Positions 1 through 64,000 of a stretch of 64,000 bases of DNA are shown here, in pieces; position 1 is the first letter of the stretch; every line of letters begins with the position of its first letter. The position numbers and the translations under genes were made by a program. The DNA comes from an uncultured beta proteobacterium (lineage in GTDB: Bacteria; Pseudomonadota; Gammaproteobacteria; Burkholderiales; Burkholderiaceae_C), in assembly GCA_903875275.1 (NCBI GenBank), contig CAIQVX010000359.1, positions 1 through 64,000 on the forward strand, read 5' to 3'. The notes under the pieces were generated by a model. That model had not been told where the DNA came from, did no database searches, and was given only the letters and a program-made list of their open reading frames with translations.

Positions 1-93
1 GGACGCTCGTGGATGGTCGGCGTGAGAAATTGGGTCGGCGCCGCAGCGGTCAAGAAACCAGCTTTTGGTCACGCTGTGCTGGGTGCACTTTGA
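1..93 (+). CDS. Possible C-terminal end of an upstream protein (partial)
   Basis: An open frame enters at base 1 and stops with TGA at 91-93, leaving 30 codons and no start inside the window. The fragment has no recognisable motif. Its base composition is GC-rich like the main genome and unlike the AT-rich gene that follows. It could be the tail of a surface-polysaccharide gene, but nothing in the 30 residues proves that, and it may be a chance frame. Confidence 0.3.
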   Translation, partial: GRSWMVGVRNWVGAAAVKKPAFGHAVLGAL

Positions 94-138
94 TAAACGA
101 ATTTTGCATGGCCGACTACTTACTCAAGGAGAATATTG

Positions 139-894
139 GTGAGTATTATCGGACGGCTCAAATTCATCAAAAGAATTCAGGCGTATCGACCGGGGTTTCT
201 GGGGCTCGTGATGAACCCAGATTACATTACCCGGCGTGGCCTATTTAAAGCGGTACGCAGCATCGCACCTTTAATCAAGGGCAATGTACTGGACTTTGGT
301 TGTGGCTCGAAACCGTATGAATATCTATTTGTCAATGCGACCAAATATATTGGATGTGATATACAAACAAGTGGACACGACCATACTGAGAGTCGTGTTG
401 ATGTCTTCTATGATGGTCTGACCTTACCTTTTTCCGATGCGACCTTTGACTCTGTCGTTTCCTTCGAAGTCTTTGAGCACATCTTCAATTTGCCCGATGT
501 ACTCAGTGAGATCCGTCGAGTAACCAAACCTGACGGATACCTATTAATCACAATCCCATTCGCCTACGAGGAACATGAAGTGCCCTACGATTTTGCTCGA
601 TACACGTGCTATGGAATCTCGACAGTCTTACAAACAGCAGGCTACGAAGTCATAAAAAATGAGAAAAGTGGCGGATACCTCCTCGCTGTACATCAAATGC
701 TTATGATATACATCGTTAGACTGCTCCCCAAGAGCAAACTATTGTTTAATTCGGTACAAGCGCTGATCCTGTTCCCGCTGACTAGTTTTGTTCTATTGCT
801 CGACTTGATCTTACCAAGACACTATGATTTCTATTGCAACAATATTGTACTTACCAAAAAGAGAAAGGAGGAGAGTTCAGAAACCCCAGTTTGA
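139..894 (+). CDS. Class I SAM-dependent methyltransferase (type 11)
   Basis: The protein of about 251 residues has the class I methyltransferase core. Motif I is VLDFGCGSKP near residue 50, an acidic residue follows the second strand (GCDIQ), and the post-I region contains SFEVFEHI followed by the PDGYLLITIPF strand. It should transfer a methyl group from S-adenosylmethionine to a small molecule or glycan, but the substrate cannot be read. The C-terminus (about residues 205-225) is strongly hydrophobic and may touch the membrane. An AAGGAG site at 126-131 lies seven bases before GTG at 139, so GTG is preferred to the TTG at 136. Codon use is AT-richer than in most of the window, which suggests transfer together with the next two genes. 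Its position beside polysaccharide genes suggests sugar or lipid-carrier methylation; this is inference. Confidence 0.8.
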   Translation: MSIIGRLKFIKRIQAYRPGFLGLVMNPDYITRRGLFKAVRSIAPLIKGNVLDFGCGSKPYEYLFVNATKYIGCDIQTSGHDHTESRVDVFYDGLTLPFSDATFDSVVSFEVFEHIFNLPDVLSEIRRVTKPDGYLLITIPFAYEEHEVPYDFARYTCYGISTVLQTAGYEVIKNEKSGGYLLAVHQMLMIYIVRLLPKSKLLFNSVQALILFPLTSFVLLLDLILPRHYDFYCNNIVLTKKRKEESSETPV

Positions 895-981
895 CCAAAA
901 TTAATAAGCTACCCCGCTTGATCTAATACTGATGCCAATAGTATTTAGGGCAGACGCTTACGTCTGGGCCATTACAGCTCG

Positions 982-2166
982 CTATTGCGATGAGTTTTGG
1001 GCTCCACTCTTCATAAGCCGGCGTAGTATCAATAACAAACGTTGCCGCACTCTACCGGTGTACTTTTCTGCAATCAAGTACGATGCATAACAATAAAGAT
1101 AAAGAAAAATGATCAACCCCAAAAAATACGAGATGCCTCCAAAAGTTGGCTGTTGCTGAAATTTGATCCCAAATTTCTCATACAAGAACGCAACAGAAAA
1201 CACAAGCGCAGGGAAGTGAAAAAGATAGGTCGAATATGAAAATTCCGCGACAAATGAGTTCATCTTTAATAATCTTGCCGATCCGCAGCTCTTGCTCATG
1301 CCAACCAGCGCAATAACAAATGAACATCCAAGGGAAAAATCACGAAAAAAAGAAATGGAGTCGGATTCTGGGACCATCAGATTTTCTACGTTATGACTCA
1401 GTCTTGACGCTGTCATTACAACTGTGAAAATCAATAATCCGACGGTAGGTGTCATACCTCTAGCGCCCGCCTGGATCCAGGTGAATGCGAGAAATCCTAA
1501 GCACCAAATAGATCCCCAAAGAGCCATCTTGAATGGGAGTGCAACCATAAGACATATCGCAGCACAGGTCGCTAGTAACCGAATCTTTCCATTTCCGACC
1601 AACCCCACACCTACCAATCCGAATGCGCAGTAGTACCACCATTCGTAAGCCAAACTCCAAAGTGGCGCATTACTACCAAAAGTACCAGTCAGAACACCTT
1701 GTAAGTTGAATAAATTAGATACAAAAATGGGGAAGCTCAATGTATTTGCAATTGTGCTATTGAGTGACACCGTGCTGTACTGCGCTGAATTGGTGTAAAG
1801 CTCGCTTTGGTTGTACCAGTTGAGTCCCACATAGTCCAAGACAAGCGTCGAAATCATCGCAGGAATGAGGGTGATATAAATCCTACTAATGCGAGCAGCC
1901 AAATAAGATGGGACATCGTAGCCATCATGTCTCCATTTGAACAAAGTAGAAGCACCCACCAAATAACCGCTAAGCACAAAAAAAATAATAACAGACTCAT
2001 GCCCGAATCCGGTTATGAAGTACAGTGCTTTTGTGAAAGCTGTTTTTTCCACGACATGCTTGTAATCAACAAGCACCAGGTGGCGAACATGCCCAATCAA
2101 GACCAAAAATGCTGCAAACCATCTCGAAGCATTTAGGAAATTTGAAAAAGCTGGGTTATGTATCAT
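982..2166 (-). CDS. Acyltransferase-3 family membrane protein (OafA/YrhL type)
   Basis: This 394-residue protein has about ten hydrophobic segments and the N-terminal acyltransferase-3 signature: RWFAAFLVLIGH near residue 14, with the conserved His, and FFVLSGYLVG near residue 62. The family moves acetyl or other acyl groups across or at the inner membrane onto O-antigen, exopolysaccharide or lipids. The gene is convergent with the methyltransferase and shares its low GC. It lies about 12 kb from the algX/algF-like genes. It belongs to a different family from the MBOAT protein AlgI, so it is not an obvious substitute for it. The family call is firm; the substrate is unknown. Confidence 0.85.
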   Translation of the reverse strand: MIHNPAFSNFLNASRWFAAFLVLIGHVRHLVLVDYKHVVEKTAFTKALYFITGFGHESVIIFFVLSGYLVGASTLFKWRHDGYDVPSYLAARISRIYITLIPAMISTLVLDYVGLNWYNQSELYTNSAQYSTVSLNSTIANTLSFPIFVSNLFNLQGVLTGTFGSNAPLWSLAYEWWYYCAFGLVGVGLVGNGKIRLLATCAAICLMVALPFKMALWGSIWCLGFLAFTWIQAGARGMTPTVGLLIFTVVMTASRLSHNVENLMVPESDSISFFRDFSLGCSFVIALVGMSKSCGSARLLKMNSFVAEFSYSTYLFHFPALVFSVAFLYEKFGIKFQQQPTFGGISYFLGLIIFLYLYCYASYLIAEKYTGRVRQRLLLILRRLMKSGAQNSSQ

Positions 2167-2211
2167 TTGTCGGCGGGTGAAAGTACAGTTGGATCTAAAT
2201 TGAACTTAGTG

Positions 2212-3414
2212 TCAATCATCCAGATTGGAACCAACTCTGATGTTATTACTGCTTAGCTTGGTCTGCCAGCTGACGAACTCTGCCTTTTCCCACGCTTCTG
2301 TGGGAATAATCGGAGTGTTTGCGGCACACATCCCTTCTTGGCACGAGGGGAACCACCAAGGGTTTGATCCCCCCTTGGCGTTGATCCAGCCTACGGTATT
2401 TTTAGCAACTGAATTTCCGGCAAAGTTTTCCAAAGGTGATTTTGGATTGACCGAGACGTACAAGCCAACATTGGCCGACGCAATTCTGTTGCCATCTGGC
2501 AGTTTCCCTGTGGCAATAACGCGGTTGTTCCACACGAGCACGTGGTGGCCGCTCGCAATCCCCACGCCATAGTTGCTGGTGTTAACCACCTGGTTATTGT
2601 AGATACGCACGTAGCCTGTAGCCTCTGCAAGCGTGGTGACATCGCCATCAGTGATGATGCCGCCACCGCTAAAATTGTCGCTCAACGGTTCATTGGGGTA
2701 AGCACCCCGTATGTAGTTGTCGTGGATGAGGATCGGGCTATCGGATGTGCCGCTGCTTCGGTACACGTTAATGTTGTCTTCAACCCGGCTTCTGCGGGGC
2801 TCATTGATCACCTCGTTCCAGGCGATTTCGATGCCACTGGTCGCCCTGACATTGTTGAGTTGTGTGAATTGAACAGGCAAGAATTTCTTGGACGAGTACC
2901 CACCAACTCCATTGCTGAGCCGACCTTCAATGTTGAGCGCCTTGTTATAGCGAATCGCAATGCCTTCGTTTGATTTGCCGGCGCCATCAACGTAAATGCC
3001 AGCGGTGCCAAGCAGTGTGTTATTTTCAACTATCAGTCTTGCGGGCATGTAGACGCTGACAAAACGGCCAGTTTCACCGTCCAGTACATTAGGATTGAAC
3101 CCCTGTGCTATGCAATTTCTGACAGTAATATTGGTGCCAGGCAAAAGCGATCTGATCATGTGGGACTTGCCGCGCAAATGGCAATCCTCAATCACCACAG
3201 CCGCCGTTGTATTGACAGTGATGGCGGGCACATTGGGGACGGCACTTTCCCAATTACCCCTATGAATGCCACCCGCGGAAATGACCAGTGGTGCCCTGTA
3301 TTCAAGCGGCTTACTATCGGAGGTGATGGTGTCGCCGTGGGCGTTCAATGCCAAGGCGAAGAACGCCATTGCATACTTCACAACTATTGGGAATGCACTG
3401 CGTTTGTGGCTCAT
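2212..3414 (-). CDS. Secreted right-handed parallel beta-helix protein
   Basis: The 400-residue product begins with a Sec-type signal peptide, with a hydrophobic stretch around residues 10-25 ending near AHG. The rest is built from short repeating strands with Asn-rich turns (for example VENNTL, IRYNKA, IHDNYIRG, IYNNQVV, VWNNRV), the typical pattern of a right-handed parallel beta-helix. Such proteins are often polysaccharide lyases, glycosidases, epimerases or surface adhesins. Here the catalytic residues cannot be assigned. Its place among surface-glycan genes favours a glycan-binding or glycan-cleaving role. It lies 45 bp downstream of the acyltransferase start on the same strand. Two cysteines near the C-terminus (SCQEGMC) could form a disulfide after export. 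Confidence 0.7.
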   Translation of the reverse strand: MSHKRSAFPIVVKYAMAFFALALNAHGDTITSDSKPLEYRAPLVISAGGIHRGNWESAVPNVPAITVNTTAAVVIEDCHLRGKSHMIRSLLPGTNITVRNCIAQGFNPNVLDGETGRFVSVYMPARLIVENNTLLGTAGIYVDGAGKSNEGIAIRYNKALNIEGRLSNGVGGYSSKKFLPVQFTQLNNVRATSGIEIAWNEVINEPRRSRVEDNINVYRSSGTSDSPILIHDNYIRGAYPNEPLSDNFSGGGIITDGDVTTLAEATGYVRIYNNQVVNTSNYGVGIASGHHVLVWNNRVIATGKLPDGNRIASANVGLYVSVNPKSPLENFAGNSVAKNTVGWINAKGGSNPWWFPSCQEGMCAANTPIIPTEAWEKAEFVSWQTKLSSNNIRVGSNLDD

Positions 3415-3547
3415 GAATTTTCTTTTTTGACCGTAGAAGTGTGTCAGGCATCACACCAGCCCACTGTATGATGTTACTGTCAATTTGATGGCAGGGTGCG
3501 CCATCACCAGCGCATATAACGTAATAATTACCCAAAGAGATGTCAAT

Positions 3548-4327
3548 GTGCCAGCTCTGATTGAAAAAGTGACCAAGAATTTGCTGGGCGTCCCAATCGA
3601 TTCCATTAGTTTTGCGAATGCGATAGACCGTGTGCTGGTTTGGGGCCACACCCATCAGAGTCGCTATGTGGTTCTTGCTAATGTACATGTCGTAGTAACC
3701 GCATCGAAGAACCCAGATTTTGGTCAAGTGGTCGCATCTGCCAATATGGCCGCACCCGATGGCGCCCCCGTTGCCTGGATGATGCGGCAATTGGGCGCAG
3801 TGCACCAAACGCGTGTAACCGGCCCCGATCTTACGTGGGCGCTACTCGGACGCTGTGAGTCTGAAGGCTTGCCTGTGTATTTCTTCGGAAGTTCACGCGA
3901 GACACTCGTGCGTCTTGCCGAACACATTACCGCCGCATTCCCCGCCCTGCCAGTCGCAGGTTTCGAAGCACCGCCCTTCAGACCTTTGACCGAGCAGGAA
4001 GACGCTGATGTTGTGGAGCGCATCAACGCCAGCGGAGCCGGCTTGGTTTTTGTGGGCCTGGGTTGCCCGAAGCAGGAGTGTTGGATGCACGCACACCGAG
4101 GCCGGGTCAACGCGGTCATGCTGGGCGTGGGAGCGGCGTTTGACTTTCACGCCGGCACCGTGTCCCGCGCGCCAGCCTGGATGCGGGACCACGGTCTGGA
4201 ATGGCTGCATCGATTGATCAGCGAGCCCGGTCGGCTTTGGAAAAGGTACCTTGTAACGAACACGCTCTTTGTCATCGGCGCCATCCGACAATTGGCAGCG
4301 CAACGGTTCTTTTCCGGAAAGAGCTGA
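3548..4327 (+). CDS. WecG/TagA/CpsF family glycosyltransferase (GT26)
   Basis: The protein carries the family hallmarks: an N-terminal LGVPID strand, the ANVHVVV and APDGAPVAW segments, VTGPDL, the GLGCPKQE motif, and the GVGAAFDFHAG to RAPAWMRDHGLEWLHRL block that ends the fold. Members transfer a sugar such as ManNAcA, ManNAc or glucose from a nucleotide donor to a lipid-linked first sugar at the inner face of the membrane. The frame is open back to 3485, but a weak AAAGAGA site just before GTG at 3548 gives a 259-residue product of normal family length, so this start is preferred. It is convergent with the YjbH-like gene. It probably adds an early sugar in the exopolysaccharide whose export genes lie downstream. 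Confidence 0.88.
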   Translation: MPALIEKVTKNLLGVPIDSISFANAIDRVLVWGHTHQSRYVVLANVHVVVTASKNPDFGQVVASANMAAPDGAPVAWMMRQLGAVHQTRVTGPDLTWALLGRCESEGLPVYFFGSSRETLVRLAEHITAAFPALPVAGFEAPPFRPLTEQEDADVVERINASGAGLVFVGLGCPKQECWMHAHRGRVNAVMLGVGAAFDFHAGTVSRAPAWMRDHGLEWLHRLISEPGRLWKRYLVTNTLFVIGAIRQLAAQRFFSGKS

Positions 4328-4348
4328 GTGTGGTGACGGGGGCCTCCC

Positions 4349-6508
4349 TCAAGGCCTCCCCCCCACCTCCCTCAGCATCGCCCGCACCCGGTACAGATTC
4401 GCGGTCATGTCGGCCAGGCCGGCGCGGTCGTAGTCCAGGGTGTCGCTGAGAAGGTTGTGCCTTATCTCTGGCACCACGCCGTAGCCGGCGTTGAGCGAAT
4501 TGATTGAATTGCCCACGCGCGAGCCGATGCCGTAGACCCACTGGTCGCTGCCGCGCACGGTGGCGGGTCCAACCATGGTGGCTGCGCGCTCGCCGATGGG
4601 CATGCTGATCTCGAAGCCTGCGTACTTGACGCGGTCCGGGTTGATTGAGCCGCTGTAGCGCGTATCCCGGTAGTACAGCGTCAGTCGGTTGTCGCCAAAC
4701 CAGTGATGGCTGGCGAACCGCACGCCGTGGTCCTGGTTGTAGAACTGCCCGGCCTGGGCTTCGAGCATCCAGCGGCCGTCAACAAGGCTCCAACGCGCCG
4801 CCGCCAGCCCTAGCGGATGGGTCACCGTGTCGTTGCTCAGGCCGGTGGTGTCCTTGCCCGCGTAATACCCGGCCAGGGCGCTCAGGCGCACACTGCCCTC
4901 GGGGCTGAGCCAGGCCACGTCAAGCTGACCGCCGTAGTCGTTGTGCTGAACATAGCCCACGCTGCCCTGCGCCCACATGCGGGGCCCGATCTGCTGCTGG
5001 TACGACAGCACGGTACTCTCGACCCCGCCCCGCACACGCTCGCGCCCATAGGCCTTGTCACTGCCAAAGTTCTCGGTATTCATCACGGGCGCGGTCACCC
5101 GGCCCTGCCACAGCAGGCCACGCCCTAGCGCCACCTCCCAGGCCAGATCCAGCCCCACCGAGAGGTCATAAAGCCCCACTTCGTTGCCCAAATGCTGACG
5201 CAGTACCGGGCCCAGCTCAAACTGGGGCCGCAGTGCCTCCCAGCGCTGTGTCTGCGCTGGTGCCACCGCCCAACCAAGCGCCGGCGCGCGCGCCGACTGG
5301 CCGTTGTCCAGCGCCAGGGCGGCGCGGCCGTCGCACCACCAGTTGCCCTCGGTAAAGCGGGAGAGGCAGGCGGAGCTTGCGGCCACCGACAGCACCGGGT
5401 CCTGCAGATAGGTCAGCGTCAGGCGCACCTGCTCGTCGCCCCGGGCGCTCTTTTGCCACAAGGCCAGCGCCATGCCCAGCGCGTCAAGACGGTTCTTGCG
5501 CCAGACCAGCGGCTCGGTTTGCACCACCCAGTGCCTGGCCTCGTCAAAACCCACCCACACCGATGAAAAACCAGCTTTGCTGAGGCGGCTGGCCAGTTCG
5601 TCGGCCCGCCTGGCTTGTGTTGCTACGGATTCGGCCTCTGCTGCTGCTGCCGGCACTGCCGCCGGCGCGGCCACGGCCACGGCCACAGGCATGGCATTGG
5701 CGCTTGCCGCGGCTGGCTGCGCAGACCCCAAAGTTGAAGTCGTAACGGGTAACCTGCGCGTGCCCCGATTCAGGTTGCGTTTGTCAAAACTCAGCGTCAG
5801 GGCGATACCAGCCTGCCAGGCCTGCTGATCCGTGCGGTCGCTTAGTTTGCGGCTGATTCCCACTTCCAGTGCCAGTTGCTCGGTCAGGGGACGCGCGTAA
5901 CGCACGCCGACACGCAGATCGTGGCTGTCAAACTCGGCCAGCGCGCGCCAGTTGTCGGTCAGAAACACCTGCGTGCTGCCAAACAGGCCATCGAGCGACG
6001 AGTAGGCGTGGTTGCCCTTGGCATAACCCAGGCTCACGTCCACCGAGCCAAACGACGAGGTGGCCACACCGTAGTAACTGCGAAAGTTGGTGGCCGCGCC
6101 ACCCACGTCCACCGCGCCAAAAGCCAGCCGTGTGTCCCAGCCAAAGCGCAGCGGCAACTGGTACTTGCCGCTGGCCGAGAGGTCGCGCATGGCGCCGCTG
6201 CAGGTTGGGCTTGCCAGGAACGCGTTGCAATGCAGATCGCCCTCGTAAGCCAGACGGCCCACCACTTCCAGCCCCGGCAGCACGCCAAAGCCCAGGTTCA
6301 CCGAACCAAACGCCCCCTCACCTGCGTTGCTGCGCTTCTTTTCCGGGTTGCTGTTGGTCCATGACAGCGATGCCATGCCCGGGTCCAGCACATCAGCGGT
6401 GGGCGAATTGATGGAACCGGTGAAGCCGGCGGGGCCAAGCTGTGCCTGAACCGAGCCAGCCAAGGCAAGCGGGCAAAGGCACAGCAGTTTGAGTGGTAGG
6501 TAACGCAT
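4349..6508 (-). CDS. YjbH-domain outer-membrane protein of exopolysaccharide biosynthesis
   Basis: The 719-residue protein starts with a signal peptide (hydrophobic core about residues 5-20, ending VQAQ). The YjbH-type opening GFTGSINSPTADVLDPG follows, then many amphipathic strands consistent with beta-barrel architecture. A low-complexity Ala/Val/Pro linker around residues 262-300 separates an N-terminal barrel-like part from a C-terminal part. YjbH of E. coli belongs to the yjbEFGH exopolysaccharide operon and is predicted to sit in the outer membrane. Here it lies beside a glycosyltransferase and upstream of OPX and kinase genes on the other strand. No enzymatic motif is visible; an export or surface-assembly role is inferred. 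Confidence 0.8.
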   Translation of the reverse strand: MRYLPLKLLCLCPLALAGSVQAQLGPAGFTGSINSPTADVLDPGMASLSWTNSNPEKKRSNAGEGAFGSVNLGFGVLPGLEVVGRLAYEGDLHCNAFLASPTCSGAMRDLSASGKYQLPLRFGWDTRLAFGAVDVGGAATNFRSYYGVATSSFGSVDVSLGYAKGNHAYSSLDGLFGSTQVFLTDNWRALAEFDSHDLRVGVRYARPLTEQLALEVGISRKLSDRTDQQAWQAGIALTLSFDKRNLNRGTRRLPVTTSTLGSAQPAAASANAMPVAVAVAAPAAVPAAAAEAESVATQARRADELASRLSKAGFSSVWVGFDEARHWVVQTEPLVWRKNRLDALGMALALWQKSARGDEQVRLTLTYLQDPVLSVAASSACLSRFTEGNWWCDGRAALALDNGQSARAPALGWAVAPAQTQRWEALRPQFELGPVLRQHLGNEVGLYDLSVGLDLAWEVALGRGLLWQGRVTAPVMNTENFGSDKAYGRERVRGGVESTVLSYQQQIGPRMWAQGSVGYVQHNDYGGQLDVAWLSPEGSVRLSALAGYYAGKDTTGLSNDTVTHPLGLAAARWSLVDGRWMLEAQAGQFYNQDHGVRFASHHWFGDNRLTLYYRDTRYSGSINPDRVKYAGFEISMPIGERAATMVGPATVRGSDQWVYGIGSRVGNSINSLNAGYGVVPEIRHNLLSDTLDYDRAGLADMTANLYRVRAMLREVGGRP

Positions 6509-6699
6509 GATGCAGGTGTTGGTTACAGTTCTTTGACGTAGCTAAGTTGTCGCGCACCATCGTAGTGCCTGTCGCATTCCAGCACAAAACCAGAAAAATA
6601 CGGAAGTTGTGAATGTGCCAAGAATCGTGTGAAATGATATACAGTAGCAGTGTTGTCAGAATTGTCACAGAAAACTACTGGTTAATCGGAGGTTTACGC
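6509..6699. promoter_or_regulatory. Divergent promoter region between yjbH-like gene and lipoprotein gene
   Basis: This 191-base gap separates two divergent start codons and must hold promoters for both. It is AT-rich relative to the flanking genes. A TATACA at 6638-6643 is a possible -10 element for the rightward gene, but no convincing -35 is found at 16-18 bases from it. A clear CGGAGG ribosome site occupies 6687-6692. No operator is recognised. Confidence 0.4.
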
Positions 6700-8433
6700 A
6701 TGAAAACGACTATACGGACATGGGCCAGCGCCCTTGCGTTCGCGGTAACTGCCGCGATTATTACCGGCTGCGGCTCCTCGAGTCCGCCAGTCGATGTGGT
6801 GGTGCCGCCACCCGCCGTCACTGCGCCGGGCGTGGCCTTGCAAGCCGTGGTGAAGGATGCCTCCACTGGCAACCCAGTCGCTCCGGTCGCCCCCGCCGTG
6901 GTCACCGTCTCGGTGTATGGAGCGGACGCCAACAAGGTGGTCAGCTACGAGGGTGCGTCCATTTACAGCGCCACCAACGGTTTCGCCGGCCCGTTTACAA
7001 CTGCAAACGGCTACTTGACCATTTATGTCAAGCCCGGAACACCCGTGCCAAGCCAGATGGCCTTGCGCGTGGTTGCCAGCGCCAACGGCTACGTCACCTC
7101 CAGTGAAGACGTGGTGGTCAAGAGCACCGACCTCAATTCCGACGGCTCCACAAAGGGTATAGACGTCAACATTTCGCTGGTCAAGGTCAGCGCACCGCCG
7201 CCCAGCGTCACTGTGGCGACCGAGCCAGTGACAGTGACCGCCGGCGTCAGCCCACCCACAGCAACCACCAATACCACGCCCGAGTCCACAGCCGTGGTGA
7301 ACGGTTCAACCGTCAACCTGGGCAGTGCCACGGTAGAGGTTCCGGCCACCACAGCAATTTACGCCGATGCCGCCAAGACCGTACCGCTTCCATCAGGTAG
7401 CACCAACCTCATCGTCACCTACAACAACAGCGTGACCACCAATTCGCTGGCCGCATTTCCGGGTGGATTCACCATGAGCCAGGACGCAACCGGCACTGCG
7501 CTGGCCGCGCCCGCCGTGTTTGTTACGGCCGGCTTTGCGTCGGTGGAACTTGTTGTTACGGCGCCTGACGGAACAGTCACCCAGGCCAAGACCTTTGACA
7601 AACCAGTCAGCGTGACAATTCCCATCCCCAAGGGAACCATCAGTCCGGCAACCGGTCTGGCCGTGAAGGCTGGCGACATCATTTCAATCTGGGCCTACAA
7701 CTCGACAACCGGCGCCTGGGGTGTTCTGAAGCTGAACAACGGCACGATTGTGAAGGGTACGCTGGGTGCACTTAATGCCAGCAACAACACCTTCCCGGTC
7801 ACATTCGCAACCGATCACCTGACCTACTTTGCCATGGGTGATGTGCTGGCGCCAGCGCAACAGTGCACCAATGCAGCAATCAACGTTATTGGTGCGGGCA
7901 CTTACGAACTCGATTTCGTCTTCACCAAGGTCGGTGGCGGCTGGAGTTATCAGGGTACCCGTCCCGCCAACAGCACAAGAGCGCTGACAGTTCCCTCGGC
8001 ACCTGCGGGCCCGGTGACGGTTCAGGTTTATCAAAAGCCGGCCGGCACATTGATCAACACCTTATCAGTGGCAGACCTTTGTGCCAGCGGCGGAAACTCT
8101 TTGACCGTGACACCTGCAGCGATACCTGTTGCTGGACTGACTGTGACGGTGCGCCGTGTTTGCAGCGCCAACGCCAGTGCGTTTACCTTGGCCTCTGGTG
8201 TCAAAGCGCAGGTAAGAAACGTTGACACTGGTGTGCTCGCCGCAACAGCCATCACCAACACGACCGGAGTGGCCACATTCAGCAACCTTAACCTGGGGTC
8301 TTACGTCGCGGAGGCCGTGGATTCTGCTGGACAGGTCCTCGCGACCAGTAGCATGACGTCGCTTGCAACAGGCGATGCCAAGTCGGCGACGTTGGACATA
8401 TCCACCACCTGCTCGGTGATCTCGGGAGGCTGA
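6700..8433 (+). CDS. Large secreted lipoprotein of unknown function
   Basis: The start is fixed by CGGAGG at 6687-6692 before ATG 6700. The 577-residue product begins MKTTIRTW, has a hydrophobic stretch, and has a lipobox ending IITGC, so it should be acylated at that cysteine and carried to the outer membrane. The mature part is Thr/Val/Ala-rich with many beta-strand-like segments. The last about 75 residues (VRNVDTG, NTTGVATFSNL, GSYVAEAVD) resemble a carboxypeptidase-regulatory-like beta-sandwich. No catalytic motif is apparent. It sits just upstream of the exopolysaccharide run, so a surface adhesin or matrix-associated lipoprotein is plausible but unproved. Confidence 0.7.
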   Translation: MKTTIRTWASALAFAVTAAIITGCGSSSPPVDVVVPPPAVTAPGVALQAVVKDASTGNPVAPVAPAVVTVSVYGADANKVVSYEGASIYSATNGFAGPFTTANGYLTIYVKPGTPVPSQMALRVVASANGYVTSSEDVVVKSTDLNSDGSTKGIDVNISLVKVSAPPPSVTVATEPVTVTAGVSPPTATTNTTPESTAVVNGSTVNLGSATVEVPATTAIYADAAKTVPLPSGSTNLIVTYNNSVTTNSLAAFPGGFTMSQDATGTALAAPAVFVTAGFASVELVVTAPDGTVTQAKTFDKPVSVTIPIPKGTISPATGLAVKAGDIISIWAYNSTTGAWGVLKLNNGTIVKGTLGALNASNNTFPVTFATDHLTYFAMGDVLAPAQQCTNAAINVIGAGTYELDFVFTKVGGGWSYQGTRPANSTRALTVPSAPAGPVTVQVYQKPAGTLINTLSVADLCASGGNSLTVTPAAIPVAGLTVTVRRVCSANASAFTLASGVKAQVRNVDTGVLAATAITNTTGVATFSNLNLGSYVAEAVDSAGQVLATSSMTSLATGDAKSATLDISTTCSVISGG

Positions 8434-8450
8434 TCCTCCACTCTGTGACG

Positions 8451-8478
8451 CTTCGGCCTGTTTCCGAACCGGCCGAGG
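8451..8478 (+). other. Stem-loop downstream of the lipoprotein gene
   Basis: CTTCGGCC (8451-8458) can pair with GGCCGAGG (8471-8478), giving an eight-pair stem with one G-T wobble and a 12-base loop, 18 bases after the lipoprotein stop codon. No T-run follows, so it is not a classical intrinsic terminator. It may stabilise the 3' end or be chance. Confidence 0.3.
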
Positions 8479-8580
8479 TAACCGCGTCGCTGGAGGCACG
8501 GCCTGTCGGGCCTCTGTTTGAGCCGGTTTCGACGTACACTCGGTACGGGTCAAATCCAAACAACAAAACGCGGGAGCGGC

Positions 8581-8847
8581 ATGAGCCAGATGACTTACCG
8601 CACCTCGGTTTACCGGGGTGCCTACGCAGCCCTGTTCGTGGGGATGTATCTGCTGCTGGCAGCCTATCTGCTGTCGGGGGATGATTCGGGCTCCGACAGC
8701 AGCAGCGGCGTCTGGCGTCTGCTGATTGGCATGCTGCTGGCCGCTGCAGTGGGCACCGGCTTTGGCCCGGCACTGCACCGGAAGATTTTCCCGCGCCGCA
8801 CCCGGCGTCACCCGCGCCACCACATCAGCCGGCATTCGTCGAAGTGA
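8581..8847 (+). CDS. Small two-helix inner-membrane protein in the EPS operon
   Basis: The 88-residue product starts at ATG 8581 after a GGGAGCGG site. It has two predicted membrane helices (about residues 13-30 and 46-64) joined by a short Asp/Ser-rich loop, and a basic, His/Arg-rich tail (RRTRRH) that should face the cytoplasm. The family is not recognised. One base separates its stop from the next start, so it belongs to the same transcript as the phosphatase, OPX and kinase genes. A small accessory role in exopolysaccharide assembly is the likely reading, based on context only. Confidence 0.6.
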   Translation: MSQMTYRTSVYRGAYAALFVGMYLLLAAYLLSGDDSGSDSSSGVWRLLIGMLLAAAVGTGFGPALHRKIFPRRTRRHPRHHISRHSSK

Positions 8848-8848
8848 C

Positions 8849-9313
8849 ATGAGCCAACCCACGTTCTCCATACTGGTCGTCTGTACCGCCAACATCTGTC
8901 GCAGTCCGGCCGCGCAGTCGGTGCTGTCGGCGCAGTTGGCCCAGCAACCGGCACGGGTCGAATCGGCCGGCACCCGGGCTTTAGATGGCAACGCCATTGA
9001 TGCAGACATGGCAGCCCTGCTGAAAGTACGGGGTTTTGATACCATGGAGCAGCATCGGTCACGCCCGATCATGCCCACCATGCTGGCGCGTTACGACCTG
9101 GTGCTGTGCATGCAGGACCAGCATCTGCAGGAGGTGCTGGCGCTGTACCCGGCCGGGCGCGGCAAAGTCAGACTGCTGGGCCACTGGAGTGACCAGGAGA
9201 TTGGGGACCCGATTGGCCAGGCAGAACCGGTCTACGCAGCAGCGCTGGACCAGATCGAGCTCTGTGGCGGGCAATGGACAAAGAAATTGATAGACATGGG
9301 AATGATGCAATGA
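8849..9313 (+). CDS. Low-molecular-weight protein-tyrosine phosphatase (Wzb/EpsP type)
   Basis: The start is ATG 8849, one base after the preceding stop. The 154-residue protein opens with the P-loop VCTANICRSPAAQS, which contains the Cys-x5-Arg nucleophile motif of the family. It ends with the general-acid DP motif in EIGDPIGQ. Wzb-type enzymes dephosphorylate the tyrosine cluster of the cognate BY-kinase, and cycling of phosphorylation is needed for capsule or exopolysaccharide export. The cognate kinase is encoded 1.2 kb downstream. Its stop overlaps the next gene as ATGA. Confidence 0.92.
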   Translation: MSQPTFSILVVCTANICRSPAAQSVLSAQLAQQPARVESAGTRALDGNAIDADMAALLKVRGFDTMEQHRSRPIMPTMLARYDLVLCMQDQHLQEVLALYPAGRGKVRLLGHWSDQEIGDPIGQAEPVYAAALDQIELCGGQWTKKLIDMGMMQ

Positions 9314-10443
9314 CAGAACATTCAAGAGCCCGCGTGCTGGCACTGCTGCTGCCCGTGGTGCTCGCCGCCTGCGGTACAGCCCCGGGCATGTACATGGCGA
9401 CTGCGCCGAGCGAGCAGGCGCGCAGCACCTGGTTTGGCACGCGCGCCGCCGAGCCACAAAGCAGCATCGACTTTTCCCTGATCCGCCTGGGCGCCGACAA
9501 CATGAGCAAGTACGCCGCTCCCGTCAACGGGGCCGCCGCCACTCCCGCATTCAGCGGCAAGGACGCCGGCCCGTACCGCCTGGGACTGCAGGATGTGCTG
9601 CGCATCAACGTCTGGGGTCATCCCGACTTCATGCCTACGCTGTCAGCCGTTTCCTCCACCGGTGTGGCCAGCGTGCCGCTGGGCCGCACCATCAATGAAG
9701 ACGGCACCCTGTTCTTTCCGCTGGTGGGCACACTGCGCGCCACGGGCCTCACCGTGGCCGAGTTCCGCGCCGTGCTGACCAAGGCGCTGGCCAAGTTCAT
9801 CAAGGACCCGCAGGTGGACGTGGACATTGCGGCCTTTCGCAGCCAGCGCGTGTTCCTGGCCGGCGAGGTCAAGGCACCGGGCGTCGTGCCCATCACCGAC
9901 ATCCCGCTCAAGATCACCGACGCCATTGCCGCGGTTGGCGGCACCACCGCCGATGCCGACATGGGTGTGGTGCAACTCACCCGCGCCGCCCAGAGTTTCA
10001 CCATCGACCTCAACCGCCTCTACTTTGGCGGTGAACTCGCCCTTAATCTGACGCTGCAGCATGGTGACGTGCTGACCGTGCCTGACCGGCAGGCACGCAA
10101 GGTCTTCCTGCTGGGCGAAGTGATGCAACCCAAGTCTTACGTGCTGCGCCGGGGCCGCGTCAGCCTGGCCGAGGTGCTGGCCGATGCGGGCGGTCCGAAC
10201 CCGCTGTCTGCCAATGCCGGCGAAGTCTTTGTCATGCGGCTGGGCACAGACGGCAAGCCGCTGGTGTTCCAGCTTGACGCGCGTGAGCCGGTGGCTCTGT
10301 TGCTGGCCGACCGTTTTGATGTGCAGGCGCGCGACCTGGTCTACGTCAACCCGACCGGAATGACACACGCCGTGCGAATCATGAACCAGTATCTGCCGCT
10401 GTTGCAGGGGGCATCCAGCGTCAAGGCAGTTGGCGGCTTCTAA
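9310..10443 (+). CDS. Polysaccharide export outer-membrane lipoprotein (Wza/OPX family)
   Basis: ATG 9310 overlaps the phosphatase stop (ATGA). The 377-residue precursor has a lipoprotein signal with lipobox VVLAAC near residue 20. The mature protein contains a Poly_export domain (YRLGLQDVLRINVWGHPD, then FFPLVGTLRATGLT) followed by SLBB repeats (VFLAGEVKAPGVV and VFLLGEVMQPKSYV, each ending in a GGT or GGP loop). This is the layout of Wza-type proteins, which form the outer-membrane exit channel for capsule or exopolysaccharide. With the BY-kinase and phosphatase it completes a Wzx/Wzy- or EPS-type export set, although no Wzx flippase or Wzy polymerase lies inside this window. Confidence 0.93.
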   Translation: MTEHSRARVLALLLPVVLAACGTAPGMYMATAPSEQARSTWFGTRAAEPQSSIDFSLIRLGADNMSKYAAPVNGAAATPAFSGKDAGPYRLGLQDVLRINVWGHPDFMPTLSAVSSTGVASVPLGRTINEDGTLFFPLVGTLRATGLTVAEFRAVLTKALAKFIKDPQVDVDIAAFRSQRVFLAGEVKAPGVVPITDIPLKITDAIAAVGGTTADADMGVVQLTRAAQSFTIDLNRLYFGGELALNLTLQHGDVLTVPDRQARKVFLLGEVMQPKSYVLRRGRVSLAEVLADAGGPNPLSANAGEVFVMRLGTDGKPLVFQLDAREPVALLLADRFDVQARDLVYVNPTGMTHAVRIMNQYLPLLQGASSVKAVGGF

Positions 10444-10490
10444 GTAAGCCGTTCACCACACCAACGTCAACCTATCTTTACCAGGCTCCC

Positions 10491-12851
10491 ATGGCGACAG
10501 AAACCAGCGACCGCAACAACGACAACCGCCCCCTTGTTCAGGAGGAAGAGGGGCTCTCGCTTGTCGACATTCTTGAGAACGTCCTCTATTTCAAGTGGCA
10601 CTTCATCGTGGTGGCCAGCGTGGTGTTCACGCTGTCGGTGTTTTACGCCATCATGGCCACGCCGGTCTACACCGCCGACGTCCTGATCCAGGTGGAGGAA
10701 AAGAAGGGCTCTTCCCTGGGCGCACTGAACGCCGTGGCCAAGGCGCTGGATGTGCAGCAGTCGCCAGTGATGGGTGAAATCGAAATCATCCGCTCGCGCA
10801 ACGTGATCGGGCGCGCAGTCGAGGCCGAACTGGCCCACACCAGCATCCGGGTTGCGAACCGGCTACCCTTTGTTGGTGGCTGGCTGGCCCGCCTGAGCGA
10901 GCGCGACAGCACCGGTCTGGCCAAGCCGCTGTGGGACTGGGGCAATATTGCCTGGGGTGGTGAAGCATTGACGCTGGACGAGTTCGTGGTGCCGGAGCGC
11001 TATTTCGGCCGGCCTTTTGACCTGATCGCCGGCGCCAGCGGCGCCTGGTCGCTGCGGGATGCCGAGGGCACGACCGTGCTGCAGGGCAAAGCCGGGCAAA
11101 GTGCCCAGTCCGCTGACGGGCAGTTCAAGCTCTGGGTCACCGGCATGAAAGCACGGCCCGGCAACCGTTTTGAGATTCGTCGCTACTCGGTTCCGTCGCG
11201 CATCAGCCAGATCCTGGGGCAGATGACCGCCACCGAAACCAAGCGCCAGTCCAGCGTGCTCAAACTCACCTTTGAAGACACCAACCCGGCCAATGCGGCG
11301 CGCATGCTCAACGCCATTGCCGACGCCTACCTCAAGCAGAATCTGGAGCGCCGCTCCGAGGAAGCCGACAAGAGCCTGAAGTTCCTGCAGGAGCAGTTGC
11401 CCGAACTGCGCAAGCAGCTCGAAGTGGCAGAGAAAGCCTTCAACGGCTTTCGCAACCGAGAGAAGACCATAGACATCTCGGGTGAAATCAAGGTGCTGCT
11501 GGACAAGACCACCAGCATCGAAAAACTCCGGATGGAAAACGAGTTCAAGCGCAAGGAATTGCTGCAGCGTTATGAACCGAATCACCCCGCCATCCGGGCG
11601 CTGGACAGCCAGATCGCCAGCCTGAAGGGCGAATCACAGACCCTGGGCCGGGACATTTCCACATTGCCTAACACGCAACAGGACTACATCCGCTTTGCAC
11701 GCGACGTGGAGGTCAATAACCAGCTCTACGTTGGCCTGCTCAACAACGCGCAGCAGTTGCAGGTCGCCCGCGCCGGCACCACCGGCAACGTGGCGATCAT
11801 TGACCGGGCCGTGGTACCGGAGCGCCCGTCGCGTCCCAACAAGCCGCTGACGGTGGCCATTGGTGGCCTGCTGGGCCTGCTGCTGGGCTTTCTGGCCAGC
11901 CAGTTGCTGGCCATGATGTCGGGCATTGTGCGTGACCCCAAGAAGCTCGAGCTCAGGACTGGCATCCAGACCTACGCGATTCTGCCGTTCGCCCCGGAAC
12001 AGTTCGACAACGAACAGAGCGAGAGTAAACCCTTCCTTCTGGCGCACGAGAAGCCGACGGCGGTGGTGATCGAGGCCTTGCGCAGCATGCGCACAGCGCT
12101 GCTCTTTGCGCTGTCTGAAACACCCCGCGCCAAGGTCATTCTCATCACCTCGGCAGCGCCCTCACAGGGCAAGAGCTTTATTGCAGCCAATCTGGCCTAC
12201 CTGATAGCGGCGGCCGGCAAACGCGTGCTGTTGGTGGATGCCGACGTGCGCCGATCTTCCTTGAAGCACTACTTCAACCTGCCGGACAAGGTGAAAGGCC
12301 TTTCCGACGTACTCAAGGACAACCTCCAGTTTACCGGGTTCGTTCTACCTGAAGTGCACGCCCATCTGGACATGCTGCCTGCGGGCGCACGTGTCAAGAA
12401 CCCGGGCGATCTGTTCTCCAGGCAGGCGCTGGTCGACACCATCACCAACGCTGCCAACAGTTACGACTTTGTGGTCATCGACTCACCGCCAGTGCTGCCA
12501 GTCAATGACGCTGCGGCGCTGTCCAAGTGGGCTGACGTCACCGTGTTCGTGGCGCGGCAAGACTCGGTCAGCCAGTCTGAAGTGGCAGAAGCCCTCATCC
12601 TGCTTGCCAAGTCCGGCAAACCGGTCAGCGGACTGGTCTTCAACGGTTACATCCCGTCGACCCTGCGCTATGGCTACGGTTATGGCTATGGTTATGGCTA
12701 CCGCTACCGCAAGTATGGCGGTCGCTATGGCAAGGGCTATGGTTACGGACGGGGGTACGGCAAAGGCTACGGGTACGGCTACGGAAAGAGCTACGGCTAT
12801 GGTTATGGAGATGACGATGCTGAAAAGACGGCCCAGAAGGCGCCCAAGTAG
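10491..12851 (+). CDS. Polysaccharide co-polymerase/BY-kinase (Wzc type) with Gly-Tyr-rich tail
   Basis: The 786-residue protein has an N-terminal Wzz domain with a membrane helix near residues 35-55 (FIVVASVVFTL) and a long periplasmic coiled-coil-rich part (about 275-420). A second helix lies near 455-475 (GGLLGLLLGFLASQLL). The cytoplasmic kinase has Walker A SAAPSQGKSF near 553, A' motif VLLVDADVR near 580 and Walker B FVVIDSPP near 660. The last about 60 residues are a run of Tyr-Gly units broken by Lys/Arg. Tyrosine clusters at the C-terminus are the autophosphorylation sites of BY-kinases, but this one is unusually long and regular. It controls chain length and export with the OPX protein, and the phosphatase upstream should reverse its phosphorylation. 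Confidence 0.93.
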   Translation: MATETSDRNNDNRPLVQEEEGLSLVDILENVLYFKWHFIVVASVVFTLSVFYAIMATPVYTADVLIQVEEKKGSSLGALNAVAKALDVQQSPVMGEIEIIRSRNVIGRAVEAELAHTSIRVANRLPFVGGWLARLSERDSTGLAKPLWDWGNIAWGGEALTLDEFVVPERYFGRPFDLIAGASGAWSLRDAEGTTVLQGKAGQSAQSADGQFKLWVTGMKARPGNRFEIRRYSVPSRISQILGQMTATETKRQSSVLKLTFEDTNPANAARMLNAIADAYLKQNLERRSEEADKSLKFLQEQLPELRKQLEVAEKAFNGFRNREKTIDISGEIKVLLDKTTSIEKLRMENEFKRKELLQRYEPNHPAIRALDSQIASLKGESQTLGRDISTLPNTQQDYIRFARDVEVNNQLYVGLLNNAQQLQVARAGTTGNVAIIDRAVVPERPSRPNKPLTVAIGGLLGLLLGFLASQLLAMMSGIVRDPKKLELRTGIQTYAILPFAPEQFDNEQSESKPFLLAHEKPTAVVIEALRSMRTALLFALSETPRAKVILITSAAPSQGKSFIAANLAYLIAAAGKRVLLVDADVRRSSLKHYFNLPDKVKGLSDVLKDNLQFTGFVLPEVHAHLDMLPAGARVKNPGDLFSRQALVDTITNAANSYDFVVIDSPPVLPVNDAAALSKWADVTVFVARQDSVSQSEVAEALILLAKSGKPVSGLVFNGYIPSTLRYGYGYGYGYGYRYRKYGGRYGKGYGYGRGYGKGYGYGYGKSYGYGYGDDDAEKTAQKAPK
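12667..12817 (+). repeat. Degenerate GGY-TAY tandem repeat encoding the Gly-Tyr tail
   Basis: The 3' end of the kinase gene consists of degenerate hexamer repeats of the type GGCTAT/GGTTAC with occasional AAG or CGC codons. It codes for alternating Gly and Tyr with Lys/Arg interruptions over about 50 residues. Such a repeat can expand or contract by slippage, which would change the number of phospho-acceptor tyrosines. Confidence 0.8.
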
Positions 12852-12869
12852 CTCTGGCATGGTCGCACC

Positions 12870-13997
12870 ATGAATTGGTTCAAGGAATTCCCTCACTACG
12901 TTTGGCCTATCGCCACATTTGCCACGGGTCTGGCGGCCTGGTTTGGGGCCATGCTGCTGGTGCTGACCAAGTCGCTGTATTTCCGTGATTCGATCACCAC
13001 CAGCAACGTGGTCCAGCGTGTCCATGTTGAGCCAACGCCGCGCATTGGTGGATTGGCACTGTATTTCAGCGTGCTGCTGGGAACGGTGCTTTCAACCGGT
13101 GAATCGCGCCATTTCCTGATGTATCTGGTGATGGCCGGAACACCCGCCTTCGCCTTCGGCTTGCTGGAGGATTGCACCCATCGCGTCCCGGTCGTCACGC
13201 GCCTGTTTGCCACACTGGGTAGCGGTATTCTGGGCTGCTTCATCACGGGCTCGACCATCACTGGCATTGACGTGCCGCTGATCGACACCTTGCTGATGTG
13301 GGCGCCGCTGTCAGTCGTCTTTACGGCCTTTGCCGTCAGCGGCGTCGCCAACGCTTTCAACATCATCGATGGCTTCAACGGGCTTGCCTCTGGCACCGCC
13401 ATGATCGCACTCTGGGCAATGGGCCTGGTAGGGCTGCACCTGGGCGATGTCCAACTGGTCAACGTGTGCGTGATTCTGGCAGCAGCGATCACCGGGTTTC
13501 TGCTGGTCAACTGGCCCTTTGGCAAGCTGTTCATGGGAGACGGCGGAGCCTATTTTGTCGGTTTTGCCGTGGCCTGGGTCGCGGTGTTGTTGCTGGAGCA
13601 TCACCCCGAAGTGTCGGCCTGGTGCCCCTTGCTGATTTGCGCTTACCCCGTGCTTGAGGTGGTGTTCAGCATGCGTCGGCGTCGCCTGCGCAACCAGATT
13701 GTGGGCCATGCGGACCGACTGCACCTGCACAGTCTGGTCAAGCGCCGCGTGGTGCGCCAGTTGTTTCCCCGCGTCAACCGCACGCTGCGCAATTCAATCA
13801 CCGGCGCCCTGCTGTGGGCCATGACCTTGCTGCCTTCCGTGTGGGCCGTTCTGCTGTACGACGACACACCGCAGCTGATGCTGGGTCTCGTTGCTTTTGC
13901 CTTGGCCTACCATGTGCTGTATGTGCGCCTGGTCCGCTTCGGCTGGCATCTGCGGCGCCCGGCTGGGCCGCCGCCGGTGGCGCACAGCTCCAAGTAA
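12870..13997 (+). CDS. WecA/MraY-family undecaprenyl-phosphate sugar-1-phosphate transferase
   Basis: The 375-residue protein has about ten membrane helices. It carries the family motifs NAFNIIDGFNGLASG near residue 159 (the Asp-rich catalytic loop), GKLFMGDGGAYFVGF near 215, and RRRRLRNQIVGHADRLHLHSL near 270, which matches the HAxDxxHxH segment. The usual first Asp pair is present as LLEDC near residue 105. These enzymes transfer a sugar phosphate, often GlcNAc-1-P, to undecaprenyl phosphate and so start a lipid-linked glycan. It follows the kinase gene by 18 bases and probably initiates the exopolysaccharide that the GT26 enzyme extends and the OPX/kinase pair exports. Confidence 0.9.
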   Translation: MNWFKEFPHYVWPIATFATGLAAWFGAMLLVLTKSLYFRDSITTSNVVQRVHVEPTPRIGGLALYFSVLLGTVLSTGESRHFLMYLVMAGTPAFAFGLLEDCTHRVPVVTRLFATLGSGILGCFITGSTITGIDVPLIDTLLMWAPLSVVFTAFAVSGVANAFNIIDGFNGLASGTAMIALWAMGLVGLHLGDVQLVNVCVILAAAITGFLLVNWPFGKLFMGDGGAYFVGFAVAWVAVLLLEHHPEVSAWCPLLICAYPVLEVVFSMRRRRLRNQIVGHADRLHLHSLVKRRVVRQLFPRVNRTLRNSITGALLWAMTLLPSVWAVLLYDDTPQLMLGLVAFALAYHVLYVRLVRFGWHLRRPAGPPPVAHSSK

Positions 13998-14006
13998 GGG
14001 CCGGCA

Positions 14007-14501
14007 ATGGGTTGGTACCTCATCCATACCAAACCCCGACAGGAACAGCGCGCTCTGGAAAATCTGGTCAACCAGGGCTACGACTGCTATCTGCCCCTGC
14101 TGGCGACGGAAAAACTGCAGCGTGCCGTACTGAAGGTGGTGCAGGAACCTCTCTTTTCGCGCTACCTGTTCATTCACCTGGACACGCATCAAAGCAGCAA
14201 GAGCTGGACACCCATCCGGTCCACCCAGGGCGTGAGTCGCCTGGTCACCTTCGGCTCCGAGCCGGCCAAGGTGGAGTCCGAACTGATCGAGGCGCTGCGT
14301 TCAAGAATCGACCAGACCAACAGCACGCCCGAGCGTCTGTTCCAACCGGGTGAACGCGTGCAAATCAGGGACGGCTCATTTGCGGGGCTGGAGGCCATCT
14401 ACCAGATGCCCCGGGGCGAGGACCGGGCCATGGTGCTGATCGAGTTGCTGAGCAAGCCGGTGAAACTGACACTGGCTCCAGCCAGCCTGCGAAAACTGTA
14501 A
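14007..14501 (+). CDS. rfaH: RfaH-type transcription antiterminator (NusG paralogue)
   Basis: The 164-residue protein opens with the NGN-domain signature GWYLIHTKPRQEQRALENL and continues with the GYDCYLPLL and PLFSRYLFIHLD strands typical of RfaH. The C-terminal about 50 residues (PGERVQIRDGSFAGLEAIY) form the KOW part. RfaH binds paused RNA polymerase at ops sites and prevents premature termination in long surface-polysaccharide operons. It is the last gene of the EPS run, starting nine bases after the transferase. Its stop codon abuts the stop codon of the converging AlgX-like gene. No ops element was found upstream of the polysaccharide operons in this window, so its target is not proved here. 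Confidence 0.88.
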   Translation: MGWYLIHTKPRQEQRALENLVNQGYDCYLPLLATEKLQRAVLKVVQEPLFSRYLFIHLDTHQSSKSWTPIRSTQGVSRLVTFGSEPAKVESELIEALRSRIDQTNSTPERLFQPGERVQIRDGSFAGLEAIYQMPRGEDRAMVLIELLSKPVKLTLAPASLRKL

Positions 14502-15902
14502 TCAGCTAAGCAGTTCTTCGGGCTGCCTGCAAACCTTTAGGCCCTGCAGTGAAAAGCCATTGCTCTTGCCCGGGTAAATGCGAACCTTGGTAAAACCGCT
14601 GCCGGTTGAAAACAAAGGTGTTTTCAGCGCATGCGCTGCATCATCACCCGGCACCGCCAATGTGAAGCGACGCGTTGCCACACCGGGCCCGGAAGCCTCC
14701 AGCGTCAGCGTTTTGGCGCCGGCGCTGGTGGCCTGGGCACTCAGGTAATCGAGCTTCTCGACCGGCTTGTCAAAGCCGATTTCGACAAAATCACTGTCGT
14801 TGGTGGCGGCAACGGCCAGGTCCGAGCCCCTGAGGTTGGCCGCGTTCGCTGCCAGTCCCAGCGGCGCCAGTCTGGCGCCCACGGCCGATGCCTTGCAACT
14901 GCGCTGCACCAGCGCAGAGACGCGCAGCAGCCATTCGGTGTTGTTGCTTGCGTAGCGGGCTTCGCGGTACATGTAGTCAGGCGGCGCGCGCATGTCGCGC
15001 TCTGGCATCTCCCAAATCATGAGTTTGGGTGGCTGTGTCTGGAAGGCATCATCGCGGAGATAGCTCTCCAGACCGACCCAGGAACCCTGATCAGCACCCA
15101 CAGAAACGCTCAGAAACTCACGCTGCAGTGCAAAGCGCAACGCATCCTGAAACCCGGTCCAGGCGCTCGAGTAGCTGCTCCCCATCAACGTCAAACCAAG
15201 GGCAGGCGCGTTGCCCAGCAGGTCCTGCTTGGCAGTTTGAGGCCGACTGACCTTGATCGGCGTCACCTGCTCGAACGCCATGATCGGTGAGTCCGGTGGC
15301 AACTGGTCTGTCAGATCCCTTCGCCTGGAAGTCTGCCGTCGCAAGTTGGTCATCTCAAATTTCTCCTCTGGCAGAGCGTCCAGTACTTTTTTCAGAGCGG
15401 AGTGTGCATCCAGCGCGGCTTTGACCGCCTGCGCCGCCACCATCGCGCCAACAGGTGTCCAGTGCGTGTCCAGCCGGTAATACAGCGGTGTTGCACTGGC
15501 GCGCTGCGGGCTGGTCATGAACGCGGTATTGAGGTCGATGATGTTGACGTGGGCGGCCTGCAGAACCTTGCTCATGCGCTCGTAATTGCCTTTCATGTAG
15601 TCATTCACCCTGACATCGTCCGGAAGGAACTCGGAATAGATGCGCATCTTCAGGGGCACCATCGCCACGGCCATGCTGATGCCATTGGCCGACAGCACTT
15701 TGTTGACACGTTGAATCAGGTCAATCGACGTACCCGTCGCCGCCATGTCGGTGGTGTCCGATATTTCGTGCCGATAGAAGAGCCAGTCGCTCTTGCCAAC
15801 AATGCCGGCGGGAGCCTCCGCCGCCGCCAGGCCGGCCATGCCGGTCGAGCTGGCGATCACTGCGCCAAAAATCCATTTCCCTGGTGTGTTGTTGTTCATC
15901 AT
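14502..15902 (-). CDS. AlgX/AlgJ-like SGNH polysaccharide O-acetyltransferase
   Basis: The 466-residue protein has a signal peptide (about residues 10-30) and the SGNH-like domain shared by AlgX and AlgJ. The segment DWLFYRHE comes early, LDTHWTP near residue 143 supplies the Asp-x-His pair, and GSSYS near 241 supplies the Ser nucleophile. The last about 130 residues are beta-rich (ATNDSDFVEIGF, SNGFSLQGL) and resemble the carbohydrate-binding module at the C-terminus of AlgX. In alginate synthesis AlgX places acetyl groups on the chain in the periplasm. In the Wss system related proteins act on cellulose. Here it is followed by an algF-like gene upstream on the same strand, but no AlgI-type MBOAT acetyl-donor protein lies in the window. 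The substrate is inferred to be one of the adjacent glycans. Confidence 0.82.
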   Translation of the reverse strand: MMNNNTPGKWIFGAVIASSTGMAGLAAAEAPAGIVGKSDWLFYRHEISDTTDMAATGTSIDLIQRVNKVLSANGISMAVAMVPLKMRIYSEFLPDDVRVNDYMKGNYERMSKVLQAAHVNIIDLNTAFMTSPQRASATPLYYRLDTHWTPVGAMVAAQAVKAALDAHSALKKVLDALPEEKFEMTNLRRQTSRRRDLTDQLPPDSPIMAFEQVTPIKVSRPQTAKQDLLGNAPALGLTLMGSSYSSAWTGFQDALRFALQREFLSVSVGADQGSWVGLESYLRDDAFQTQPPKLMIWEMPERDMRAPPDYMYREARYASNNTEWLLRVSALVQRSCKASAVGARLAPLGLAANAANLRGSDLAVAATNDSDFVEIGFDKPVEKLDYLSAQATSAGAKTLTLEASGPGVATRRFTLAVPGDDAAHALKTPLFSTGSGFTKVRIYPGKSNGFSLQGLKVCRQPEELLS

Positions 15903-15933
15903 TCACTGCTCTCGTCAAAGTCAAAGTCCGGAT

Positions 15934-16641
15934 TCATTTCCCGGTGTAGCGCTCAATCTTGTTTTGCACCGCGCGCGCCGTCAGTTTGCCGCCATCGCCG
16001 GGAAGCAGCAAAACGCTGTAGGTGCCGCCCTGGGCCATGGCCAGCGAAGTACGCGCCAGTGCTGTCTTGTCGCCACTGCGGACGGCCATCAGCTCGATCG
16101 AAATCGGATTCACCAGGATCGAAGTTGACACGCCGTAAGACAGGCCCAAGAACACTTTGGTGTTGCCGTCTGCGGTGAGCACATCCAGCGTGCCGGCCTT
16201 GGCGTCAAGGTGATAGACCGTCAGCAGTGCCTTGAGTTTGTTGGAATTGGCCTTGTCCTCAAACACGGTAGGTGCCACATCCGCTCGCAAGGCAGCAAAA
16301 GCCACCGTCATGGCTCGTCCGCGCACAACATCAAGCGGTGCTGTCAGAAGCGCTGCAGACTTGCCGGATGCATGAATGGCGATGCTGTGTTTGCCGGCGC
16401 TGAGCACCATGTAGTCGCTGGCCTCACCGGCGCCAAGCTTGCGGATGCGAAGCTGGCCATCGACAAGAATGTCGACCGCCGCATCGCGACTGGCCAGCAA
16501 GACGCGCACATAAGCCGAGTCCGCTGGCGGCTCGGGGTCATAGAGCAAGCCGGCGGACTGCGCCCACAGGCCGGTACACAGGCACGCCAGCAAGGCGGCC
16601 AGCATCGGACCCCAATGTCTCGCGGAGATGCGAAATGGCAT
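15934..16641 (-). CDS. algF: AlgF-family periplasmic polysaccharide acetylation protein
   Basis: The 235-residue protein has a signal peptide ending near LWAQSA. It then has the AlgF-like opening LYDPEPPADSAYVRVLLAS, followed by two beta-sandwich-like halves. AlgF is a periplasmic adaptor needed for alginate O-acetylation and interacts with the acetyltransferases AlgJ/AlgX; WssG is its counterpart for acetylated cellulose. The gene lies 31 bp upstream of the AlgX-like gene and 52 bp downstream of the deacetylase-like gene, so the three probably form one minus-strand transcript. Members are divergent, so the family call rests on the opening motif, the length and the neighbour. Confidence 0.75.
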   Translation of the reverse strand: MPFRISARHWGPMLAALLACLCTGLWAQSAGLLYDPEPPADSAYVRVLLASRDAAVDILVDGQLRIRKLGAGEASDYMVLSAGKHSIAIHASGKSAALLTAPLDVVRGRAMTVAFAALRADVAPTVFEDKANSNKLKALLTVYHLDAKAGTLDVLTADGNTKVFLGLSYGVSTSILVNPISIELMAVRSGDKTALARTSLAMAQGGTYSVLLLPGDGGKLTARAVQNKIERYTGK

Positions 16642-16693
16642 GTCAATCCTTCAAGCTCAAACAGGTTGATTTCAAACCCATGATAAACACAGA

Positions 16694-18532
16694 TCAGCGA
16701 CCGGCGCTGACCGGCGGTTGATCGAAATAGACACCCCAGACGTATTCGCCGGGGGCCATCCCCTCCAGCACCACAGCGCTGCGCCAGTTGTCCACGCTGG
16801 TTATCCTGGGCACTTTGCCTATGCCCCCGGGAGTGACCAGCCGCAGCAATGCCCCTGACTCCGGCAGGTTGACCCACACCGATACCGGCTGTCCGAGCGG
16901 ACCCGATCCGGTGACAGTGACCTTGAGCTGAATGCCGACCGCAGCACTCTCCAGTCTGGCACTGACCCGCGCGCGCTCACGCCACCAATCGGCCACCTGA
17001 GTCGCAGTGGTCACCCAGACGCGGCCGCGCCGGGCTTTGAGACTGTCAAAAAACTCTGCCAACTGCTCTTTGCTCAGCATGCTCTGCCCGGGCACACTGA
17101 CAATCGACAGTCCGGCCATTTTGTCAACCAGATCGAGTTCCGCAAGAAAGGTCTTCATGCCCACTTCCGGCTCAGCGTCAATCAAGTCTTCGGGCGGACT
17201 TTGTGTGCGCGGCAGAAACACCATCGGCCTGGCCGTATTGACCACACCCGCGCTCTGCGAGAAATAAGGCAAGCGCGCGTCGCCAGTTCCCATGAAACCG
17301 AGGAAATGGCCAACCCCGCGCTCCTGCAACAGCCTTTCTGTGGTCGCATCGTAGGAATCCATTGGGGCGCGAAAGCCGGCGCTGGTGGGGAGGTTGAATC
17401 CGGCCTCCTTCATTTCAGCGACCATGGTTTCCAACCGTTTGCCCTGCGTCACAGCCGCCTGGTCCTTGAAGCCTTCAAAGCGGTCGCCATGGTGATCCAC
17501 TTCATGGCCCTTTGACTGAATTTGCTTGAGTATTTTGGCCGATTTCGGAGCACTGTCGCTGAGCAGGTAGTAGGTTGCGCGCAGGCCTGCTTCCTCGAGG
17601 GCTTTCGCGAACAACAGGTCTGCGTCGACCATCACGTCAATCGCCCCCACCGCCACCATCAGCGCGCTGGCGTATGGGTGCGGCCAGGTGCTCACAAAAG
17701 CGTCGGGTTGGCGCAGCAGCCACATCAGTGCGTTGTGGGCAATCGCCTCCAGTGCCTTTGGATCGGCCGAGCGCCAGAGTGGTTCCGGGTAGCCCAGCAC
17801 CACTGAACGCGACAGTCTTCCGCTGCTCTGCCGACGTTCGTCAAACACAATGGTGCTGCTGGCCTTGCCCGAGCTGGCGCTACGCGACCAGTCCATCAGG
17901 TTGGCAGCCGTCTGCCCGCCGAGCATGCGCAGCGGGTACCAGCCCTGGGCATATTCAAGCCAGACTCGCAGGCCCGCAGGCAGGTCGTGCAAGACGGGGT
18001 TGTCACCGTGCAATATCAGAAACGTGTCTTCCTTCTCGCCCTCATTGGTCCCGACCACCTTGACGTCAAGGGCACTCTCCATGAAGTCATAGCCACGCCA
18101 TTCACCGCTCTCGTTGCGCACACCTGTCATCCAGGTCGACAACACGGCGCCGCCTTTGCCACGAAAGTCAATGATGGCCTGCTTCTCGCGCTCCGACAAA
18201 GCCTGGGTTGAGGGCAACAGCAAGACGCCAGGCTGCAGTTTTTCCAGTTGTTCGACCGTTTGCACCGTCTGGAAAGGGATCCGGTATTTGCGCAGGAACA
18301 GGTCCCAGGTCCGCACGCTTTCGTTGGCGTCCATACCTCTGGCCGTGAGCCGAGCGCGCGTTGTCGCCGACGCATAGAGCTGCACCCGCTGGACCCGGAT
18401 TGCGCTCGCCATGCCAACGTCCGCTGGCGTTGCTGCCACGCCAGTGCCAGGTAGCCACAGCGCCACGGAAATCAGGACCAGGCAAGCCTCTGCAAGACGC
18501 CATCCCTGCAGCCACTTATGCCGACATTGCAT
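16694..18532 (-). CDS. Secreted polysaccharide-deacetylase-like protein, active site apparently degenerate
   Basis: The 612-residue protein has a signal peptide and a first domain of Rossmann/amidotransferase-like type (VLLLPSTQALSEREKQAI and GKGGAVLSTW near residues 105-140). A NodB-like domain follows (about 285-470), then a beta-sandwich C-terminus. It is paralogous to the deacetylase at 23649-25544 over most of its length. Aligned by eye, the acidic motif 1 of the paralogue (MDTEEG) is replaced by GAIDVM. The second His of motif 2 is lost (HGDRF against HGDVH). Motif 3 GFRAP remains. It may therefore bind glycan without hydrolysing N- or O-acetyl groups. It is divergent from bcsE, with only 42 bases between the starts. 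It probably works with the downstream algF/algX-like genes. Confidence 0.75.
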   Translation of the reverse strand: MQCRHKWLQGWRLAEACLVLISVALWLPGTGVAATPADVGMASAIRVQRVQLYASATTRARLTARGMDANESVRTWDLFLRKYRIPFQTVQTVEQLEKLQPGVLLLPSTQALSEREKQAIIDFRGKGGAVLSTWMTGVRNESGEWRGYDFMESALDVKVVGTNEGEKEDTFLILHGDNPVLHDLPAGLRVWLEYAQGWYPLRMLGGQTAANLMDWSRSASSGKASSTIVFDERRQSSGRLSRSVVLGYPEPLWRSADPKALEAIAHNALMWLLRQPDAFVSTWPHPYASALMVAVGAIDVMVDADLLFAKALEEAGLRATYYLLSDSAPKSAKILKQIQSKGHEVDHHGDRFEGFKDQAAVTQGKRLETMVAEMKEAGFNLPTSAGFRAPMDSYDATTERLLQERGVGHFLGFMGTGDARLPYFSQSAGVVNTARPMVFLPRTQSPPEDLIDAEPEVGMKTFLAELDLVDKMAGLSIVSVPGQSMLSKEQLAEFFDSLKARRGRVWVTTATQVADWWRERARVSARLESAAVGIQLKVTVTGSGPLGQPVSVWVNLPESGALLRLVTPGGIGKVPRITSVDNWRSAVVLEGMAPGEYVWGVYFDQPPVSAGR

Positions 18533-18574
18533 GCTATCTCCCCCTGATCAGGTCAAATCGATTATGATGAAAAA
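18533..18574. promoter_or_regulatory. Short divergent start region between deacetylase-like gene and bcsE
   Basis: Only 42 bases separate the two divergent start codons, so promoters for each gene must extend into the opposite coding sequence or overlap. A TGATGAAAAA purine stretch precedes the bcsE ATG. No operator is recognised. Confidence 0.35.
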
Positions 18575-20518
18575 ATGAGTGGAGCTCGTGCAACGATTAT
18601 GAATGATCCAGTCACCCTTTTGCCAGTTTCTCCAGCGGTACAGCTCAGTATCCGAGGGCTGGACAATCTGACCAACAACCTGATTGTGGGCGGTCTGTAC
18701 ATACTCATTGCAGAAACACCTTCAGCCCGCTTTCCGGTGCTGGCCGGGAGCCTCGGTGCCGCACTCAAGGACGGCCTGCCCTGCACCGTCATCGTACCGT
18801 CCAACCCGGAGTCTTTCATTCAGCGAATCGAGTCCTTCGGCCACTCCATCACGCCCGGGCTGACCACCAGTGATCGCCTGCAGTTCTTTGTCATGCAGGA
18901 TGAGTTTTCGAAGACGATGTTCCGCTACGGCGCTGAGGGTTTTGTCAAGGAGTTGGACCATTTTGAAGTTCCACCGGGCAGCTACCTGGTTTTTGACCAG
19001 GCCGATGAACTGCTCAGCCTGCACGATCTGTCGCTCTCGCTGGACCAGGTGGACGTCATTGGCAAATGGTTGCACGAGCGGCAGATCACCGCGCTGCTGG
19101 TTTTTTCGCGCGTCACCGAGGCTCACGCCAACACACTCAACGCCTTGATGGACAACTTGACCGGGATCGCCCGGCTTGGAGGAAACCGGGAGGGACTGGA
19201 GCTGAACTTCGACTACTGGCAGTCCCCTGACGGCACCGTTGCGGCCAAGAACTTCCGGCTGATCACGCTGGAGTCAGGGCTCTACGAAGCGGGTATGAAG
19301 TCTGTCGCGGTCGAGCAGTTTGCGGGTGAGCCTGGCGAGGAGACCGAGGTCGAACCGCAGGACCTGGAACCTCACTTCTTCTATATGGACCCGGATCTGG
19401 GCAGCGTGGCCAAACAGATGCCAGGCGTCTGGGCGCGGGTTGATACCCTGGTCGGCATGATGCACGCCAGTCGCAGCGCGCGTTCGGGTACTGTGATCCT
19501 GAGATTTCAGGGCGACACCAGCTTGCGTCAGTTGTCGGAAACTGTCCACACACTGCGCATGACCCTGGGACGGCGGGCACACATCGTGGTGCAGGAAAAG
19601 GGGGCTTCCCTGCGCTACCAGAACGAAGCCCTGCTGCTGCGTCTGGGCGCCAATCTGGTGGTGCACAAGGACGTGCCCACCAGCCGTCTGCCGCTATTGC
19701 TTGAGTCGTTGCGCGGCCAGATCTTCAGCCGCGATGTCAACATCAACTTCGAGGCGGCACTCTCCAGCGTCAACCCGAGCCGACTGCGCGGCTACCTTCT
19801 GCCTGCGCGCTTTGTGCGTGAGGTGAATATCATTCTGGAGCGCGCCGAAACCCTCAACGTGCCCTACGCCATGGTGGTTGGCAAGCCGGCACAAAGTACG
19901 ACCATGGTCGATGTCCTGATGCGCATCAAGCTCGCGCGCCCCGGCGATCTGATCACGGCCGACAACAGTTACTGCTATCTATTCCTCAACGCGTGCCCGC
20001 AAACAGTGCTGCTGACAACCCTGGAACGGCTTCTGGGCGGTGCGCTGGAGGACTCGTTCGAGGCCCCAAGATTTCTGGTGGAGAGTGCCGAAGTGGGGGC
20101 TGAACTGGCAGCCCTGACACACGCCGTCGAACACGGCGAGCTGCCAGACTATTCGTCGCTGAGCGAGCCGTTGGAGGTGATCGAGGACGCAGAGCCGGCC
20201 AGGTCGCAGGCATCGGCCGCGACAGCCCTGGCGGCAGTGGTCCCCCTTGGTGCCCCTGCCAGTGCGGCGACAGCGGCTTCGCGCTTCGTGGCACGCGATG
20301 AGGTGCGCTCCCCTGCTGACGCCCGCACCAGCAACATTCGCACCCAGCCACTACCGGGGCCCGACACCGGGGCCGAGCCCGTAGAGCCTGCACAATCGCC
20401 ATCCGCCATGCCGGTTTTTGGAAAGAAGGAAGCGCCCTGGGCCAAGCGCGCTGCGCCGCCTGCGTCCGCTACCGCTGCGGCCAGGAACACGCCTGCGCCG
20501 GCCGATCCAGCTACCTGA
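18575..20518 (+). CDS. bcsE: Cellulose biosynthesis protein BcsE (c-di-GMP-binding GIL domain)
   Basis: The 647-residue protein matches BcsE in layout. An N-terminal degenerate RecA-like region (GGLYILIAETPSARFPVLAG) precedes the middle region and then the GIL domain. That domain contains the I-site-like RPGD near residue 454 within KLARPGDLITADNSYCYLF. In enterobacteria BcsE binds c-di-GMP through an RxGD site and helps assemble and stimulate the BcsA synthase complex at the inner membrane. The C-terminal about 110 residues here are Ala/Pro-rich and probably disordered. The gene is not beside bcsA. It leads a plus-strand run of porin, GT2 synthase and deacetylase genes, which hints that it may also serve that second synthase. 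No bcsF or bcsG is present in the window. Confidence 0.85.
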   Translation: MSGARATIMNDPVTLLPVSPAVQLSIRGLDNLTNNLIVGGLYILIAETPSARFPVLAGSLGAALKDGLPCTVIVPSNPESFIQRIESFGHSITPGLTTSDRLQFFVMQDEFSKTMFRYGAEGFVKELDHFEVPPGSYLVFDQADELLSLHDLSLSLDQVDVIGKWLHERQITALLVFSRVTEAHANTLNALMDNLTGIARLGGNREGLELNFDYWQSPDGTVAAKNFRLITLESGLYEAGMKSVAVEQFAGEPGEETEVEPQDLEPHFFYMDPDLGSVAKQMPGVWARVDTLVGMMHASRSARSGTVILRFQGDTSLRQLSETVHTLRMTLGRRAHIVVQEKGASLRYQNEALLLRLGANLVVHKDVPTSRLPLLLESLRGQIFSRDVNINFEAALSSVNPSRLRGYLLPARFVREVNIILERAETLNVPYAMVVGKPAQSTTMVDVLMRIKLARPGDLITADNSYCYLFLNACPQTVLLTTLERLLGGALEDSFEAPRFLVESAEVGAELAALTHAVEHGELPDYSSLSEPLEVIEDAEPARSQASAATALAAVVPLGAPASAATAASRFVARDEVRSPADARTSNIRTQPLPGPDTGAEPVEPAQSPSAMPVFGKKEAPWAKRAAPPASATAAARNTPAPADPAT

Positions 20519-20598
20519 TCCGGTACGCCAAGTTGGGTACAGGCGCCGCACTATCTATGCAACAATGACACAGGAATAACTAAGGTGGCTCGACTCCC

Positions 20599-22059
20599 AT
20601 GAAACCGTTCCATTGCCCGTCAACCCTTCCATCAGGCCGCGCCAAACCGGTCAGGTCTTTGAAATGGAAGTTAGCCCCTTTTCTCTTGTCGCAGACACTG
20701 GCTTTGCCAGCGCTGGCGCAGACCACCGATTTCTCACCAAGTGCGCCCAGTGGCCGCTCGGGTCTGTCCGGTCCCGGTACGGAGCCGTTGATCCTGGCGC
20801 CATTCAAGTACATTGCACCGTCCAGTGTCGACAGCACCGACCGCGGCGCACCAACCGAACCCGCAAAGCCCAAGCGCAAGCCAGCACACCAGCGCATCGC
20901 CGATCTCAGCGCCGCCGGTGATTACAAGGCCGCTGGCACCGAGGGCCTGGCCCTGATGTCGCGGGACAAGCCCGATGAAGAGTTGCAGCTGATTGTGGCC
21001 AACAGTCTGGCCTGGACCGGTCGCCTGAAAGAGGCAGTGCCCGCGTACCAGGGACTGCGCACCGGGAAATACGCCGATCAGGCCGCCGTGGGCCTGGCCA
21101 GCATTTACCATTGGCGGGGCCGTGACGACCAGGCCTTGCCACTGTACCGGGCGGTTCTGGCCAACGATCCTGGCAACACCAGCGCTCTGGAGGGTCTCGA
21201 TCTGGCCACGCGCGAGACCGCCCCGCGCACCCTGCTCAGCTTTGGCCAGGGCCGGGATTCTGCGGATGACGAGCGCCGCTCCGTCACGCTCAGTCACCGC
21301 TGGCGCGACCGTACCGGCACCCACATTTACGAGGTGGAAACCAGCGGCGTTCTGGACACGCTGCCTGGCGTAGAGACCAGGCAGCAGGACCTGACGTTTC
21401 GTTACCAAAACGTGGGGATGGCGCTCAAACCCAGTCTGGAGTTGAGCATGCCCACCAAGGACGACAATTCCCTGTATGCCAGCGCCAGTGTCAAGCTCTT
21501 TGACGACAAGCTGAGCCTCAGTGCAGGTCGTGTCAACTTTGGACGGATGGCGACGAACCCGAAGGCACTGGCCTTGCATCTGTCGGCCATGCATATCGGC
21601 ATCACGGCATCCAGGGAATTCTCATTCGGCACGCTGCAGGGCAAGATCAATCTCTACGATGTCTCCGACGACAATCTCGTGGCAGGGGGGACCCTGCACC
21701 TGAACTCCAGTTGGAGACCGCTGGGTAGCAATTTCAAGCCCTTCATTGGCATCGAGAGCCGGGGCGCCAAATTCAACACCGCCAACTACTGGTCGCCCGA
21801 GCAGGGAATGGGCATGCTCTATTCCGGGCTGCTCGGGGAGTGGGGGTCGATGGACTGGACACTTTATGCCTCCGGCCAGATCGGCTTGCGTCTCTTTGGC
21901 GATGCCGGCACCAGCTGGAGTGTCTCCGGCGGCGGCAAGTACTGGCTGACACACAACACCGCGCTCAGTGTCAATCTCTGGTCTCTTGACAGTTGGCGCG
22001 ACAACGCCGCCTACCGGGCCCGAGCCGCCACCGTGAATCTGGAAACGCTTTGGAGATAA
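20599..22059 (+). CDS. TPR plus outer-membrane beta-barrel protein (PgaA/BcsC-like glycan porin)
   Basis: The 486-residue protein has a signal peptide ending ALPALAQ, a disordered Pro/Ser/Thr-rich spacer, and about three TPR-like helical repeats between residues 95 and 200. A C-terminal region of amphipathic strands (about 215-486) ends in VNLETLWR, typical of a barrel whose last strand ends in an aromatic followed by Arg. This periplasmic-TPR/barrel plan is that of PgaA and BcsC, which guide poly-GlcNAc and cellulose out of the cell, but the protein is much shorter than either. It is followed directly by a GT2 synthase and a deacetylase, so it is the likely secretin-like pore of that module. 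Family assignment below this level is open. Confidence 0.7.
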   Translation: MKPFHCPSTLPSGRAKPVRSLKWKLAPFLLSQTLALPALAQTTDFSPSAPSGRSGLSGPGTEPLILAPFKYIAPSSVDSTDRGAPTEPAKPKRKPAHQRIADLSAAGDYKAAGTEGLALMSRDKPDEELQLIVANSLAWTGRLKEAVPAYQGLRTGKYADQAAVGLASIYHWRGRDDQALPLYRAVLANDPGNTSALEGLDLATRETAPRTLLSFGQGRDSADDERRSVTLSHRWRDRTGTHIYEVETSGVLDTLPGVETRQQDLTFRYQNVGMALKPSLELSMPTKDDNSLYASASVKLFDDKLSLSAGRVNFGRMATNPKALALHLSAMHIGITASREFSFGTLQGKINLYDVSDDNLVAGGTLHLNSSWRPLGSNFKPFIGIESRGAKFNTANYWSPEQGMGMLYSGLLGEWGSMDWTLYASGQIGLRLFGDAGTSWSVSGGGKYWLTHNTALSVNLWSLDSWRDNAAYRARAATVNLETLWR

Positions 22060-23417
22060 AGGGCGCCGGGCGCTATGCCTGGCGTTACGGCTGGGCCACT
22101 CTGGCCGTGGGCGGTGTGGCTATCTTGCTGGCTTTTAGCTACGACGCCGTGCGGGATTCCCAGGGCTCGTTCATGGTTTTGCTGCAAAACTATGTGCTGG
22201 CCGCGGTCACCTACTATCTGCTTTTCTTTCTGATCCTGCTGGTCTTGCGTTTTGCGATTCTGATCCTGTACTCCTTCATGGATCACCTCGAATCTTTGTA
22301 CAAAGTGCGTGGCAAGGAGGGCTTCAGGTACCGTGAAGACAGTTCCCTGCCGATGATCTCGTTGATCGTCCCGGCCTACAACGAGGGCCCGGTTATTCAA
22401 CCAGCGATGCGTGCCTTGCTGGCCATGGACTACCCAAATTACGAGGTCATTGTGGTCGATGACGGTTCCACAGATGACACTTATGAGAAAGCCCTCGAGG
22501 TGGCACGTAAGTCACTGGAGGTGGAGGTGCGCGTCATTACCAAGCGCAATGGCGGCAAGGCTGACGCCCTGAACACCGGCATATCCCTGGCACGCGGTGA
22601 GTTTGTTCTGAACATGGACGGCGACACCAAACTGTCCCCCAACACCTTGCGCGTCTGCATCCGGCATTTCGAGAATTCCAAGGTCGGCGCGGTCGCCGGC
22701 AACGTGAAGGTGATCAACCGCGAAAATCTCTGGACCCGGATTCAGGCACTGGAATATGTTGAGGGCCTCGCAATGGCACGCAAGGCACAGAGCTTTGGAC
22801 GGGTCGTCAACATCATCCCCGGACCGCTGGGCATGTTTCGCAAGTCGGTCCTGCAGCAAGCCGGAGGCTACGACCGAGACACTTTTGCCGAAGACTGTGA
22901 CCTGACGCTCAAACTGCTGATGCGCGGCTGGCACATTGCTTACGAACCGGCGGCCATTGCCTGGGTCGAGACACCCAGCGGCCTGCTCGACCTGCTCAAG
23001 CAGCGCTACCGCTGGACGCGTGGCATTTTGCAGGCCACCGCCAAACACAGCCACGCGTTGTGGCAGCCGCGCAAGGCCGGAATCAACTGCTATATTCTGT
23101 GGTACATGCTGTTCGAAGGCGTGATGTGGCCTTTTTCGAATCTGCTGGGCAACCTCTTCTTTGCCTTTGTCGGTCTGCAGTACGGCCTCGCCACACTGCT
23201 TTTTTACTGGTGGCTGCAACTCACCGTGCTGGACGTGGTTGCTGCAGCCTACTGTGTTGTGGTTGAAGAGGAAGAGCCTTCCCTTATTTTTTACGCCATC
23301 ATGTTCCGGCTTTTTTATATTAATATCATCGACGTGTCCAAGGTCTTTGCCACCATCGAGCAGTGGCGGGGCCAGTCAATGACATGGGGCAAGCTGGAGC
23401 GAGAAGGAAAACTCTGA
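22050..23417 (+). CDS. Processive GT2 glycan synthase (PgaC/IcaA/hyaluronan-synthase-like)
   Basis: Two N-terminal membrane helices are followed by the GT2 domain: LIVPAYNEG, VVDDGSTDDT, the acidic NMDGDTK that coordinates UDP-sugar and metal, EDCDLTLKLL, and QRYRWTRG, the Q/RxxRW motif of processive synthases. Further helices close the C-terminus. Such enzymes polymerise a UDP-sugar, often UDP-GlcNAc, while extruding the chain through the inner membrane. The frame is open from 21993, but both possible early starts are TTG. The TTG at 22050 follows GGAAACG and overlaps the porin stop by ten bases, giving 455 residues. It is a separate synthase from BcsA and sits between a porin and a deacetylase, like pgaC in pgaABCD. 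The product is inferred to be an amino-sugar polymer. Confidence 0.85.
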   Translation: MEIKGAGRYAWRYGWATLAVGGVAILLAFSYDAVRDSQGSFMVLLQNYVLAAVTYYLLFFLILLVLRFAILILYSFMDHLESLYKVRGKEGFRYREDSSLPMISLIVPAYNEGPVIQPAMRALLAMDYPNYEVIVVDDGSTDDTYEKALEVARKSLEVEVRVITKRNGGKADALNTGISLARGEFVLNMDGDTKLSPNTLRVCIRHFENSKVGAVAGNVKVINRENLWTRIQALEYVEGLAMARKAQSFGRVVNIIPGPLGMFRKSVLQQAGGYDRDTFAEDCDLTLKLLMRGWHIAYEPAAIAWVETPSGLLDLLKQRYRWTRGILQATAKHSHALWQPRKAGINCYILWYMLFEGVMWPFSNLLGNLFFAFVGLQYGLATLLFYWWLQLTVLDVVAAAYCVVVEEEEPSLIFYAIMFRLFYINIIDVSKVFATIEQWRGQSMTWGKLEREGKL

Positions 23418-23418
23418 C

Positions 23419-23649
23419 ATGGATCTTATTTCCATCCTGGCAACGGTCATTCTGATCACCACCGTCGGCACCATGGTGGTCGGCGTTGGCGCCTATGCGG
23501 CTTTCAAGCTGCGTGACAAGCGCCGTCCAAGCAGCAACCGGGCTGATGAGACTCTGAATGCCGGTGAACAGCTGGAGCCTGTGTTTCTGAGGCGCTATGT
23601 CCCTGGGGTGCCAGTTCAGGCGGCACCCGAGTCGGCACCTGATGCGTAA
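23419..23649 (+). CDS. Small one-pass membrane protein between GT2 synthase and deacetylase
   Basis: The 76-residue product starts one base after the synthase stop and its TAA overlaps the next ATG (TAATG), so it is translationally coupled on both sides. It has one strong membrane helix (about residues 4-29) followed by a basic stretch (KLRDKRRP) and a flexible acidic/Pro-rich tail. Its place resembles that of PgaD, a small membrane partner needed by PgaC, but PgaD has two helices and no sequence match can be claimed. It is probably a stabilising or regulatory subunit of the synthase. Confidence 0.65.
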   Translation: MDLISILATVILITTVGTMVVGVGAYAAFKLRDKRRPSSNRADETLNAGEQLEPVFLRRYVPGVPVQAAPESAPDA

Positions 23650-25544
23650 TGGCGCGGCACCCGTCACTGCATCCCGCTGGAGTCAAAGTACCCGAGATTG
23701 AGCGTCGGGGACGACGCTCGTCCCTCCTGGGCCTGGGCCCGTACCTGCCGGCCATGATCATCCTGAGCCTGGCTGTGCCCTTGCTCATTTACCTGTTGTT
23801 CATGCAGTCGATGGGCTGGAATCTGCCCCTGCTTGGAATGCATGGCGCGGTCTCGGTGGCGAAACCGGCTGGCTCCAACGTCATTCTGTACAACTCGAGC
23901 AACAGCAAGTCGTATTTCGCCGGTATTGGGGGAAATTACGACGTCCTGTTGGGTCCCTGGCGCAGCTATTTTCTGAGTCGCAAGCTTGAGTTCCGGGAAG
24001 TACAGACGCCGGCTCAGTTGCACCAGCAGGACAGCGGCGTTCTGGTGCTACCCTCCGCGGTAGCCCTGAGCGACGAGGAGCGCTTTGAGATCATGGCGTT
24101 CCGCAGCAAGGGAGGCGCCATACTGGGGACCTGGGCCACTGGCACGCGCGACGGCAAGGGGGTCTGGCAAGGCTGGCAGTTTCTGGGGAATCTGGGAGTC
24201 CGAGTGATTGGTGAACTGCCCGCGAGCGCCAACGCCAACGCCCTGATCCTGACGGGAGAGTCACCGGTGTCCCACACCACCCTGGCAGGCCAGCGAATCG
24301 AATTATCCAAGACCGCGGAGTCCATGCTGCGCGCTGGTGGAGAAATGGTGGCCGGTCGTTTCATGAACTGGTCCCGCATTCCAGATGAGGAGCGCCGCGG
24401 CGAAGGTGCCGTGATTTTTTCCGAAACTTCAGAGCAATTGGGGCGATTTGCCTATTACGCCTTCGCCGAATCGGCGTGGGAAGCACACACGCTGGGAACC
24501 TATGAGGTGATCGACGACACCTTGAATTGGCTGCGGCGCGAGCCCAGCATGATTCGCGCGGCCTGGCCCGCAGGCAAGCGTGCAGCGCAAATTATCGAAA
24601 TGGACACCGAGGAGGGCTTTTCCAATGCGCTTGCCTTTGCATCAATGTTGCAGTCCATCAACTACCGTGGCACGTTTTACCTTCTAACCTCGGTGGCCAG
24701 GACCTTTCCCCAGATCGTGACCCAGTTGGCACGCGACTTTGAAATTGGTTACCACGGAGACGTTCATACCAGTTTCAAGGGCCAACCGAGCACCGATCAG
24801 GAACAGCGTCTGCGCGCCATGAAGGCTGAGTTGGCATCCCTGGCACCTGATCTGAACGGAGTCACTGGCTTTCGGGCGCCAACTGAAGGCTATGACGCGG
24901 TCACCGAGCAGCTACTGCCCAAGTTCGGCATTCGCCATCACACTGCCGATCCCAACCGCAGCAGCGCGCGCCTGCCAGTGCTGGTGCGCACCGAAGGTGG
25001 GGACCCGGCCAATACGCTCGTGGTACTTCCAAGAACCCAGCGCGATGACATCAACTTGTACTGGGAGAAGCTCAATACCGAGCAGACCACCCGGGCACTG
25101 ATTGACGATTTCGATCTGTCACTCGATACCGCCTCCCTGGGGCTGCTGAGCGTGCACAGCCAGAATTTCAAGGCAGACGGCACGCTGATCGCAGCCATGC
25201 CGGGTTTTCTCGAACATTTGAAGTTGCGTCGAGATCTGCTCTGGATGGCTTCTGCGGGTCAGGTGGCAGACTGGTGGCGCGACCGCGAACGGTTCAGATT
25301 ATCCTCGAGCGCCAGTGGCAAACGCCTGGAATTCAACATCACCATCACCGGCGATCAGCCTTTGAGCGGCGCCACCGTGATCGTGATGCTTCCGCAAAAA
25401 GGGGTTCAAGCTGTGGTAGAGGGTGCCAAGATTGGCATGGTCAAGCCCACCGTATCCAAAATTGATGACTACCGAGCGGCCATTGTGTTTGACAAGCTGG
25501 CCCCGGGCTCCTACGTTTACCAGACCACTTTCTCATCGCGATGA
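23649..25544 (+). CDS. Membrane-anchored polysaccharide deacetylase (NodB-like)
   Basis: The 631-residue protein has an N-terminal anchor helix near residues 34-56 (AMIILSLAVPLLIYLLFM). An amidotransferase-like Rossmann domain follows (about 125-200, GVLVLPSAVALSDEE). Next comes a NodB-type domain (about 315-490) with EMDTEEG as motif 1 (compare DVED in other deacetylases), YHGDVH as motif 2 and TGFRAPTEGYD as motif 3. The C-terminal about 100 residues are beta-rich (FNITITGDQPLSGATV). The three motifs are intact, so it should remove acetyl groups from a glycan on the periplasmic side. It is coupled by TAATG to the small membrane protein and closes the GT2 module. Its last 12 bases overlap tail-to-tail with the convergent second bcsQ. 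Confidence 0.82.
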   Translation: MARHPSLHPAGVKVPEIERRGRRSSLLGLGPYLPAMIILSLAVPLLIYLLFMQSMGWNLPLLGMHGAVSVAKPAGSNVILYNSSNSKSYFAGIGGNYDVLLGPWRSYFLSRKLEFREVQTPAQLHQQDSGVLVLPSAVALSDEERFEIMAFRSKGGAILGTWATGTRDGKGVWQGWQFLGNLGVRVIGELPASANANALILTGESPVSHTTLAGQRIELSKTAESMLRAGGEMVAGRFMNWSRIPDEERRGEGAVIFSETSEQLGRFAYYAFAESAWEAHTLGTYEVIDDTLNWLRREPSMIRAAWPAGKRAAQIIEMDTEEGFSNALAFASMLQSINYRGTFYLLTSVARTFPQIVTQLARDFEIGYHGDVHTSFKGQPSTDQEQRLRAMKAELASLAPDLNGVTGFRAPTEGYDAVTEQLLPKFGIRHHTADPNRSSARLPVLVRTEGGDPANTLVVLPRTQRDDINLYWEKLNTEQTTRALIDDFDLSLDTASLGLLSVHSQNFKADGTLIAAMPGFLEHLKLRRDLLWMASAGQVADWWRDRERFRLSSSASGKRLEFNITITGDQPLSGATVIVMLPQKGVQAVVEGAKIGMVKPTVSKIDDYRAAIVFDKLAPGSYVYQTTFSSR

Positions 25545-26336
25545 GCGTGGTGTCTGGTGCGGCCGCACTAGGGCGGCGGCGCAGTGCGTGATCAACCAGC
25601 GCGCCAGTCGCACAATGTCGCGGCTGGCGTCGCAAGCACCATCATATTGAAGCAGCGGACGCTCAAAAGCGAGCGCTTCCGAAACCGCGGCGGCGCGCCC
25701 AATGGTGATCGGGCAAAGCTGTCTCTGGTAGCTGCGCTGCAGCTCGGTGCAGACCTGGGTCGCGAGTTCATTGTTCTGGGAGACTTGATTGACCAGAAGG
25801 TGCAACCCGTAAAAGTCGCTGCGTTCGCTGGTGTACTCCTGAACCAGGGTTTGCAAGCGTGCAATCGTCGCAAACGAAGCTGCATCTGCCAGCACCACCC
25901 CCAGCGCCCATTGGGACGCCAACAGTGCCTGCTGCAGGAACGCCGAAGGGCCGGGCGGCGTGTCCAGAATCACAAAGTCGAAAGCACGCTGGTCCAGTGA
26001 AAACAACTGCTCCAGAACCCAGCCCGGGTGCTGCTTCAGCATGGCTTCAAATTCTTCCAGTTCGGACTTCAGTGCCGTGCCGAACGGAATGAATTTCACA
26101 CCGAATGGACTCCTGTAGATCAACTTCGCCGTGATGCCTTCGCGCACGATGCCAGAAATGTCGCGTGGGTCCATGCCAAGATGCAATCGCAACGCATTCT
26201 GCATGTCCAGATCAATCAGCAACACACGCTGTCCTTCCTGCGCCAGAGCTATCGCCACATTGGCAGCCAGTGTCGTCTTCCCGACCCCACCCTTGGCGGA
26301 AATGAAAGAGATGACCTGCATGGATGGGTGCGGCAT
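25533..26336 (-). CDS. bcsQ: Second BcsQ/MinD-like ATPase, last gene of the cellulose operon
   Basis: The protein has the deviant Walker A motif SAKGGVGKTT, followed by LLIDLDMQNALRLHLGM and FVILDTPPGPS, as in BcsQ (YhjQ), a ParA/MinD-type ATPase that positions or supports the cellulose synthase. ATG at 26336 (267 residues) or 26321 are the sensible starts, because the open frame further upstream overlaps bcsC. It lies 25 bp after the bcsC stop. It is clearly related to, but distinct from, the bcsQ just before bcsA. In the P. fluorescens wss operon two MinD-like proteins, WssA and WssJ, likewise stand at the two ends. A division of labour between the two is inferred. Confidence 0.88.
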   Translation of the reverse strand: MPHPSMQVISFISAKGGVGKTTLAANVAIALAQEGQRVLLIDLDMQNALRLHLGMDPRDISGIVREGITAKLIYRSPFGVKFIPFGTALKSELEEFEAMLKQHPGWVLEQLFSLDQRAFDFVILDTPPGPSAFLQQALLASQWALGVVLADAASFATIARLQTLVQEYTSERSDFYGLHLLVNQVSQNNELATQVCTELQRSYQRQLCPITIGRAAAVSEALAFERPLLQYDGACDASRDIVRLARWLITHCAAALVRPHQTPRSSR

Positions 26337-26361
26337 CAGGCCAGTGCTGCCATGGCCATCA

Positions 26362-29300
26362 TCACTGGAACCCGAAAGCCGGGCCCAAGCCGTCAAAGGC
26401 ATAGCGCAGGTAGAAACTGCCAGCCTGCTGCGAAAAATTGCGGCTGTTTTCGAAGGTCAGACGCCCACCCAGGGTGAATCTGGGAGCCAGCAGGTACTCA
26501 AACGATCCGAACAGGTTGTAGCCCAAACCCGAGCCCGATTCGGCCTCGTAGTAGGTCGGGTACAGGGCTCCCGCCTTCAGCACCCAGGCGCTCTGCAACT
26601 TTGCATCGTTCGGAAAGTAGGCTACCCGGTCCTGCGAAAATTTCTGCAGGCTGAAGTCGCCGCCGATCTGGTAGCTCAGTGCGCCACGGCGCCCCGAGAG
26701 CTCCCATGGAATACCGAGGCTGAAGTACTGCTGCGGACTGAAATAGCCGCCATGCCCGAGTGTGTAGAAGCCCAGATTGTCCCGGTACGCCATGGCGGTC
26801 ATGTTCAGTCCTGCCTTGAATTTGGCACTTGAACTCTGGTAGATCCGCCAGTACGCGCCCATGCTGGCTTCAAACTGCGTGTTGTCCTTGACACCTTGGC
26901 CGCTGAGTTGGGCTGCACCCAGGTCGGCGTACACACCGCGCTCATCGCCTCCGAAATTGAAATTGAATTGCGCTCCGGTCTTCACCACGCCACCCCAGAC
27001 TTGCAACGTCTGCGGATCGCGCATGCCGGCTGCGGAGAGCACGCTGTCGGTGACAGCGCGCCGACTCAAAACCCCTTTGAGCGTGAAATCTTCCAGACGC
27101 GTGGCAAAGCTCAGTTCGCCAACAAGATGCGTCACCAGAAAACCCAGCGGCGTGGTGCCGATCCGCAGGCTCATGTCCTCGTCGCGATAGCCGACGGACA
27201 GGCCAACGCCGCTGGCATCCTGGTCCGGCACGGGATCAAAGCCGGCCTGCAGCGGCCCCAGCCCGGCGGAACCCACCCTGGCGATATTGCCCGGATCACT
27301 GCGGTTGAGCGTACCCACGCCGAGCACTGTGGGTGTCAGTTTCAGTGTGAATGCACCGTTGCCCCCACTGGGCAGGGCCAACTCGATCGGGAATTCAAAT
27401 TCGCTCAGGCGACCCAGCCCGGGTTCCCCGGTGCGTGTGCGAAATCGCGGGGTGACGTCCATGGTCAGAGCCAGTTTCAGCTTCGTCGCGCTGATCTCGT
27501 CTTCCAGTGTGGGCTCCCTCGGCGCCGGCACGGGCGCAGGCGCGGCCGTGATGCTGCGTGCAGTGATGACTGGCGTGAGCACTTCCGGCACACGGGCCAG
27601 CGCCGGTCTGCTGGCGGACGCTACCCCTTTTGACTCACGCAGTTCCGGGATCGGCAGCAGGCCGCCGTGTTCGTTGGCCGGTGCCGCCGCCAGATCCGTA
27701 CCCCTGGCCGAGTTTGCCACCCTGGGACGCTGCAGCGCCTGCGCCCGCTCAAGATACTGCAAGGCCTGCTCCGGATTGCCGCTTTCGCGCTGCACACGTG
27801 CCATGGCCATCAATGCACGCACATCTTCAGGTGCAATTTCCAGCGCCACTTCGGCATGAAGGGCAGCCGTGTCGGGCGCTTTGGCAGCAAGCGCAACGGC
27901 AATGGCAAACAGACGGTGATCCAGGTCACCCGGTTCGCGCGCTATCACTTCCTCCGCCGTCGCCAGTGCCTTGCGTGAGTCACCCGCAGAGTTTTCAATG
28001 CGCGCCAGTGCCATCAGCAGGCGCGGCTCATCCGATCGCTCCAGAGCCTGACTGACGATGCGCAGGGCATCATCAAGCTGCCCGGTCTGACGCAGGGCAT
28101 CGATTTGGCGCAGCGTGAAGGCCAGGATGATCTTGTTGATGTCTTCCTGCTGTGTGGTGCTCAGGCGGGGCGATTGCGCCAGCGCCCGCAACACGGGGGT
28201 CAATTCCGCGTCGCGCTTGTCATCGAGCAGAACGCCCGCGTACTGGATACGCAAGTCAATGTTGTCGGCTGGCAGACGTTGGACAATGTCGCGCATCAGG
28301 CGCAATGCTTCAGCCGGCTGCCCCAGGCCCGACCAGCATCCTGCCACCAGCGCCGACAGGGAAATATCGCCGCTCGCCTGCAATTCCGCCTGCTGCGCCA
28401 CCTCCCGTGCCTGGCGCAAATTGCCCTGGGCGTACAGCTGCTGAGCACGCCGCACCTGCAGATTGACGGAAATTCGGCGCAGGTCATCCAGAATATTGGC
28501 GTTGCGGGCCGGCACCGGGATGCGCTCAATGGTTGCCAGCGCCTCAGGCCACATCTTCTGTTCTGCGTACAACAGGGCTCGGGCATGCAGTGCCTCGGGC
28601 AGCTTGGGTTGGATCGTCAGAAGGGCCTCAAGCATGGTTTGGGCGCGTCCTGGATCGCCAAGGCGCTGATACTGACGCGCCAGGGCCAGGCGTACCCAGG
28701 GATCCGCCGGATCCAGCATCAGGGCCACCTCCAGCCTGGTCACAGCCGCCCGGTAGTCTGCCGCGCGCTCATCGGCTTCCGCCAGCTTGAGCATGGCGTT
28801 GGCCTTGAGCTGGTTGAGCCCCCCCATCTTCTGGGCAGTGGCTTCGTCCAGCGTCGAGATCAGGGCCATGGCCTCAGCCTCACGTGCTGTTCGCAGCAGC
28901 ACGGCGATCAGCCCCCGAAACGCGCCTGGATCGCTGGCGGATGTCTTGAGCGCCAGGCGGTACATGGCCTCGGCCTTGTCGAGCTGGCGTTTCTCCAGCC
29001 ACAGGTCGCCCCACAGAACCTGGCCCAGGACCTGCTGGTCGTCGAGTTTGGTGGCCTGTGCCAGCTTCTCCTCGGACTCGATCAGTTTGCCGGCTTCCCG
29101 CGCTGCCACGACCTGCTGGATCAGGGTCCAGTAGTGCGCACTGTCGCGCGCCTGCTTCCATCGCCCCGCATTGCGACGGTCGCGCAGCATCGCCTGATCG
29201 AGCAGACGAAGTGCCTCTGCGAAGGATTGCTGGCGCAAGCGCACGGTTCCGAGGCCACCCAGTGAGTCCGCGTCACGCGGCTTCTTCGCCAGAATGGCTT

Positions 29301-30180
29301 CAAAACGCGCGCCTGCCGCTTCCACGTCACCCTGTTCGAGCAACGTGAAGCCTGCCTGGCTGGGTTTCTGCCGCACACCTTTCCTGGCATCGGCCAGTGA
29401 CTGGTCCAGTGCCGCGAGTCGCTCCTGCACAGCCTGATCATCAGGATTCCTGGACAAATAGCCTGTCATCAGGGCGCGGTCCGCGCGTCGCGCATCGAGC
29501 CAGACCAGCGCCTGGCTCAAACTCTGTCGCACTTCCGGATCGGCCTGACTCATGGCCGACAGACGGCGTATGCCTTCGCGCCGCGTTGCCTCCCGGTAAG
29601 TCAGGTGCCGCGCCAGCGCGAACACATAGCGCGGATTCTCAGGGCTGGCACGTACCAGTTCCTCCAGACCGCCGCGCGCCTCATCCCAGCCCTCCCGGGT
29701 CGCACCGAGGGTCTGGTAGTACTCCAGGCCCAGTTGCCCGGTCGGCTTGCTGGTACCCAGGGCGCTGCGGTAGTTGCTGGCAGCGGCTTCCGGTTGACCG
29801 GCTTGCGCCAGTTTGCGTGCAGCACGGATAGCAGGCGCGTTTTTTCCGGCCCTGAGCGCCATCTCGAGTTCTGCCAGACCCGCTGGCGCTGCCGCCAGTT
29901 GGGTTGCCCGCAGGTAGAGCTCCTGTGCCTGCGCCAGTTGGCCAGCGCGCGCCTGAAGGACGCCCAGTCGCACCAGCCCCTCGGGATGATTCGCATCGGC
30001 GCGCAGCAGTTTCTGCCAGGCCCCGATCGCAAGATCATCCCGGCCGCTCTGCTGCCAGTAGCGTGCCTGCTCCACCAGCTTGCGGGTAGCCGCATCGTCA
30101 GCCGCCCAGGCCGATGAAAGACCACTGCCAAGCGCAACAATCAGAAGAATCAGTTTTTTCATTTGAATCACATTGTGCAT
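26362..30180 (-). CDS. bcsC: Cellulose synthase outer-membrane subunit BcsC (TPR plus beta-barrel)
   Basis: The product of about 1272 residues has a signal peptide (KKLILLIVALG, ending AWA), then about 800 residues of TPR helical repeats such as AIGAWQKLLRADANHPEGLVRLG. A Pro/Ala-rich hinge follows, then the BcsC C-terminal barrel (about 920-1272, ending YLRYAFDGLGPAFGFQ). BcsC spans periplasm and outer membrane and conducts the glucan chain to the surface. The ATG at 30180 has GGGAG ten bases upstream and overlaps the bcsZ stop; the ATG at 30162 (MKKL) is the alternative. E. coli BcsC is somewhat shorter (1157 residues), so extra TPR units are likely here. It follows bcsZ in the usual order. 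Confidence 0.92.
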   Translation of the reverse strand: MHNVIQMKKLILLIVALGSGLSSAWAADDAATRKLVEQARYWQQSGRDDLAIGAWQKLLRADANHPEGLVRLGVLQARAGQLAQAQELYLRATQLAAAPAGLAELEMALRAGKNAPAIRAARKLAQAGQPEAAASNYRSALGTSKPTGQLGLEYYQTLGATREGWDEARGGLEELVRASPENPRYVFALARHLTYREATRREGIRRLSAMSQADPEVRQSLSQALVWLDARRADRALMTGYLSRNPDDQAVQERLAALDQSLADARKGVRQKPSQAGFTLLEQGDVEAAGARFEAILAKKPRDADSLGGLGTVRLRQQSFAEALRLLDQAMLRDRRNAGRWKQARDSAHYWTLIQQVVAAREAGKLIESEEKLAQATKLDDQQVLGQVLWGDLWLEKRQLDKAEAMYRLALKTSASDPGAFRGLIAVLLRTAREAEAMALISTLDEATAQKMGGLNQLKANAMLKLAEADERAADYRAAVTRLEVALMLDPADPWVRLALARQYQRLGDPGRAQTMLEALLTIQPKLPEALHARALLYAEQKMWPEALATIERIPVPARNANILDDLRRISVNLQVRRAQQLYAQGNLRQAREVAQQAELQASGDISLSALVAGCWSGLGQPAEALRLMRDIVQRLPADNIDLRIQYAGVLLDDKRDAELTPVLRALAQSPRLSTTQQEDINKIILAFTLRQIDALRQTGQLDDALRIVSQALERSDEPRLLMALARIENSAGDSRKALATAEEVIAREPGDLDHRLFAIAVALAAKAPDTAALHAEVALEIAPEDVRALMAMARVQRESGNPEQALQYLERAQALQRPRVANSARGTDLAAAPANEHGGLLPIPELRESKGVASASRPALARVPEVLTPVITARSITAAPAPVPAPREPTLEDEISATKLKLALTMDVTPRFRTRTGEPGLGRLSEFEFPIELALPSGGNGAFTLKLTPTVLGVGTLNRSDPGNIARVGSAGLGPLQAGFDPVPDQDASGVGLSVGYRDEDMSLRIGTTPLGFLVTHLVGELSFATRLEDFTLKGVLSRRAVTDSVLSAAGMRDPQTLQVWGGVVKTGAQFNFNFGGDERGVYADLGAAQLSGQGVKDNTQFEASMGAYWRIYQSSSAKFKAGLNMTAMAYRDNLGFYTLGHGGYFSPQQYFSLGIPWELSGRRGALSYQIGGDFSLQKFSQDRVAYFPNDAKLQSAWVLKAGALYPTYYEAESGSGLGYNLFGSFEYLLAPRFTLGGRLTFENSRNFSQQAGSFYLRYAFDGLGPAFGFQ

Positions 30181-31331
30181 GACGAACCCACTCCCCATTG
30201 CAAGCGACCGTCCGGCGCAAACCGGAAACGCTGATCCATCCATCCCAGGGCAAACAGCCCCAGGGCCTGCTCATAGTAAACCGACGGAACGCCACCCATT
30301 GCAATAATTCTGAGTCGCTGCTGTCGGGCTGCCGATCTGGCTCCCACGGCCTCCAGAAAGGGCAGCAGGGCCGCTGAAAAGCCGCCCGGGCCACTGCCCC
30401 CCTGGGCCCGACCCGAACTGGCATCCACCATGACCGGCGGCACCAGCAGCTGCTCAACCAGCCTCGTCATCCCCTTCATGCGCGCCAACAAACGCACACG
30501 GTAAGGGTCTTCGACCGGGGTCATGGCCGCCCAGAGATAGGTCCGGATGGCGTCAAAACCACCCTTGAAACCGATCGCCGGATCGAGCACGAAGCCGCGC
30601 TCCGACACCGCAACCCAGTCTGGCACCAGGTACTGTGGTGTGACCGATTCCAGCATGCTGACGGTGCTGTCCGCCAGCGCAGTCCACACGCCGGACGGCA
30701 CCTCCGTGGCCAGCCCGCGCAGCACCGGCATGGGCAGGTAGCTCGGGTTGAGCTGCCAGCCTCCACTCTTCAGGGCAAAGCCCTGCGGCCCGGGCAGCAA
30801 CACCGGGCCCAGGCCCGCCACATTAATCACAAGTTCCTTTTGAATGCGCGCCTGCATCAGTTCTGCACTGGCTTGCAGGCTGCTGTCAGGCCAGCGTCGT
30901 GCCGCCTGAAACAGGACATAGACCAGCCAGAGATCAGCGTCGCTGGCCGCGTTGCTGTCCAGCACGCCCCAGCTACCGTCGATGCGCCGGCCCCAGTGCC
31001 AGGCCAGCAACCGCGCAGACAGGTCGCCCTGTGCCAGATTGGCGCGGGTCCAGCTCAGCAGCCGATCAAACGTGGAACGGTCGTTGGCGACGAGCGCAAA
31101 GAACATGGCGTAGGCCTGCCCTTCCGAGGTCGAGTGACTGTCCGCGGAATAATCGACAACACGTCCGTCGCCCTGAATGAACTTCTCCCTGAACGTGATC
31201 CAGTCCGGCCAGCTGTCGCAATTCGCCGCCAGCGAGTCCGTCAGCGGGCTGGTGGCGGCGGCCAGCGCGGTCAGCACACTCAGGAAGTGCCGCCGCGACT
31301 TCATGCGAACCAGTTGTCTGCCGACCGACAC
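30168..31331 (-). CDS. bcsZ: Periplasmic endo-1,4-beta-glucanase BcsZ (GH8)
   Basis: The 387-residue protein carries GH8 features: the acid Glu in HSTSEGQAYAM near residue 70, DADLW near 130 and GGFDAIRTYLWA near 259, where the Asp corresponds to the base of E. coli BcsZ. It cuts nascent cellulose in the periplasm and affects fibre quality and yield. GTG at 31331 has AAGG about ten bases upstream and starts just after the bcsB stop; ATG at 31304 is the alternative. The N-terminus contains KSRRHFLSVLTALAAA, which fits a twin-arginine signal rather than the Sec signal of E. coli BcsZ. The family and place in the operon are certain; the export route is inferred. Confidence 0.93.
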   Translation of the reverse strand: MSVGRQLVRMKSRRHFLSVLTALAAATSPLTDSLAANCDSWPDWITFREKFIQGDGRVVDYSADSHSTSEGQAYAMFFALVANDRSTFDRLLSWTRANLAQGDLSARLLAWHWGRRIDGSWGVLDSNAASDADLWLVYVLFQAARRWPDSSLQASAELMQARIQKELVINVAGLGPVLLPGPQGFALKSGGWQLNPSYLPMPVLRGLATEVPSGVWTALADSTVSMLESVTPQYLVPDWVAVSERGFVLDPAIGFKGGFDAIRTYLWAAMTPVEDPYRVRLLARMKGMTRLVEQLLVPPVMVDASSGRAQGGSGPGGFSAALLPFLEAVGARSAARQQRLRIIAMGGVPSVYYEQALGLFALGWMDQRFRFAPDGRLQWGVGSSCTM

Positions 31332-31342
31332 CGCCGCGCACC

Positions 31343-33676
31343 TTACTCGGACTTGTGTTGCATGCGCCGCGCAGCAACCTCCCGCAAAGCGCGGTACATG
31401 AAGGTCGCCAGCAGGATGCAGATCAAGATACCGATCAGGCTCGCCAGCACCGGGTGACTGGCAAAGGCCCAGCGCAGATGGATCGTCATAGGCAGCGAAC
31501 CGAGGTAATAGGTCTCACCGACCTTGGCATGCCGATCCCCCTTGTCGTCCACCAGCACAAAGTCGCCCTGAACGCTCTTGATGCGCACCGGGTCGAGCAG
31601 GATGTCTGCAATCTTCAGCAAATCAGCCGCCTTGTCGGCATACAACAGCACAACGCTGCGCCGCGCCTGCAGCGGTGACTCAAACGCCATCAGACTTGTC
31701 AGGTCGCCACCGCCTTTCAATTTCAGGATGCCGTCCGGGCGCGGTATGTCCTGCACATCCTTCTCTTCCCAGCGATAGAGGGCGCGCCGGAAGATGTCAG
31801 GCTCGCGCAGCCGTTGCTCACCATCGACCTGCAGCAGCGGCAGACGGTCCGCCCACTTGGACATCAGGCTCTGGTCCTGCGCCGAACCGATGACAATCAG
31901 ATCGCGCTGAGCCACCTTGTCGACTTCCGTGGACGAGACCACCGCATGACGCAGGGCCGGATAGGCAGTAGCCTCACCCATGCGTCCTGCGATCATCAGG
32001 TAAGCGCCGATTTCGTCCGCGTTGGGTTGTTCCGGCAACACAAATGCTGTCTCCGACAAATCGGCCAATCGGGTGAACGGGAAGCCGATCTTGCTGAACG
32101 AGGCGAGATCAGGCAAGGCGGCGTAACGCGGAAATCCGCTGAAGTCGAGCGTCGATTCCGGATCGATGGCACCGCGCAGGTTGTCGGGCAGCGTGTCCCT
32201 GCATTCCCCTTCCTTGATCAGGTCAAAGAAGTAGTGAAACTGAAGCTGGTTGCGCCCGTCAAATCGGTGCAACGGTACGTGCAGCAGTTCCTCCTGGTAG
32301 TTCGGCGTCTTGCCGAAGAAGGGTGTCTTCAGCAGATTCTTGCTTTCCGGCTTCCTGCCGGGTTCATCCAGAGCCAGCGCGCGAACGAATTCCTCGTTGA
32401 AACTGACATTCAGGCTCGACTTCTTGCCCAGTGGCGGCGCTGAAAAACGGTACTTCAAGTCCAGCGGTACACCCTGGCTGCGCCAGGTAAACAGGTCGGG
32501 TGCGACCCGGAAATTGACCCGGACAACATCCGGAAAGAACCCCTGCACCTGCAGGTCTTCGGGCTGTGCCAGTTCGGCAAACCGGACCGGTCTGTCGCTC
32601 GGCACCCAGGCCGGCGCGTCATAGGGTTTGCGCGGCGGTGGCTCGACGTCCTGAGAGACCACAATCCGTCGCCCGCTGGGTGTGCCATTGCCCAACACCA
32701 GGGCGCGCACCGCGCGCAGCAGTTCTTCTTCGTTATCGCCCGTGATCAGCAGCAGCTTGGCGGCCGGATTGGTGGGGTGAGGCTCGATCGAGACGCTGGC
32801 CTGACCCGTCCCTGCCAGCGTACCCAGCTTGTCCCCGCCCTGCAGGACCACCACCGCGTTGCCGTCAGGCAGTGCGTTCAGGAAGGCCGGAAAGCGCGCG
32901 CCGCGATAGCTCGCCAGACTGCCAAACCAGGAGGCCATCACGCCTGCCGCCTTGAGTGTGCCAAACGAGGGCGCACTCCCGAACACAAAGGGAAGCTTCA
33001 GGCTCTGGTTATCGCGCTTGTCAAAAAAGGGCGCAGGCAGGTACTTCAGGTCGCCCGCCATGGCCAGCGGCACCAGTGTCAATTCAAGTCGCCCGAGATT
33101 GCTCAGTTCAAGCCACAGGGAACTGTGCAGGGGGTCCTCGCACTTGTAGGTGTAGTGCCCGATCAGGCGAAACTGGAGCTTGTTGTAATCGGTGAAAAAC
33201 CGTGGATCCAGGTCGATTTCGCGCTTGTTGCCAAGCACCTTGTCGTGCGGCAAAGCAATGACGGAGGATATTTCGCCATTGAGCATCACGTTGAGGTGGC
33301 TCAATTCCGGCAGCAGCGAAGGGGAATAGGCATAGTCAAACTTGAGCTTGGCCGAGGCGACGACTTCATCGGACCGGATCGCAAACGGCAGCGACATGGA
33401 CCCTTCGACCCCGCGCAGGCGGATCGGTGTCAGTGCACCAAGCTCCTTGAACGTGTACGACATGACGCGCGGGCGCGCCAGGGCAATCGCCGGACTGCTG
33501 CTTGCCAACGCTGCAGCGGCAACTGGGCTTTCCTTCTCCGTGATGATGGCCGATTTGTGCGTTCTGGCTTCCACGGGCGTGCCAAACAGAGTCAGCAAGC
33601 CCGTGCACAGGGCAAGCACCAGGGCAAGCTTCAGGACCGGGTCGCGCAGAGGCCCCGGCATTGCAAACAGCTTCAT
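31343..33676 (-). CDS. bcsB: Cellulose synthase periplasmic subunit BcsB
   Basis: The start is ATG 33676, which overlaps the bcsA stop as ATGA and has GGAGG ten bases upstream; the frame is open to 33703. The 777-residue product has a signal peptide, then the BcsB core with two carbohydrate-binding and flavodoxin-like pairs (for example SMSLPFAIRSDEVV, LRLIGHYTYKCEDPLHSSLW, SLNVSFNEEFV). A C-terminal membrane helix (HPVLASLIGILICILLATFM) follows. BcsB caps the periplasmic side of BcsA and guides the emerging glucan, and its tail helix is required for BcsA activity. The length matches E. coli BcsB. Confidence 0.94.
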   Translation of the reverse strand: MKLFAMPGPLRDPVLKLALVLALCTGLLTLFGTPVEARTHKSAIITEKESPVAAAALASSSPAIALARPRVMSYTFKELGALTPIRLRGVEGSMSLPFAIRSDEVVASAKLKFDYAYSPSLLPELSHLNVMLNGEISSVIALPHDKVLGNKREIDLDPRFFTDYNKLQFRLIGHYTYKCEDPLHSSLWLELSNLGRLELTLVPLAMAGDLKYLPAPFFDKRDNQSLKLPFVFGSAPSFGTLKAAGVMASWFGSLASYRGARFPAFLNALPDGNAVVVLQGGDKLGTLAGTGQASVSIEPHPTNPAAKLLLITGDNEEELLRAVRALVLGNGTPSGRRIVVSQDVEPPPRKPYDAPAWVPSDRPVRFAELAQPEDLQVQGFFPDVVRVNFRVAPDLFTWRSQGVPLDLKYRFSAPPLGKKSSLNVSFNEEFVRALALDEPGRKPESKNLLKTPFFGKTPNYQEELLHVPLHRFDGRNQLQFHYFFDLIKEGECRDTLPDNLRGAIDPESTLDFSGFPRYAALPDLASFSKIGFPFTRLADLSETAFVLPEQPNADEIGAYLMIAGRMGEATAYPALRHAVVSSTEVDKVAQRDLIVIGSAQDQSLMSKWADRLPLLQVDGEQRLREPDIFRRALYRWEEKDVQDIPRPDGILKLKGGGDLTSLMAFESPLQARRSVVLLYADKAADLLKIADILLDPVRIKSVQGDFVLVDDKGDRHAKVGETYYLGSLPMTIHLRWAFASHPVLASLIGILICILLATFMYRALREVAARRMQHKSE

Positions 33677-35901
33677 TTTTTCCATACCTCCAGACGCCTC
33701 CACTGCGCAGTCGGGCCCAACCTTCTGAGCATGCGAAGCAGGCCATCAACACCGACACCCAGCACCTCGCGCAAGCCGCGCAGAGGCCTGTCAATATCGC
33801 GGTCGGACAACCAGCGCTGCCACGCATCGCCGCGCGAGTAGGTCGCAGCGACCAGTGCACGGTAGTCTTCCAGACTCATATTGTCAAAACGGGCACGCAG
33901 GACCCGCCCCTGATTGAAGACCACAGCCGCCGGGATGGCAAATTCGCGATCACCCCGAAACAGCGAGATTCTGACCGGACTGCCCTGCTCAACGGCGAGT
34001 TCGACTGGCAGCTTGATGGCCAGGCCACCTTCCGAGAAGTCTTCCGCTTCACACGCGACCGTGCGCCCGTTGGGCAAGCGGATCATCGCCGGCAGACTGA
34101 TTTGAACCCGCCAGTGCTTGCGGATCTGGCGCGCTTCCAGCGCCACCGACATGGTGGCTGCGAGAATGGTGAGGTTGTAGAGCGTCCACAGCAGGTTGAA
34201 CAGCACGGTGCCGAATTCGTGGGTATTCCACCAGAACAGGCGGCCAACGCCGATGCCCAGTCCAATCACGTTGAAAGCCAGAATGACAAGGTAAGGCAGC
34301 GAGATTTTCCAGTCAAAATATTCCTTGTCAACGCGTCCCCCCTTGGCGGTGACGTTGAAATTGCCCAGCTTCGGGTTGATGATCGCCAGCGTCGTTGGCA
34401 CCATGATGTACCAGGCCAGTGCCGTCTCGTAGACTTCGGCCCAGAAAGTATGGCGGTGGTTGCCCTGCATCCGGGAATTGGCAATATTGGCATGAATCAG
34501 GTGGGGCAACGCATAGACCGCGATCAGGTCGGCCGAGGCCTGGATCACGTGCGCCTCAAAAAAAAGGTAGGTCAGCGGCGCGGTCAGAAAGATGATCCGT
34601 GGCAGTCCGTAGAAGAAGTGCATCATGGCATTGAGGTAGCACAGGCGCTGGGGCCAGCGCAGTCCCTTGCCAAACAACGGGTTGTCCAGACGGAAAATCT
34701 GCGCCATGCCGCGCGCCCAACGGATGCGCTGCCCCACGTGCGCCGAAAGGCTTTCGGTGGCCAGACCCGCGGCCTGAATCACGCCCAGGTAAGCCGTGTT
34801 GTAGCCCCGGCGGTGCAGCTTGAGCGCGGTATGGGCGTCTTCGGTCACCGTCTCGATCGCCACCCCGCCAACTTCCAGCAGCATGGTGCGCCGCAGGACG
34901 GCGCAGGAACCGCAGAAGAAGGCCGCGTTCCAGAGATCGTTGCCGTCCTGGACCAGTCCGTAGAAAAGCTCACCCTCATTGGGCATTTGCCGGAACAACT
35001 GCAAGTTGCGCTCGAACGGATCGGGTGACAGGAAATGGTGCGGCGTCTGAACCATGGCAAGCTGGCGATCTTGCAGGAACAGCCCGACCGTCGCCTGCAG
35101 GAAAGTCCGGGTAGGAATGTGGTCGCAATCAAAAATGGCGATCAACTCGCCATTCGTGTCGGGCAGTGCCGCGTTGATATTTCCGGCCTTGGCATGGAGG
35201 TTGTTCGAACGTGTCACGTAATTGACGCCAACCGAGGCAGCAAACTCGCGGAAATCGTCACGGCGCCCGTCGTCCAGCAGATACACATTCATCTTGTCGC
35301 GTGGCCAGTCCATGGCAAGCGCGGCAATGACCGTTGGCATGACCACCGACAGGGGCTCGTTGTACGAGGGTATGAAGACATCCACCGTGGGCCACAACGA
35401 CAGGTCCTGGGGCATGGGCACCGGCTGGCGGCGCAGCGGCCAGGCGGTCTGAAAGAAGCCGATGATCAGAATGAGCCAGGCGTAGAACTCAGCAGCCAGC
35501 AATCCCAGCCCCAGCAGCAGATCCGCACTGATGTCCAGTTGCATGCTGGTGGTAAAACGCCAGTACAGGTACCGTGTGGATGCCAGCACCGACAGGCTGA
35601 CGAGAACCAGCGTCACCAGGGTTCCGACATAGCGGCGGATGTACAGGGCGAGCGCCGCGATCACCAGTGAAAACACCAGCTGCTCGTTGCGTGAAAACGG
35701 AATTGTGATCAGCAGCAGGAACAGCACCAGGCAGCCGATCGATGTCACCACGAGCACGCCCGGTGCCGACCATGCCGACCAGTTCACCAGCCGGTTGCCC
35801 GACTCGTTGAGAAGGCCGTAAAGGTAGCGCGGGTTGAACAGCGAGCGAGCACCCGCGCCCCGGTGCTCGCGCCAGCGCGACGGAATCGAACGCAGGTTCA
35901 T
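33673..35901 (-). CDS. bcsA: UDP-forming cellulose synthase catalytic subunit BcsA
   Basis: ATG 35901 overlaps the bcsQ stop (ATGA), giving 742 residues. Membrane helices flank a GT2 domain with DVFIPSYNEP, LLDDGRR, IFDCDHIP, the catalytic VTEDAH and QRIRWARG. A C-terminal PilZ domain shows the RxxxR element in RQIRKHWR and the DxSxxG motif as DFSEGG, the two parts that bind c-di-GMP. BcsA polymerises glucose from UDP-glucose and passes the chain through the inner membrane; c-di-GMP relieves autoinhibition. All catalytic motifs are intact. It is the centre of the operon bcsR/P-like, bcsQ, bcsA, bcsB, bcsZ, bcsC, bcsQ-2, with overlapping starts and stops showing tight coupling. Confidence 0.96.
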   Translation of the reverse strand: MNLRSIPSRWREHRGAGARSLFNPRYLYGLLNESGNRLVNWSAWSAPGVLVVTSIGCLVLFLLLITIPFSRNEQLVFSLVIAALALYIRRYVGTLVTLVLVSLSVLASTRYLYWRFTTSMQLDISADLLLGLGLLAAEFYAWLILIIGFFQTAWPLRRQPVPMPQDLSLWPTVDVFIPSYNEPLSVVMPTVIAALAMDWPRDKMNVYLLDDGRRDDFREFAASVGVNYVTRSNNLHAKAGNINAALPDTNGELIAIFDCDHIPTRTFLQATVGLFLQDRQLAMVQTPHHFLSPDPFERNLQLFRQMPNEGELFYGLVQDGNDLWNAAFFCGSCAVLRRTMLLEVGGVAIETVTEDAHTALKLHRRGYNTAYLGVIQAAGLATESLSAHVGQRIRWARGMAQIFRLDNPLFGKGLRWPQRLCYLNAMMHFFYGLPRIIFLTAPLTYLFFEAHVIQASADLIAVYALPHLIHANIANSRMQGNHRHTFWAEVYETALAWYIMVPTTLAIINPKLGNFNVTAKGGRVDKEYFDWKISLPYLVILAFNVIGLGIGVGRLFWWNTHEFGTVLFNLLWTLYNLTILAATMSVALEARQIRKHWRVQISLPAMIRLPNGRTVACEAEDFSEGGLAIKLPVELAVEQGSPVRISLFRGDREFAIPAAVVFNQGRVLRARFDNMSLEDYRALVAATYSRGDAWQRWLSDRDIDRPLRGLREVLGVGVDGLLRMLRRLGPTAQWRRLEVWKK

Positions 35902-36662
35902 CGAGCGGAGGGCTCCAGCAGACAACTCGCAAGGCGCTGAAAGTCCTGCGTCGCCTGACATCGCGGATCGTAGACCAGGACCGGCTGCAGGAATGCCAGA
36001 GCCTCACTCACCGCTTCGTCCCGGTGGATACCAACCGGCAGCAGGCGCTTGCCCAGTCGTTGCCGCAGCACTTCTCCCATATCGCGATTCAGCCGAACCG
36101 CTTCGTCCATCTGGTTCAGCAGGTACACCGTCTCCAGATCCGGACGCTGAAAACGCATCTGTTCGATCCAGGATTCCATCGCCATGATCGTCGAGTAGGA
36201 ACCGGCATCGGGCAGCAACACGATCAGTACCAGATCGGCACAGGCAAAGGCCTGATTGAGGTAAACCGAAGGTCCCGGGGGCAGATCGATCAGCACCACG
36301 TCGTCTTCACCAAGGCCCGACTGCGCCAGTTGCCTGCCGAGCCAGTCGGGCTCGCTGGCCAGAATGTTCTCGAACGCTTCCCGCTCGGCCTCGCTGACCG
36401 CCCCGTACGGAATGCAGTTGACACCGTAGGCGCTGCCCACCAGCACGTCGCGCCAGTTGCGCCGCCGCAGCGACTGACGGCAGACACTCTGGCGCTCCAG
36501 TGCGTCCAGACCCAGATGCAGATGCAGCGCGTTTTGTGGATCGAGGTCGACCGTGCTGATACAGCCTTCCCCAAGTTCAGCCGCCATCGCAACGGCCAGA
36601 TTTGCAGTTACGGAGGTTTTTCCCACACCCCCTTTCATCGACACAACAACAACAACGCTCAT
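35898..36662 (-). CDS. bcsQ: BcsQ/MinD-like ATPase upstream of bcsA
   Basis: The 254-residue protein has the deviant Walker A SMKGGVGKTS at its very start. It then has STVDLDPQNALHLHLGLD and VVLIDLPPGPSVYLNQ, the signature of BcsQ. In E. coli BcsQ binds BcsR and BcsE in the cytoplasmic vestibule of the synthase and is essential for cellulose secretion. The stop overlaps the bcsA start, and a short BcsR/BcsP-like gene precedes it by 36 bp, so the arrangement is the classic one. A paralogue occurs at the other end of the operon (25533-26336). Confidence 0.92.
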   Translation of the reverse strand: MSVVVVVSMKGGVGKTSVTANLAVAMAAELGEGCISTVDLDPQNALHLHLGLDALERQSVCRQSLRRRNWRDVLVGSAYGVNCIPYGAVSEAEREAFENILASEPDWLGRQLAQSGLGEDDVVLIDLPPGPSVYLNQAFACADLVLIVLLPDAGSYSTIMAMESWIEQMRFQRPDLETVYLLNQMDEAVRLNRDMGEVLRQRLGKRLLPVGIHRDEAVSEALAFLQPVLVYDPRCQATQDFQRLASCLLEPSAR

Positions 36663-36698
36663 ACTGCTCCCGGCTGCAAAATTGTAGAAAGAAGAGGG

Positions 36699-36971
36699 TC
36701 AGCCCCTGGACCTCGCCTTTTCCCTGATCCTGGCACCGCCCTCAAGGCGACCAAAGACCTGGCTCAGCGGACTGTATTCCAACCAGCCCTGTTTTTGCTG
36801 CGCTGACAGGGGCGGCGGCATGACACGCTGGTCAGGCGCCATGGACTTCATCAAGGGCCATTTGTTCTCTGCAAGGTCAGCATCGGCGTCGCGGTTGAAC
36901 TCCCTGAATTCACTGCTGCCGGACCAGAAAGTCCGAAACAGCGCACCCGCATCGTCGACACGTTTCGACAT
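36699..36971 (-). CDS. BcsR/BcsP-like small cellulose biosynthesis protein
   Basis: ATG 36971 follows a GGGGA site at about nine bases, giving 90 residues. The frame is open further upstream, but that part overlaps the neighbouring hydrolase and looks spurious. The segment ALFRTFWSGSSEFREFN followed by ENKWPLM resembles the short conserved core of BcsR/BcsP proteins (LFxxF, a Tyr/Phe-x-Glu element, then WPLL). These proteins are encoded directly before bcsQ; BcsR binds BcsQ and stabilises the complex, and BcsP is a betaproteobacterial equivalent. The tail is basic. The family call rests on this short motif and on position. Confidence 0.6.
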   Translation of the reverse strand: MSKRVDDAGALFRTFWSGSSEFREFNRDADADLAENKWPLMKSMAPDQRVMPPPLSAQQKQGWLEYSPLSQVFGRLEGGARIREKARSRG

Positions 36972-37074
36972 CTTCACGTCCCCAGTGTTCGCACGCGCCG
37001 ACTCTCGCGCCTGGTCCGGAGGGATTATGGGGCATTTCAACTGCACCCGCCCCTGCAGCGGCGATGTAAACGCC
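36972..37074 (-). promoter_or_regulatory. Region upstream of the cellulose operon
   Basis: This 103-base gap lies between the stop of the MBL hydrolase and the first bcs gene on the same strand and is the likely site of the bcs promoter. Read on the minus strand it holds a CATAAT that could be a -10 element, but no matching -35 at normal spacing. No activator site is recognised. Transcription from the hydrolase gene could also continue through it. Confidence 0.3.
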
Positions 37075-37713
37075 TTACGTGCCACCGACATAGGGATTGC
37101 TTTTTCGCTCGCGACCAAAGGTGCTCTCGGGACCATGTCCCGGGATGAAAACGGTTGCGTCACCCATGGGCCAGAGCCTCTCCACAATGCTGGAAATCAG
37201 GGTCTCGTGGTCACCCTGGGGCAAGTCGGTGCGGCCAATCGAGCCGGCGAACAACACATCACCCACAAAAGCCCGGTTCGCCTCCACGCTGTGGAACACC
37301 ACGTGCCCCGGTGTGTGCCCGGGGCAGTGCCGCACCTGCAGCGTGGACTGCCCCAGGGTGACGGTGTCGTGGTCATTCAGCCAGCGCGTGGGGGTGAATG
37401 GCATGGCCTGGGCAAAGCCGAACATCTTGCTCTGGGCCGGCAGACCGTCGATCCAGAATTGGTCCGCCTGCTGCGGGCCAATGATGGGAAGTTGCAGTTG
37501 CTGAGCCAGTTCACCAACCGCCCCTGCATGGTCGATATGGGCATGCGTCAGCCAGAGCTCAACCAGCGTCAGCTGGCGCTGCTTCACCGCAGCCAGCAGC
37601 AGTTCGATGTCGCCGCCCGGGTCTATGAGGGCCGCCCGCCGGGTCTGGTCACACCAGACCAGAGAGCAATTCTGTTGAAAATTCGTAACAGGAATGGTTT
37701 GATAGCGTAGCAT
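37075..37713 (-). CDS. MBL-fold metallo-hydrolase (glyoxalase-II-like)
   Basis: The 212-residue protein starts at ATG 37713. It has the metallo-beta-lactamase core THAHIDHAG (the HxHxDH zinc ligands) near residue 60, CPGHTPGHVVFH with the next His, FVGDVLFAGSIGRTD with the bridging Asp, and a final PGHGPES His. This matches the YcbL/GloB-like group that hydrolyses thioesters such as S-lactoylglutathione. The exact substrate is not determined. It is three bases upstream on the minus strand from... no shared pathway with its neighbours; a housekeeping role is likely. Confidence 0.88.
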   Translation of the reverse strand: MLRYQTIPVTNFQQNCSLVWCDQTRRAALIDPGGDIELLLAAVKQRQLTLVELWLTHAHIDHAGAVGELAQQLQLPIIGPQQADQFWIDGLPAQSKMFGFAQAMPFTPTRWLNDHDTVTLGQSTLQVRHCPGHTPGHVVFHSVEANRAFVGDVLFAGSIGRTDLPQGDHETLISSIVERLWPMGDATVFIPGHGPESTFGRERKSNPYVGGT

Positions 37714-37725
37714 TTGAAGCACATT

Positions 37726-38769
37726 CTAGGGGCTCAAGCCGGTCTGCGGTGCGCTCGCTTGTGCTTGCTCGATTCGTTCGGCCAGCAGGTCTACAAAATT
37801 CCCGTCGCCAAGCGAAATCCGAATCCTGACCGGCAGGTACTGCAGGCTCGGAGCAAACCACAATTCGGCAGTGATGACACCCGCGGGATTGGCCACCGGG
37901 CGCGGACGCAGGTGAAACGCAGCCACCGGTCCAATTTCAGGCAACTGCAGCACGTCCTGCGCCACCACGTCGTAAGTCCAGCGGGACACGCCCTGCGGCC
38001 TGGCCAGCCACAGACTGACCTGAGCTCCCACCTGCAGTGCGTCCTGACCGGTGACAAAGCGGTGGCTCAATTCAACAAACTGGCTCGCCGTGTCCTGCAC
38101 TCCCGGTGGCTGGGGCAACTCGGCGCCGTTGTCGAACCGGATGGCGGTGCCATCAAAGCGCAAGCGGCGCACGCCCCAGGGAAACTGTTCCTCATAGACC
38201 TCTGGCAACAAGGTGGTCCCGCTGGCCTCGCCCTGGCTGATCATGGAAAGGCGCAGTATCACGGCCATGCTCAGATCGACACGCACCTGGTAGCGGCTTG
38301 CCTGGCGCTGCCATTGCACACGCGCACTGCCGTACAGGTCACCGCGGTAGTAGCCGCCCATCCGGTAGCTCACACGGGTGTCGGCCGGCCAACTGTCGGC
38401 GCTTGACCCGGGCCGATCCGGCACAAGCTCCTGTGCTGGCTCTGGCGATGCCGCCGGCTCGGTTGGCTGCGCTGCCTCGTCCGGTACCTGCTCGCCCGAA
38501 ACGGACACAGCCTCGGGTGCCGGCGTCACTTGCGGCGCCGACGCCGCCCGCCCGAGCGGCAGCGCTGCACGCACCACAAGCGCCGCTGGCGGTTGCGCTG
38601 CCACGGCCGCGGGCAGCGGTTTGATGATCCGCGTCAGCACCGGATCCGCCATCGCCAGCAAACGGCTTTGCGCCGGAAGCTGGGTCTGCAGCCAGTGCAG
38701 GCCCAGGCCGTGCCCCACAAGCACAGCCAGCAGCAGGACAAACCAGCGCCATCGTCGGTGCCGGTCCAT
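37726..38769 (-). CDS. DUF3108 domain-containing exported protein
   Basis: The preferred start is ATG 38769 (MDRHRRWRW), giving 347 residues; the open frame extends further but without support. A basic N-terminus and one membrane helix (FVLLLAVLVGHGLG) are followed by a long Pro/Ala/Glu-rich spacer (about residues 50-130). The C-terminal DUF3108 domain (about 135-335) contains YRMGGYYRGDLYGSARVQW and PRPVANPAGVITAELWFAPS. The domain is a periplasmic beta-rich module of unknown function. The layout recalls a TonB-like anchor plus spacer. Its stop lies 12 bases before the start of the MBL hydrolase, so the two are probably co-transcribed. Confidence 0.75.
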   Translation of the reverse strand: MDRHRRWRWFVLLLAVLVGHGLGLHWLQTQLPAQSRLLAMADPVLTRIIKPLPAAVAAQPPAALVVRAALPLGRAASAPQVTPAPEAVSVSGEQVPDEAAQPTEPAASPEPAQELVPDRPGSSADSWPADTRVSYRMGGYYRGDLYGSARVQWQRQASRYQVRVDLSMAVILRLSMISQGEASGTTLLPEVYEEQFPWGVRRLRFDGTAIRFDNGAELPQPPGVQDTASQFVELSHRFVTGQDALQVGAQVSLWLARPQGVSRWTYDVVAQDVLQLPEIGPVAAFHLRPRPVANPAGVITAELWFAPSLQYLPVRIRISLGDGNFVDLLAERIEQAQASAPQTGLSP

Positions 38770-38920
38770 TGCCGCGGAAGAGCGGGGATGGACCGTGGGG
38801 GCAGGGGTTGCTAAGATCACAGCCCCGATCTTATGCAACACGGCGTCGTCCAGGCGATGCCAAACCGGCTCCAGCAGCGGCGAAGCCGTAACCTCAACCG
38901 CGTGTATTGAAAGGAACGTC
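38770..38920. promoter_or_regulatory. Divergent intergenic region upstream of the DUF3108 gene and the HETLE-motif gene
   Basis: These 151 bases separate two divergent start codons and should carry both promoters. An AAGGAAC ribosome site at 38911-38917 precedes the rightward gene. No clear sigma-70 pair or palindromic operator was recognised. Confidence 0.3.
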
Positions 38921-39664
38921 ATGATCATCTCCCTTGTCAACCACTCCAAAGTCATCACGGATGAGCAGGTGCAGGAGGCGATTCGGGCGATCAACCGCCA
39001 GCTCAAGGAAGACTTCGAACCCTACTGGAGTTTTTCTGCCACGCTGCGGCTGGAAGGCCCCATTGGCAAGCGCCCCAGCATCAGCAATCTGGGCGACATG
39101 CGCGGCGACGCTGTGATGTACATCGTCGATGGCGTAAACGCCCTGAGCGCGACCGGCTGGCACCTGGCCAACTACAAGGACATTCCCTACGGCATCGTCT
39201 TTCTGGGCCTGTGTGCACAGATCAAGGAGGCCTGGTCGGTCACGCTGTCCCATGAAACCCTGGAACTGGTGGGCGACCCCATGGCAAATTTGCTGGTGCA
39301 GGGTAATCACCCCGTCGACCGTCGGCGCCGGGTGTTCCACCTGTTCGAAATGTGCGACGCTGTGCAGGCTGAGACCTACCACATTGATGGCGTCGAGGTG
39401 TCCAACTTTGTGCTGCCGAGCTATTTCAGCCTGGGTGAACAGCCCGGGCGCCGCAATGACTTTCTCGGTCGATCCTATAAAGGCAAGACCCTGCCCTCTT
39501 TCGGAATGAACCCGGGCGGTTACCTCAACATTCTGGATGCCGCCACGGGCAAATGGGAACAGCCGGTCTATGTGGATGACAAGGAAGCCGAGCGACGCCG
39601 CAGGTTGAAGGGCAAAGTCCACGAGGGCCGCGGTTATCGGCGCTCACACGCTGACCCGCAGTAA
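38921..39664 (+). CDS. Unknown protein with a HETLE motif, possible metallopeptidase-like fold
   Basis: ATG 38921 with AAGGAAC four bases upstream fixes a 247-residue product, although the frame is open back to 38378. No signal peptide is seen. The segment SLSH... is replaced here by VTLSHETLELVGDPMANLL near residue 108, in which a His-Glu pair in a helix is followed by Glu and an Asp-Pro turn. This resembles, but is not, the HExxH zinc site. PYGIVFLGLC precedes it, and a conserved-looking CDAVQAETYHIDG and NFVLPSYF segment follows it. The C-terminus is very basic. I do not recognise the family; a metal-dependent hydrolase is only a guess from the motif. It precedes the cyclase-ATPase gene by 38 bases. 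Confidence 0.6.
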   Translation: MIISLVNHSKVITDEQVQEAIRAINRQLKEDFEPYWSFSATLRLEGPIGKRPSISNLGDMRGDAVMYIVDGVNALSATGWHLANYKDIPYGIVFLGLCAQIKEAWSVTLSHETLELVGDPMANLLVQGNHPVDRRRRVFHLFEMCDAVQAETYHIDGVEVSNFVLPSYFSLGEQPGRRNDFLGRSYKGKTLPSFGMNPGGYLNILDAATGKWEQPVYVDDKEAERRRRLKGKVHEGRGYRRSHADPQ

Positions 39665-39702
39665 GCCCTGGCCTGCCGACACGCTCGCCCGATTGAATCG
39701 CG

Positions 39703-42700
39703 ATGTCGATCGAACAGCAACAACTGGCCGCCGCGATTGCGGCACTGGAAGCCCAGCGCGAATTGCTGGGCAGCGCTGTGGTCGAGACCGCGCTGGGGCC
39801 CTTGCGCGAGCGCCTGGAAAAACTCGCGCACCAGGCAGACAGCGAAACGGCCGACGCCGACCAGACGCTCAGGCAGGTGAGCGTTCTTTTTCTCGATGTC
39901 GTGGGCTCCACAACCTTGAGTCAGCAACTCGACCCCGAGGACTTTCACACGGTCATGGATGACGCACTGGCAAGCTGCACGGTCATCGTCGAAAACCGCG
40001 GCGGCCGCGTGCTGAAGTATGCCGGAGACAGTTTGCTCGCCGTCTTTGGTGCAGACGAAGTTCGGGAAGACGACGGCGAACGCGCGGTGCAGGCCGGCCT
40101 GGAATTGCTCGATGAAGGCCGGCGCCAGGGCCAGCAGGTGCTGGAGCGCTATCTCCACCCGGGCTTCGATGTGCGGGTAGGAATCCACACCGGTCCGGTG
40201 CTGCTGGGTGGCGGGCTCGACGCCGGGAACAACATACGGGGGTTCACGGTCAATGTCGCCGCCCGCATGGAGCAGACGGCGCCCGCCGGCGCTCTGCGCA
40301 TCAGCCATGAGACCTACCAACAGGTTCGCGGCGTGTTCGATGTGGTGGCCCAGGACGCGATCCATGTCAAGGGGGTTGACGCGCCGATGCTGACCTACCT
40401 GGTACTGCGCCGCAAACCACGCGCGTTTCATGTCAACAGTCATGGCGTTGAGGGCGTCGAGACGGCCATGGTCGGCCGCGACGCCGAAATGGAGCAGTTG
40501 CAGGCGGCGTTCAAGCGCCTTTACAGCCAACGCAAGCTTTCCGTGATGACGGTGGTTGCGGATGCTGGCGTCGGCAAGAGTCGCCTGTTGTTTGAATTCG
40601 AGAACTGGGCGGAGGCGCGCCCCGAGGTTTTCTACTTCTTCCAGGGACGTGCCAGTCCTCTGACGCAGAGCCAACCCTATGGGCTGTTGCGCGACATCAT
40701 CGCCTGGCGCCTGGGCATTGCCGACAGCGACAGCATGGCCACCGCCAAGGCGAAGCTGGAGCAGGGCCTTGCGCCCCTGTTCCAGGCAGAGGACGGCGCT
40801 GAAATGGCGCAGGCGCACGCCCATCTGCTGGGACATCTGGTCGGAATGGACTTTGCTGACAGCCAACACATCCAGGGCATCGCCGACGACTCCAGGCAGT
40901 TACGCAACCGCGGCTTTCACGCCGCTGCGCAAATGTTCCGCCACTTTGCAGTGCAGAACAAATCACCCGTCCTGCTGCAACTCGATGACCTGCACTGGGC
41001 CGATGACGGCTCGCTGGACTTCCTGAGCTATCTGGCCCAGGTTAATCGCGATGTGCCAACCCTGATCCTGACGCTGGCACGACCGGCACTGTTTGAGCGA
41101 CGTCCCGATTGGCACGATCAGGCCGGTTCGCAGCGCCTGCTGCTGCACCCGCTGGACGGCACGGCCAGTCGGCAACTTGTCAATGAACTGCTGAAGAAGT
41201 TGCCGGAAATACCTTCCTTGCTGCGCGAACTGATCACGGGGGGTGCCCAGGGCAATCCCTTCTACATGGAAGAGTTGGTCAAAATGCTGGTGGACGAAGG
41301 CGCCATCGTCACCAGCGCCGACCCGTGGAGTGTCAACGCCGAGCGGCTGCTGAGCACCCATGTTCCCCAGTCACTGACGGGCGTGCTGCAGGCGCGCCTG
41401 GACGGCATCAAGTCGCAGGAGAGGCTGGCGCTGCAGCAGGCCAGCGTCATTGGTTTTGTCTTTTGGGATCAGACCCTGGCCGCACTGTCGGCGCAGGCAC
41501 CGGCCACCCTGGCGGCGCTGGTACAACATGAACTGGTCATTGCGCAGCATGGCGCGGCGCCCGCCGGCAGCGTTGAAGGCGCGCGTGAATATGCGTTTTC
41601 ACACCAGGTGCTGCACCAGGTCACCTACGACACGTTGCTGAAACGAACCCGACGCCTGCACCACGGGCAGGCGGCCCGCTGGTTCGCAAGCCAGACCGGT
41701 TCACGTGCCAAGGACTTCCTCGGCGCCACCGCAGAGCACTTCGTCAAAGCCGGCGAAACAACGCAGGGCTGCGAGTACTTCGCACGGGCCGCAGAGCACG
41801 CTGCAGCACGCTACGCCCACGATGCAGCCACCGACTATGTCAGCAAAGCGCTGGCACTGACCGATCAGCCACAACAACGCTGGCGTCTGCTGGCGGTGCG
41901 CGAGCGGACGCTGGACCTGCTGGGAAAGCGCGACGAGCAACTGGCGGACCTCGATGCCATGGAGCAGTTGGCCCAGCAAACGGATGACGACCGCGCTCGC
42001 TGTGAGATCGCCTGGCGCCGCAGCACCTTTGCCATGCGAACCGGAAACTACCAGGTCATGGAGGTCGCGGCGCGCCAGACCATGGCCCTGGCGGATCGCC
42101 TTGGCGATGCCTTGATGGGCCTGCGCGGTCAGCATCGTCTGGCGCTGGCCTTGACCTACCTCGGCGATGATGCGACAGGACAGACACTGGCCACCGATGG
42201 CCTTGCCACGGCACGTGCCCTTGGCAAGCGGCAGATTGAACCCCTGTTCCTCAACGCCCTGTCGGTGATCGCCGACATTCAGGGCGACCAGATGCGGTCG
42301 CTGGAGATGGACCAGCAGGATCTGATCATCAACCGCGAACTCGGAAACCGGCGCAACGAGGCGATCGCGCTGGGCAATCTGGGCAACGCCTGGCTTCGCC
42401 TGGGCGAAAACACCCAGGCCCGCACGCATCTGCAAGCCTGCCTGCGCCTGACACGTGCCGTGGGTGACCACTCGACCGAACCCAACACGCTGAGCAGCCT
42501 GTCGACGCTGGCATTGCGCGAAGGCGAGGATGCGATGGCGCTGGCACACGCGCAGACTGCGATTGACATGGCGACCGAGGTCCAGAGCCCCGTCTTCCAG
42601 GCCATTGCCCTGTGCTCGCTGGGCAATGCCGAACTCGCGCTCGGGCGCCATGCGCAGGCTGAGGCAGCGTTCCAGCGTGGGCGGGACATCGCGATCGCCC

Positions 42701-43053
42701 TGGGCAACGCCACGGCGATTGATGCCAAGGCAGGACTGGTGCGGGTGGCACTGGCGCAGCGTGACAGCACGCTGGCTCTGCAACTGGTCGAGGAACTGCT
42801 GGCGCAGTTGGCGACCGACAGTTCGCTGGAAGGCACTGAGGCGCCCTACCTCGTCCGACTGACCTGCCAGCAAGCGCTGGCGCAGGCCGGTGATGCGCGC
42901 GCCGATACCGTGCTGCGAAAGGCCTACGCTGATCTGCTGACCGAGTCCATTGCCATCTCCAACCCGGCTGTGCGTCACAGCTTTCTTGACAGGATTCCGG
43001 AGCACCGCGCCATCGTGGCCGCCTGGAACAAGCATCCGGTCACGCCTGCCTGA
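39703..43053 (+). CDS. Class III nucleotidyl cyclase, AAA ATPase and TPR fusion protein
   Basis: The 1116-residue protein has a class III cyclase domain (about residues 55-235) with VLFLDVVGSTTL and LKYAGDSLLAVFG (the two metal Asp and the purine-site Lys) and NVAARMEQ (the Asn/Arg transition-state pair). It therefore appears catalytically complete. A P-loop ATPase follows with Walker A DAGVGKSRLL near 285 and LQLDDLHWADDGSLDFL near 425, as in AAA_16/signal-transducing ATPases. The second half (about 680-1110) consists of TPR helices. Such proteins are large soluble signal integrators and may make cAMP or cGMP in response to partner binding at the TPR region. It is a single gene with no evident operon partner except the preceding unknown gene. 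Confidence 0.88.
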   Translation: MSIEQQQLAAAIAALEAQRELLGSAVVETALGPLRERLEKLAHQADSETADADQTLRQVSVLFLDVVGSTTLSQQLDPEDFHTVMDDALASCTVIVENRGGRVLKYAGDSLLAVFGADEVREDDGERAVQAGLELLDEGRRQGQQVLERYLHPGFDVRVGIHTGPVLLGGGLDAGNNIRGFTVNVAARMEQTAPAGALRISHETYQQVRGVFDVVAQDAIHVKGVDAPMLTYLVLRRKPRAFHVNSHGVEGVETAMVGRDAEMEQLQAAFKRLYSQRKLSVMTVVADAGVGKSRLLFEFENWAEARPEVFYFFQGRASPLTQSQPYGLLRDIIAWRLGIADSDSMATAKAKLEQGLAPLFQAEDGAEMAQAHAHLLGHLVGMDFADSQHIQGIADDSRQLRNRGFHAAAQMFRHFAVQNKSPVLLQLDDLHWADDGSLDFLSYLAQVNRDVPTLILTLARPALFERRPDWHDQAGSQRLLLHPLDGTASRQLVNELLKKLPEIPSLLRELITGGAQGNPFYMEELVKMLVDEGAIVTSADPWSVNAERLLSTHVPQSLTGVLQARLDGIKSQERLALQQASVIGFVFWDQTLAALSAQAPATLAALVQHELVIAQHGAAPAGSVEGAREYAFSHQVLHQVTYDTLLKRTRRLHHGQAARWFASQTGSRAKDFLGATAEHFVKAGETTQGCEYFARAAEHAAARYAHDAATDYVSKALALTDQPQQRWRLLAVRERTLDLLGKRDEQLADLDAMEQLAQQTDDDRARCEIAWRRSTFAMRTGNYQVMEVAARQTMALADRLGDALMGLRGQHRLALALTYLGDDATGQTLATDGLATARALGKRQIEPLFLNALSVIADIQGDQMRSLEMDQQDLIINRELGNRRNEAIALGNLGNAWLRLGENTQARTHLQACLRLTRAVGDHSTEPNTLSSLSTLALREGEDAMALAHAQTAIDMATEVQSPVFQAIALCSLGNAELALGRHAQAEAAFQRGRDIAIALGNATAIDAKAGLVRVALAQRDSTLALQLVEELLAQLATDSSLEGTEAPYLVRLTCQQALAQAGDARADTVLRKAYADLLTESIAISNPAVRHSFLDRIPEHRAIVAAWNKHPVTPA

Positions 43054-43077
43054 GCCCCGCACGGGTGCTGCACTGCT

Positions 43078-43881
43078 TCAGAGAGTCCAGTCGTACTCGA
43101 TGCTCAGGGGCGCATGGTCGGAAAACTTCTCCGCTTTGTAGATTTCGGCCGAGCGCGCTCCCAGTGCCATGGCTTGCGTAGCCAGGTGATAGTCAAGCCG
43201 CCAGCCAACGTTCTTGGCGTAGGCCTGGCCACGGTTGCTCCACCAGGTGTAGGCCTCTTCGGTCGTGTCGGGATGCAAATGCCGATACACATCAACCAGA
43301 CCGGCGTCGGTCAGGAGTCGGGTCATCCAGGCCCGTTCTTCCGGTAGAAAGCCCGAGTTCTTGCGGTTGCCCTTCCAGTTCTTCAAATCAATTTCCTGGT
43401 GCGCAATATTGACGTCGCCACACAGAATGAAGTCGCGCTCCTCTTTGAGTCGGCCCAGGTGCGGATAGAACTCCTGCAGAAACCGGTACTTGGCCTGTTG
43501 CCGGTCCTCACCCGAGGAACCACTTGGAAAATAGCAACTGATGATGGACCTTCTGGCGCTGGCGCTGTCAAACCGCAACTCGACATAGCGCCCCTCGGCG
43601 TCAAACTCGGACGAGCCATAACCGACCAGTACATCGCTGGGCTCGTGGCGGGTGTAGACCGCCACCCCGGAGTAGCCCTTTTTTTCCGCGAAATGAAAAT
43701 AGCCTCGCAGGCCGACCAGTTTTTCAAAGCGGCCTGCGACATCAGCGGCTTGCGCCTTCACTTCCTGTACACAAATACAATCGGGCCTGGATTGGGCCAG
43801 CCAGGCTTCAAGTCCTTTGCTGCTGGCCGAGCGGATACCGTTGAGGTTGAGACTGGTCAATTTGAACAAGGAATTTCCCAT
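43078..43881 (-). CDS. xth: Exodeoxyribonuclease III
   Basis: The protein shows the endonuclease/exonuclease/phosphatase fold motifs: LTSLNLNGIRSA at the start, CVQEVKAQ with the metal Glu, CYFPSGSS, FILCGDVNIAHQEID, and a C-terminal WRLDYHLAT and FSDHAPLSIEYDW with the catalytic Asp-His. It removes nucleotides from 3' ends and cuts at abasic sites in base-excision repair. ATG 43881 gives 267 residues and its start codon overlaps that of pyrE on the other strand (shared CATG). A TTG at 43869 with GGGAA five bases upstream would give the more usual short N-terminus FKLTSLN and may be the real start. Confidence 0.93.
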   Translation of the reverse strand: MGNSLFKLTSLNLNGIRSASSKGLEAWLAQSRPDCICVQEVKAQAADVAGRFEKLVGLRGYFHFAEKKGYSGVAVYTRHEPSDVLVGYGSSEFDAEGRYVELRFDSASARRSIISCYFPSGSSGEDRQQAKYRFLQEFYPHLGRLKEERDFILCGDVNIAHQEIDLKNWKGNRKNSGFLPEERAWMTRLLTDAGLVDVYRHLHPDTTEEAYTWWSNRGQAYAKNVGWRLDYHLATQAMALGARSAEIYKAEKFSDHAPLSIEYDWTL

Positions 43882-44590
43882 GGCAGAGAGTGTCGCAACA
43901 AATCCCGGACCCGCCGCTGCGCAGGATGCGCTGGCCCAGGATTTCTTGCAGTTTGTGGTGGATTGCGGCGTGCTGCGTTTTGGAGAGTTTAAGACCAAGG
44001 CCGGCCGCATCAGCCCCTACTTCTTCAACGCGGGTCAATTCGACGATGGTGCCAAACTGGGACAGCTGGCACAGTTCTATGCACAGCGCCTGCTTCGGAG
44101 TGGCGTTGAATTCGACATGATCTTCGGCCCCGCCTACAAGGGCATTGCGCTGGCCGCAGCGCTGGCGGTGGAACTGGCCCGGCTCGGGGTGAATGTTCCT
44201 TTTGCCTACAACCGCAAAGAGGCCAAGGATCACGGTGAAGGTGGGACCCTGGTCGGCGCCAAATTGCGGGGACGGGTGCTGATCGTTGATGATGTCATGT
44301 CAGCCGGCACGGCCACACGGGAATCCATTGCCATCATCCGCGGCGCGGGCGCCACGGCGCATGCGGTCATCATCGCCCTGGACCGGCAGGAAAAAGCCAC
44401 AGAAGGTGGCGCCGATGTGCCTTACAGCGCGGTTCAGTACGTGCAGCGTCAACTCGGACTTCAGGTTTGCTCGATTGCCAGACTCGGGGATTTGATGCAG
44501 TATCTGGAACAGCACCGCGCCAACGGTCTGGCTATCGACCAGGAGCGCGTCCAGGCCTACCAGTTGCGTTACGGTGTCACAGAAAGTTAA
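43880..44590 (+). CDS. pyrE: Orotate phosphoribosyltransferase
   Basis: The 236-residue protein has the PyrE pattern GEFKTKAGRISPYFFNAG near its N-terminus, DMIFGPAYKGIALA, the flexible-loop FAYNRKEAKDHGEGG, and the PRPP-binding VLIVDDVMSAGTA. It converts orotate and PRPP to OMP in pyrimidine synthesis. AAGGAA lies six bases before ATG 43880. It is divergent from xth, the two start codons overlapping by two bases, so each promoter must lie inside the other gene. Confidence 0.96.
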   Translation: MAESVATNPGPAAAQDALAQDFLQFVVDCGVLRFGEFKTKAGRISPYFFNAGQFDDGAKLGQLAQFYAQRLLRSGVEFDMIFGPAYKGIALAAALAVELARLGVNVPFAYNRKEAKDHGEGGTLVGAKLRGRVLIVDDVMSAGTATRESIAIIRGAGATAHAVIIALDRQEKATEGGADVPYSAVQYVQRQLGLQVCSIARLGDLMQYLEQHRANGLAIDQERVQAYQLRYGVTES

Positions 44591-44592
44591 GC

Positions 44593-45291
44593 ATGTTTAA
44601 AGCTTGCACCACGCATCGCGGACAGCCGCACACTCTACCGGCTGCGGCCGTGCTGCTGGCCCTGCTGGCCACGGCGTCGGTCCAGGCACAACGCCCAGGC
44701 ACACCCGAGATCTACACCTGTGTGGACGCCAAAGGTCGAAACCTCACATCAGACCGACCGATTGCCGAGTGCCTCGATCGCGAGCAGAAGATGCTCAACC
44801 CCAGCGGCACCGTCAAGGCTCGGGTCGGACCGAGCCTGACCGCCCAGGAGCGAGCCGAGTTGGAGGCCAAAGAGAAGGCTCAGCTGGAGGAGAAGGCTCG
44901 TCTTGACGAGGAAAAGCGGCGTGATCGGGCCTTGCTGGTGCGCTACCCCAACAAGACGGTGCATGACCACGAGCGTACCGTCGCACTGTCCCAGATCGGT
45001 GTTGTGCGACAGGCAGCGCTGACCCGCACGGAGGAACTGCAACGCCAGCGGGCAGCGGTGATGGAGGAGATGGAGTTTTACAAGAAAGACCCGAACAAGG
45101 CCCCTCCCTCGGTACGGCGCCAGCTCGAAGAGGTCAACAACAGCCTGGCCGTGCAGGCGCGCTTTGTTGCCGAACAGGACGCCGAAATCAAACGCGTGAA
45201 CTTCCGTTTTGAGGAAGAACTGTTTCGCTTGAAGCAGTTGTGGGCCAAGCAGGTCGCAGTTCCAGCCGCGAGCGCCAGCAAGACCCGCTGA
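44593..45291 (+). CDS. DUF4124 domain-containing exported protein with coiled coil
   Basis: ATG 44593 lies two bases after the pyrE stop. The 232-residue product has a signal peptide ending ASVQAQ. A short DUF4124 segment (EIYTCVDAKGRNLTSDRPI, with a pair of Cys) follows, then a long charged coiled coil (about residues 85-220) rich in Glu, Lys and Arg. DUF4124 proteins are periplasmic and of unknown function. It is probably co-transcribed with pyrE. Its stop is followed directly by the gatB stop on the other strand. Confidence 0.85.
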   Translation: MFKACTTHRGQPHTLPAAAVLLALLATASVQAQRPGTPEIYTCVDAKGRNLTSDRPIAECLDREQKMLNPSGTVKARVGPSLTAQERAELEAKEKAQLEEKARLDEEKRRDRALLVRYPNKTVHDHERTVALSQIGVVRQAALTRTEELQRQRAAVMEEMEFYKKDPNKAPPSVRRQLEEVNNSLAVQARFVAEQDAEIKRVNFRFEEELFRLKQLWAKQVAVPAASASKTR

Positions 45292-45292
45292 C

Positions 45293-46747
45293 TCAGCCGA
45301 TCTTGCGGCGCAGCAGTTCGTTCACCTGCTGCGGGTTCGCCTTGCCCTGGCTGGCCTTCATGATCTGGCCGACCAGGGCGTTCAGCGCCTTGCCGTTACC
45401 GCCCCGGTATTGCTCAACATTTTTCGGGTTGGCCGCGAGAACGCTCTCGACAATCTGTTCCAGTGCGCCAGTGTCATTGAGCTGCTTGAGCCCCTTGGCC
45501 TCGATGAGCCGGTCGACATCGCCGTCCTCGCCGCTCCAGAGGGCATCGAACACCTGCCGGGCGGCATTGTTCGAAATGGTTCCATCCGCAATGCGCTTGA
45601 TCAACTGGGCCAGTTCAGGGGCGCCCACCGGCGCTTGCGTGATGTCGATCTCCTGTGCGTTCAGACGACGTGCAAGCTCACCCATGATCCAGTTTCCAGC
45701 CAGTTTCGGCTGCGCACAGGCTTGGGCCGTCGCCTCGAAATAGGCCGCCATGGCGCGACTTTGTGTCAGCGCGGTCGCGTCATAGTCAGACAGCCCGTAG
45801 TCGCTGGCGAAGCGTTGCGCCATCGCACGCGGCAACTCGGTCATGGTGGCACGCACACGCTGCACCCACTCATCGGCGATCACCAGCGGTGGCAGGTCCG
45901 GGTCCGGGAAATAGCGGTAGTCGGCGGCGTCTTCCTTGCTGCGCATGGCCCGGGTCTCACCGGTGTCGGGGTTGAAGAGCACAGTAGCCTGCTCGATCGC
46001 GTGACCGTCTTCAATTCTCTCGATCTGCCAGCGCACCTCAAAATCGATGGCCTGCTGCATGAACTTGAAACTGTTGAGGTTCTTGATCTCGCGCCGGGTG
46101 CCCAAAGGAGCACCGGGTTTGCGCACCGACACATTGGCGTCACAGCGAAAGCTGCCCTCCTGCATATTGCCGTCACAGATACCGATCCAGGTGACGATCT
46201 TGTGCAATTCCTTGGCGTAGGACACCGCTTCGGCACTGGAGCGCATGTCGGGCTCTGTCACGATCTCCAGCAAAGGCGTACCGGCCCGGTTCAGGTCGAT
46301 CCCGGTCTGGCCGATAAAGTCTTCATGCAGCGACTTGCCAGCGTCTTCTTCCAGATGCGCCCGCACCAGACGCACACTGCGCTTCTCGTCGCCCAGAAAG
46401 AACTCGACCTGACCACCCTGCACCACGGGGATTTCAAACTGGCTGATCTGGTAGCCCTTGGGCAGGTCCGGATAAAAGTAGTTCTTTCGCGCGAAGATGC
46501 TGCGCGGCGCGATGTGAGACCCGACGGCCAGACCAAACTCGATGGCACGCTCCACGGCCCCCTTGTTCATCACCGGCAAAGTACCCGGCAACGCCAGATC
46601 GACGGCGCAGGCCTGGGTGTTTGGCGCAGCACCAAAAGCGGTCGGGGCGCGGCTAAAGATTTTGGACTGGGTGGAAAGCTGCGCGTGGGTCTCGAAGCCG
46701 ATCACCACTTCATAACCGTGTACCAGCGCGGACTTGACTGTACTCAT
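45293..46747 (-). CDS. gatB: Asp/Glu-tRNA amidotransferase subunit B
   Basis: ATG 46747 gives 484 residues; the TTG two codons earlier overlaps the gatA stop. GatB signatures are present: [13 protein letters not shown], the LPGTLPVMN segment, [19 protein letters not shown]-type [21 protein letters not shown] and [11 protein letters not shown], with a YqeY-like helical tail. GatCAB converts misacylated Glu-tRNA(Gln) and/or Asp-tRNA(Asn) to the amidated form; GatB binds the tRNA and provides the kinase site. It follows gatC and gatA on the same strand. Confidence 0.96.
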
Positions 46748-46749
46748 GT

Positions 46750-48225
46750 TCAAAACCCCTCCGGTTTGGCGAGGTGCCAGTCGGTTGCCTGCTGCAGGCG
46801 ATGCGCGGCATTGAGCAGCCTGGATTCCTGCAGATAGTTGCCTATGAGTTGCATCCCCACCGGCATGTTGGATGCACCCCTGCCCACCGGAACACTCATG
46901 CCGGGCAGGCCTGCCAGCGACGCTGGCAAGGTGAAAATGTCGGCCAGATAACTGGCCACCGGATCGTCGCTCTTGTCACCCAGTTTCCATGCGACCGTGG
47001 GCGCTACCGGGCCGGCGATCAGGTCACATTGCCTGAATGCCTGCTGGAAGTCGTCAGCAATCATGCGCCGGATTTTCTGTGCCTGCAGATAGTAGGCGTC
47101 GTAGTAGCCATGCGAGAGTACGTAGGTTCCTATCATGATGCGGCGCTTCACTTCGTCACCAAAACCCTGCGCGCGGGTCTTCTTGTACATCTCGATCAGG
47201 TCGCTGTAATGCTCGGCCCTATGGCCAAACTTGACGCCGTCAAAACGGCTCAGGTTGCTCGACGCCTCCGCTGGCGCAATGATGTAATACACCGGGATCG
47301 ACAGCTCGGTGCGTGGCAGCGTGATCGGCACCAGTTTGGCACCGAGAGTCTCGTACTCCTTCAGCGCGGCCTCGACAGCAGCGCGCACGTCGGCGGCGAG
47401 ACCGTCGCCAAAAAACTCGGCCGGCACGCCAATGCGCAAACCCGCCAGAGAATCGTCCAGGTTGCGGGCAAAATTTTCAGCCGGCACGTCCAGCGAGGTG
47501 GAGTCACGATCGAGGTCTGGCCCGCACATCGCCGACAGCAGCAAGGCGCAGTCTTCGGCCGAGCGCGCCAACGGTCCGGCCTGATCCAGGCTGGAAGCAA
47601 AGGCCACCATGCCGTAACGCGAGGCGCGACCGTAAGTCGGTTTGATGCCGGTGATACCGCAGAACGAAGCCGGCTGCCGGATCGACCCCCCGGTGTCGGT
47701 GCCTGTGGCTGCAGGCACCAGGCGCGCTGCCACCGCAGCCGCGCTGCCCCCCGACGAACCCCCTGGCACCCGACTCCGGTCCCACGGGTTTTTCACCGGA
47801 CCAAAGGCCGAGTTTTCATTGGCCGAGCCCATCGCGAATTCATCGCAATTGAGCTTGCCCAGGGTGACCGCGCCCTGTGCCGCCAGATTGGCCACCACCG
47901 TCGCGTCAAAAGGTGAGCGGTAGCCTGCCAGCATTTTGGAGCCGGCGGTGGCGACGAAATCGCGCGTCACAAAGATGTCCTTGTGCGCCACAGGCACGCC
48001 AAGCAGGGGCGCGCCGGTCTGGCCCGCGGCCAGCGCGACATCGGCTGCTCGCGCCTGCGCCAACGTGGCTTCCTCATTGAAATCAAGAAAAGCGCCGAGT
48101 TCGGCATGGGCATGCGCACGCGCCAGGAAATGCCGGGCCGTCTCCAGCGCCGAGACCTCGCGCTGGCGCAACTGGGCGGCCAGCTGCGCCACGCTCAAAT
48201 CGTGCAGGGCAGAAGGAGTTTTCAT
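46750..48225 (-). CDS. gatA: Asp/Glu-tRNA amidotransferase subunit A
   Basis: The 491-residue protein is an amidase-signature enzyme. Lys of VPVAHKDIF near residue 79, the Gly/Ser-rich [15 protein letters not shown] near 154, and [15 protein letters not shown] near 175 provide the Ser-cis-Ser-Lys triad. GatA releases ammonia from glutamine for the amidation by GatB. The start overlaps the gatC stop (ATGA), and gatB begins just after its stop. Confidence 0.97.
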
Positions 48226-48521
48226 TCGATCACCTTCGGAACCAGAAACAGGCCCCGCTCGACCGCCGGCGCATTGCGCTGGTTGGCCTCGCGCTGGTTG
48301 GGCTCGCTGGCCGCATCCTCACGCAGACGCAACACCACATCCTGCCAGCAAGCCACCGGATGCGCCAGCGGCTGCAGACCGGCGGTGTCAACCGCACGCA
48401 TTTTCTCGACCAGGTCGAAAAAACCATTGATTTGAGTGAGCATGCGCTCACTTTCGGATGAACTCAATTCCAATCGGGCGAGATTGGCAATGCGGTCGAT
48501 ATCAGCAGAAGTCAGGGACAT
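48222..48521 (-). CDS. gatC: Asp/Glu-tRNA amidotransferase subunit C
   Basis: ATG 48521 follows AAGGAATTTTT-type context poorly but gives the standard 99-residue GatC ([19 protein letters not shown], then [13 protein letters not shown] and PLAHP). GatC stabilises the GatA/GatB pair. It is the first gene of gatCAB and is divergent from mreB, an arrangement common in betaproteobacteria. Confidence 0.95.
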
Positions 48522-48600
48522 AAGGAATTTTTGATCGAAATCAGGGACCATACGCCGCGCGAGAGACTTCGACGGGCGATGTTTTCACAGGCGATGGGGT

Positions 48601-48628
48601 ATTATCTCGCCTTTGGCCCACTTGTCCG
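48601..48628 (-). promoter_or_regulatory. Candidate sigma-70 promoter of gatCAB
   Basis: On the minus strand CGGACA (48628-48623) and GATAAT (48606-48601) are separated by 16 bases, four and five matches to the -35 and -10 consensus. The start site would be about 70 bases before the gatC ATG. The remainder of the 202-base gap must hold the mreB promoter, for which no strong pair was found; GAGAGGAAT at 48710-48718 is the mreB ribosome site. Confidence 0.35.
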
Positions 48629-48678
48629 CCACAATGCGGTTTTGCGCTGAAAATGTACGCAATTCACACTGTCAATAG

Positions 48679-49767
<1,089 letters not shown>

Positions 49768-49782
49768 GAGCGGAGCGCAGCG

Positions 49783-50703
49783 ATGCCGCTTGGTACGCTG
49801 GACGGTACTCCGCCACCCTTCTTCAGGCAGGGTCCGTCCGCCCTGTCAAAACTGGCTTTCTTCAGTGCCCTGGCGCTGTTCCTCATGGTCGCCGACACCC
49901 GCTTCGAGATCGCGCGGCCGCTGCGCTTGGTGATTGCCAGCGTCCTTTACCCGGCGCAGTGGCTGACGCTACGCCCTGTGACCTGGGTTCAGGGTGGCTC
50001 CGAGTATTTTCAGTCCCTGAGATCGTTGCAGGCTCGGGAAGAAGCAGCACGGCACAAACTGTCGGCACAGTCGCACCGCGCAAACCAGGTGGAACAACTC
50101 GCACTGGAAAATTCACGCCTGCGCCAGTTGCTGGGTCTGCGCGACAAGGTCAGCACCTCCTGGCAAGCCGCGCAGGTGCTGTATGACGCAGCCGACCCCT
50201 ACACCCACAAGGTCATCATTGACCGTGGCGGGCTCGAAGGGGTGCTGGCCGGCTCGCCGGTTCTGGACGAAAACGGCGTGCTCGGACAGGTCACCCGCGT
50301 CTACCCCATGGTCAGCGAAGTCACACTCGTCACCGACCGTGATCAGGCGACACCGGTACTGAACACGCGCACCGGAGCGCGGGGCGTTGCATTCGGCGAC
50401 CCGGTGCTGCGCGCCAACGCGCTGGAGTTGCGCTACATGGCCGCCAACGCCGACGTGCAGGCCGGCGACCTGCTCACCACCAGCGGCGTTGACGGCGTCT
50501 ATCCGCCGGGTCTGCCGGTAGCCAGGGTGGAGAAGGTTGAGCGCCGCGTCGACTCTGCCTTCGCACGCATCAGTTGCCAGCCCACAGCCCTGGTGTCCGG
50601 GGTGGGGCACGTCATGGTGCTCAAGCCGATCACCACGCAGATGCCGCCGCGACCGCCGGTCGAGGCGGCCAGCGCGCCACCCAAGCGCGGGAGCCGACGA
50701 TGA
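49783..50703 (+). CDS. mreC: Rod-shape-determining protein MreC
   Basis: The 306-residue protein has a membrane helix near residues 25-42 (FFSALALFLMVADTRF). A coiled-coil segment (about 75-115) and the beta-rich MreC core follow (VIIDRGGLEGVLAGSPVLDENGVLGQV, GDLLTTSGVDGVYPPGLPV). The C-terminus is a Pro/Ala/Arg tail. MreC links MreB to PBP2 in the periplasm and activates it. It starts 15 bases after mreB and its stop overlaps mreD (ATGA). Confidence 0.95.
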   Translation: MPLGTLDGTPPPFFRQGPSALSKLAFFSALALFLMVADTRFEIARPLRLVIASVLYPAQWLTLRPVTWVQGGSEYFQSLRSLQAREEAARHKLSAQSHRANQVEQLALENSRLRQLLGLRDKVSTSWQAAQVLYDAADPYTHKVIIDRGGLEGVLAGSPVLDENGVLGQVTRVYPMVSEVTLVTDRDQATPVLNTRTGARGVAFGDPVLRANALELRYMAANADVQAGDLLTTSGVDGVYPPGLPVARVEKVERRVDSAFARISCQPTALVSGVGHVMVLKPITTQMPPRPPVEAASAPPKRGSRR

Positions 50704-51230
50704 TCATGCGCCCTGGCCATCAGTTGCTGCTGCCGGCCAATCCCTTCTTCATACTGGGCAGCCTGCTGGCGGCGCTGGGATTGAGCATGCTGCAAAACAT
50801 GGGCCTGTTCGGTCGCGCAGCCTGGACGCCGGATCTGCTTGAGTTGACGCTCGTGTTCTGGACCATTCATCAGCCCCAGCGTGTTGGCATTGGCATCGCT
50901 TTTATCTTTGGAATATTCGTCGACGTGCACCAGGGCGCGCTGCTGGGTCAGCACGCACTGGCCTACACGGTACTGAGTTTTCTCGCAATCGCAATTCATC
51001 GCCGGCTGCTCTGGTTCAAGGTGCCATCACAAGCCTTTCAGGTGTTCCCGCTTTTTGTCGCAGCGCATGTGATAGAACTGATCTGCCGCCTGTCAGCCGG
51101 CGGCGCCTTTCCGGGTTTCCTGATGCTGTTTGCGCCGGCACTGGAGTCTCTGCTGTGGCCTGTGATCAGCGTGCTTCTGCTGGCGCCGCAAAAACGCTCC
51201 CCCGACCCTGACGCGAACAGACCCCTGTAG
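50700..51230 (+). CDS. mreD: Rod-shape-determining protein MreD
   Basis: The 176-residue integral membrane protein has about five helices and the MreD segments RPGHQLLLPANPFFILGSL and GIAFIFGIFVDVHQGALLGQHALAY. It is a partner of MreC in the Rod complex. ATG 50700 overlaps the mreC stop as ATGA, and a repeat-containing 120-base gap follows before mrdA. Confidence 0.93.
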   Translation: MIMRPGHQLLLPANPFFILGSLLAALGLSMLQNMGLFGRAAWTPDLLELTLVFWTIHQPQRVGIGIAFIFGIFVDVHQGALLGQHALAYTVLSFLAIAIHRRLLWFKVPSQAFQVFPLFVAAHVIELICRLSAGGAFPGFLMLFAPALESLLWPVISVLLLAPQKRSPDPDANRPL

Positions 51231-51240
51231 CAATATGACC

Positions 51241-51300
51241 CCCACGCTTGCCGCTTCGCGTGCTACGCTGCCCCCCGAGGGGGCCGGCCCTCGGGCAGGT
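51241..51300 (+). repeat. GC-rich intergenic inverted repeat between mreD and mrdA
   Basis: The gap holds GCTTGCCGCTTCGCG followed by a strong hairpin: CCCGAGGG (51274-51281) pairs with CCCTCGGG (51288-51295) around a GGCCGG loop, flanked by CTGCC and GGCAG. The same kind of GC-rich hairpin unit recurs between genes in Comamonadaceae genomes as far as I recall. Only one full copy is seen in this window. It has no T-run, so it is not a standard terminator. Confidence 0.55.
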
Positions 51301-51350
51301 CTCGGAGAGACTGCACGACAGGCTTGGCGCGGCCCGGCGCGGCGGCTGCC

Positions 51351-53300
51351 ATGACCGAACTTCGCAACGTTGAGGCCGACCTGTCGCGCTTTCGCGCGCG
51401 GGTGCTGGTGGCCACGGTGGCAGTGATCGTCTGCTTCATGCTGGTCGCTGCCAGACTGGCCTACCTCCAGATCGTGCGCCACGACGACCTGCTGGAACAG
51501 GCCGAGAACAACCGGACCGCGATCGTTCCGGTGGTCCCCAACCGCGGACTGATTTTGGACCGCAACGGCATTGTGCTGGCAAGCAATTACTCGGCCTACA
51601 CACTGGAAGTGACGCCCTCCAAGATCGCCAATCTGGAGCAGACGATCGAGGAACTCTCACTGGTGCTCGATATCACGGCGCGCGACCGTCGTCGCTTCAA
51701 GAAAATTCTGGAGGAATCCAAGAGCTTCGAGTCGCTGCCACTGCGCACCCGCCTCAGCGACGAGGAAGTGGCCAAGTTTGCGGCTCAGCGCTTCCGCTTT
51801 CCAGGCGTCGAGATCAAGGCCCGCCTGTTTCGAAGCTACCCCTACGGCGAACTGGCAAGTCACGTGATCGGCTACATCGGTCGCGTCAATCCGGCAGAAA
51901 AGGAAAAGCTCGATGAGTCCGAGGACCAGGCCAATTACCGGGGCACCGAGTACATAGGCAAACTCGGTGTCGAGCAGAGTTTCGAGTCCCAGTTGCATGG
52001 CACCACCGGTGTCGAATCGGTGGAAACCTCGGCCGGTGGGCGCGCCATGCGCAAACTCGCCAGCAGTCCGGCCACGCCTGGCAACACGGTCAAGCTCTCG
52101 ATCGACATCCGGCTGCAGCACCTGATCGAGCAGTTGTTCGGAGACCGGCGCGGGGCACTGGTGGCCATGGACCCGAAGACCGGCGAAGTGCTGGCCTTCG
52201 TCAGCAAACCCACTTTCGACCCCAACCTGTTTGTTGAAGGCATTGACAGCGAAAACTGGCAGTCACTCAACGAGTCGCCCGACAAACCACTCCTGAACCG
52301 GGCCCTGCGCGGAACCTACCCCCCCGGATCCACCTACAAGCCCTTCATGGCGCTGGCAGCGCTGGAGACCGGAACTCGAACACCCGAGCAGTCCATCTCG
52401 GACCCAGGCTACTTCATGTTTGGCAACCACCGTTTCCGCGATGACAAGGAGGGTGGTCATGGCACGGTGAATATGTACCACTCGATCGTCCAGTCCTGTG
52501 ACACCTACTACTACATACTGGCCAACGATCTCGGCGTGGATACCATCCACGAGCAGATGCAACGCTTCGGCTTTGGCGAACTGACCGGCATTGACGTCTT
52601 TGGCGAGGTGGCAGGCCTGCTGCCCTCGACTGCGTGGAAGCGCAAGGCCTACAAGCGCCCTGATCAGCAGAGGTGGTATTCCGGCGAGACCATCTCGCTG
52701 GGCATCGGCCAGGGCTACAACAACTTCACCATGCTGCAACTGGCTTCGGCCACTGCAACACTGGCCAACAACGGCGTCAAAATGAAACCGCATCTGGTCA
52801 AGGAAGTGGTGGACATCCTGACCCGCGCACCCACCGCGACCACACGCCAATCCGTGGGTCAGGTGATCGCCAGGGAAGCGAATATCGCAGTGATCAAGAA
52901 CGCCCTGATGGGGGTCAACATCGAGGGCACCTCAGCGTCGGCGTTTCGTGGCGCCGGCTACACGAGCGGCGGCAAGACCGGAACGGCGCAGGTGATCCAG
53001 ATTAAGCAGAATGAGAAATACGTCGCTTCCAAGACCGAGGAGCGATTTCGCGACCACGCCCTGTTTACCGCCTTTGCGCCGGCAGAGGAACCCCGGATCG
53101 CCCTGGCCATGGTGGTCGAGAACGCAGGCTTTGGTTCGCAGAACGCCGCTCCCATCGCGCGCCGCGTCTTTGACTACTGGCTGTTACAGCAGTACCCGAG
53201 CGAAGAAGACATTGAAGCGGTTCAAAAGGCGCAGGCCACGGCACCGATCGGCAAACCGCGACCGCTGGCCGAAGTACCCTGGCCACCCCCCGCGCCGTAG
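51351..53300 (+). CDS. mrdA: Penicillin-binding protein 2 (peptidoglycan transpeptidase)
   Basis: ATG 51351 gives 649 residues. A single N-terminal membrane helix (about residues 20-42) is followed by the PBP dimerisation region (PNRGLILDRNGIVLA) and the transpeptidase domain. That domain has the SxxK motif in PPGSTYKP near residue 327, the second motif as QSCDTYY near 383, and KTGT in SGGKTGTAQV near 542. PBP2 makes the cross-links of the lateral wall with RodA and MreBCD. A rodA gene, often found next, does not follow; a terminator lies 25 bases after the stop. Confidence 0.96.
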   Translation: MTELRNVEADLSRFRARVLVATVAVIVCFMLVAARLAYLQIVRHDDLLEQAENNRTAIVPVVPNRGLILDRNGIVLASNYSAYTLEVTPSKIANLEQTIEELSLVLDITARDRRRFKKILEESKSFESLPLRTRLSDEEVAKFAAQRFRFPGVEIKARLFRSYPYGELASHVIGYIGRVNPAEKEKLDESEDQANYRGTEYIGKLGVEQSFESQLHGTTGVESVETSAGGRAMRKLASSPATPGNTVKLSIDIRLQHLIEQLFGDRRGALVAMDPKTGEVLAFVSKPTFDPNLFVEGIDSENWQSLNESPDKPLLNRALRGTYPPGSTYKPFMALAALETGTRTPEQSISDPGYFMFGNHRFRDDKEGGHGTVNMYHSIVQSCDTYYYILANDLGVDTIHEQMQRFGFGELTGIDVFGEVAGLLPSTAWKRKAYKRPDQQRWYSGETISLGIGQGYNNFTMLQLASATATLANNGVKMKPHLVKEVVDILTRAPTATTRQSVGQVIAREANIAVIKNALMGVNIEGTSASAFRGAGYTSGGKTGTAQVIQIKQNEKYVASKTEERFRDHALFTAFAPAEEPRIALAMVVENAGFGSQNAAPIARRVFDYWLLQQYPSEEDIEAVQKAQATAPIGKPRPLAEVPWPPPAP

Positions 53301-53325
53301 ATCGGACTGGCGCAGCAGTGCACGC

Positions 53326-53360
53326 AAAAAAAAGGGCACCAGCGTCGGCTGGTGCCTTTT
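53326..53360. terminator. Bidirectional intrinsic terminator after mrdA
   Basis: GGCACCAGC (53335-53343) pairs perfectly with GCTGGTGCC (53348-53356) around a GTCG loop, with eight A before and TTTT after the stem. It can end transcription of the mre operon from the left, and also leftward transcription of the GMC oxidoreductase operon, whose stop is at 53488. Confidence 0.85.
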
Positions 53361-53487
53361 CTCATTTGTAAGCCCAAACGGGCTGTCTCCACGGTCCTTC
53401 TTCTTCCATCAAGTCGCTGTTGCCAACGCTTGGTGCAACTGTAAGCGCCCCGGGGGACTCCGGCATCAGTGCTTACCCTTTCAGGAT

Positions 53488-55212
53488 TTACCCTCTGGTC
53501 AAAGCCAGGGCGTCCTCGGCAATCCACTGTGCGGCCTTCTCGGCAATCATCAGCGCCGGCGAATTGGTGTTGCCACTGGTGATGGTGGGCATGACACCGG
53601 CATCGACCACGCGCAGGCCAGCAATCAATCCGCCCCGCCCGCGCACGCACAGACGTGAGTCCAGCACCGCCAGCGGATCGTCGGCTGGCCCCATGCGGGT
53701 GGTACCCACCGGATGAAAGATGGTGGTGGCAATGTCGCCAGCGAGCTTGGCCAGTTCATGGTCGCTCTGGTACTGCACACCCGGCTTCCACTCCTGCGGC
53801 TGGTACCTGGCCAGCGCGGGTTGTGCCACGATGCACCGTGTCAGGCGCAGCGAGTCGGCCGCCACCTTGCGATCCTGGTCGGTGCTGAGGTAATTGGGCG
53901 CGATGGCCGGCGCATCCTGGAAATTGCCACTGCGGATCCGGATCCAGCCGCGACTCGTGGGATTGAGGTTGCAGACACTGGCAGTGAACGCGTTGAAACT
54001 GTGCAGGGGCTCGCCAAAGGCCTCCAGACTGAGCGGCTGCACGTGGTACTCAATGTTCGGGTAGGGCTGCTGCGGATCACTGCGCGTGAAGGCACCCAGT
54101 TGCGACGGCGCCATGCTCATGGGGCCGCTGCGCTTGAGCGCGTACTCGAGACCGATCAGGGCCTTGCCCCAGAGCGAACTGGCCTGGGTGTTGAGGGTCT
54201 TGACGCCCTGTACCTTGAACACCGCGCGGATCTGCAGATGATCCTGCAGATTGGCGCCGACGCCGGGAGCATCGTGCACGACGGCGATGCCATGCTCCCG
54301 CAGCAGGGCCGCCGGCCCAATGCCCGAGAGCTGCAGAATCTGCGGCGAGCCGATGCTGCCAGCGCACAAAATCACCTCCGCGCTGGCGCTGGCACAGATC
54401 ATCTGCGACTGATCCCACACCTGCACCCCAACGCAGCGCTGGCTGCCGTCAGCCTGTGTATCAAGCTTCAGCTTGGCCACCTGGGCTGCCGTCCACATCT
54501 CGAAATTGGGTCTTGCGTAACAGGTGGGACGCAAGAAAGCTTTGGCAGTGCTCCAGCGCCAGCCATTACGCTGGTTCACCTCAAAGTAACCAACACCCTC
54601 GTTGTCGCCACGGTTGAAGTCATCGGTGGCGGCAATGCCCGCCTGTTGAGCTGCCTGTGCAAATGCGTCCAGCACATCCCAACGCAGTCGCTGCTTCTCC
54701 ACCCGCCATTCGCCACCGGAACGGCGATGGCGCAGCAGCTTTCGGTAGGGCGTGGAGGCGTCACTCATCAGTTCCGGCGCCACGCCGCGCGCGCCGTGGG
54801 CCGCGCTGGCCCCCTTGTAGTGGTCTTCGTGCAGCTTGAAATAGGGCAAGACATTGTTCCAGGCCCAGGTGTCATCGCCGGTCAGGCGCGCCCACTGGTC
54901 GTAGTCGCGCGACTGCCCGCGCATGTAGATCATGCCGTTGATGCTGCTGCAACCACCCAGGGTCTTGCCGCGCGGGTAGCGCAGCACCCGGCCATTAAGC
55001 CCGGCGTCCGGCTCGGTGCTGTAAAGCCAGTCGGTGCGCGGATTGCCGATGCAGTACAGATAACCGACCGGAATGTGAATCCAGTGGTAATCGTCCTTGC
55101 GACCGGCTTCGATCAGCAGCACCCGCTTGCTGGCGTCGGCTGACAGACGGTTGGCCAGCAGGCAACCCGCAGTGCCGGCACCGACGATGATGTAGTCGAA
55201 CTCGGTACTCAT
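53488..55212 (-). CDS. GMC-family FAD oxidoreductase (choline/alcohol dehydrogenase type)
   Basis: The 574-residue protein opens with the FAD-binding IIVGAGTAGCLLANRLS. It has the GMC signatures GKTLGGCSSINGMIYMRG near residue 84 and ILCAGSIGSPQILQLSGIGP near 285, and the C-terminal catalytic His region HPVGTTRMG with VDAGVMPTITSGNTNSPALMIAEKAA. Members oxidise alcohols such as choline, glucose or polyethylene glycol with FAD. The partner gene two bases upstream is an enoyl-CoA hydratase, which suggests an alcohol that feeds into acyl-CoA degradation, but the substrate is unknown. Confidence 0.92.
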   Translation of the reverse strand: MSTEFDYIIVGAGTAGCLLANRLSADASKRVLLIEAGRKDDYHWIHIPVGYLYCIGNPRTDWLYSTEPDAGLNGRVLRYPRGKTLGGCSSINGMIYMRGQSRDYDQWARLTGDDTWAWNNVLPYFKLHEDHYKGASAAHGARGVAPELMSDASTPYRKLLRHRRSGGEWRVEKQRLRWDVLDAFAQAAQQAGIAATDDFNRGDNEGVGYFEVNQRNGWRWSTAKAFLRPTCYARPNFEMWTAAQVAKLKLDTQADGSQRCVGVQVWDQSQMICASASAEVILCAGSIGSPQILQLSGIGPAALLREHGIAVVHDAPGVGANLQDHLQIRAVFKVQGVKTLNTQASSLWGKALIGLEYALKRSGPMSMAPSQLGAFTRSDPQQPYPNIEYHVQPLSLEAFGEPLHSFNAFTASVCNLNPTSRGWIRIRSGNFQDAPAIAPNYLSTDQDRKVAADSLRLTRCIVAQPALARYQPQEWKPGVQYQSDHELAKLAGDIATTIFHPVGTTRMGPADDPLAVLDSRLCVRGRGGLIAGLRVVDAGVMPTITSGNTNSPALMIAEKAAQWIAEDALALTRG

Positions 55213-55214
55213 GC

Positions 55215-56003
55215 TCAGCGCCCGGCCCAGTTCGGCTTGCGCTTTTCCTGGAAAGCCTTCTGGCCTTCCTTGGCATCCTCGGTGAGGGTGAACAGGGCAA
55301 TCTGGCTCTCGGTGAATGACATCGACTCCTCAAACGCCATGGCCTCGACTTTTTTCATCGTGTACAGGCCGCGCCGGATGGCCGCCGGGGACTTGTCCAG
55401 CAGCCGCTCCAGCAACCATTGCAATTTGAGGTCGACGTCGTCGTCCACGTAATTCACCAGGCCCACTTCGAGCGCCTGCGCGGACGTGATCGGCTCGCCG
55501 GTCAGGCACATTTCATTCAGGATCCGTCGCGGTATCAGATGCTGCAACACGCTGAGCACCTGCGCCGGAAAGACGCCAACCTTCACTTCCGGCAGACCAA
55601 AGATGGCGTGGCGCGCCGCCACCGCCATGTCGCACATGGACATCAGCCCCATGCCGCCCGCCATGCAGGCCCCGTTGACACGGGCAATCAGGGGCACATA
55701 ACTCGCACGCGCGACCCGCAACAACTGCGCCAGATGCCCGTGCGGCTCCGAATAATCGGTGGTAAAGGCCTGCGCCGACTGCAGATCGGCACCGGCGCAG
55801 AAGGCCTTGGTTCCGGTGCCGGTGATGACAATCGCACGAATGTCGCGCCGGCCCTGGGCCCCGGAAATGGCCTGCGTCATTGCTGCCAGCACCGCGTGGC
55901 TCATGGCGTTGCGCCTCTCCTCCCGATGAATGGTCAGCCACAGCACGGGTCCGCGCTGCTCGACAACAAGCTCGGGGGTGGGTGACGAAAGGGTAGTGTT
56001 CAC
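55215..56003 (-). CDS. Enoyl-CoA hydratase/isomerase family protein
   Basis: GTG 56003 with AGGAGAG seven bases upstream gives a normal 262-residue crotonase; the longer open frame is not supported. The protein contains the oxyanion-hole and CoA-binding elements FCAGADLQSAQ, NGACMAGGMGLMSMCDMAVA and FGLPEVKVGVFP, with a crotonase-type C-terminal helix (EGQKAFQEKRKPNW). It should hydrate or isomerise an acyl-CoA. It is two bases from the GMC oxidoreductase start, forming a two-gene operon divergent from mlaE. Confidence 0.9.
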   Translation of the reverse strand: MNTTLSSPTPELVVEQRGPVLWLTIHREERRNAMSHAVLAAMTQAISGAQGRRDIRAIVITGTGTKAFCAGADLQSAQAFTTDYSEPHGHLAQLLRVARASYVPLIARVNGACMAGGMGLMSMCDMAVAARHAIFGLPEVKVGVFPAQVLSVLQHLIPRRILNEMCLTGEPITSAQALEVGLVNYVDDDVDLKLQWLLERLLDKSPAAIRRGLYTMKKVEAMAFEESMSFTESQIALFTLTEDAKEGQKAFQEKRKPNWAGR

Positions 56004-56117
56004 TTGTCTCTCCTGTTTCCGGCATTTTGCCGCAAGCCGCTCGCCATTGGCGTTACGATGGCTGACCAGACACGGCCACCCACTTTCCATTTCAACACTT
56101 TGACAGAGCGCAAGGCG

Positions 56118-57248
56118 ATGCCCGACAAAAGTCCCAACATCACGCGTCGAAGTACGCACGAGGGGATGCATCTGTTGTTGTCGGGTTGCTGGACTGCCGC
56201 ACGGCTGGCCGAGCCCGAGAGCTGGACTCACATTGAACGCATGCTCGCACAGAGTGAGGAGCCCGGCTCCGCACCCCTGACCTGGGACCTGCGCAAACTT
56301 CAACGCCTCGACCACACCGGCGCCCAGCTGCTATGGAACGCCTGGGGTCATCGCTGGCCGGACCAGCTGTTGCTGCTAGAGGCGCAGCGCCCCATGCTGA
56401 ACCGGGTCGCTCACTACGCCCGCACAGCCCCTGCGCCTGCAGGAAGAACACTGTGGCAGTACTTTCTACTGCTGGGCCAGGGACTGCTGGTGGTGACAGA
56501 GCACCTGCAGTCCCTGACACGCCTGATCGGTCAGCTTCTGCTCGACAGTGTGAAGCTGGCAAGGCATCCGGGTCAGGGCCCATGGCGGGACGTGTCCGGA
56601 CACCTGTACCGCATCGGTGCCACCGCATTGCCGATCACGGCGCTGGTCGGCTTCCTGATCGGCGTGGTGCTGGCCTACCTGATGTCGCAGCAATTGCGCC
56701 AGTTTGGCGCGAATTCCCTGATCGTGAATATTCTGGGAATTGCCCTGATCCGCGAGCTCGGACCGGTTCTGGCTGCCATTCTGATTGCCGGGCGCTCCGG
56801 CTCAGCCATCACCGCCCAGATTGGCGTCATGCGTGTCACCGAGGAACTCGACGCGATGCGCGTCATGGGCATCGCCAAGGGTTACCGTCTGGTGCTGCCG
56901 CGCGCCATCGCCATGGCCATTGCGATGCCGCTGCTGACGGTCTGGACCACGCTCGCGGCGCTGCTGGGCGGCATGCTGGCCGCCGACCTGGTGATGGGCG
57001 TCACGCCGGCGTATTTCTTTGAGGCCCTGCCGCGCGCCGTCAATGTGTCCAACCTCGGGCTGGCGGTCGGCAAATCGGTCGTTTTCGGACTGCTGATCGC
57101 CATCATCGGCTGCCACTATGGCCTGCGCGTCAAACCCAACACACAAAGCCTGGGCCAGGGCACAACCGCTTCCGTCGTGTCCTCGATCACCATGGTCATT
57201 CTGGTGGACGCCCTGTTCGCCGTCGTCTTCAAGGACATTGGCCTATGA
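56118..57248 (+). CDS. mlaE: MlaE-type ABC permease with N-terminal STAS-like domain
   Basis: The preferred start is ATG 56118 after CAAGGCG, giving 376 residues; ATG 56058 is an alternative. The first about 100 residues form a STAS-like domain (LTWDLRKLQRLDHTGAQLLW). The MlaE permease domain follows with about five helices and its hallmark segments ELGPVLAAILIAGRSGSAITAQIG and TEELDAMRVMGI. It transports phospholipids or other lipids between inner and outer membrane together with MlaF and an MCE protein. Fusion of STAS and permease replaces the separate MlaB of E. coli. The stop overlaps the ATPase start. Confidence 0.9.
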   Translation: MPDKSPNITRRSTHEGMHLLLSGCWTAARLAEPESWTHIERMLAQSEEPGSAPLTWDLRKLQRLDHTGAQLLWNAWGHRWPDQLLLLEAQRPMLNRVAHYARTAPAPAGRTLWQYFLLLGQGLLVVTEHLQSLTRLIGQLLLDSVKLARHPGQGPWRDVSGHLYRIGATALPITALVGFLIGVVLAYLMSQQLRQFGANSLIVNILGIALIRELGPVLAAILIAGRSGSAITAQIGVMRVTEELDAMRVMGIAKGYRLVLPRAIAMAIAMPLLTVWTTLAALLGGMLAADLVMGVTPAYFFEALPRAVNVSNLGLAVGKSVVFGLLIAIIGCHYGLRVKPNTQSLGQGTTASVVSSITMVILVDALFAVVFKDIGL

Positions 57249-58042
57249 GCCTGGCTGTGGCACCGGTCATCAAGATCCACAAACTCTGGTCGGTGTTCCG
57301 CAACGCTGGCCACGAGTCCGTGATTCATCAGGACCTTGACCTCAACGTCAAGGCCGGCGAGCTGGTGTCCATCGTCGGCGGCTCCGGCAGCGGCAAGACC
57401 GTGCTGCTGCGACAGATCCTGGGTCTGGAAACACCGGCGCGCGGGCGTGTCACGGTACTGGGTCGACCGGCCTCCGAGATGGGTACCCAGGGCGCAGCCA
57501 GCCGCGTTGGCATGCTGTTTCAGCATGGCGCCCTGTTCTCCGCTTTCACGGTCCTGGAAAACATCGCCTTTGCCCTGCGCGAACTCAAGACACTTCCGGC
57601 CGCGCTCATCCGCGACGTCGCCATGGTCAAGCTGCAGATGGTCGGACTTGACCCGTCGCAGGCGCACAAGATGCCAGCCGATTTGTCGGGCGGCATGGTC
57701 AAACGCGTAGCACTGGCGCGCGCGCTGGTGATGGACCCGCCGCTGCTGCTGCTGGACGAACCCACGGCCGGTCTGGACCCCGACAGCGCCGACGCCTTCT
57801 GCAAGCTGCTACGCTCGCTGCACCGCGAGCTCGGTCTGACAGTGCTGATGGTGACGCACGATCTGGACACACTGTTTGAGCTCAGCACCCGCATTGCCGT
57901 GGTGGCCGACAGGCACATCATCGTCAGCGGAACCGCGGCCGAAGTGATGGTCTGTCCCCATCCCTTTGTACGTGATTTTTTTCAAGGTGCCCGCGGACGC
58001 CGCGCAGCAACCTTGTTGCCGCCGGTAGCGGCGTCGGTGTAA
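57245..58042 (+). CDS. mlaF: MlaF-type ABC transporter ATP-binding protein
   Basis: ATG 57245 overlaps the permease stop (ATGA). The 265-residue ATPase has Walker A GGSGSGKTVLL near residue 45, the signature DLSGGMVKRVALARALV near 148 and Walker B LLLLDEPTAGLDP near 172, followed by the H-loop MVTHDLD. It powers lipid transport by the MlaE/MlaD complex. It is followed 22 bases later by the MCE gene, so the four genes 56118-59713 form one operon. Confidence 0.94.
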   Translation: MSLAVAPVIKIHKLWSVFRNAGHESVIHQDLDLNVKAGELVSIVGGSGSGKTVLLRQILGLETPARGRVTVLGRPASEMGTQGAASRVGMLFQHGALFSAFTVLENIAFALRELKTLPAALIRDVAMVKLQMVGLDPSQAHKMPADLSGGMVKRVALARALVMDPPLLLLDEPTAGLDPDSADAFCKLLRSLHRELGLTVLMVTHDLDTLFELSTRIAVVADRHIIVSGTAAEVMVCPHPFVRDFFQGARGRRAATLLPPVAASV

Positions 58043-58064
58043 AAAGGGGAACCTGAGGTCCACC

Positions 58065-59030
58065 ATGGAAAACAAATCTCACGCCATCGCGGCCGGCACC
58101 TTTGTGCTGCTGATGCTGGCACTGCTGATTGCACTGGCAGTCTGGCTGACACGAGACAGCCGGCAGCTGCGCGTCTTCGAGCTGACCAGCCGCGACGCCG
58201 TGAGCGGCTTGCAGGCGCAGGCTTCGGTGCGATTCAAGGGCGTTCCTGTGGGCAAGGTCACTGACATTCAAATCGACCCCCTGGTCAGCGGCCAGGTGCT
58301 GATTCGCATCGCCATCAACGAGCAGGCACCCATCACGCAGACGACCTTTGCCACGCTCGGCTTTCAGGGTGTGACCGGACTCGCCTTCGTGCAGCTTGAT
58401 GACAGTGGCGAGTCAAGTGAAGCGCTGCAGACCAGCGAGCGCCGGCCGCAGCGCATTCCGATGCGACCCAGCCTGCTTTCCAGGCTGTCAGATCAGGGCG
58501 TGCAGATCCTGTCACAACTGGAAGAAACTGCGCGCCGCGTCAACCTGCTGCTGGCGCCAGCCAACCAGCAAAGTCTGCTGTCCGCCGTAACCAGTCTGGA
58601 TCAGGCCGCCGCAAGTATTCAAAGACTCTCCAGTGCCTCCGGCGAGGCCTTGCCGCAGCTGGTCCAGGAAGCCAGCGCCACCCTCAAGGCCGTCAAGGAC
58701 ACGTCGGTGCGCGTAGGTGAAAGTGCGGACGAGGCGCGGCTCTCGGCTCGCGCCTTCCGCTCGGTGACCGAACGTATGAACGAGCCGGGTGGCACGCTGG
58801 ACCAGATTGCCAGCGGCACTGAAACGCTGGACCGCAGCGGGCAAAGTCTCAACACCAGCACCCTGCCCCGTGTCAACCGGGCGCTGGAGGACACAGCCCG
58901 CGGTGCGCGCCAACTTGGCCGCGCCGCCGGGACCCTGCATGAAAACCCGCAGTCGCTGCTGTTCGGTAACCCCGCCATCCCGCCCGGCCCCGGCGAGCCC
59001 GGCTTTGCTGCCAGTCCTGGCAGGCCCTGA
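58065..59030 (+). CDS. mlaD: MlaD-family MCE-domain periplasmic lipid-binding protein
   Basis: The 321-residue protein has one N-terminal membrane helix (AAGTFVLLMLALLIALAVWL). An MCE domain follows (about residues 40-120) with VSGLQAQASVRFKGVPVGKV and the hydrophobic GFQGVTGLAFVQL. A long helical region (about 150-300) then suggests a tube-forming or needle-like extension, longer than E. coli MlaD (183 residues). MCE rings carry lipids across the periplasm. It sits in a transporter operon with permease, ATPase and lipoprotein. Confidence 0.9.
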   Translation: MENKSHAIAAGTFVLLMLALLIALAVWLTRDSRQLRVFELTSRDAVSGLQAQASVRFKGVPVGKVTDIQIDPLVSGQVLIRIAINEQAPITQTTFATLGFQGVTGLAFVQLDDSGESSEALQTSERRPQRIPMRPSLLSRLSDQGVQILSQLEETARRVNLLLAPANQQSLLSAVTSLDQAAASIQRLSSASGEALPQLVQEASATLKAVKDTSVRVGESADEARLSARAFRSVTERMNEPGGTLDQIASGTETLDRSGQSLNTSTLPRVNRALEDTARGARQLGRAAGTLHENPQSLLFGNPAIPPGPGEPGFAASPGRP

Positions 59031-59038
59031 GGAGCTCT

Positions 59039-59713
59039 ATGAACCCGATGATTCGACCGATCCTTGCCTGCCGCCGCCGCTTGCTGACTGCCGCGTTGAT
59101 GCTGGCGCTCTCGGCCTGCTCGCTACAGCAGCAGAACCCCCGCATTGCCATCTACGACTTTGGACCGGGCCCGCTGAGCGCCAGTGCCGTCAATCCGTCA
59201 GGACAACTGCCCGCCCTGCTGCTGGACGTGCTGGACGCCCCTGCCGCACTGGACAGCACGGCCGTGCTCTACCGCCTGGCCTATGCCGACAGCCAGCAAC
59301 TGCGCCCCTACGGGCTGGCGCGCTGGAGCATGACACCGGCGCAGTTGTTGCGCCAGCGCTTGCGCCAGCACCTGGGCCAGCAACGCGCCTTGCTGACTCC
59401 GGGCGACAGCGTCGAGCTCACTGCCGGGCAGCCACTGCGGCTGCAGATTGAGTTGGAGGAGTTCAGCCAGTTGTTCGAGAGCCCCGAAAAAAGCAGTGGC
59501 CTGCTGCGCTTGCGCGCCACGCTGTCGCGCCCTGGTCCCAAAGGCGGCCAATGGCTGGCACAGCGCGGTGTGGTCGTGCGCCGCAGCGCTGACTCGGCCG
59601 ATGCCGCCGCAGGCGTACGGGCTCTGACAGCGGCGACCGACGCCGCAGCGCAGGAACTAGAACAGTGGCTCAAGGAATTTGCGCAGCAGCCAGGCGCGAG
59701 CCCTCAGCGCTGA
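59039..59713 (+). CDS. ABC-type transport auxiliary lipoprotein (PqiC-like)
   Basis: The 224-residue precursor starts at ATG 59039 with GGAG six bases upstream. It has a lipoprotein signal with lipobox LALSAC near residue 26. The mature part matches the auxiliary-lipoprotein layout: an early IYDFGPGP, then the ALRPYGLARWSMTPAQLL-like segment, and strands such as LRLQIELEEFSQLFE. PqiC-type lipoproteins sit in the outer membrane and connect to MCE proteins. It is the last gene of the lipid-transport operon. Confidence 0.85.
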   Translation: MNPMIRPILACRRRLLTAALMLALSACSLQQQNPRIAIYDFGPGPLSASAVNPSGQLPALLLDVLDAPAALDSTAVLYRLAYADSQQLRPYGLARWSMTPAQLLRQRLRQHLGQQRALLTPGDSVELTAGQPLRLQIELEEFSQLFESPEKSSGLLRLRATLSRPGPKGGQWLAQRGVVVRRSADSADAAAGVRALTAATDAAAQELEQWLKEFAQQPGASPQR

Positions 59714-59752
59714 CAAGAAACCAACACACCGCTGATCGGGTTCAAAAATTCT

Positions 59753-59766
59753 TTGATTTAAATCAA
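59753..59766. promoter_or_regulatory. FNR/ANR-type operator upstream of the cytochrome block
   Basis: TTGATTTAAATCAA is a perfect 14-base palindrome and matches the FNR/ANR/Dnr consensus TTGAT-N4-ATCAA in all fixed positions. It lies 130 bases before the cytochrome c start. A TAGGAT at 59782-59787, followed by an AT-rich stretch, could be the -10 element. The spacing would place the box close to the -35 region, as expected for an activator. The likely effect is induction of the cytochrome genes when oxygen is low; the regulator itself is not in the window. Confidence 0.75.
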
Positions 59767-59826
59767 CCAGATCTCATACGATAGGATATCGGGGTACGCG
59801 GTAGACTTCAGAAGGTTTATCCTGTC

Positions 59827-59849
59827 AGCCAAGTAACCTCGGGTTGGCT
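59827..59849 (+). other. Stem-loop in the leader of the cytochrome c gene
   Basis: AGCCAA (59827-59832) pairs with TTGGCT (59844-59849) in the predicted untranslated leader, with an alternative AACC/GGTT pairing inside. The stem is short and its role is unknown; it could affect mRNA stability or be chance. Confidence 0.25.
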
Positions 59850-59895
59850 TGGGGTTGCCGTAAACTCGTTAAATCTGTTACCTGAAAGGCTTGAA

Positions 59896-60237
59896 ATGAA
59901 ATTGAAACAACTCGCCGTGCCCTTCGCCATCGCGATGCTGGCCGGACTCTCCACGCAAACCATGGCAGCCGTCGACGCCGACGCAGCAGCGGCTTTGTTC
60001 AAGAAGAATGACTGCGGCAAGTGCCATTCCATCGACAAGTCCAAGAAGGGGCCGGCGCTGAAGAAGATTGCCGCCAATTACAAGGGCAAGGCTGACGGCC
60101 AGGCCAGCATCATCAAGAACATCACGACTGGCCCGAAGGTCAAACTTGACGACGGCAGCCAGGAAGAGCACAAGATCATCGACACCAAGGATCAGGCGGC
60201 CCTCAAGAATCTGGCTGACTGGATTCTGGCGCAGTAA
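59896..60237 (+). CDS. Small monoheme c-type cytochrome without a Met ligand
   Basis: The 113-residue precursor has a Sec signal peptide ending TMAA and one heme-binding motif, CGKCH, at residues 40-44. It is a class I fold by length and layout. The mature part contains no Met, so the usual Met axial ligand is absent. The only other His is His92 (EEHK), in the region where Met normally lies, suggesting bis-His ligation and a low redox potential. It precedes the decaheme genes by 130 bases and follows the FNR-type site, so it probably acts as a periplasmic electron shuttle to the Mtr proteins. Confidence 0.88.
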   Translation: MKLKQLAVPFAIAMLAGLSTQTMAAVDADAAAALFKKNDCGKCHSIDKSKKGPALKKIAANYKGKADGQASIIKNITTGPKVKLDDGSQEEHKIIDTKDQAALKNLADWILAQ

Positions 60238-60337
60238 CAACCAGACTGCCCCTCGGGATGCGGAATGGTTCAACATTTGGGATGAATTGCAAAGAGATAA
60301 CGGTATCGCGCTAACCGCTTAGAGCAGTTCGTGTCGT

Positions 60338-60358
60338 GTCGTTTAACCTGGAAACGAC
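60338..60358 (+). other. Perfect stem-loop next to the decaheme cytochrome ribosome site
   Basis: GTCGTTT (60338-60344) and AAACGAC (60352-60358) form a perfect seven-pair stem with a seven-base loop, directly before GGAG at 60359-60362 and ATG 60368. It could set the mRNA 5' end or modulate translation of the large cytochrome. There is no T-run, so it is not a terminator. Confidence 0.4.
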
Positions 60359-60367
60359 GGAGAAAAA

Positions 60368-62926
60368 ATGAAACATTCATTGACTCGTTGGGGTGTTGTG
60401 GGTTTGTTGTTGGCCGCTGTGGCCGGTTGTGGTGGCGGTAGCGGTTCTTCCGCGCCGGTGCCACAGGTGCCGGTCGTTGCAGCCAACAGCGCGATCGCAG
60501 CAGCCAGCGCACTGGCTGCCAATGACGCAGCCACAAACCCTGCCGCCGCATTTGCGGTATTGCAGAACGCAGGCATTGCGGCGGTTGTTGTCAATGGCGC
60601 GCCCAAAGTGAACTTTGCGGTGTTCTCCGATGGCGCGGTCAAGGCCGGCCTGAAGGTCACCGACGTCAGCTTCGCCATTGCCAAGCTGGTACCCGGCAGC
60701 AACGGCAACCCGGATCAGTGGGTCAATTACATTTACCGCAAGGAAACGGCCACGGCAGGCGTAGGCCCTGGTGGTACGCCCGCACTGGCGTCGGCCATGC
60801 AGGCAACCACCGACCCCAAACAGACAGATGCCACCTTGCTGGCTGCGCAACTGGCGTACAACCCTGACGGGTATTACAGCTACACCTTCAAGACCAACAT
60901 CCAGGACCCGGCGCAGACCAATGGCGTCGTGTTCGAACCCTCACGCACGCACCGCATCGCCATTCAGCTGAGCTACAAGAATGCGGCCGGCGAGACAATT
61001 ATGGTCAACCCCTACCTCGATTTCACGGTGGACGCTGCCGGCAAGTCGGTGCCGGTCACCGATCCAGCCAAGACGCGCAAGATCGCCGATGTGTCCTCGT
61101 GCAACAGTTGCCATGAAAAGCTGGGCCTGCACGGCGGCGGCCGTGTTGACACGCAGTACTGCGTGCTGTGCCACAACCCCGGCACTTCCGACGCCAACAG
61201 CGGCAACAACCTTAACCTGGCGACCATGGTGCACAAGATCCATGCCGGCAAGCGCCTCAGTGGCGCCGGCGAGGACTACACCATCTGGGGTTACCAGAAC
61301 AGCAAACACAGTTACGCCGAGGTCGGCTTTCCGCAGGACCTGCGCAATTGCAGCAAGTGCCATTCCGGCGCCAATGCCAGCACCCCGCAGGGCGACAACT
61401 GGAAGAGCAAGCCAAGCAAGGAAGCCTGCCTGACATGTCACGTCAGCACGGTCGGCTCGGCCTGGGAAGTCCTGCACAAGATTGTGGCCGTGCAGCGCCT
61501 GGGCGCCGGTGCGGCCGCCAGCGCCCTGTCGAATCAGGAATGCGTGCGCTGCCATGACGCGGGCTCCGTCGTCTCAGCCGAGGCAGTGCACTTCAACCAG
61601 GTCGAAGTGAATGCTGCCAAGTACAAGATGAACATCGAAAGCGTTGCCTTCAATGACACCGCCGACCACAAAGGACGCAGTGTCACGGTCAAGTACTTCC
61701 TGTCAGACCCGACCAACGGCAACACCGCCTACAACCTGGTCACTTCCGAGTGCACCAGCACACCTGCGCTGAACTGCGCCAACACCACCAAGTTCGGCAA
61801 CCTGCGCTTCTACCTGGCCTATCAGAACATGGTCGGTCAGTTGGCTGCCGTGACCGAATACTCGGCCTACAACAACGGTGGTGGCACCGCTACCGCCTAC
61901 GCCTACAAGGGCACGAACGATGGCAGCAACCACTACACGGTAAGCCTGCCGGTGCCTGACGACAGCGCCACTGCGGTGGCCTTCGGAACGGCACGGGTGC
62001 TGAGCATCGGCCAGATCAAGGAGCCGCAACTGGCCGCAACCTCGGGCAGCAGTCCGCGCACCGTGGCCATACCGGCAGCGCTGGTCAACACACTCGTGCA
62101 GCACAGTTCCACCGAACTCGCTCTGTCAGGCACGCTGCAGCCACGCCGCACCATTGTTTCCAACGAGAAGTGCAACGCCTGCCACAGCAAGCTCGGCGCC
62201 GCCTCCGGCTCCAACACCCTGCCCAACGCCTTCCACAGTGGGGGCCGCAACATGGTGGAGGCCTGTGTCCTTTGCCATGACGCGAACCGAGTCTCGACCA
62301 CGGTCATGACCAACGGCATGGCTCTGAACGAGTCCTATCAGTTCAAGCGCATGATTCACGGCGTACACGGCAGCTCCAAGCGCACTTACCCGTTCACCAA
62401 TGGCAACATGACGCAGGGCATTTTTGACAAGGTAACGGGCGCACCGGTTGCTCCGTGGACGGTCCCGATGAAAGACAGCTACGGACGCGCCATCGGAACC
62501 ACCGGCCCCGGACTGAACGGCGTCGTCGGTCCGAGCAGCGTCGAGAACTTCGCTGCCGAAGTGGCCTGGCCGGGCGTTGGCATCAACTGCAACGCCTGCC
62601 ACGTCAACGACTCGTACAAGATCGACCAGAGCACGCTCGGAGCGGTTGTCCTGAAGAACGGTGCCTCCGCCACCGGGTCTGCGGTATTTGGCGGAGCAAC
62701 CGCACTGACCGATCCGAACCAGTGGAAGGTGATCTCGCCCAAGGCCGCAACCTGCACCGCTTGCCATGACTCACCGGCAGCAACCGACCACGTGGTCAGT
62801 TTCGGCGGTGCCTCGTTCGGCAGTCAGACACAGGCGCAGATCGCCGGTTCACCGCGCGAGACCTGCAACGATTGCCACGCCAGCGGCGGCTCCAAGAGCG
62901 TGGACCTTGTCCACGGTCAGAAATAA
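60368..62926 (+). CDS. mtrC: OmcA/MtrC-family decaheme outer-membrane cytochrome lipoprotein
   Basis: The 852-residue precursor has a lipoprotein signal with lipobox AAVAGC near residue 20 followed by a Gly/Ser run. It has exactly ten CxxCH motifs in two groups of five, about residues 245-395 (CNSCH, CVLCH, CSKCH, CLTCH, CVRCH) and 600-837 (CNACH, CVLCH, CNACH, CTACH, CNDCH). A beta-rich domain lies before each group. This is the four-domain plan of MtrC/OmcA, which sit on the cell surface and pass electrons to metal oxides, flavins or electrodes. GGAG precedes ATG 60368. The following genes are mtrA-like and the start of another exported protein. The symbol mtrC is used for the family, not to claim orthology over omcA. 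Confidence 0.92.
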   Translation: MKHSLTRWGVVGLLLAAVAGCGGGSGSSAPVPQVPVVAANSAIAAASALAANDAATNPAAAFAVLQNAGIAAVVVNGAPKVNFAVFSDGAVKAGLKVTDVSFAIAKLVPGSNGNPDQWVNYIYRKETATAGVGPGGTPALASAMQATTDPKQTDATLLAAQLAYNPDGYYSYTFKTNIQDPAQTNGVVFEPSRTHRIAIQLSYKNAAGETIMVNPYLDFTVDAAGKSVPVTDPAKTRKIADVSSCNSCHEKLGLHGGGRVDTQYCVLCHNPGTSDANSGNNLNLATMVHKIHAGKRLSGAGEDYTIWGYQNSKHSYAEVGFPQDLRNCSKCHSGANASTPQGDNWKSKPSKEACLTCHVSTVGSAWEVLHKIVAVQRLGAGAAASALSNQECVRCHDAGSVVSAEAVHFNQVEVNAAKYKMNIESVAFNDTADHKGRSVTVKYFLSDPTNGNTAYNLVTSECTSTPALNCANTTKFGNLRFYLAYQNMVGQLAAVTEYSAYNNGGGTATAYAYKGTNDGSNHYTVSLPVPDDSATAVAFGTARVLSIGQIKEPQLAATSGSSPRTVAIPAALVNTLVQHSSTELALSGTLQPRRTIVSNEKCNACHSKLGAASGSNTLPNAFHSGGRNMVEACVLCHDANRVSTTVMTNGMALNESYQFKRMIHGVHGSSKRTYPFTNGNMTQGIFDKVTGAPVAPWTVPMKDSYGRAIGTTGPGLNGVVGPSSVENFAAEVAWPGVGINCNACHVNDSYKIDQSTLGAVVLKNGASATGSAVFGGATALTDPNQWKVISPKAATCTACHDSPAATDHVVSFGGASFGSQTQAQIAGSPRETCNDCHASGGSKSVDLVHGQK

Positions 62927-62952
62927 CCGTGGACCTTTTGAAGGAAATTGGG

Positions 62953-63921
62953 ATGCGAATCAATCGTTTAATCGCCATCATCGGCCTGGGCCTGTTCGCG
63001 CTGCTGGGCTCGCCCGCCTGGGCGGCCGGCGAAACCGGCGCCAAGCTCTGCGTCACCTGCCACGACGAGGAAGACCTGCCCGACATGAGCCGCTCGGCGC
63101 ACGGCTTCTCGGCCGACAAGCGCGTGCCAGACTGCATCACCTGCCACGGAGAGAGCCCGACACACGCCAAGAAGCCCGCAGATGTGAAGGAGCGTCCGCG
63201 CCCCGATCGCATGTACATCCGCTCCTACGCCTCTCCACCCAGCGTGCGCAACGCAGCCTGCCTGAGCTGCCACAACAAGGACCCGAAGCGGGCCTTGTGG
63301 GCCGGCAGCCAGCATGACAGCGCCGACTTGGCCTGTAACTCCTGCCACAAGATTCACGCGAATCGTGACAAGGTCATGAACAAGGCGACCCAGACCGAGG
63401 TCTGCTATACCTGCCACAAGGAACAGCGCGCCCAGCTGAACAAGCCCTCGCATCACCCGATTCCCGAAGGCAAGATGAGCTGCGCCGATTGTCACAATGT
63501 GCACGGCTCAGCCGGCCCCAAGCTGGTCAAGCGTGACAGCACCAACGCCACCTGCTACACCTGCCACGCGGAGAAGCGCGGCCCCTTTGTGCACCAGCAT
63601 GAACCGGTGGCGGAAGACTGCGCGAACTGCCACAACCCGCACGGCAGCACCGTTGCCGCCATGCTCAAGTCACGTCCGCCGCTGCTGTGTCAGCAATGCC
63701 ATACCCCGCACGTCGCCGGTGGCGTGGGCGCCGTCGCTGGTCAACCCGGTGTTTCTAGCGCTGCTGCCGGTCTGACGGCGCCGCTGATCAACGCCACCAC
63801 CAACGGCAAGAACGTCGCCAACCTGTGGCAGGGTCGCAGCTGCCTGAACTGCCATACGCAGATTCACGGTTCCAACAATCCGTCGGTCACGAACCCGACG
63901 CCTCAGCTGATGCTGCGCTGA
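62953..63921 (+). CDS. mtrA: MtrA/DmsE-type periplasmic decaheme cytochrome
   Basis: ATG 62953 after AAGGAAATTGGG gives 322 residues with a Sec signal ending AWAA and ten CxxCH motifs spread evenly: CVTCH, CITCH, CLSCH, CNSCH, CYTCH, CADCH, CYTCH, CANCH, CQQCH and CLNCH. The recurring CHNxHG elements are typical of MtrA, which lies inside the MtrB barrel and carries electrons across the outer membrane to MtrC. It follows the surface decaheme gene by 26 bases and is 16 bases before the next ORF, so the genes form an operon. Confidence 0.94.
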   Translation: MRINRLIAIIGLGLFALLGSPAWAAGETGAKLCVTCHDEEDLPDMSRSAHGFSADKRVPDCITCHGESPTHAKKPADVKERPRPDRMYIRSYASPPSVRNAACLSCHNKDPKRALWAGSQHDSADLACNSCHKIHANRDKVMNKATQTEVCYTCHKEQRAQLNKPSHHPIPEGKMSCADCHNVHGSAGPKLVKRDSTNATCYTCHAEKRGPFVHQHEPVAEDCANCHNPHGSTVAAMLKSRPPLLCQQCHTPHVAGGVGAVAGQPGVSSAAAGLTAPLINATTNGKNVANLWQGRSCLNCHTQIHGSNNPSVTNPTPQLMLR

Positions 63922-63937
63922 AGTACCGAGAGCAATC

Positions 63938-64000
63938 ATGATCAAAACCGATTCTTCTTTCCGCTTCCAACGCAGCCTGCTCGCGCTGGCGCTGACAGCC
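63938..64000 (+). CDS. Start of the next exported protein, presumably MtrB porin (partial)
   Basis: ATG 63938 follows GAGAG and opens a frame that runs to the window edge. The 21 codons give a basic start and a hydrophobic stretch (RSLLALALTA), a signal peptide. The order decaheme lipoprotein, mtrA, exported protein predicts the MtrB/PioB outer-membrane barrel, but the sequence seen cannot confirm it. Confidence 0.55.
   Translation, partial: MIKTDSSFRFQRSLLALALTA

Follow-up and report, generated by a model that had tools for sequence, protein, structure and literature searches.

The window, i.e. the whole 64,000-nucleotide stretch of DNA that was analysed, carries a cellulose operon that encodes two MinD-like proteins and lies near alginate-type acetylation genes, as a preliminary description had correctly recognised. 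This raises the question of whether the acetylation genes serve the cellulose synthase, as a rearranged version of the Wss system, or belong to something else. The answer reached here, to which a probability of about 0.64 is assigned, is that the genome encodes a second synthase-dependent exopolysaccharide, probably containing amino sugar and O-acetylated, that is built on a scaffold of BcsB and a catalytically dead BcsA.

The cellulose genes named at the outset (bcsR/P-like, bcsQ, bcsA, bcsB, bcsZ, bcsC and a second bcsQ) were all recovered on the minus strand by profile matches (Table 1). BcsA passes the model for UDP-forming cellulose synthases (TIGR03030; 888 bits, cut-off 699) with the D,D,D,QxxRW motifs present, and the BcsP/R-Q-A-B-Z-C-Q set is an ordinary hybrid-type cellulose operon, in which the real start of BcsC is probably downstream of the ORF start. 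The AlgX-like and AlgF-like genes are present also, 8.9 kb from BcsQ2 (initially put at about 9 kb).

Table 1. Features of the cellulose operon and of the adjacent GT2 module, in window coordinates.
Feature	Position	Strand	Basis
AlgX-like SGNH O-acetyltransferase	14502-15902	-	Pfam ALGX E 3e-55
AlgF-like periplasmic acetylation accessory protein	15934-16641	-	Pfam AlgF E 5e-15
Deac1, deacetylase-like	16694-18532	-	Pfam Polysacc_deac_1 E 4e-8
BcsE-like c-di-GMP sensor, first gene of GT2 operon	18575-20518	+	Pfam CBP_BcsE E 2e-68; E. coli BcsE structures
TPR + 16-strand beta-barrel outer-membrane exopolysaccharide porin	20599-22059	+	AlphaFold model
PgaC/NodC/hyaluronan-synthase-like GT2, proposed polymer synthase	22050-23417	+	NCBIfam PgaC_IcaA E 9e-65, under cut-off
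Deac2, membrane-anchored CE4-type deacetylase	23649-25544	+	Pfam Polysacc_deac_1 E 1e-6
Second BcsQ (BcsQ2), WssJ-like position	25533-26321	-	TIGR03371 194 bits, over cut-off
BcsC, full outer-membrane barrel	26362-30243	-	Pfam BCSC_C E 1e-96
BcsZ, GH8 cellulase	30168-31331	-	Pfam E 4e-62
BcsB	31343-33703	-	Pfam E 2e-211
BcsA, canonical catalytic	33673-35961	-	TIGR03030 888 bits; all four catalytic motifs
First BcsQ (BcsQ1)	35898-36662	-	Pfam CBP_BcsQ E 1e-36
BcsP/BcsR-like N-terminal plug protein	36699-36971	-	BcsP model E 2e-9, under its cut-off; BcsR E 0.004

The intervening 9 kb, passed over in the preliminary description, encode BcsE, a TPR/porin protein, a PgaC-like GT2 and two deacetylase-like proteins. 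BcsE, the TPR-porin, the GT2 and the CE4-type deacetylase form one operon, and Deac1, AlgF and AlgX a divergent one. The processive GT2 motifs are intact (VDDGS, DGD, AEDCD and QRYRW), and the protein fails the equivalog model for the PNAG synthase PgaC/IcaA (TIGR03937; 219 versus 422 bits). The AlphaFold model of the porin (mean pLDDT 80) has BcsC, PelBC and 4y25 as its best fold matches in the PDB, while the I-site of the BcsE-like protein is kept (RxGD in 27/29 rows). Deac2 is probably active as a deacetylase, judging by MDTE, HGDxH and FRAP motifs conserved in most of 34 rows; Deac1 is probably a pseudoenzyme, its family having lost the catalytic histidines (xGDxF/Y in place of HGDxH in 15 aligned rows). 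The AlgX-like protein, whose nearest solved structures are AlgJ (4o8v) and AlgX (7ula), carries the catalytic motifs for Asp-His (DTHW) and Ser (GSSYS), which almost all of 30 homologs share. The module brings together the membrane GT, TPR scaffold, beta-barrel exporter and modification enzymes by which synthase-dependent exopolysaccharide systems are recognised, and the window is best read as carrying two systems, the cellulose operon and a second module of this type.

No MBOAT gene was seen in the 64,000-nucleotide window, as previously stated. The genome-wide search that had been proposed located one, together with AlgJ, on a separate contig, C98, of this 87%-complete assembly, so that all four acetylation proteins (MBOAT, AlgJ, AlgF and AlgX) are encoded, over two loci. 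The earlier suggestion that acetyl groups arrive by another route was therefore not borne out, and supply without an MBOAT is rejected. The pair closes a second bcs operon, BcsD-BcsP-BcsQ-BcsA*-BcsB-TPR-BcsQ-MBOAT-AlgJ, which is without a BcsC barrel or BcsZ and in which BcsA* denotes the variant BcsA considered below. An alginate locus was seen at neither of these two sites. The best reading of the C98 operon is as a distant partner of the GT2 module: Comamonadaceae Jr-29jan18-9 has a contiguous porin-GT2-Deac2-BcsD-P-Q-A*-B-TPR-Q-MBOAT-AlgJ arrangement, and Noviherbaspirillum malthae carries the whole gene set in one contiguous run.

BcsA* has lost the DDG, DxD, TED and QxxRW motifs as well as the c-di-GMP motifs of the PilZ domain, and fails TIGR03030 (282 bits against 699); it is predicted on these grounds to be a catalytically dead cellulose synthase. 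BcsA* sequences, present in 19 genomes, form one clade on one side of a branch with support 100/100. Sampling of 399 genomes across the order gave none besides that of the window genome, the others retaining QRIRW-type motifs. An AlphaFold model built from a three-row alignment was too poor (pLDDT 50) and was left unused. A GH18 glycosidase was flagged automatically in 8/17 dead-BcsA loci (9 with G256); none is found in the window genome, so it is not part of the system described here.

Loss of the motifs might mean that BcsA* is a pseudogene undergoing decay within a relic operon and that its pattern of occurrence is accidental. Indeed, BcsA* is among the fastest-changing genes in its operon, with dN/dS 2-3 times that of BcsB, and one homolog has an internal stop inside the matched stretch. 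However, dN/dS is 0.15-0.26 and well below 1 at all distances, frames are open and near full-length in 18/19 genomes, and new residues are shared, NFP being invariant in all rows compared and an LWRxRW-type N-terminus common; the BcsB and BcsQ encoded alongside it are also strongly constrained. BcsA* is kept under purifying selection, and the pseudogene explanation, rejected by the dN/dS values, open frames and shared motifs, is highly improbable. Constraint within the protein has shifted: mean identity is 44% among BcsA* N-termini versus 19% in canonical BcsA and 42% versus 45% in the PilZ domain, whereas the catalytic core has diverged (33% versus 74%). That selection maintains a synthase stripped of its catalytic residues points to a former enzyme now acting as a scaffold.

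A dead subunit could alternatively regulate the canonical synthase or act as a decoy, e.g. by competing for BcsB, BcsQ or BcsP, and both BcsA types do occur together in 7 genomes, including that of the window. Yet 12/19 BcsA* genomes have no BcsA over the TIGR03030 cut-off, i.e. no detectable live cellulose synthase. Most genomes surveyed are fragmented MAGs, which makes absences less sure, with the exception of one of the 12 (G122), which is complete. A role solely as partner of a live BcsA is rejected by these 12 genomes, and a regulatory or decoy function is considered very unlikely. In the BcsA*-only genomes the BcsC barrel was found in 1/12 and BcsZ in 2/12, compared with 21/23 and 22/23 in the genomes set against them.

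The distribution of the genes also bears on the possibility that a Wss-like system is dispersed over the genome: MBOAT, AlgJ, AlgF and AlgX would acetylate the cellulose made by the window BcsA, the GT2 module would be adjacent but unrelated, and BcsA* would have arisen as a side effect of duplication. Its appeal lies in the canonical bcs operon with two BcsQ adjoining the acetylation genes, in the genome's full complement of acetylation proteins, in several relatives that also have the GT2 module next to bcsABZC, and in the Wss model itself, where acetyl passes from MBOAT to WssI to WssF on cellulose (PMC10302187). Against this, MBOAT and AlgJ are located in the operon with the dead BcsA, and 11/12 of the genomes having BcsA* and the GT2 module but no canonical BcsA encode an MBOAT. 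Moreover, close AlgF orthologs occur in 5/5 GT2 genomes of a 251-genome family sample versus 0/24 genomes with a BcsA-like gene but no GT2. AlgF orthologs thus track the GT2 (p 8e-10, relatedness ignored) rather than cellulose, and AlgX and AlgF are assigned to a separate GT2 module, not demonstrably to the cellulose system as first supposed. In 36 related loci AlgF/AlgX lie beside BcsE-porin-GT2-deacetylase, and the surrounding 10 kb are often free of cellulose genes; BcsE-porin-GT2-deacetylases-AlgF-AlgX is a conserved module that moves independently of cellulose genes. A dispersed Wss-like system is accordingly judged unlikely, though the cellulose of this strain may still be acetylated.

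BcsA* is, conversely, co-inherited with the GT2: the module is present in 19/19 BcsA* genomes, and in the family sample 3/3 BcsA* genomes fall among the 5 GT2 genomes (p 4e-6, relatedness ignored). The GT2 does not need the dead BcsA, since 16 GT2 genomes have canonical BcsA only; GT2s accompanying BcsA* split from these with moderate support (88/68).

From this gene anatomy we infer a polymer and a scaffold role for BcsA*. The GT2 would synthesise and translocate the polymer, with BcsA* and BcsB, together with BcsQ, BcsP and BcsD, forming an inner-membrane and periplasmic scaffold that places the synthase and modifying enzymes. BcsE, given its retained RxGD motif, may be the c-di-GMP sensor that replaces the lost PilZ site. 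By homology to alginate and Wss, O-acetylation would rely on AlgJ, AlgF and AlgX, which would receive acetyl groups from the MBOAT. Deac2 may strip N-acetyl groups, in which case the polymer probably contains N-acetylhexosamine, and the porin fold points to export through the TPR-porin as opposed to BcsC.

No such system, whether with an inactive or degenerate BcsA, the BcsE/BcsD/BcsP combinations or the porin/GT2/deacetylase set, was found in the open-access literature. A survey lists five synthase-dependent polymer systems and only four acetylated-cellulose operons (PMC7112194), and the present cluster would add a new system. Bcs machinery is usually taken to mean cellulose production; here a conserved lineage holds BcsB, BcsQ, BcsP, BcsD and BcsE without a working cellulose synthase, and marker-based annotation of cellulose would therefore be wrong there. 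With a dead BcsA under selection, what the Bcs complex does as a scaffold would become separable from catalysis and open to testing.

The Wss operon of Pseudomonas fluorescens SBW25 comprises bcs genes, BcsQ/MinD-like proteins and the AlgX/F/I/J homologs WssF-I (PMC10302187), all of which have counterparts in this genome. The idea of a rearranged Wss-like system holds for the cellulose operon, two MinD-like proteins and acetylation genes. It does not hold for their arrangement, which is over two loci: the operon of the active BcsA (WssB in Wss) is without AlgF/I/J-like genes, AlgX/AlgF sit in a separate GT2 module, and MBOAT/AlgJ in the operon of the dead BcsA. Furthermore, an extra GT2, porin, BcsE and deacetylases accompany the acetylation genes, and relatives retain these without cellulose synthase. 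Type I/hybrid Bcs systems with BcsP, BcsD and BcsQ have the order BcsD-BcsP-BcsQ-BcsA-BcsB, with BcsE as second c-di-GMP sensor (PMC11470070). The C98 operon shares that order but differs in the lost BcsA catalytic and PilZ motifs, the absent BcsC barrel and BcsZ, and the association with another GT2. Common to PNAG (pga) systems are a PgaC-like GT2, a deacetylase and a TPR/barrel porin with a 4y25-like fold. However, the GT2 is under the PgaC equivalog cut-off, the porin (22 bits with the PgaA model, cut-off 367) and deacetylases are of different families, neither PgaB nor PgaD was identified among the neighbours of the GT2 module, and a Bcs scaffold and alginate-type acetylation are present in addition. 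The Komagataeibacter bcsII operon (putative acylated cellulose), whose synthase is considered active, is likewise a second bcs operon that includes genes for acylation, whereas the second BcsA here is predicted to be dead. Finally, alginate AlgI/J/F/X acetylation has in common the MBOAT, two SGNH proteins with catalytic motifs kept, and AlgF, but is here tied to a GT2 and Bcs scaffold.

The window holds two polysaccharide systems, an ordinary cellulose operon and half of a system for a putatively acetylated polymer centred on a PgaC-like glycosyltransferase (GT2), the other half of which lies on another contig and is built around a dead cellulose synthase, BcsA*. The chemistry of the polymer and a scaffold role for BcsA* are predictions, and cellulose in the window strain may be acetylated as well. 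The preliminary description had proposed a rearranged Wss-like system for acetylated cellulose, with the MBOAT missing from the window. The cellulose genes that it named (BcsP/R-like, BcsQ, BcsA, BcsB, BcsZ, BcsC and BcsQ) were all found on the minus strand, as were the AlgF- and AlgX-like genes 8.9 kb beyond the operon, and the BcsA is canonical (888 bits against the TIGR03030 cut-off of 699). The Wss-like reading was upheld for the presence of both gene sets, but comparative evidence assigns the acetylation genes to the GT2 system. The 8.9-kb gap, passed over in that description, contains the deacetylase-like Deac1 together with four plus-strand genes, for BcsE, a TPR protein, GT2 and a further deacetylase-like protein, Deac2. 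The AlgX gene is adjoined by a separate exopolysaccharide/capsule cluster.

Coordinates of features in the window, on contig C98 of the same genome and in related sequences (L) and genomes (G)
Feature	Location	Remarks
Exopolysaccharide/capsule cluster	window 982-4327, 9274-14501	acyltransferase-3, WecG/TagA glycosyltransferase, Wza, Wzc, GT4 sugar-phosphate transferase, NusG/RfaH-like factor
YjbH-family exopolysaccharide outer-membrane protein	window 4349-6508	Pfam E 4e-20
Deac1	window 16694-18532	
1116-aa protein	window 39703-43053	adenylate/guanylate cyclase domain, AAA ATPase, TPRs; adjoins cellulose operon
MBOAT	C98:46417-47049	
Genes directly downstream of BcsA* operon	C98; L002:12608-15456; L004:1468-2379	PEP-CTERM protein, regulator EpsA, WcaJ-type sugar transferase, exosortase XrtB
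GH18 glycosidase (example)	L025:14407-15546	
Weak AlgF match	G017:C1:65241	~10 kb from canonical BcsA

The proposed search for an MBOAT in the rest of the genome (an assembly of 3.24 Mb in 416 contigs, 87% complete, with the window as contig C359) returned one match, on C98, in an operon encoding BcsD, a BcsP-like protein, BcsQ, BcsA*, BcsB, a TPR protein (169 aa, without a barrel), BcsQ, MBOAT and AlgJ. This BcsA* is full length (717 aa), its alignment to E. coli BcsA spans its length, and DDG, DxD, TED and QxxRW are all lost, as are the PilZ motifs RxxxR and DxSxxG. ORFs of equal lengths to those downstream of the operon also follow it in two further genomes (G254 and G255).

Among the window proteins, GT2 has intact processive-synthase motifs and is closest to PgaC, below the PgaC family cut-off. 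The TPR protein was modelled with good confidence as TPRs plus a 16-strand barrel, with BcsC, PelBC and 4y25 (a polysaccharide outer-membrane secretin) as best PDB matches. Deac2 retains CE4-type motifs and AlgX its catalytic triad motifs, and BcsE retains the RxGD c-di-GMP site corresponding to R415TGD of E. coli. All 15 rows of the Deac1 family, a deacetylase paralog that usually adjoins AlgF/AlgX, have lost the catalytic histidines, and Deac1 is apparently a second pseudoenzyme of the same system.

BcsA* occurs in two of 250 other family genomes, G122 (complete, same genus) and Comamonadaceae Jr-29jan18-9 (G131), the latter carrying porin, GT2, Deac2, BcsD, BcsP, BcsQ, BcsA*, BcsB, TPR, BcsQ, MBOAT and AlgJ in a single run; the whole set is contiguous in N. 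malthae. With GT2 as query, 84,980 species genomes yielded 36 close relatives (Rhodoferax, Polaromonas, Undibacterium, Gallionella, Noviherbaspirillum, Silanimonas, Polynucleobacter and others), across which the operon BcsE-porin-GT2-Deac2 is conserved, often divergent from Deac1-AlgF-AlgX and only sometimes adjoining bcsABZC. BcsA* was found in 17 of the 36, G131 included, making 19 distinct genomes with the window genome and G122; 12 of these 19 have no BcsA above the TIGR03030 cut-off. Canonical BcsA alone accompanies GT2 in 16 genomes and neither form in four, all small or fragmentary assemblies, one of which (G084) has a contig that stops just past BcsD, a gene in the BcsP position and BcsQ. 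An MBOAT is encoded by 34 of 40 genomes. Open frames of ~1510 aa at the BcsA match in three Undibacterium genomes (G267, G268 and G270) suggest a BcsA-BcsB fusion.

One branch of the GT2 tree (support 88/68) splits genomes with canonical BcsA only from those with BcsA*, and since canonical BcsA appears and disappears several times inside the BcsA* side, GT2 and BcsA* form the stable pair there. Where BcsA* is the sole BcsA, the BcsC barrel domain occurs in 1/12 genomes and GH8 cellulase in 2/12, versus 21/23 and 22/23, respectively; the co-occurrence tests ignore phylogeny, and their p-values are indicative only. BcsZ is absent from every BcsA* operon. A GH18 glycosidase is encoded in roughly half of the BcsA* loci, lies near GT2 in others and was not found in the window's genome; its presence in these loci hints at an amino-sugar polymer. 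GH18 takes the place that GH8 cellulase has in cellulose operons. Within the family sample, close AlgF orthologs are present in all five GT2 genomes and in none of the BcsA genomes without GT2; G222, a congener of G131, is the one other genome with such an ortholog. Other members of the family have weak matches to AlgF (L157-L160 and the one in G017), which may point to genuine Wss-like or alginate-type systems, G017 being a Wss-like candidate.

Motif loss in BcsA-like proteins is all-or-none: every motif is intact in 26 canonical ORFs, and in one more BcsA divided between two ORFs, whereas DDG, TED and QxxRW are lost in all 19 BcsA*. All BcsA* fall to one side of a single tree branch (support 100/100), some on long branches, with dN/dS of 0.15-0.26 compared with 0.06-0.11 for BcsB of the same operon. 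Constraint is displaced relative to canonical BcsA, mean identity being 44% versus 19% at the N-terminus, 33% versus 74% in the catalytic core, 30% versus 65% in the late membrane helices and about equal (42% versus 45%) in the PilZ domain, where every BcsA* row compared has NFP in place of DxSxxG. In the E. coli complex the GT-PilZ interface is plugged by BcsR and the PilZ domain is braced by BcsQ, and the BcsP of beta-proteobacteria has been modelled in the same role (PMC11470070); given these contacts, the parts retained in BcsA* would be those expected to bear partner contacts.
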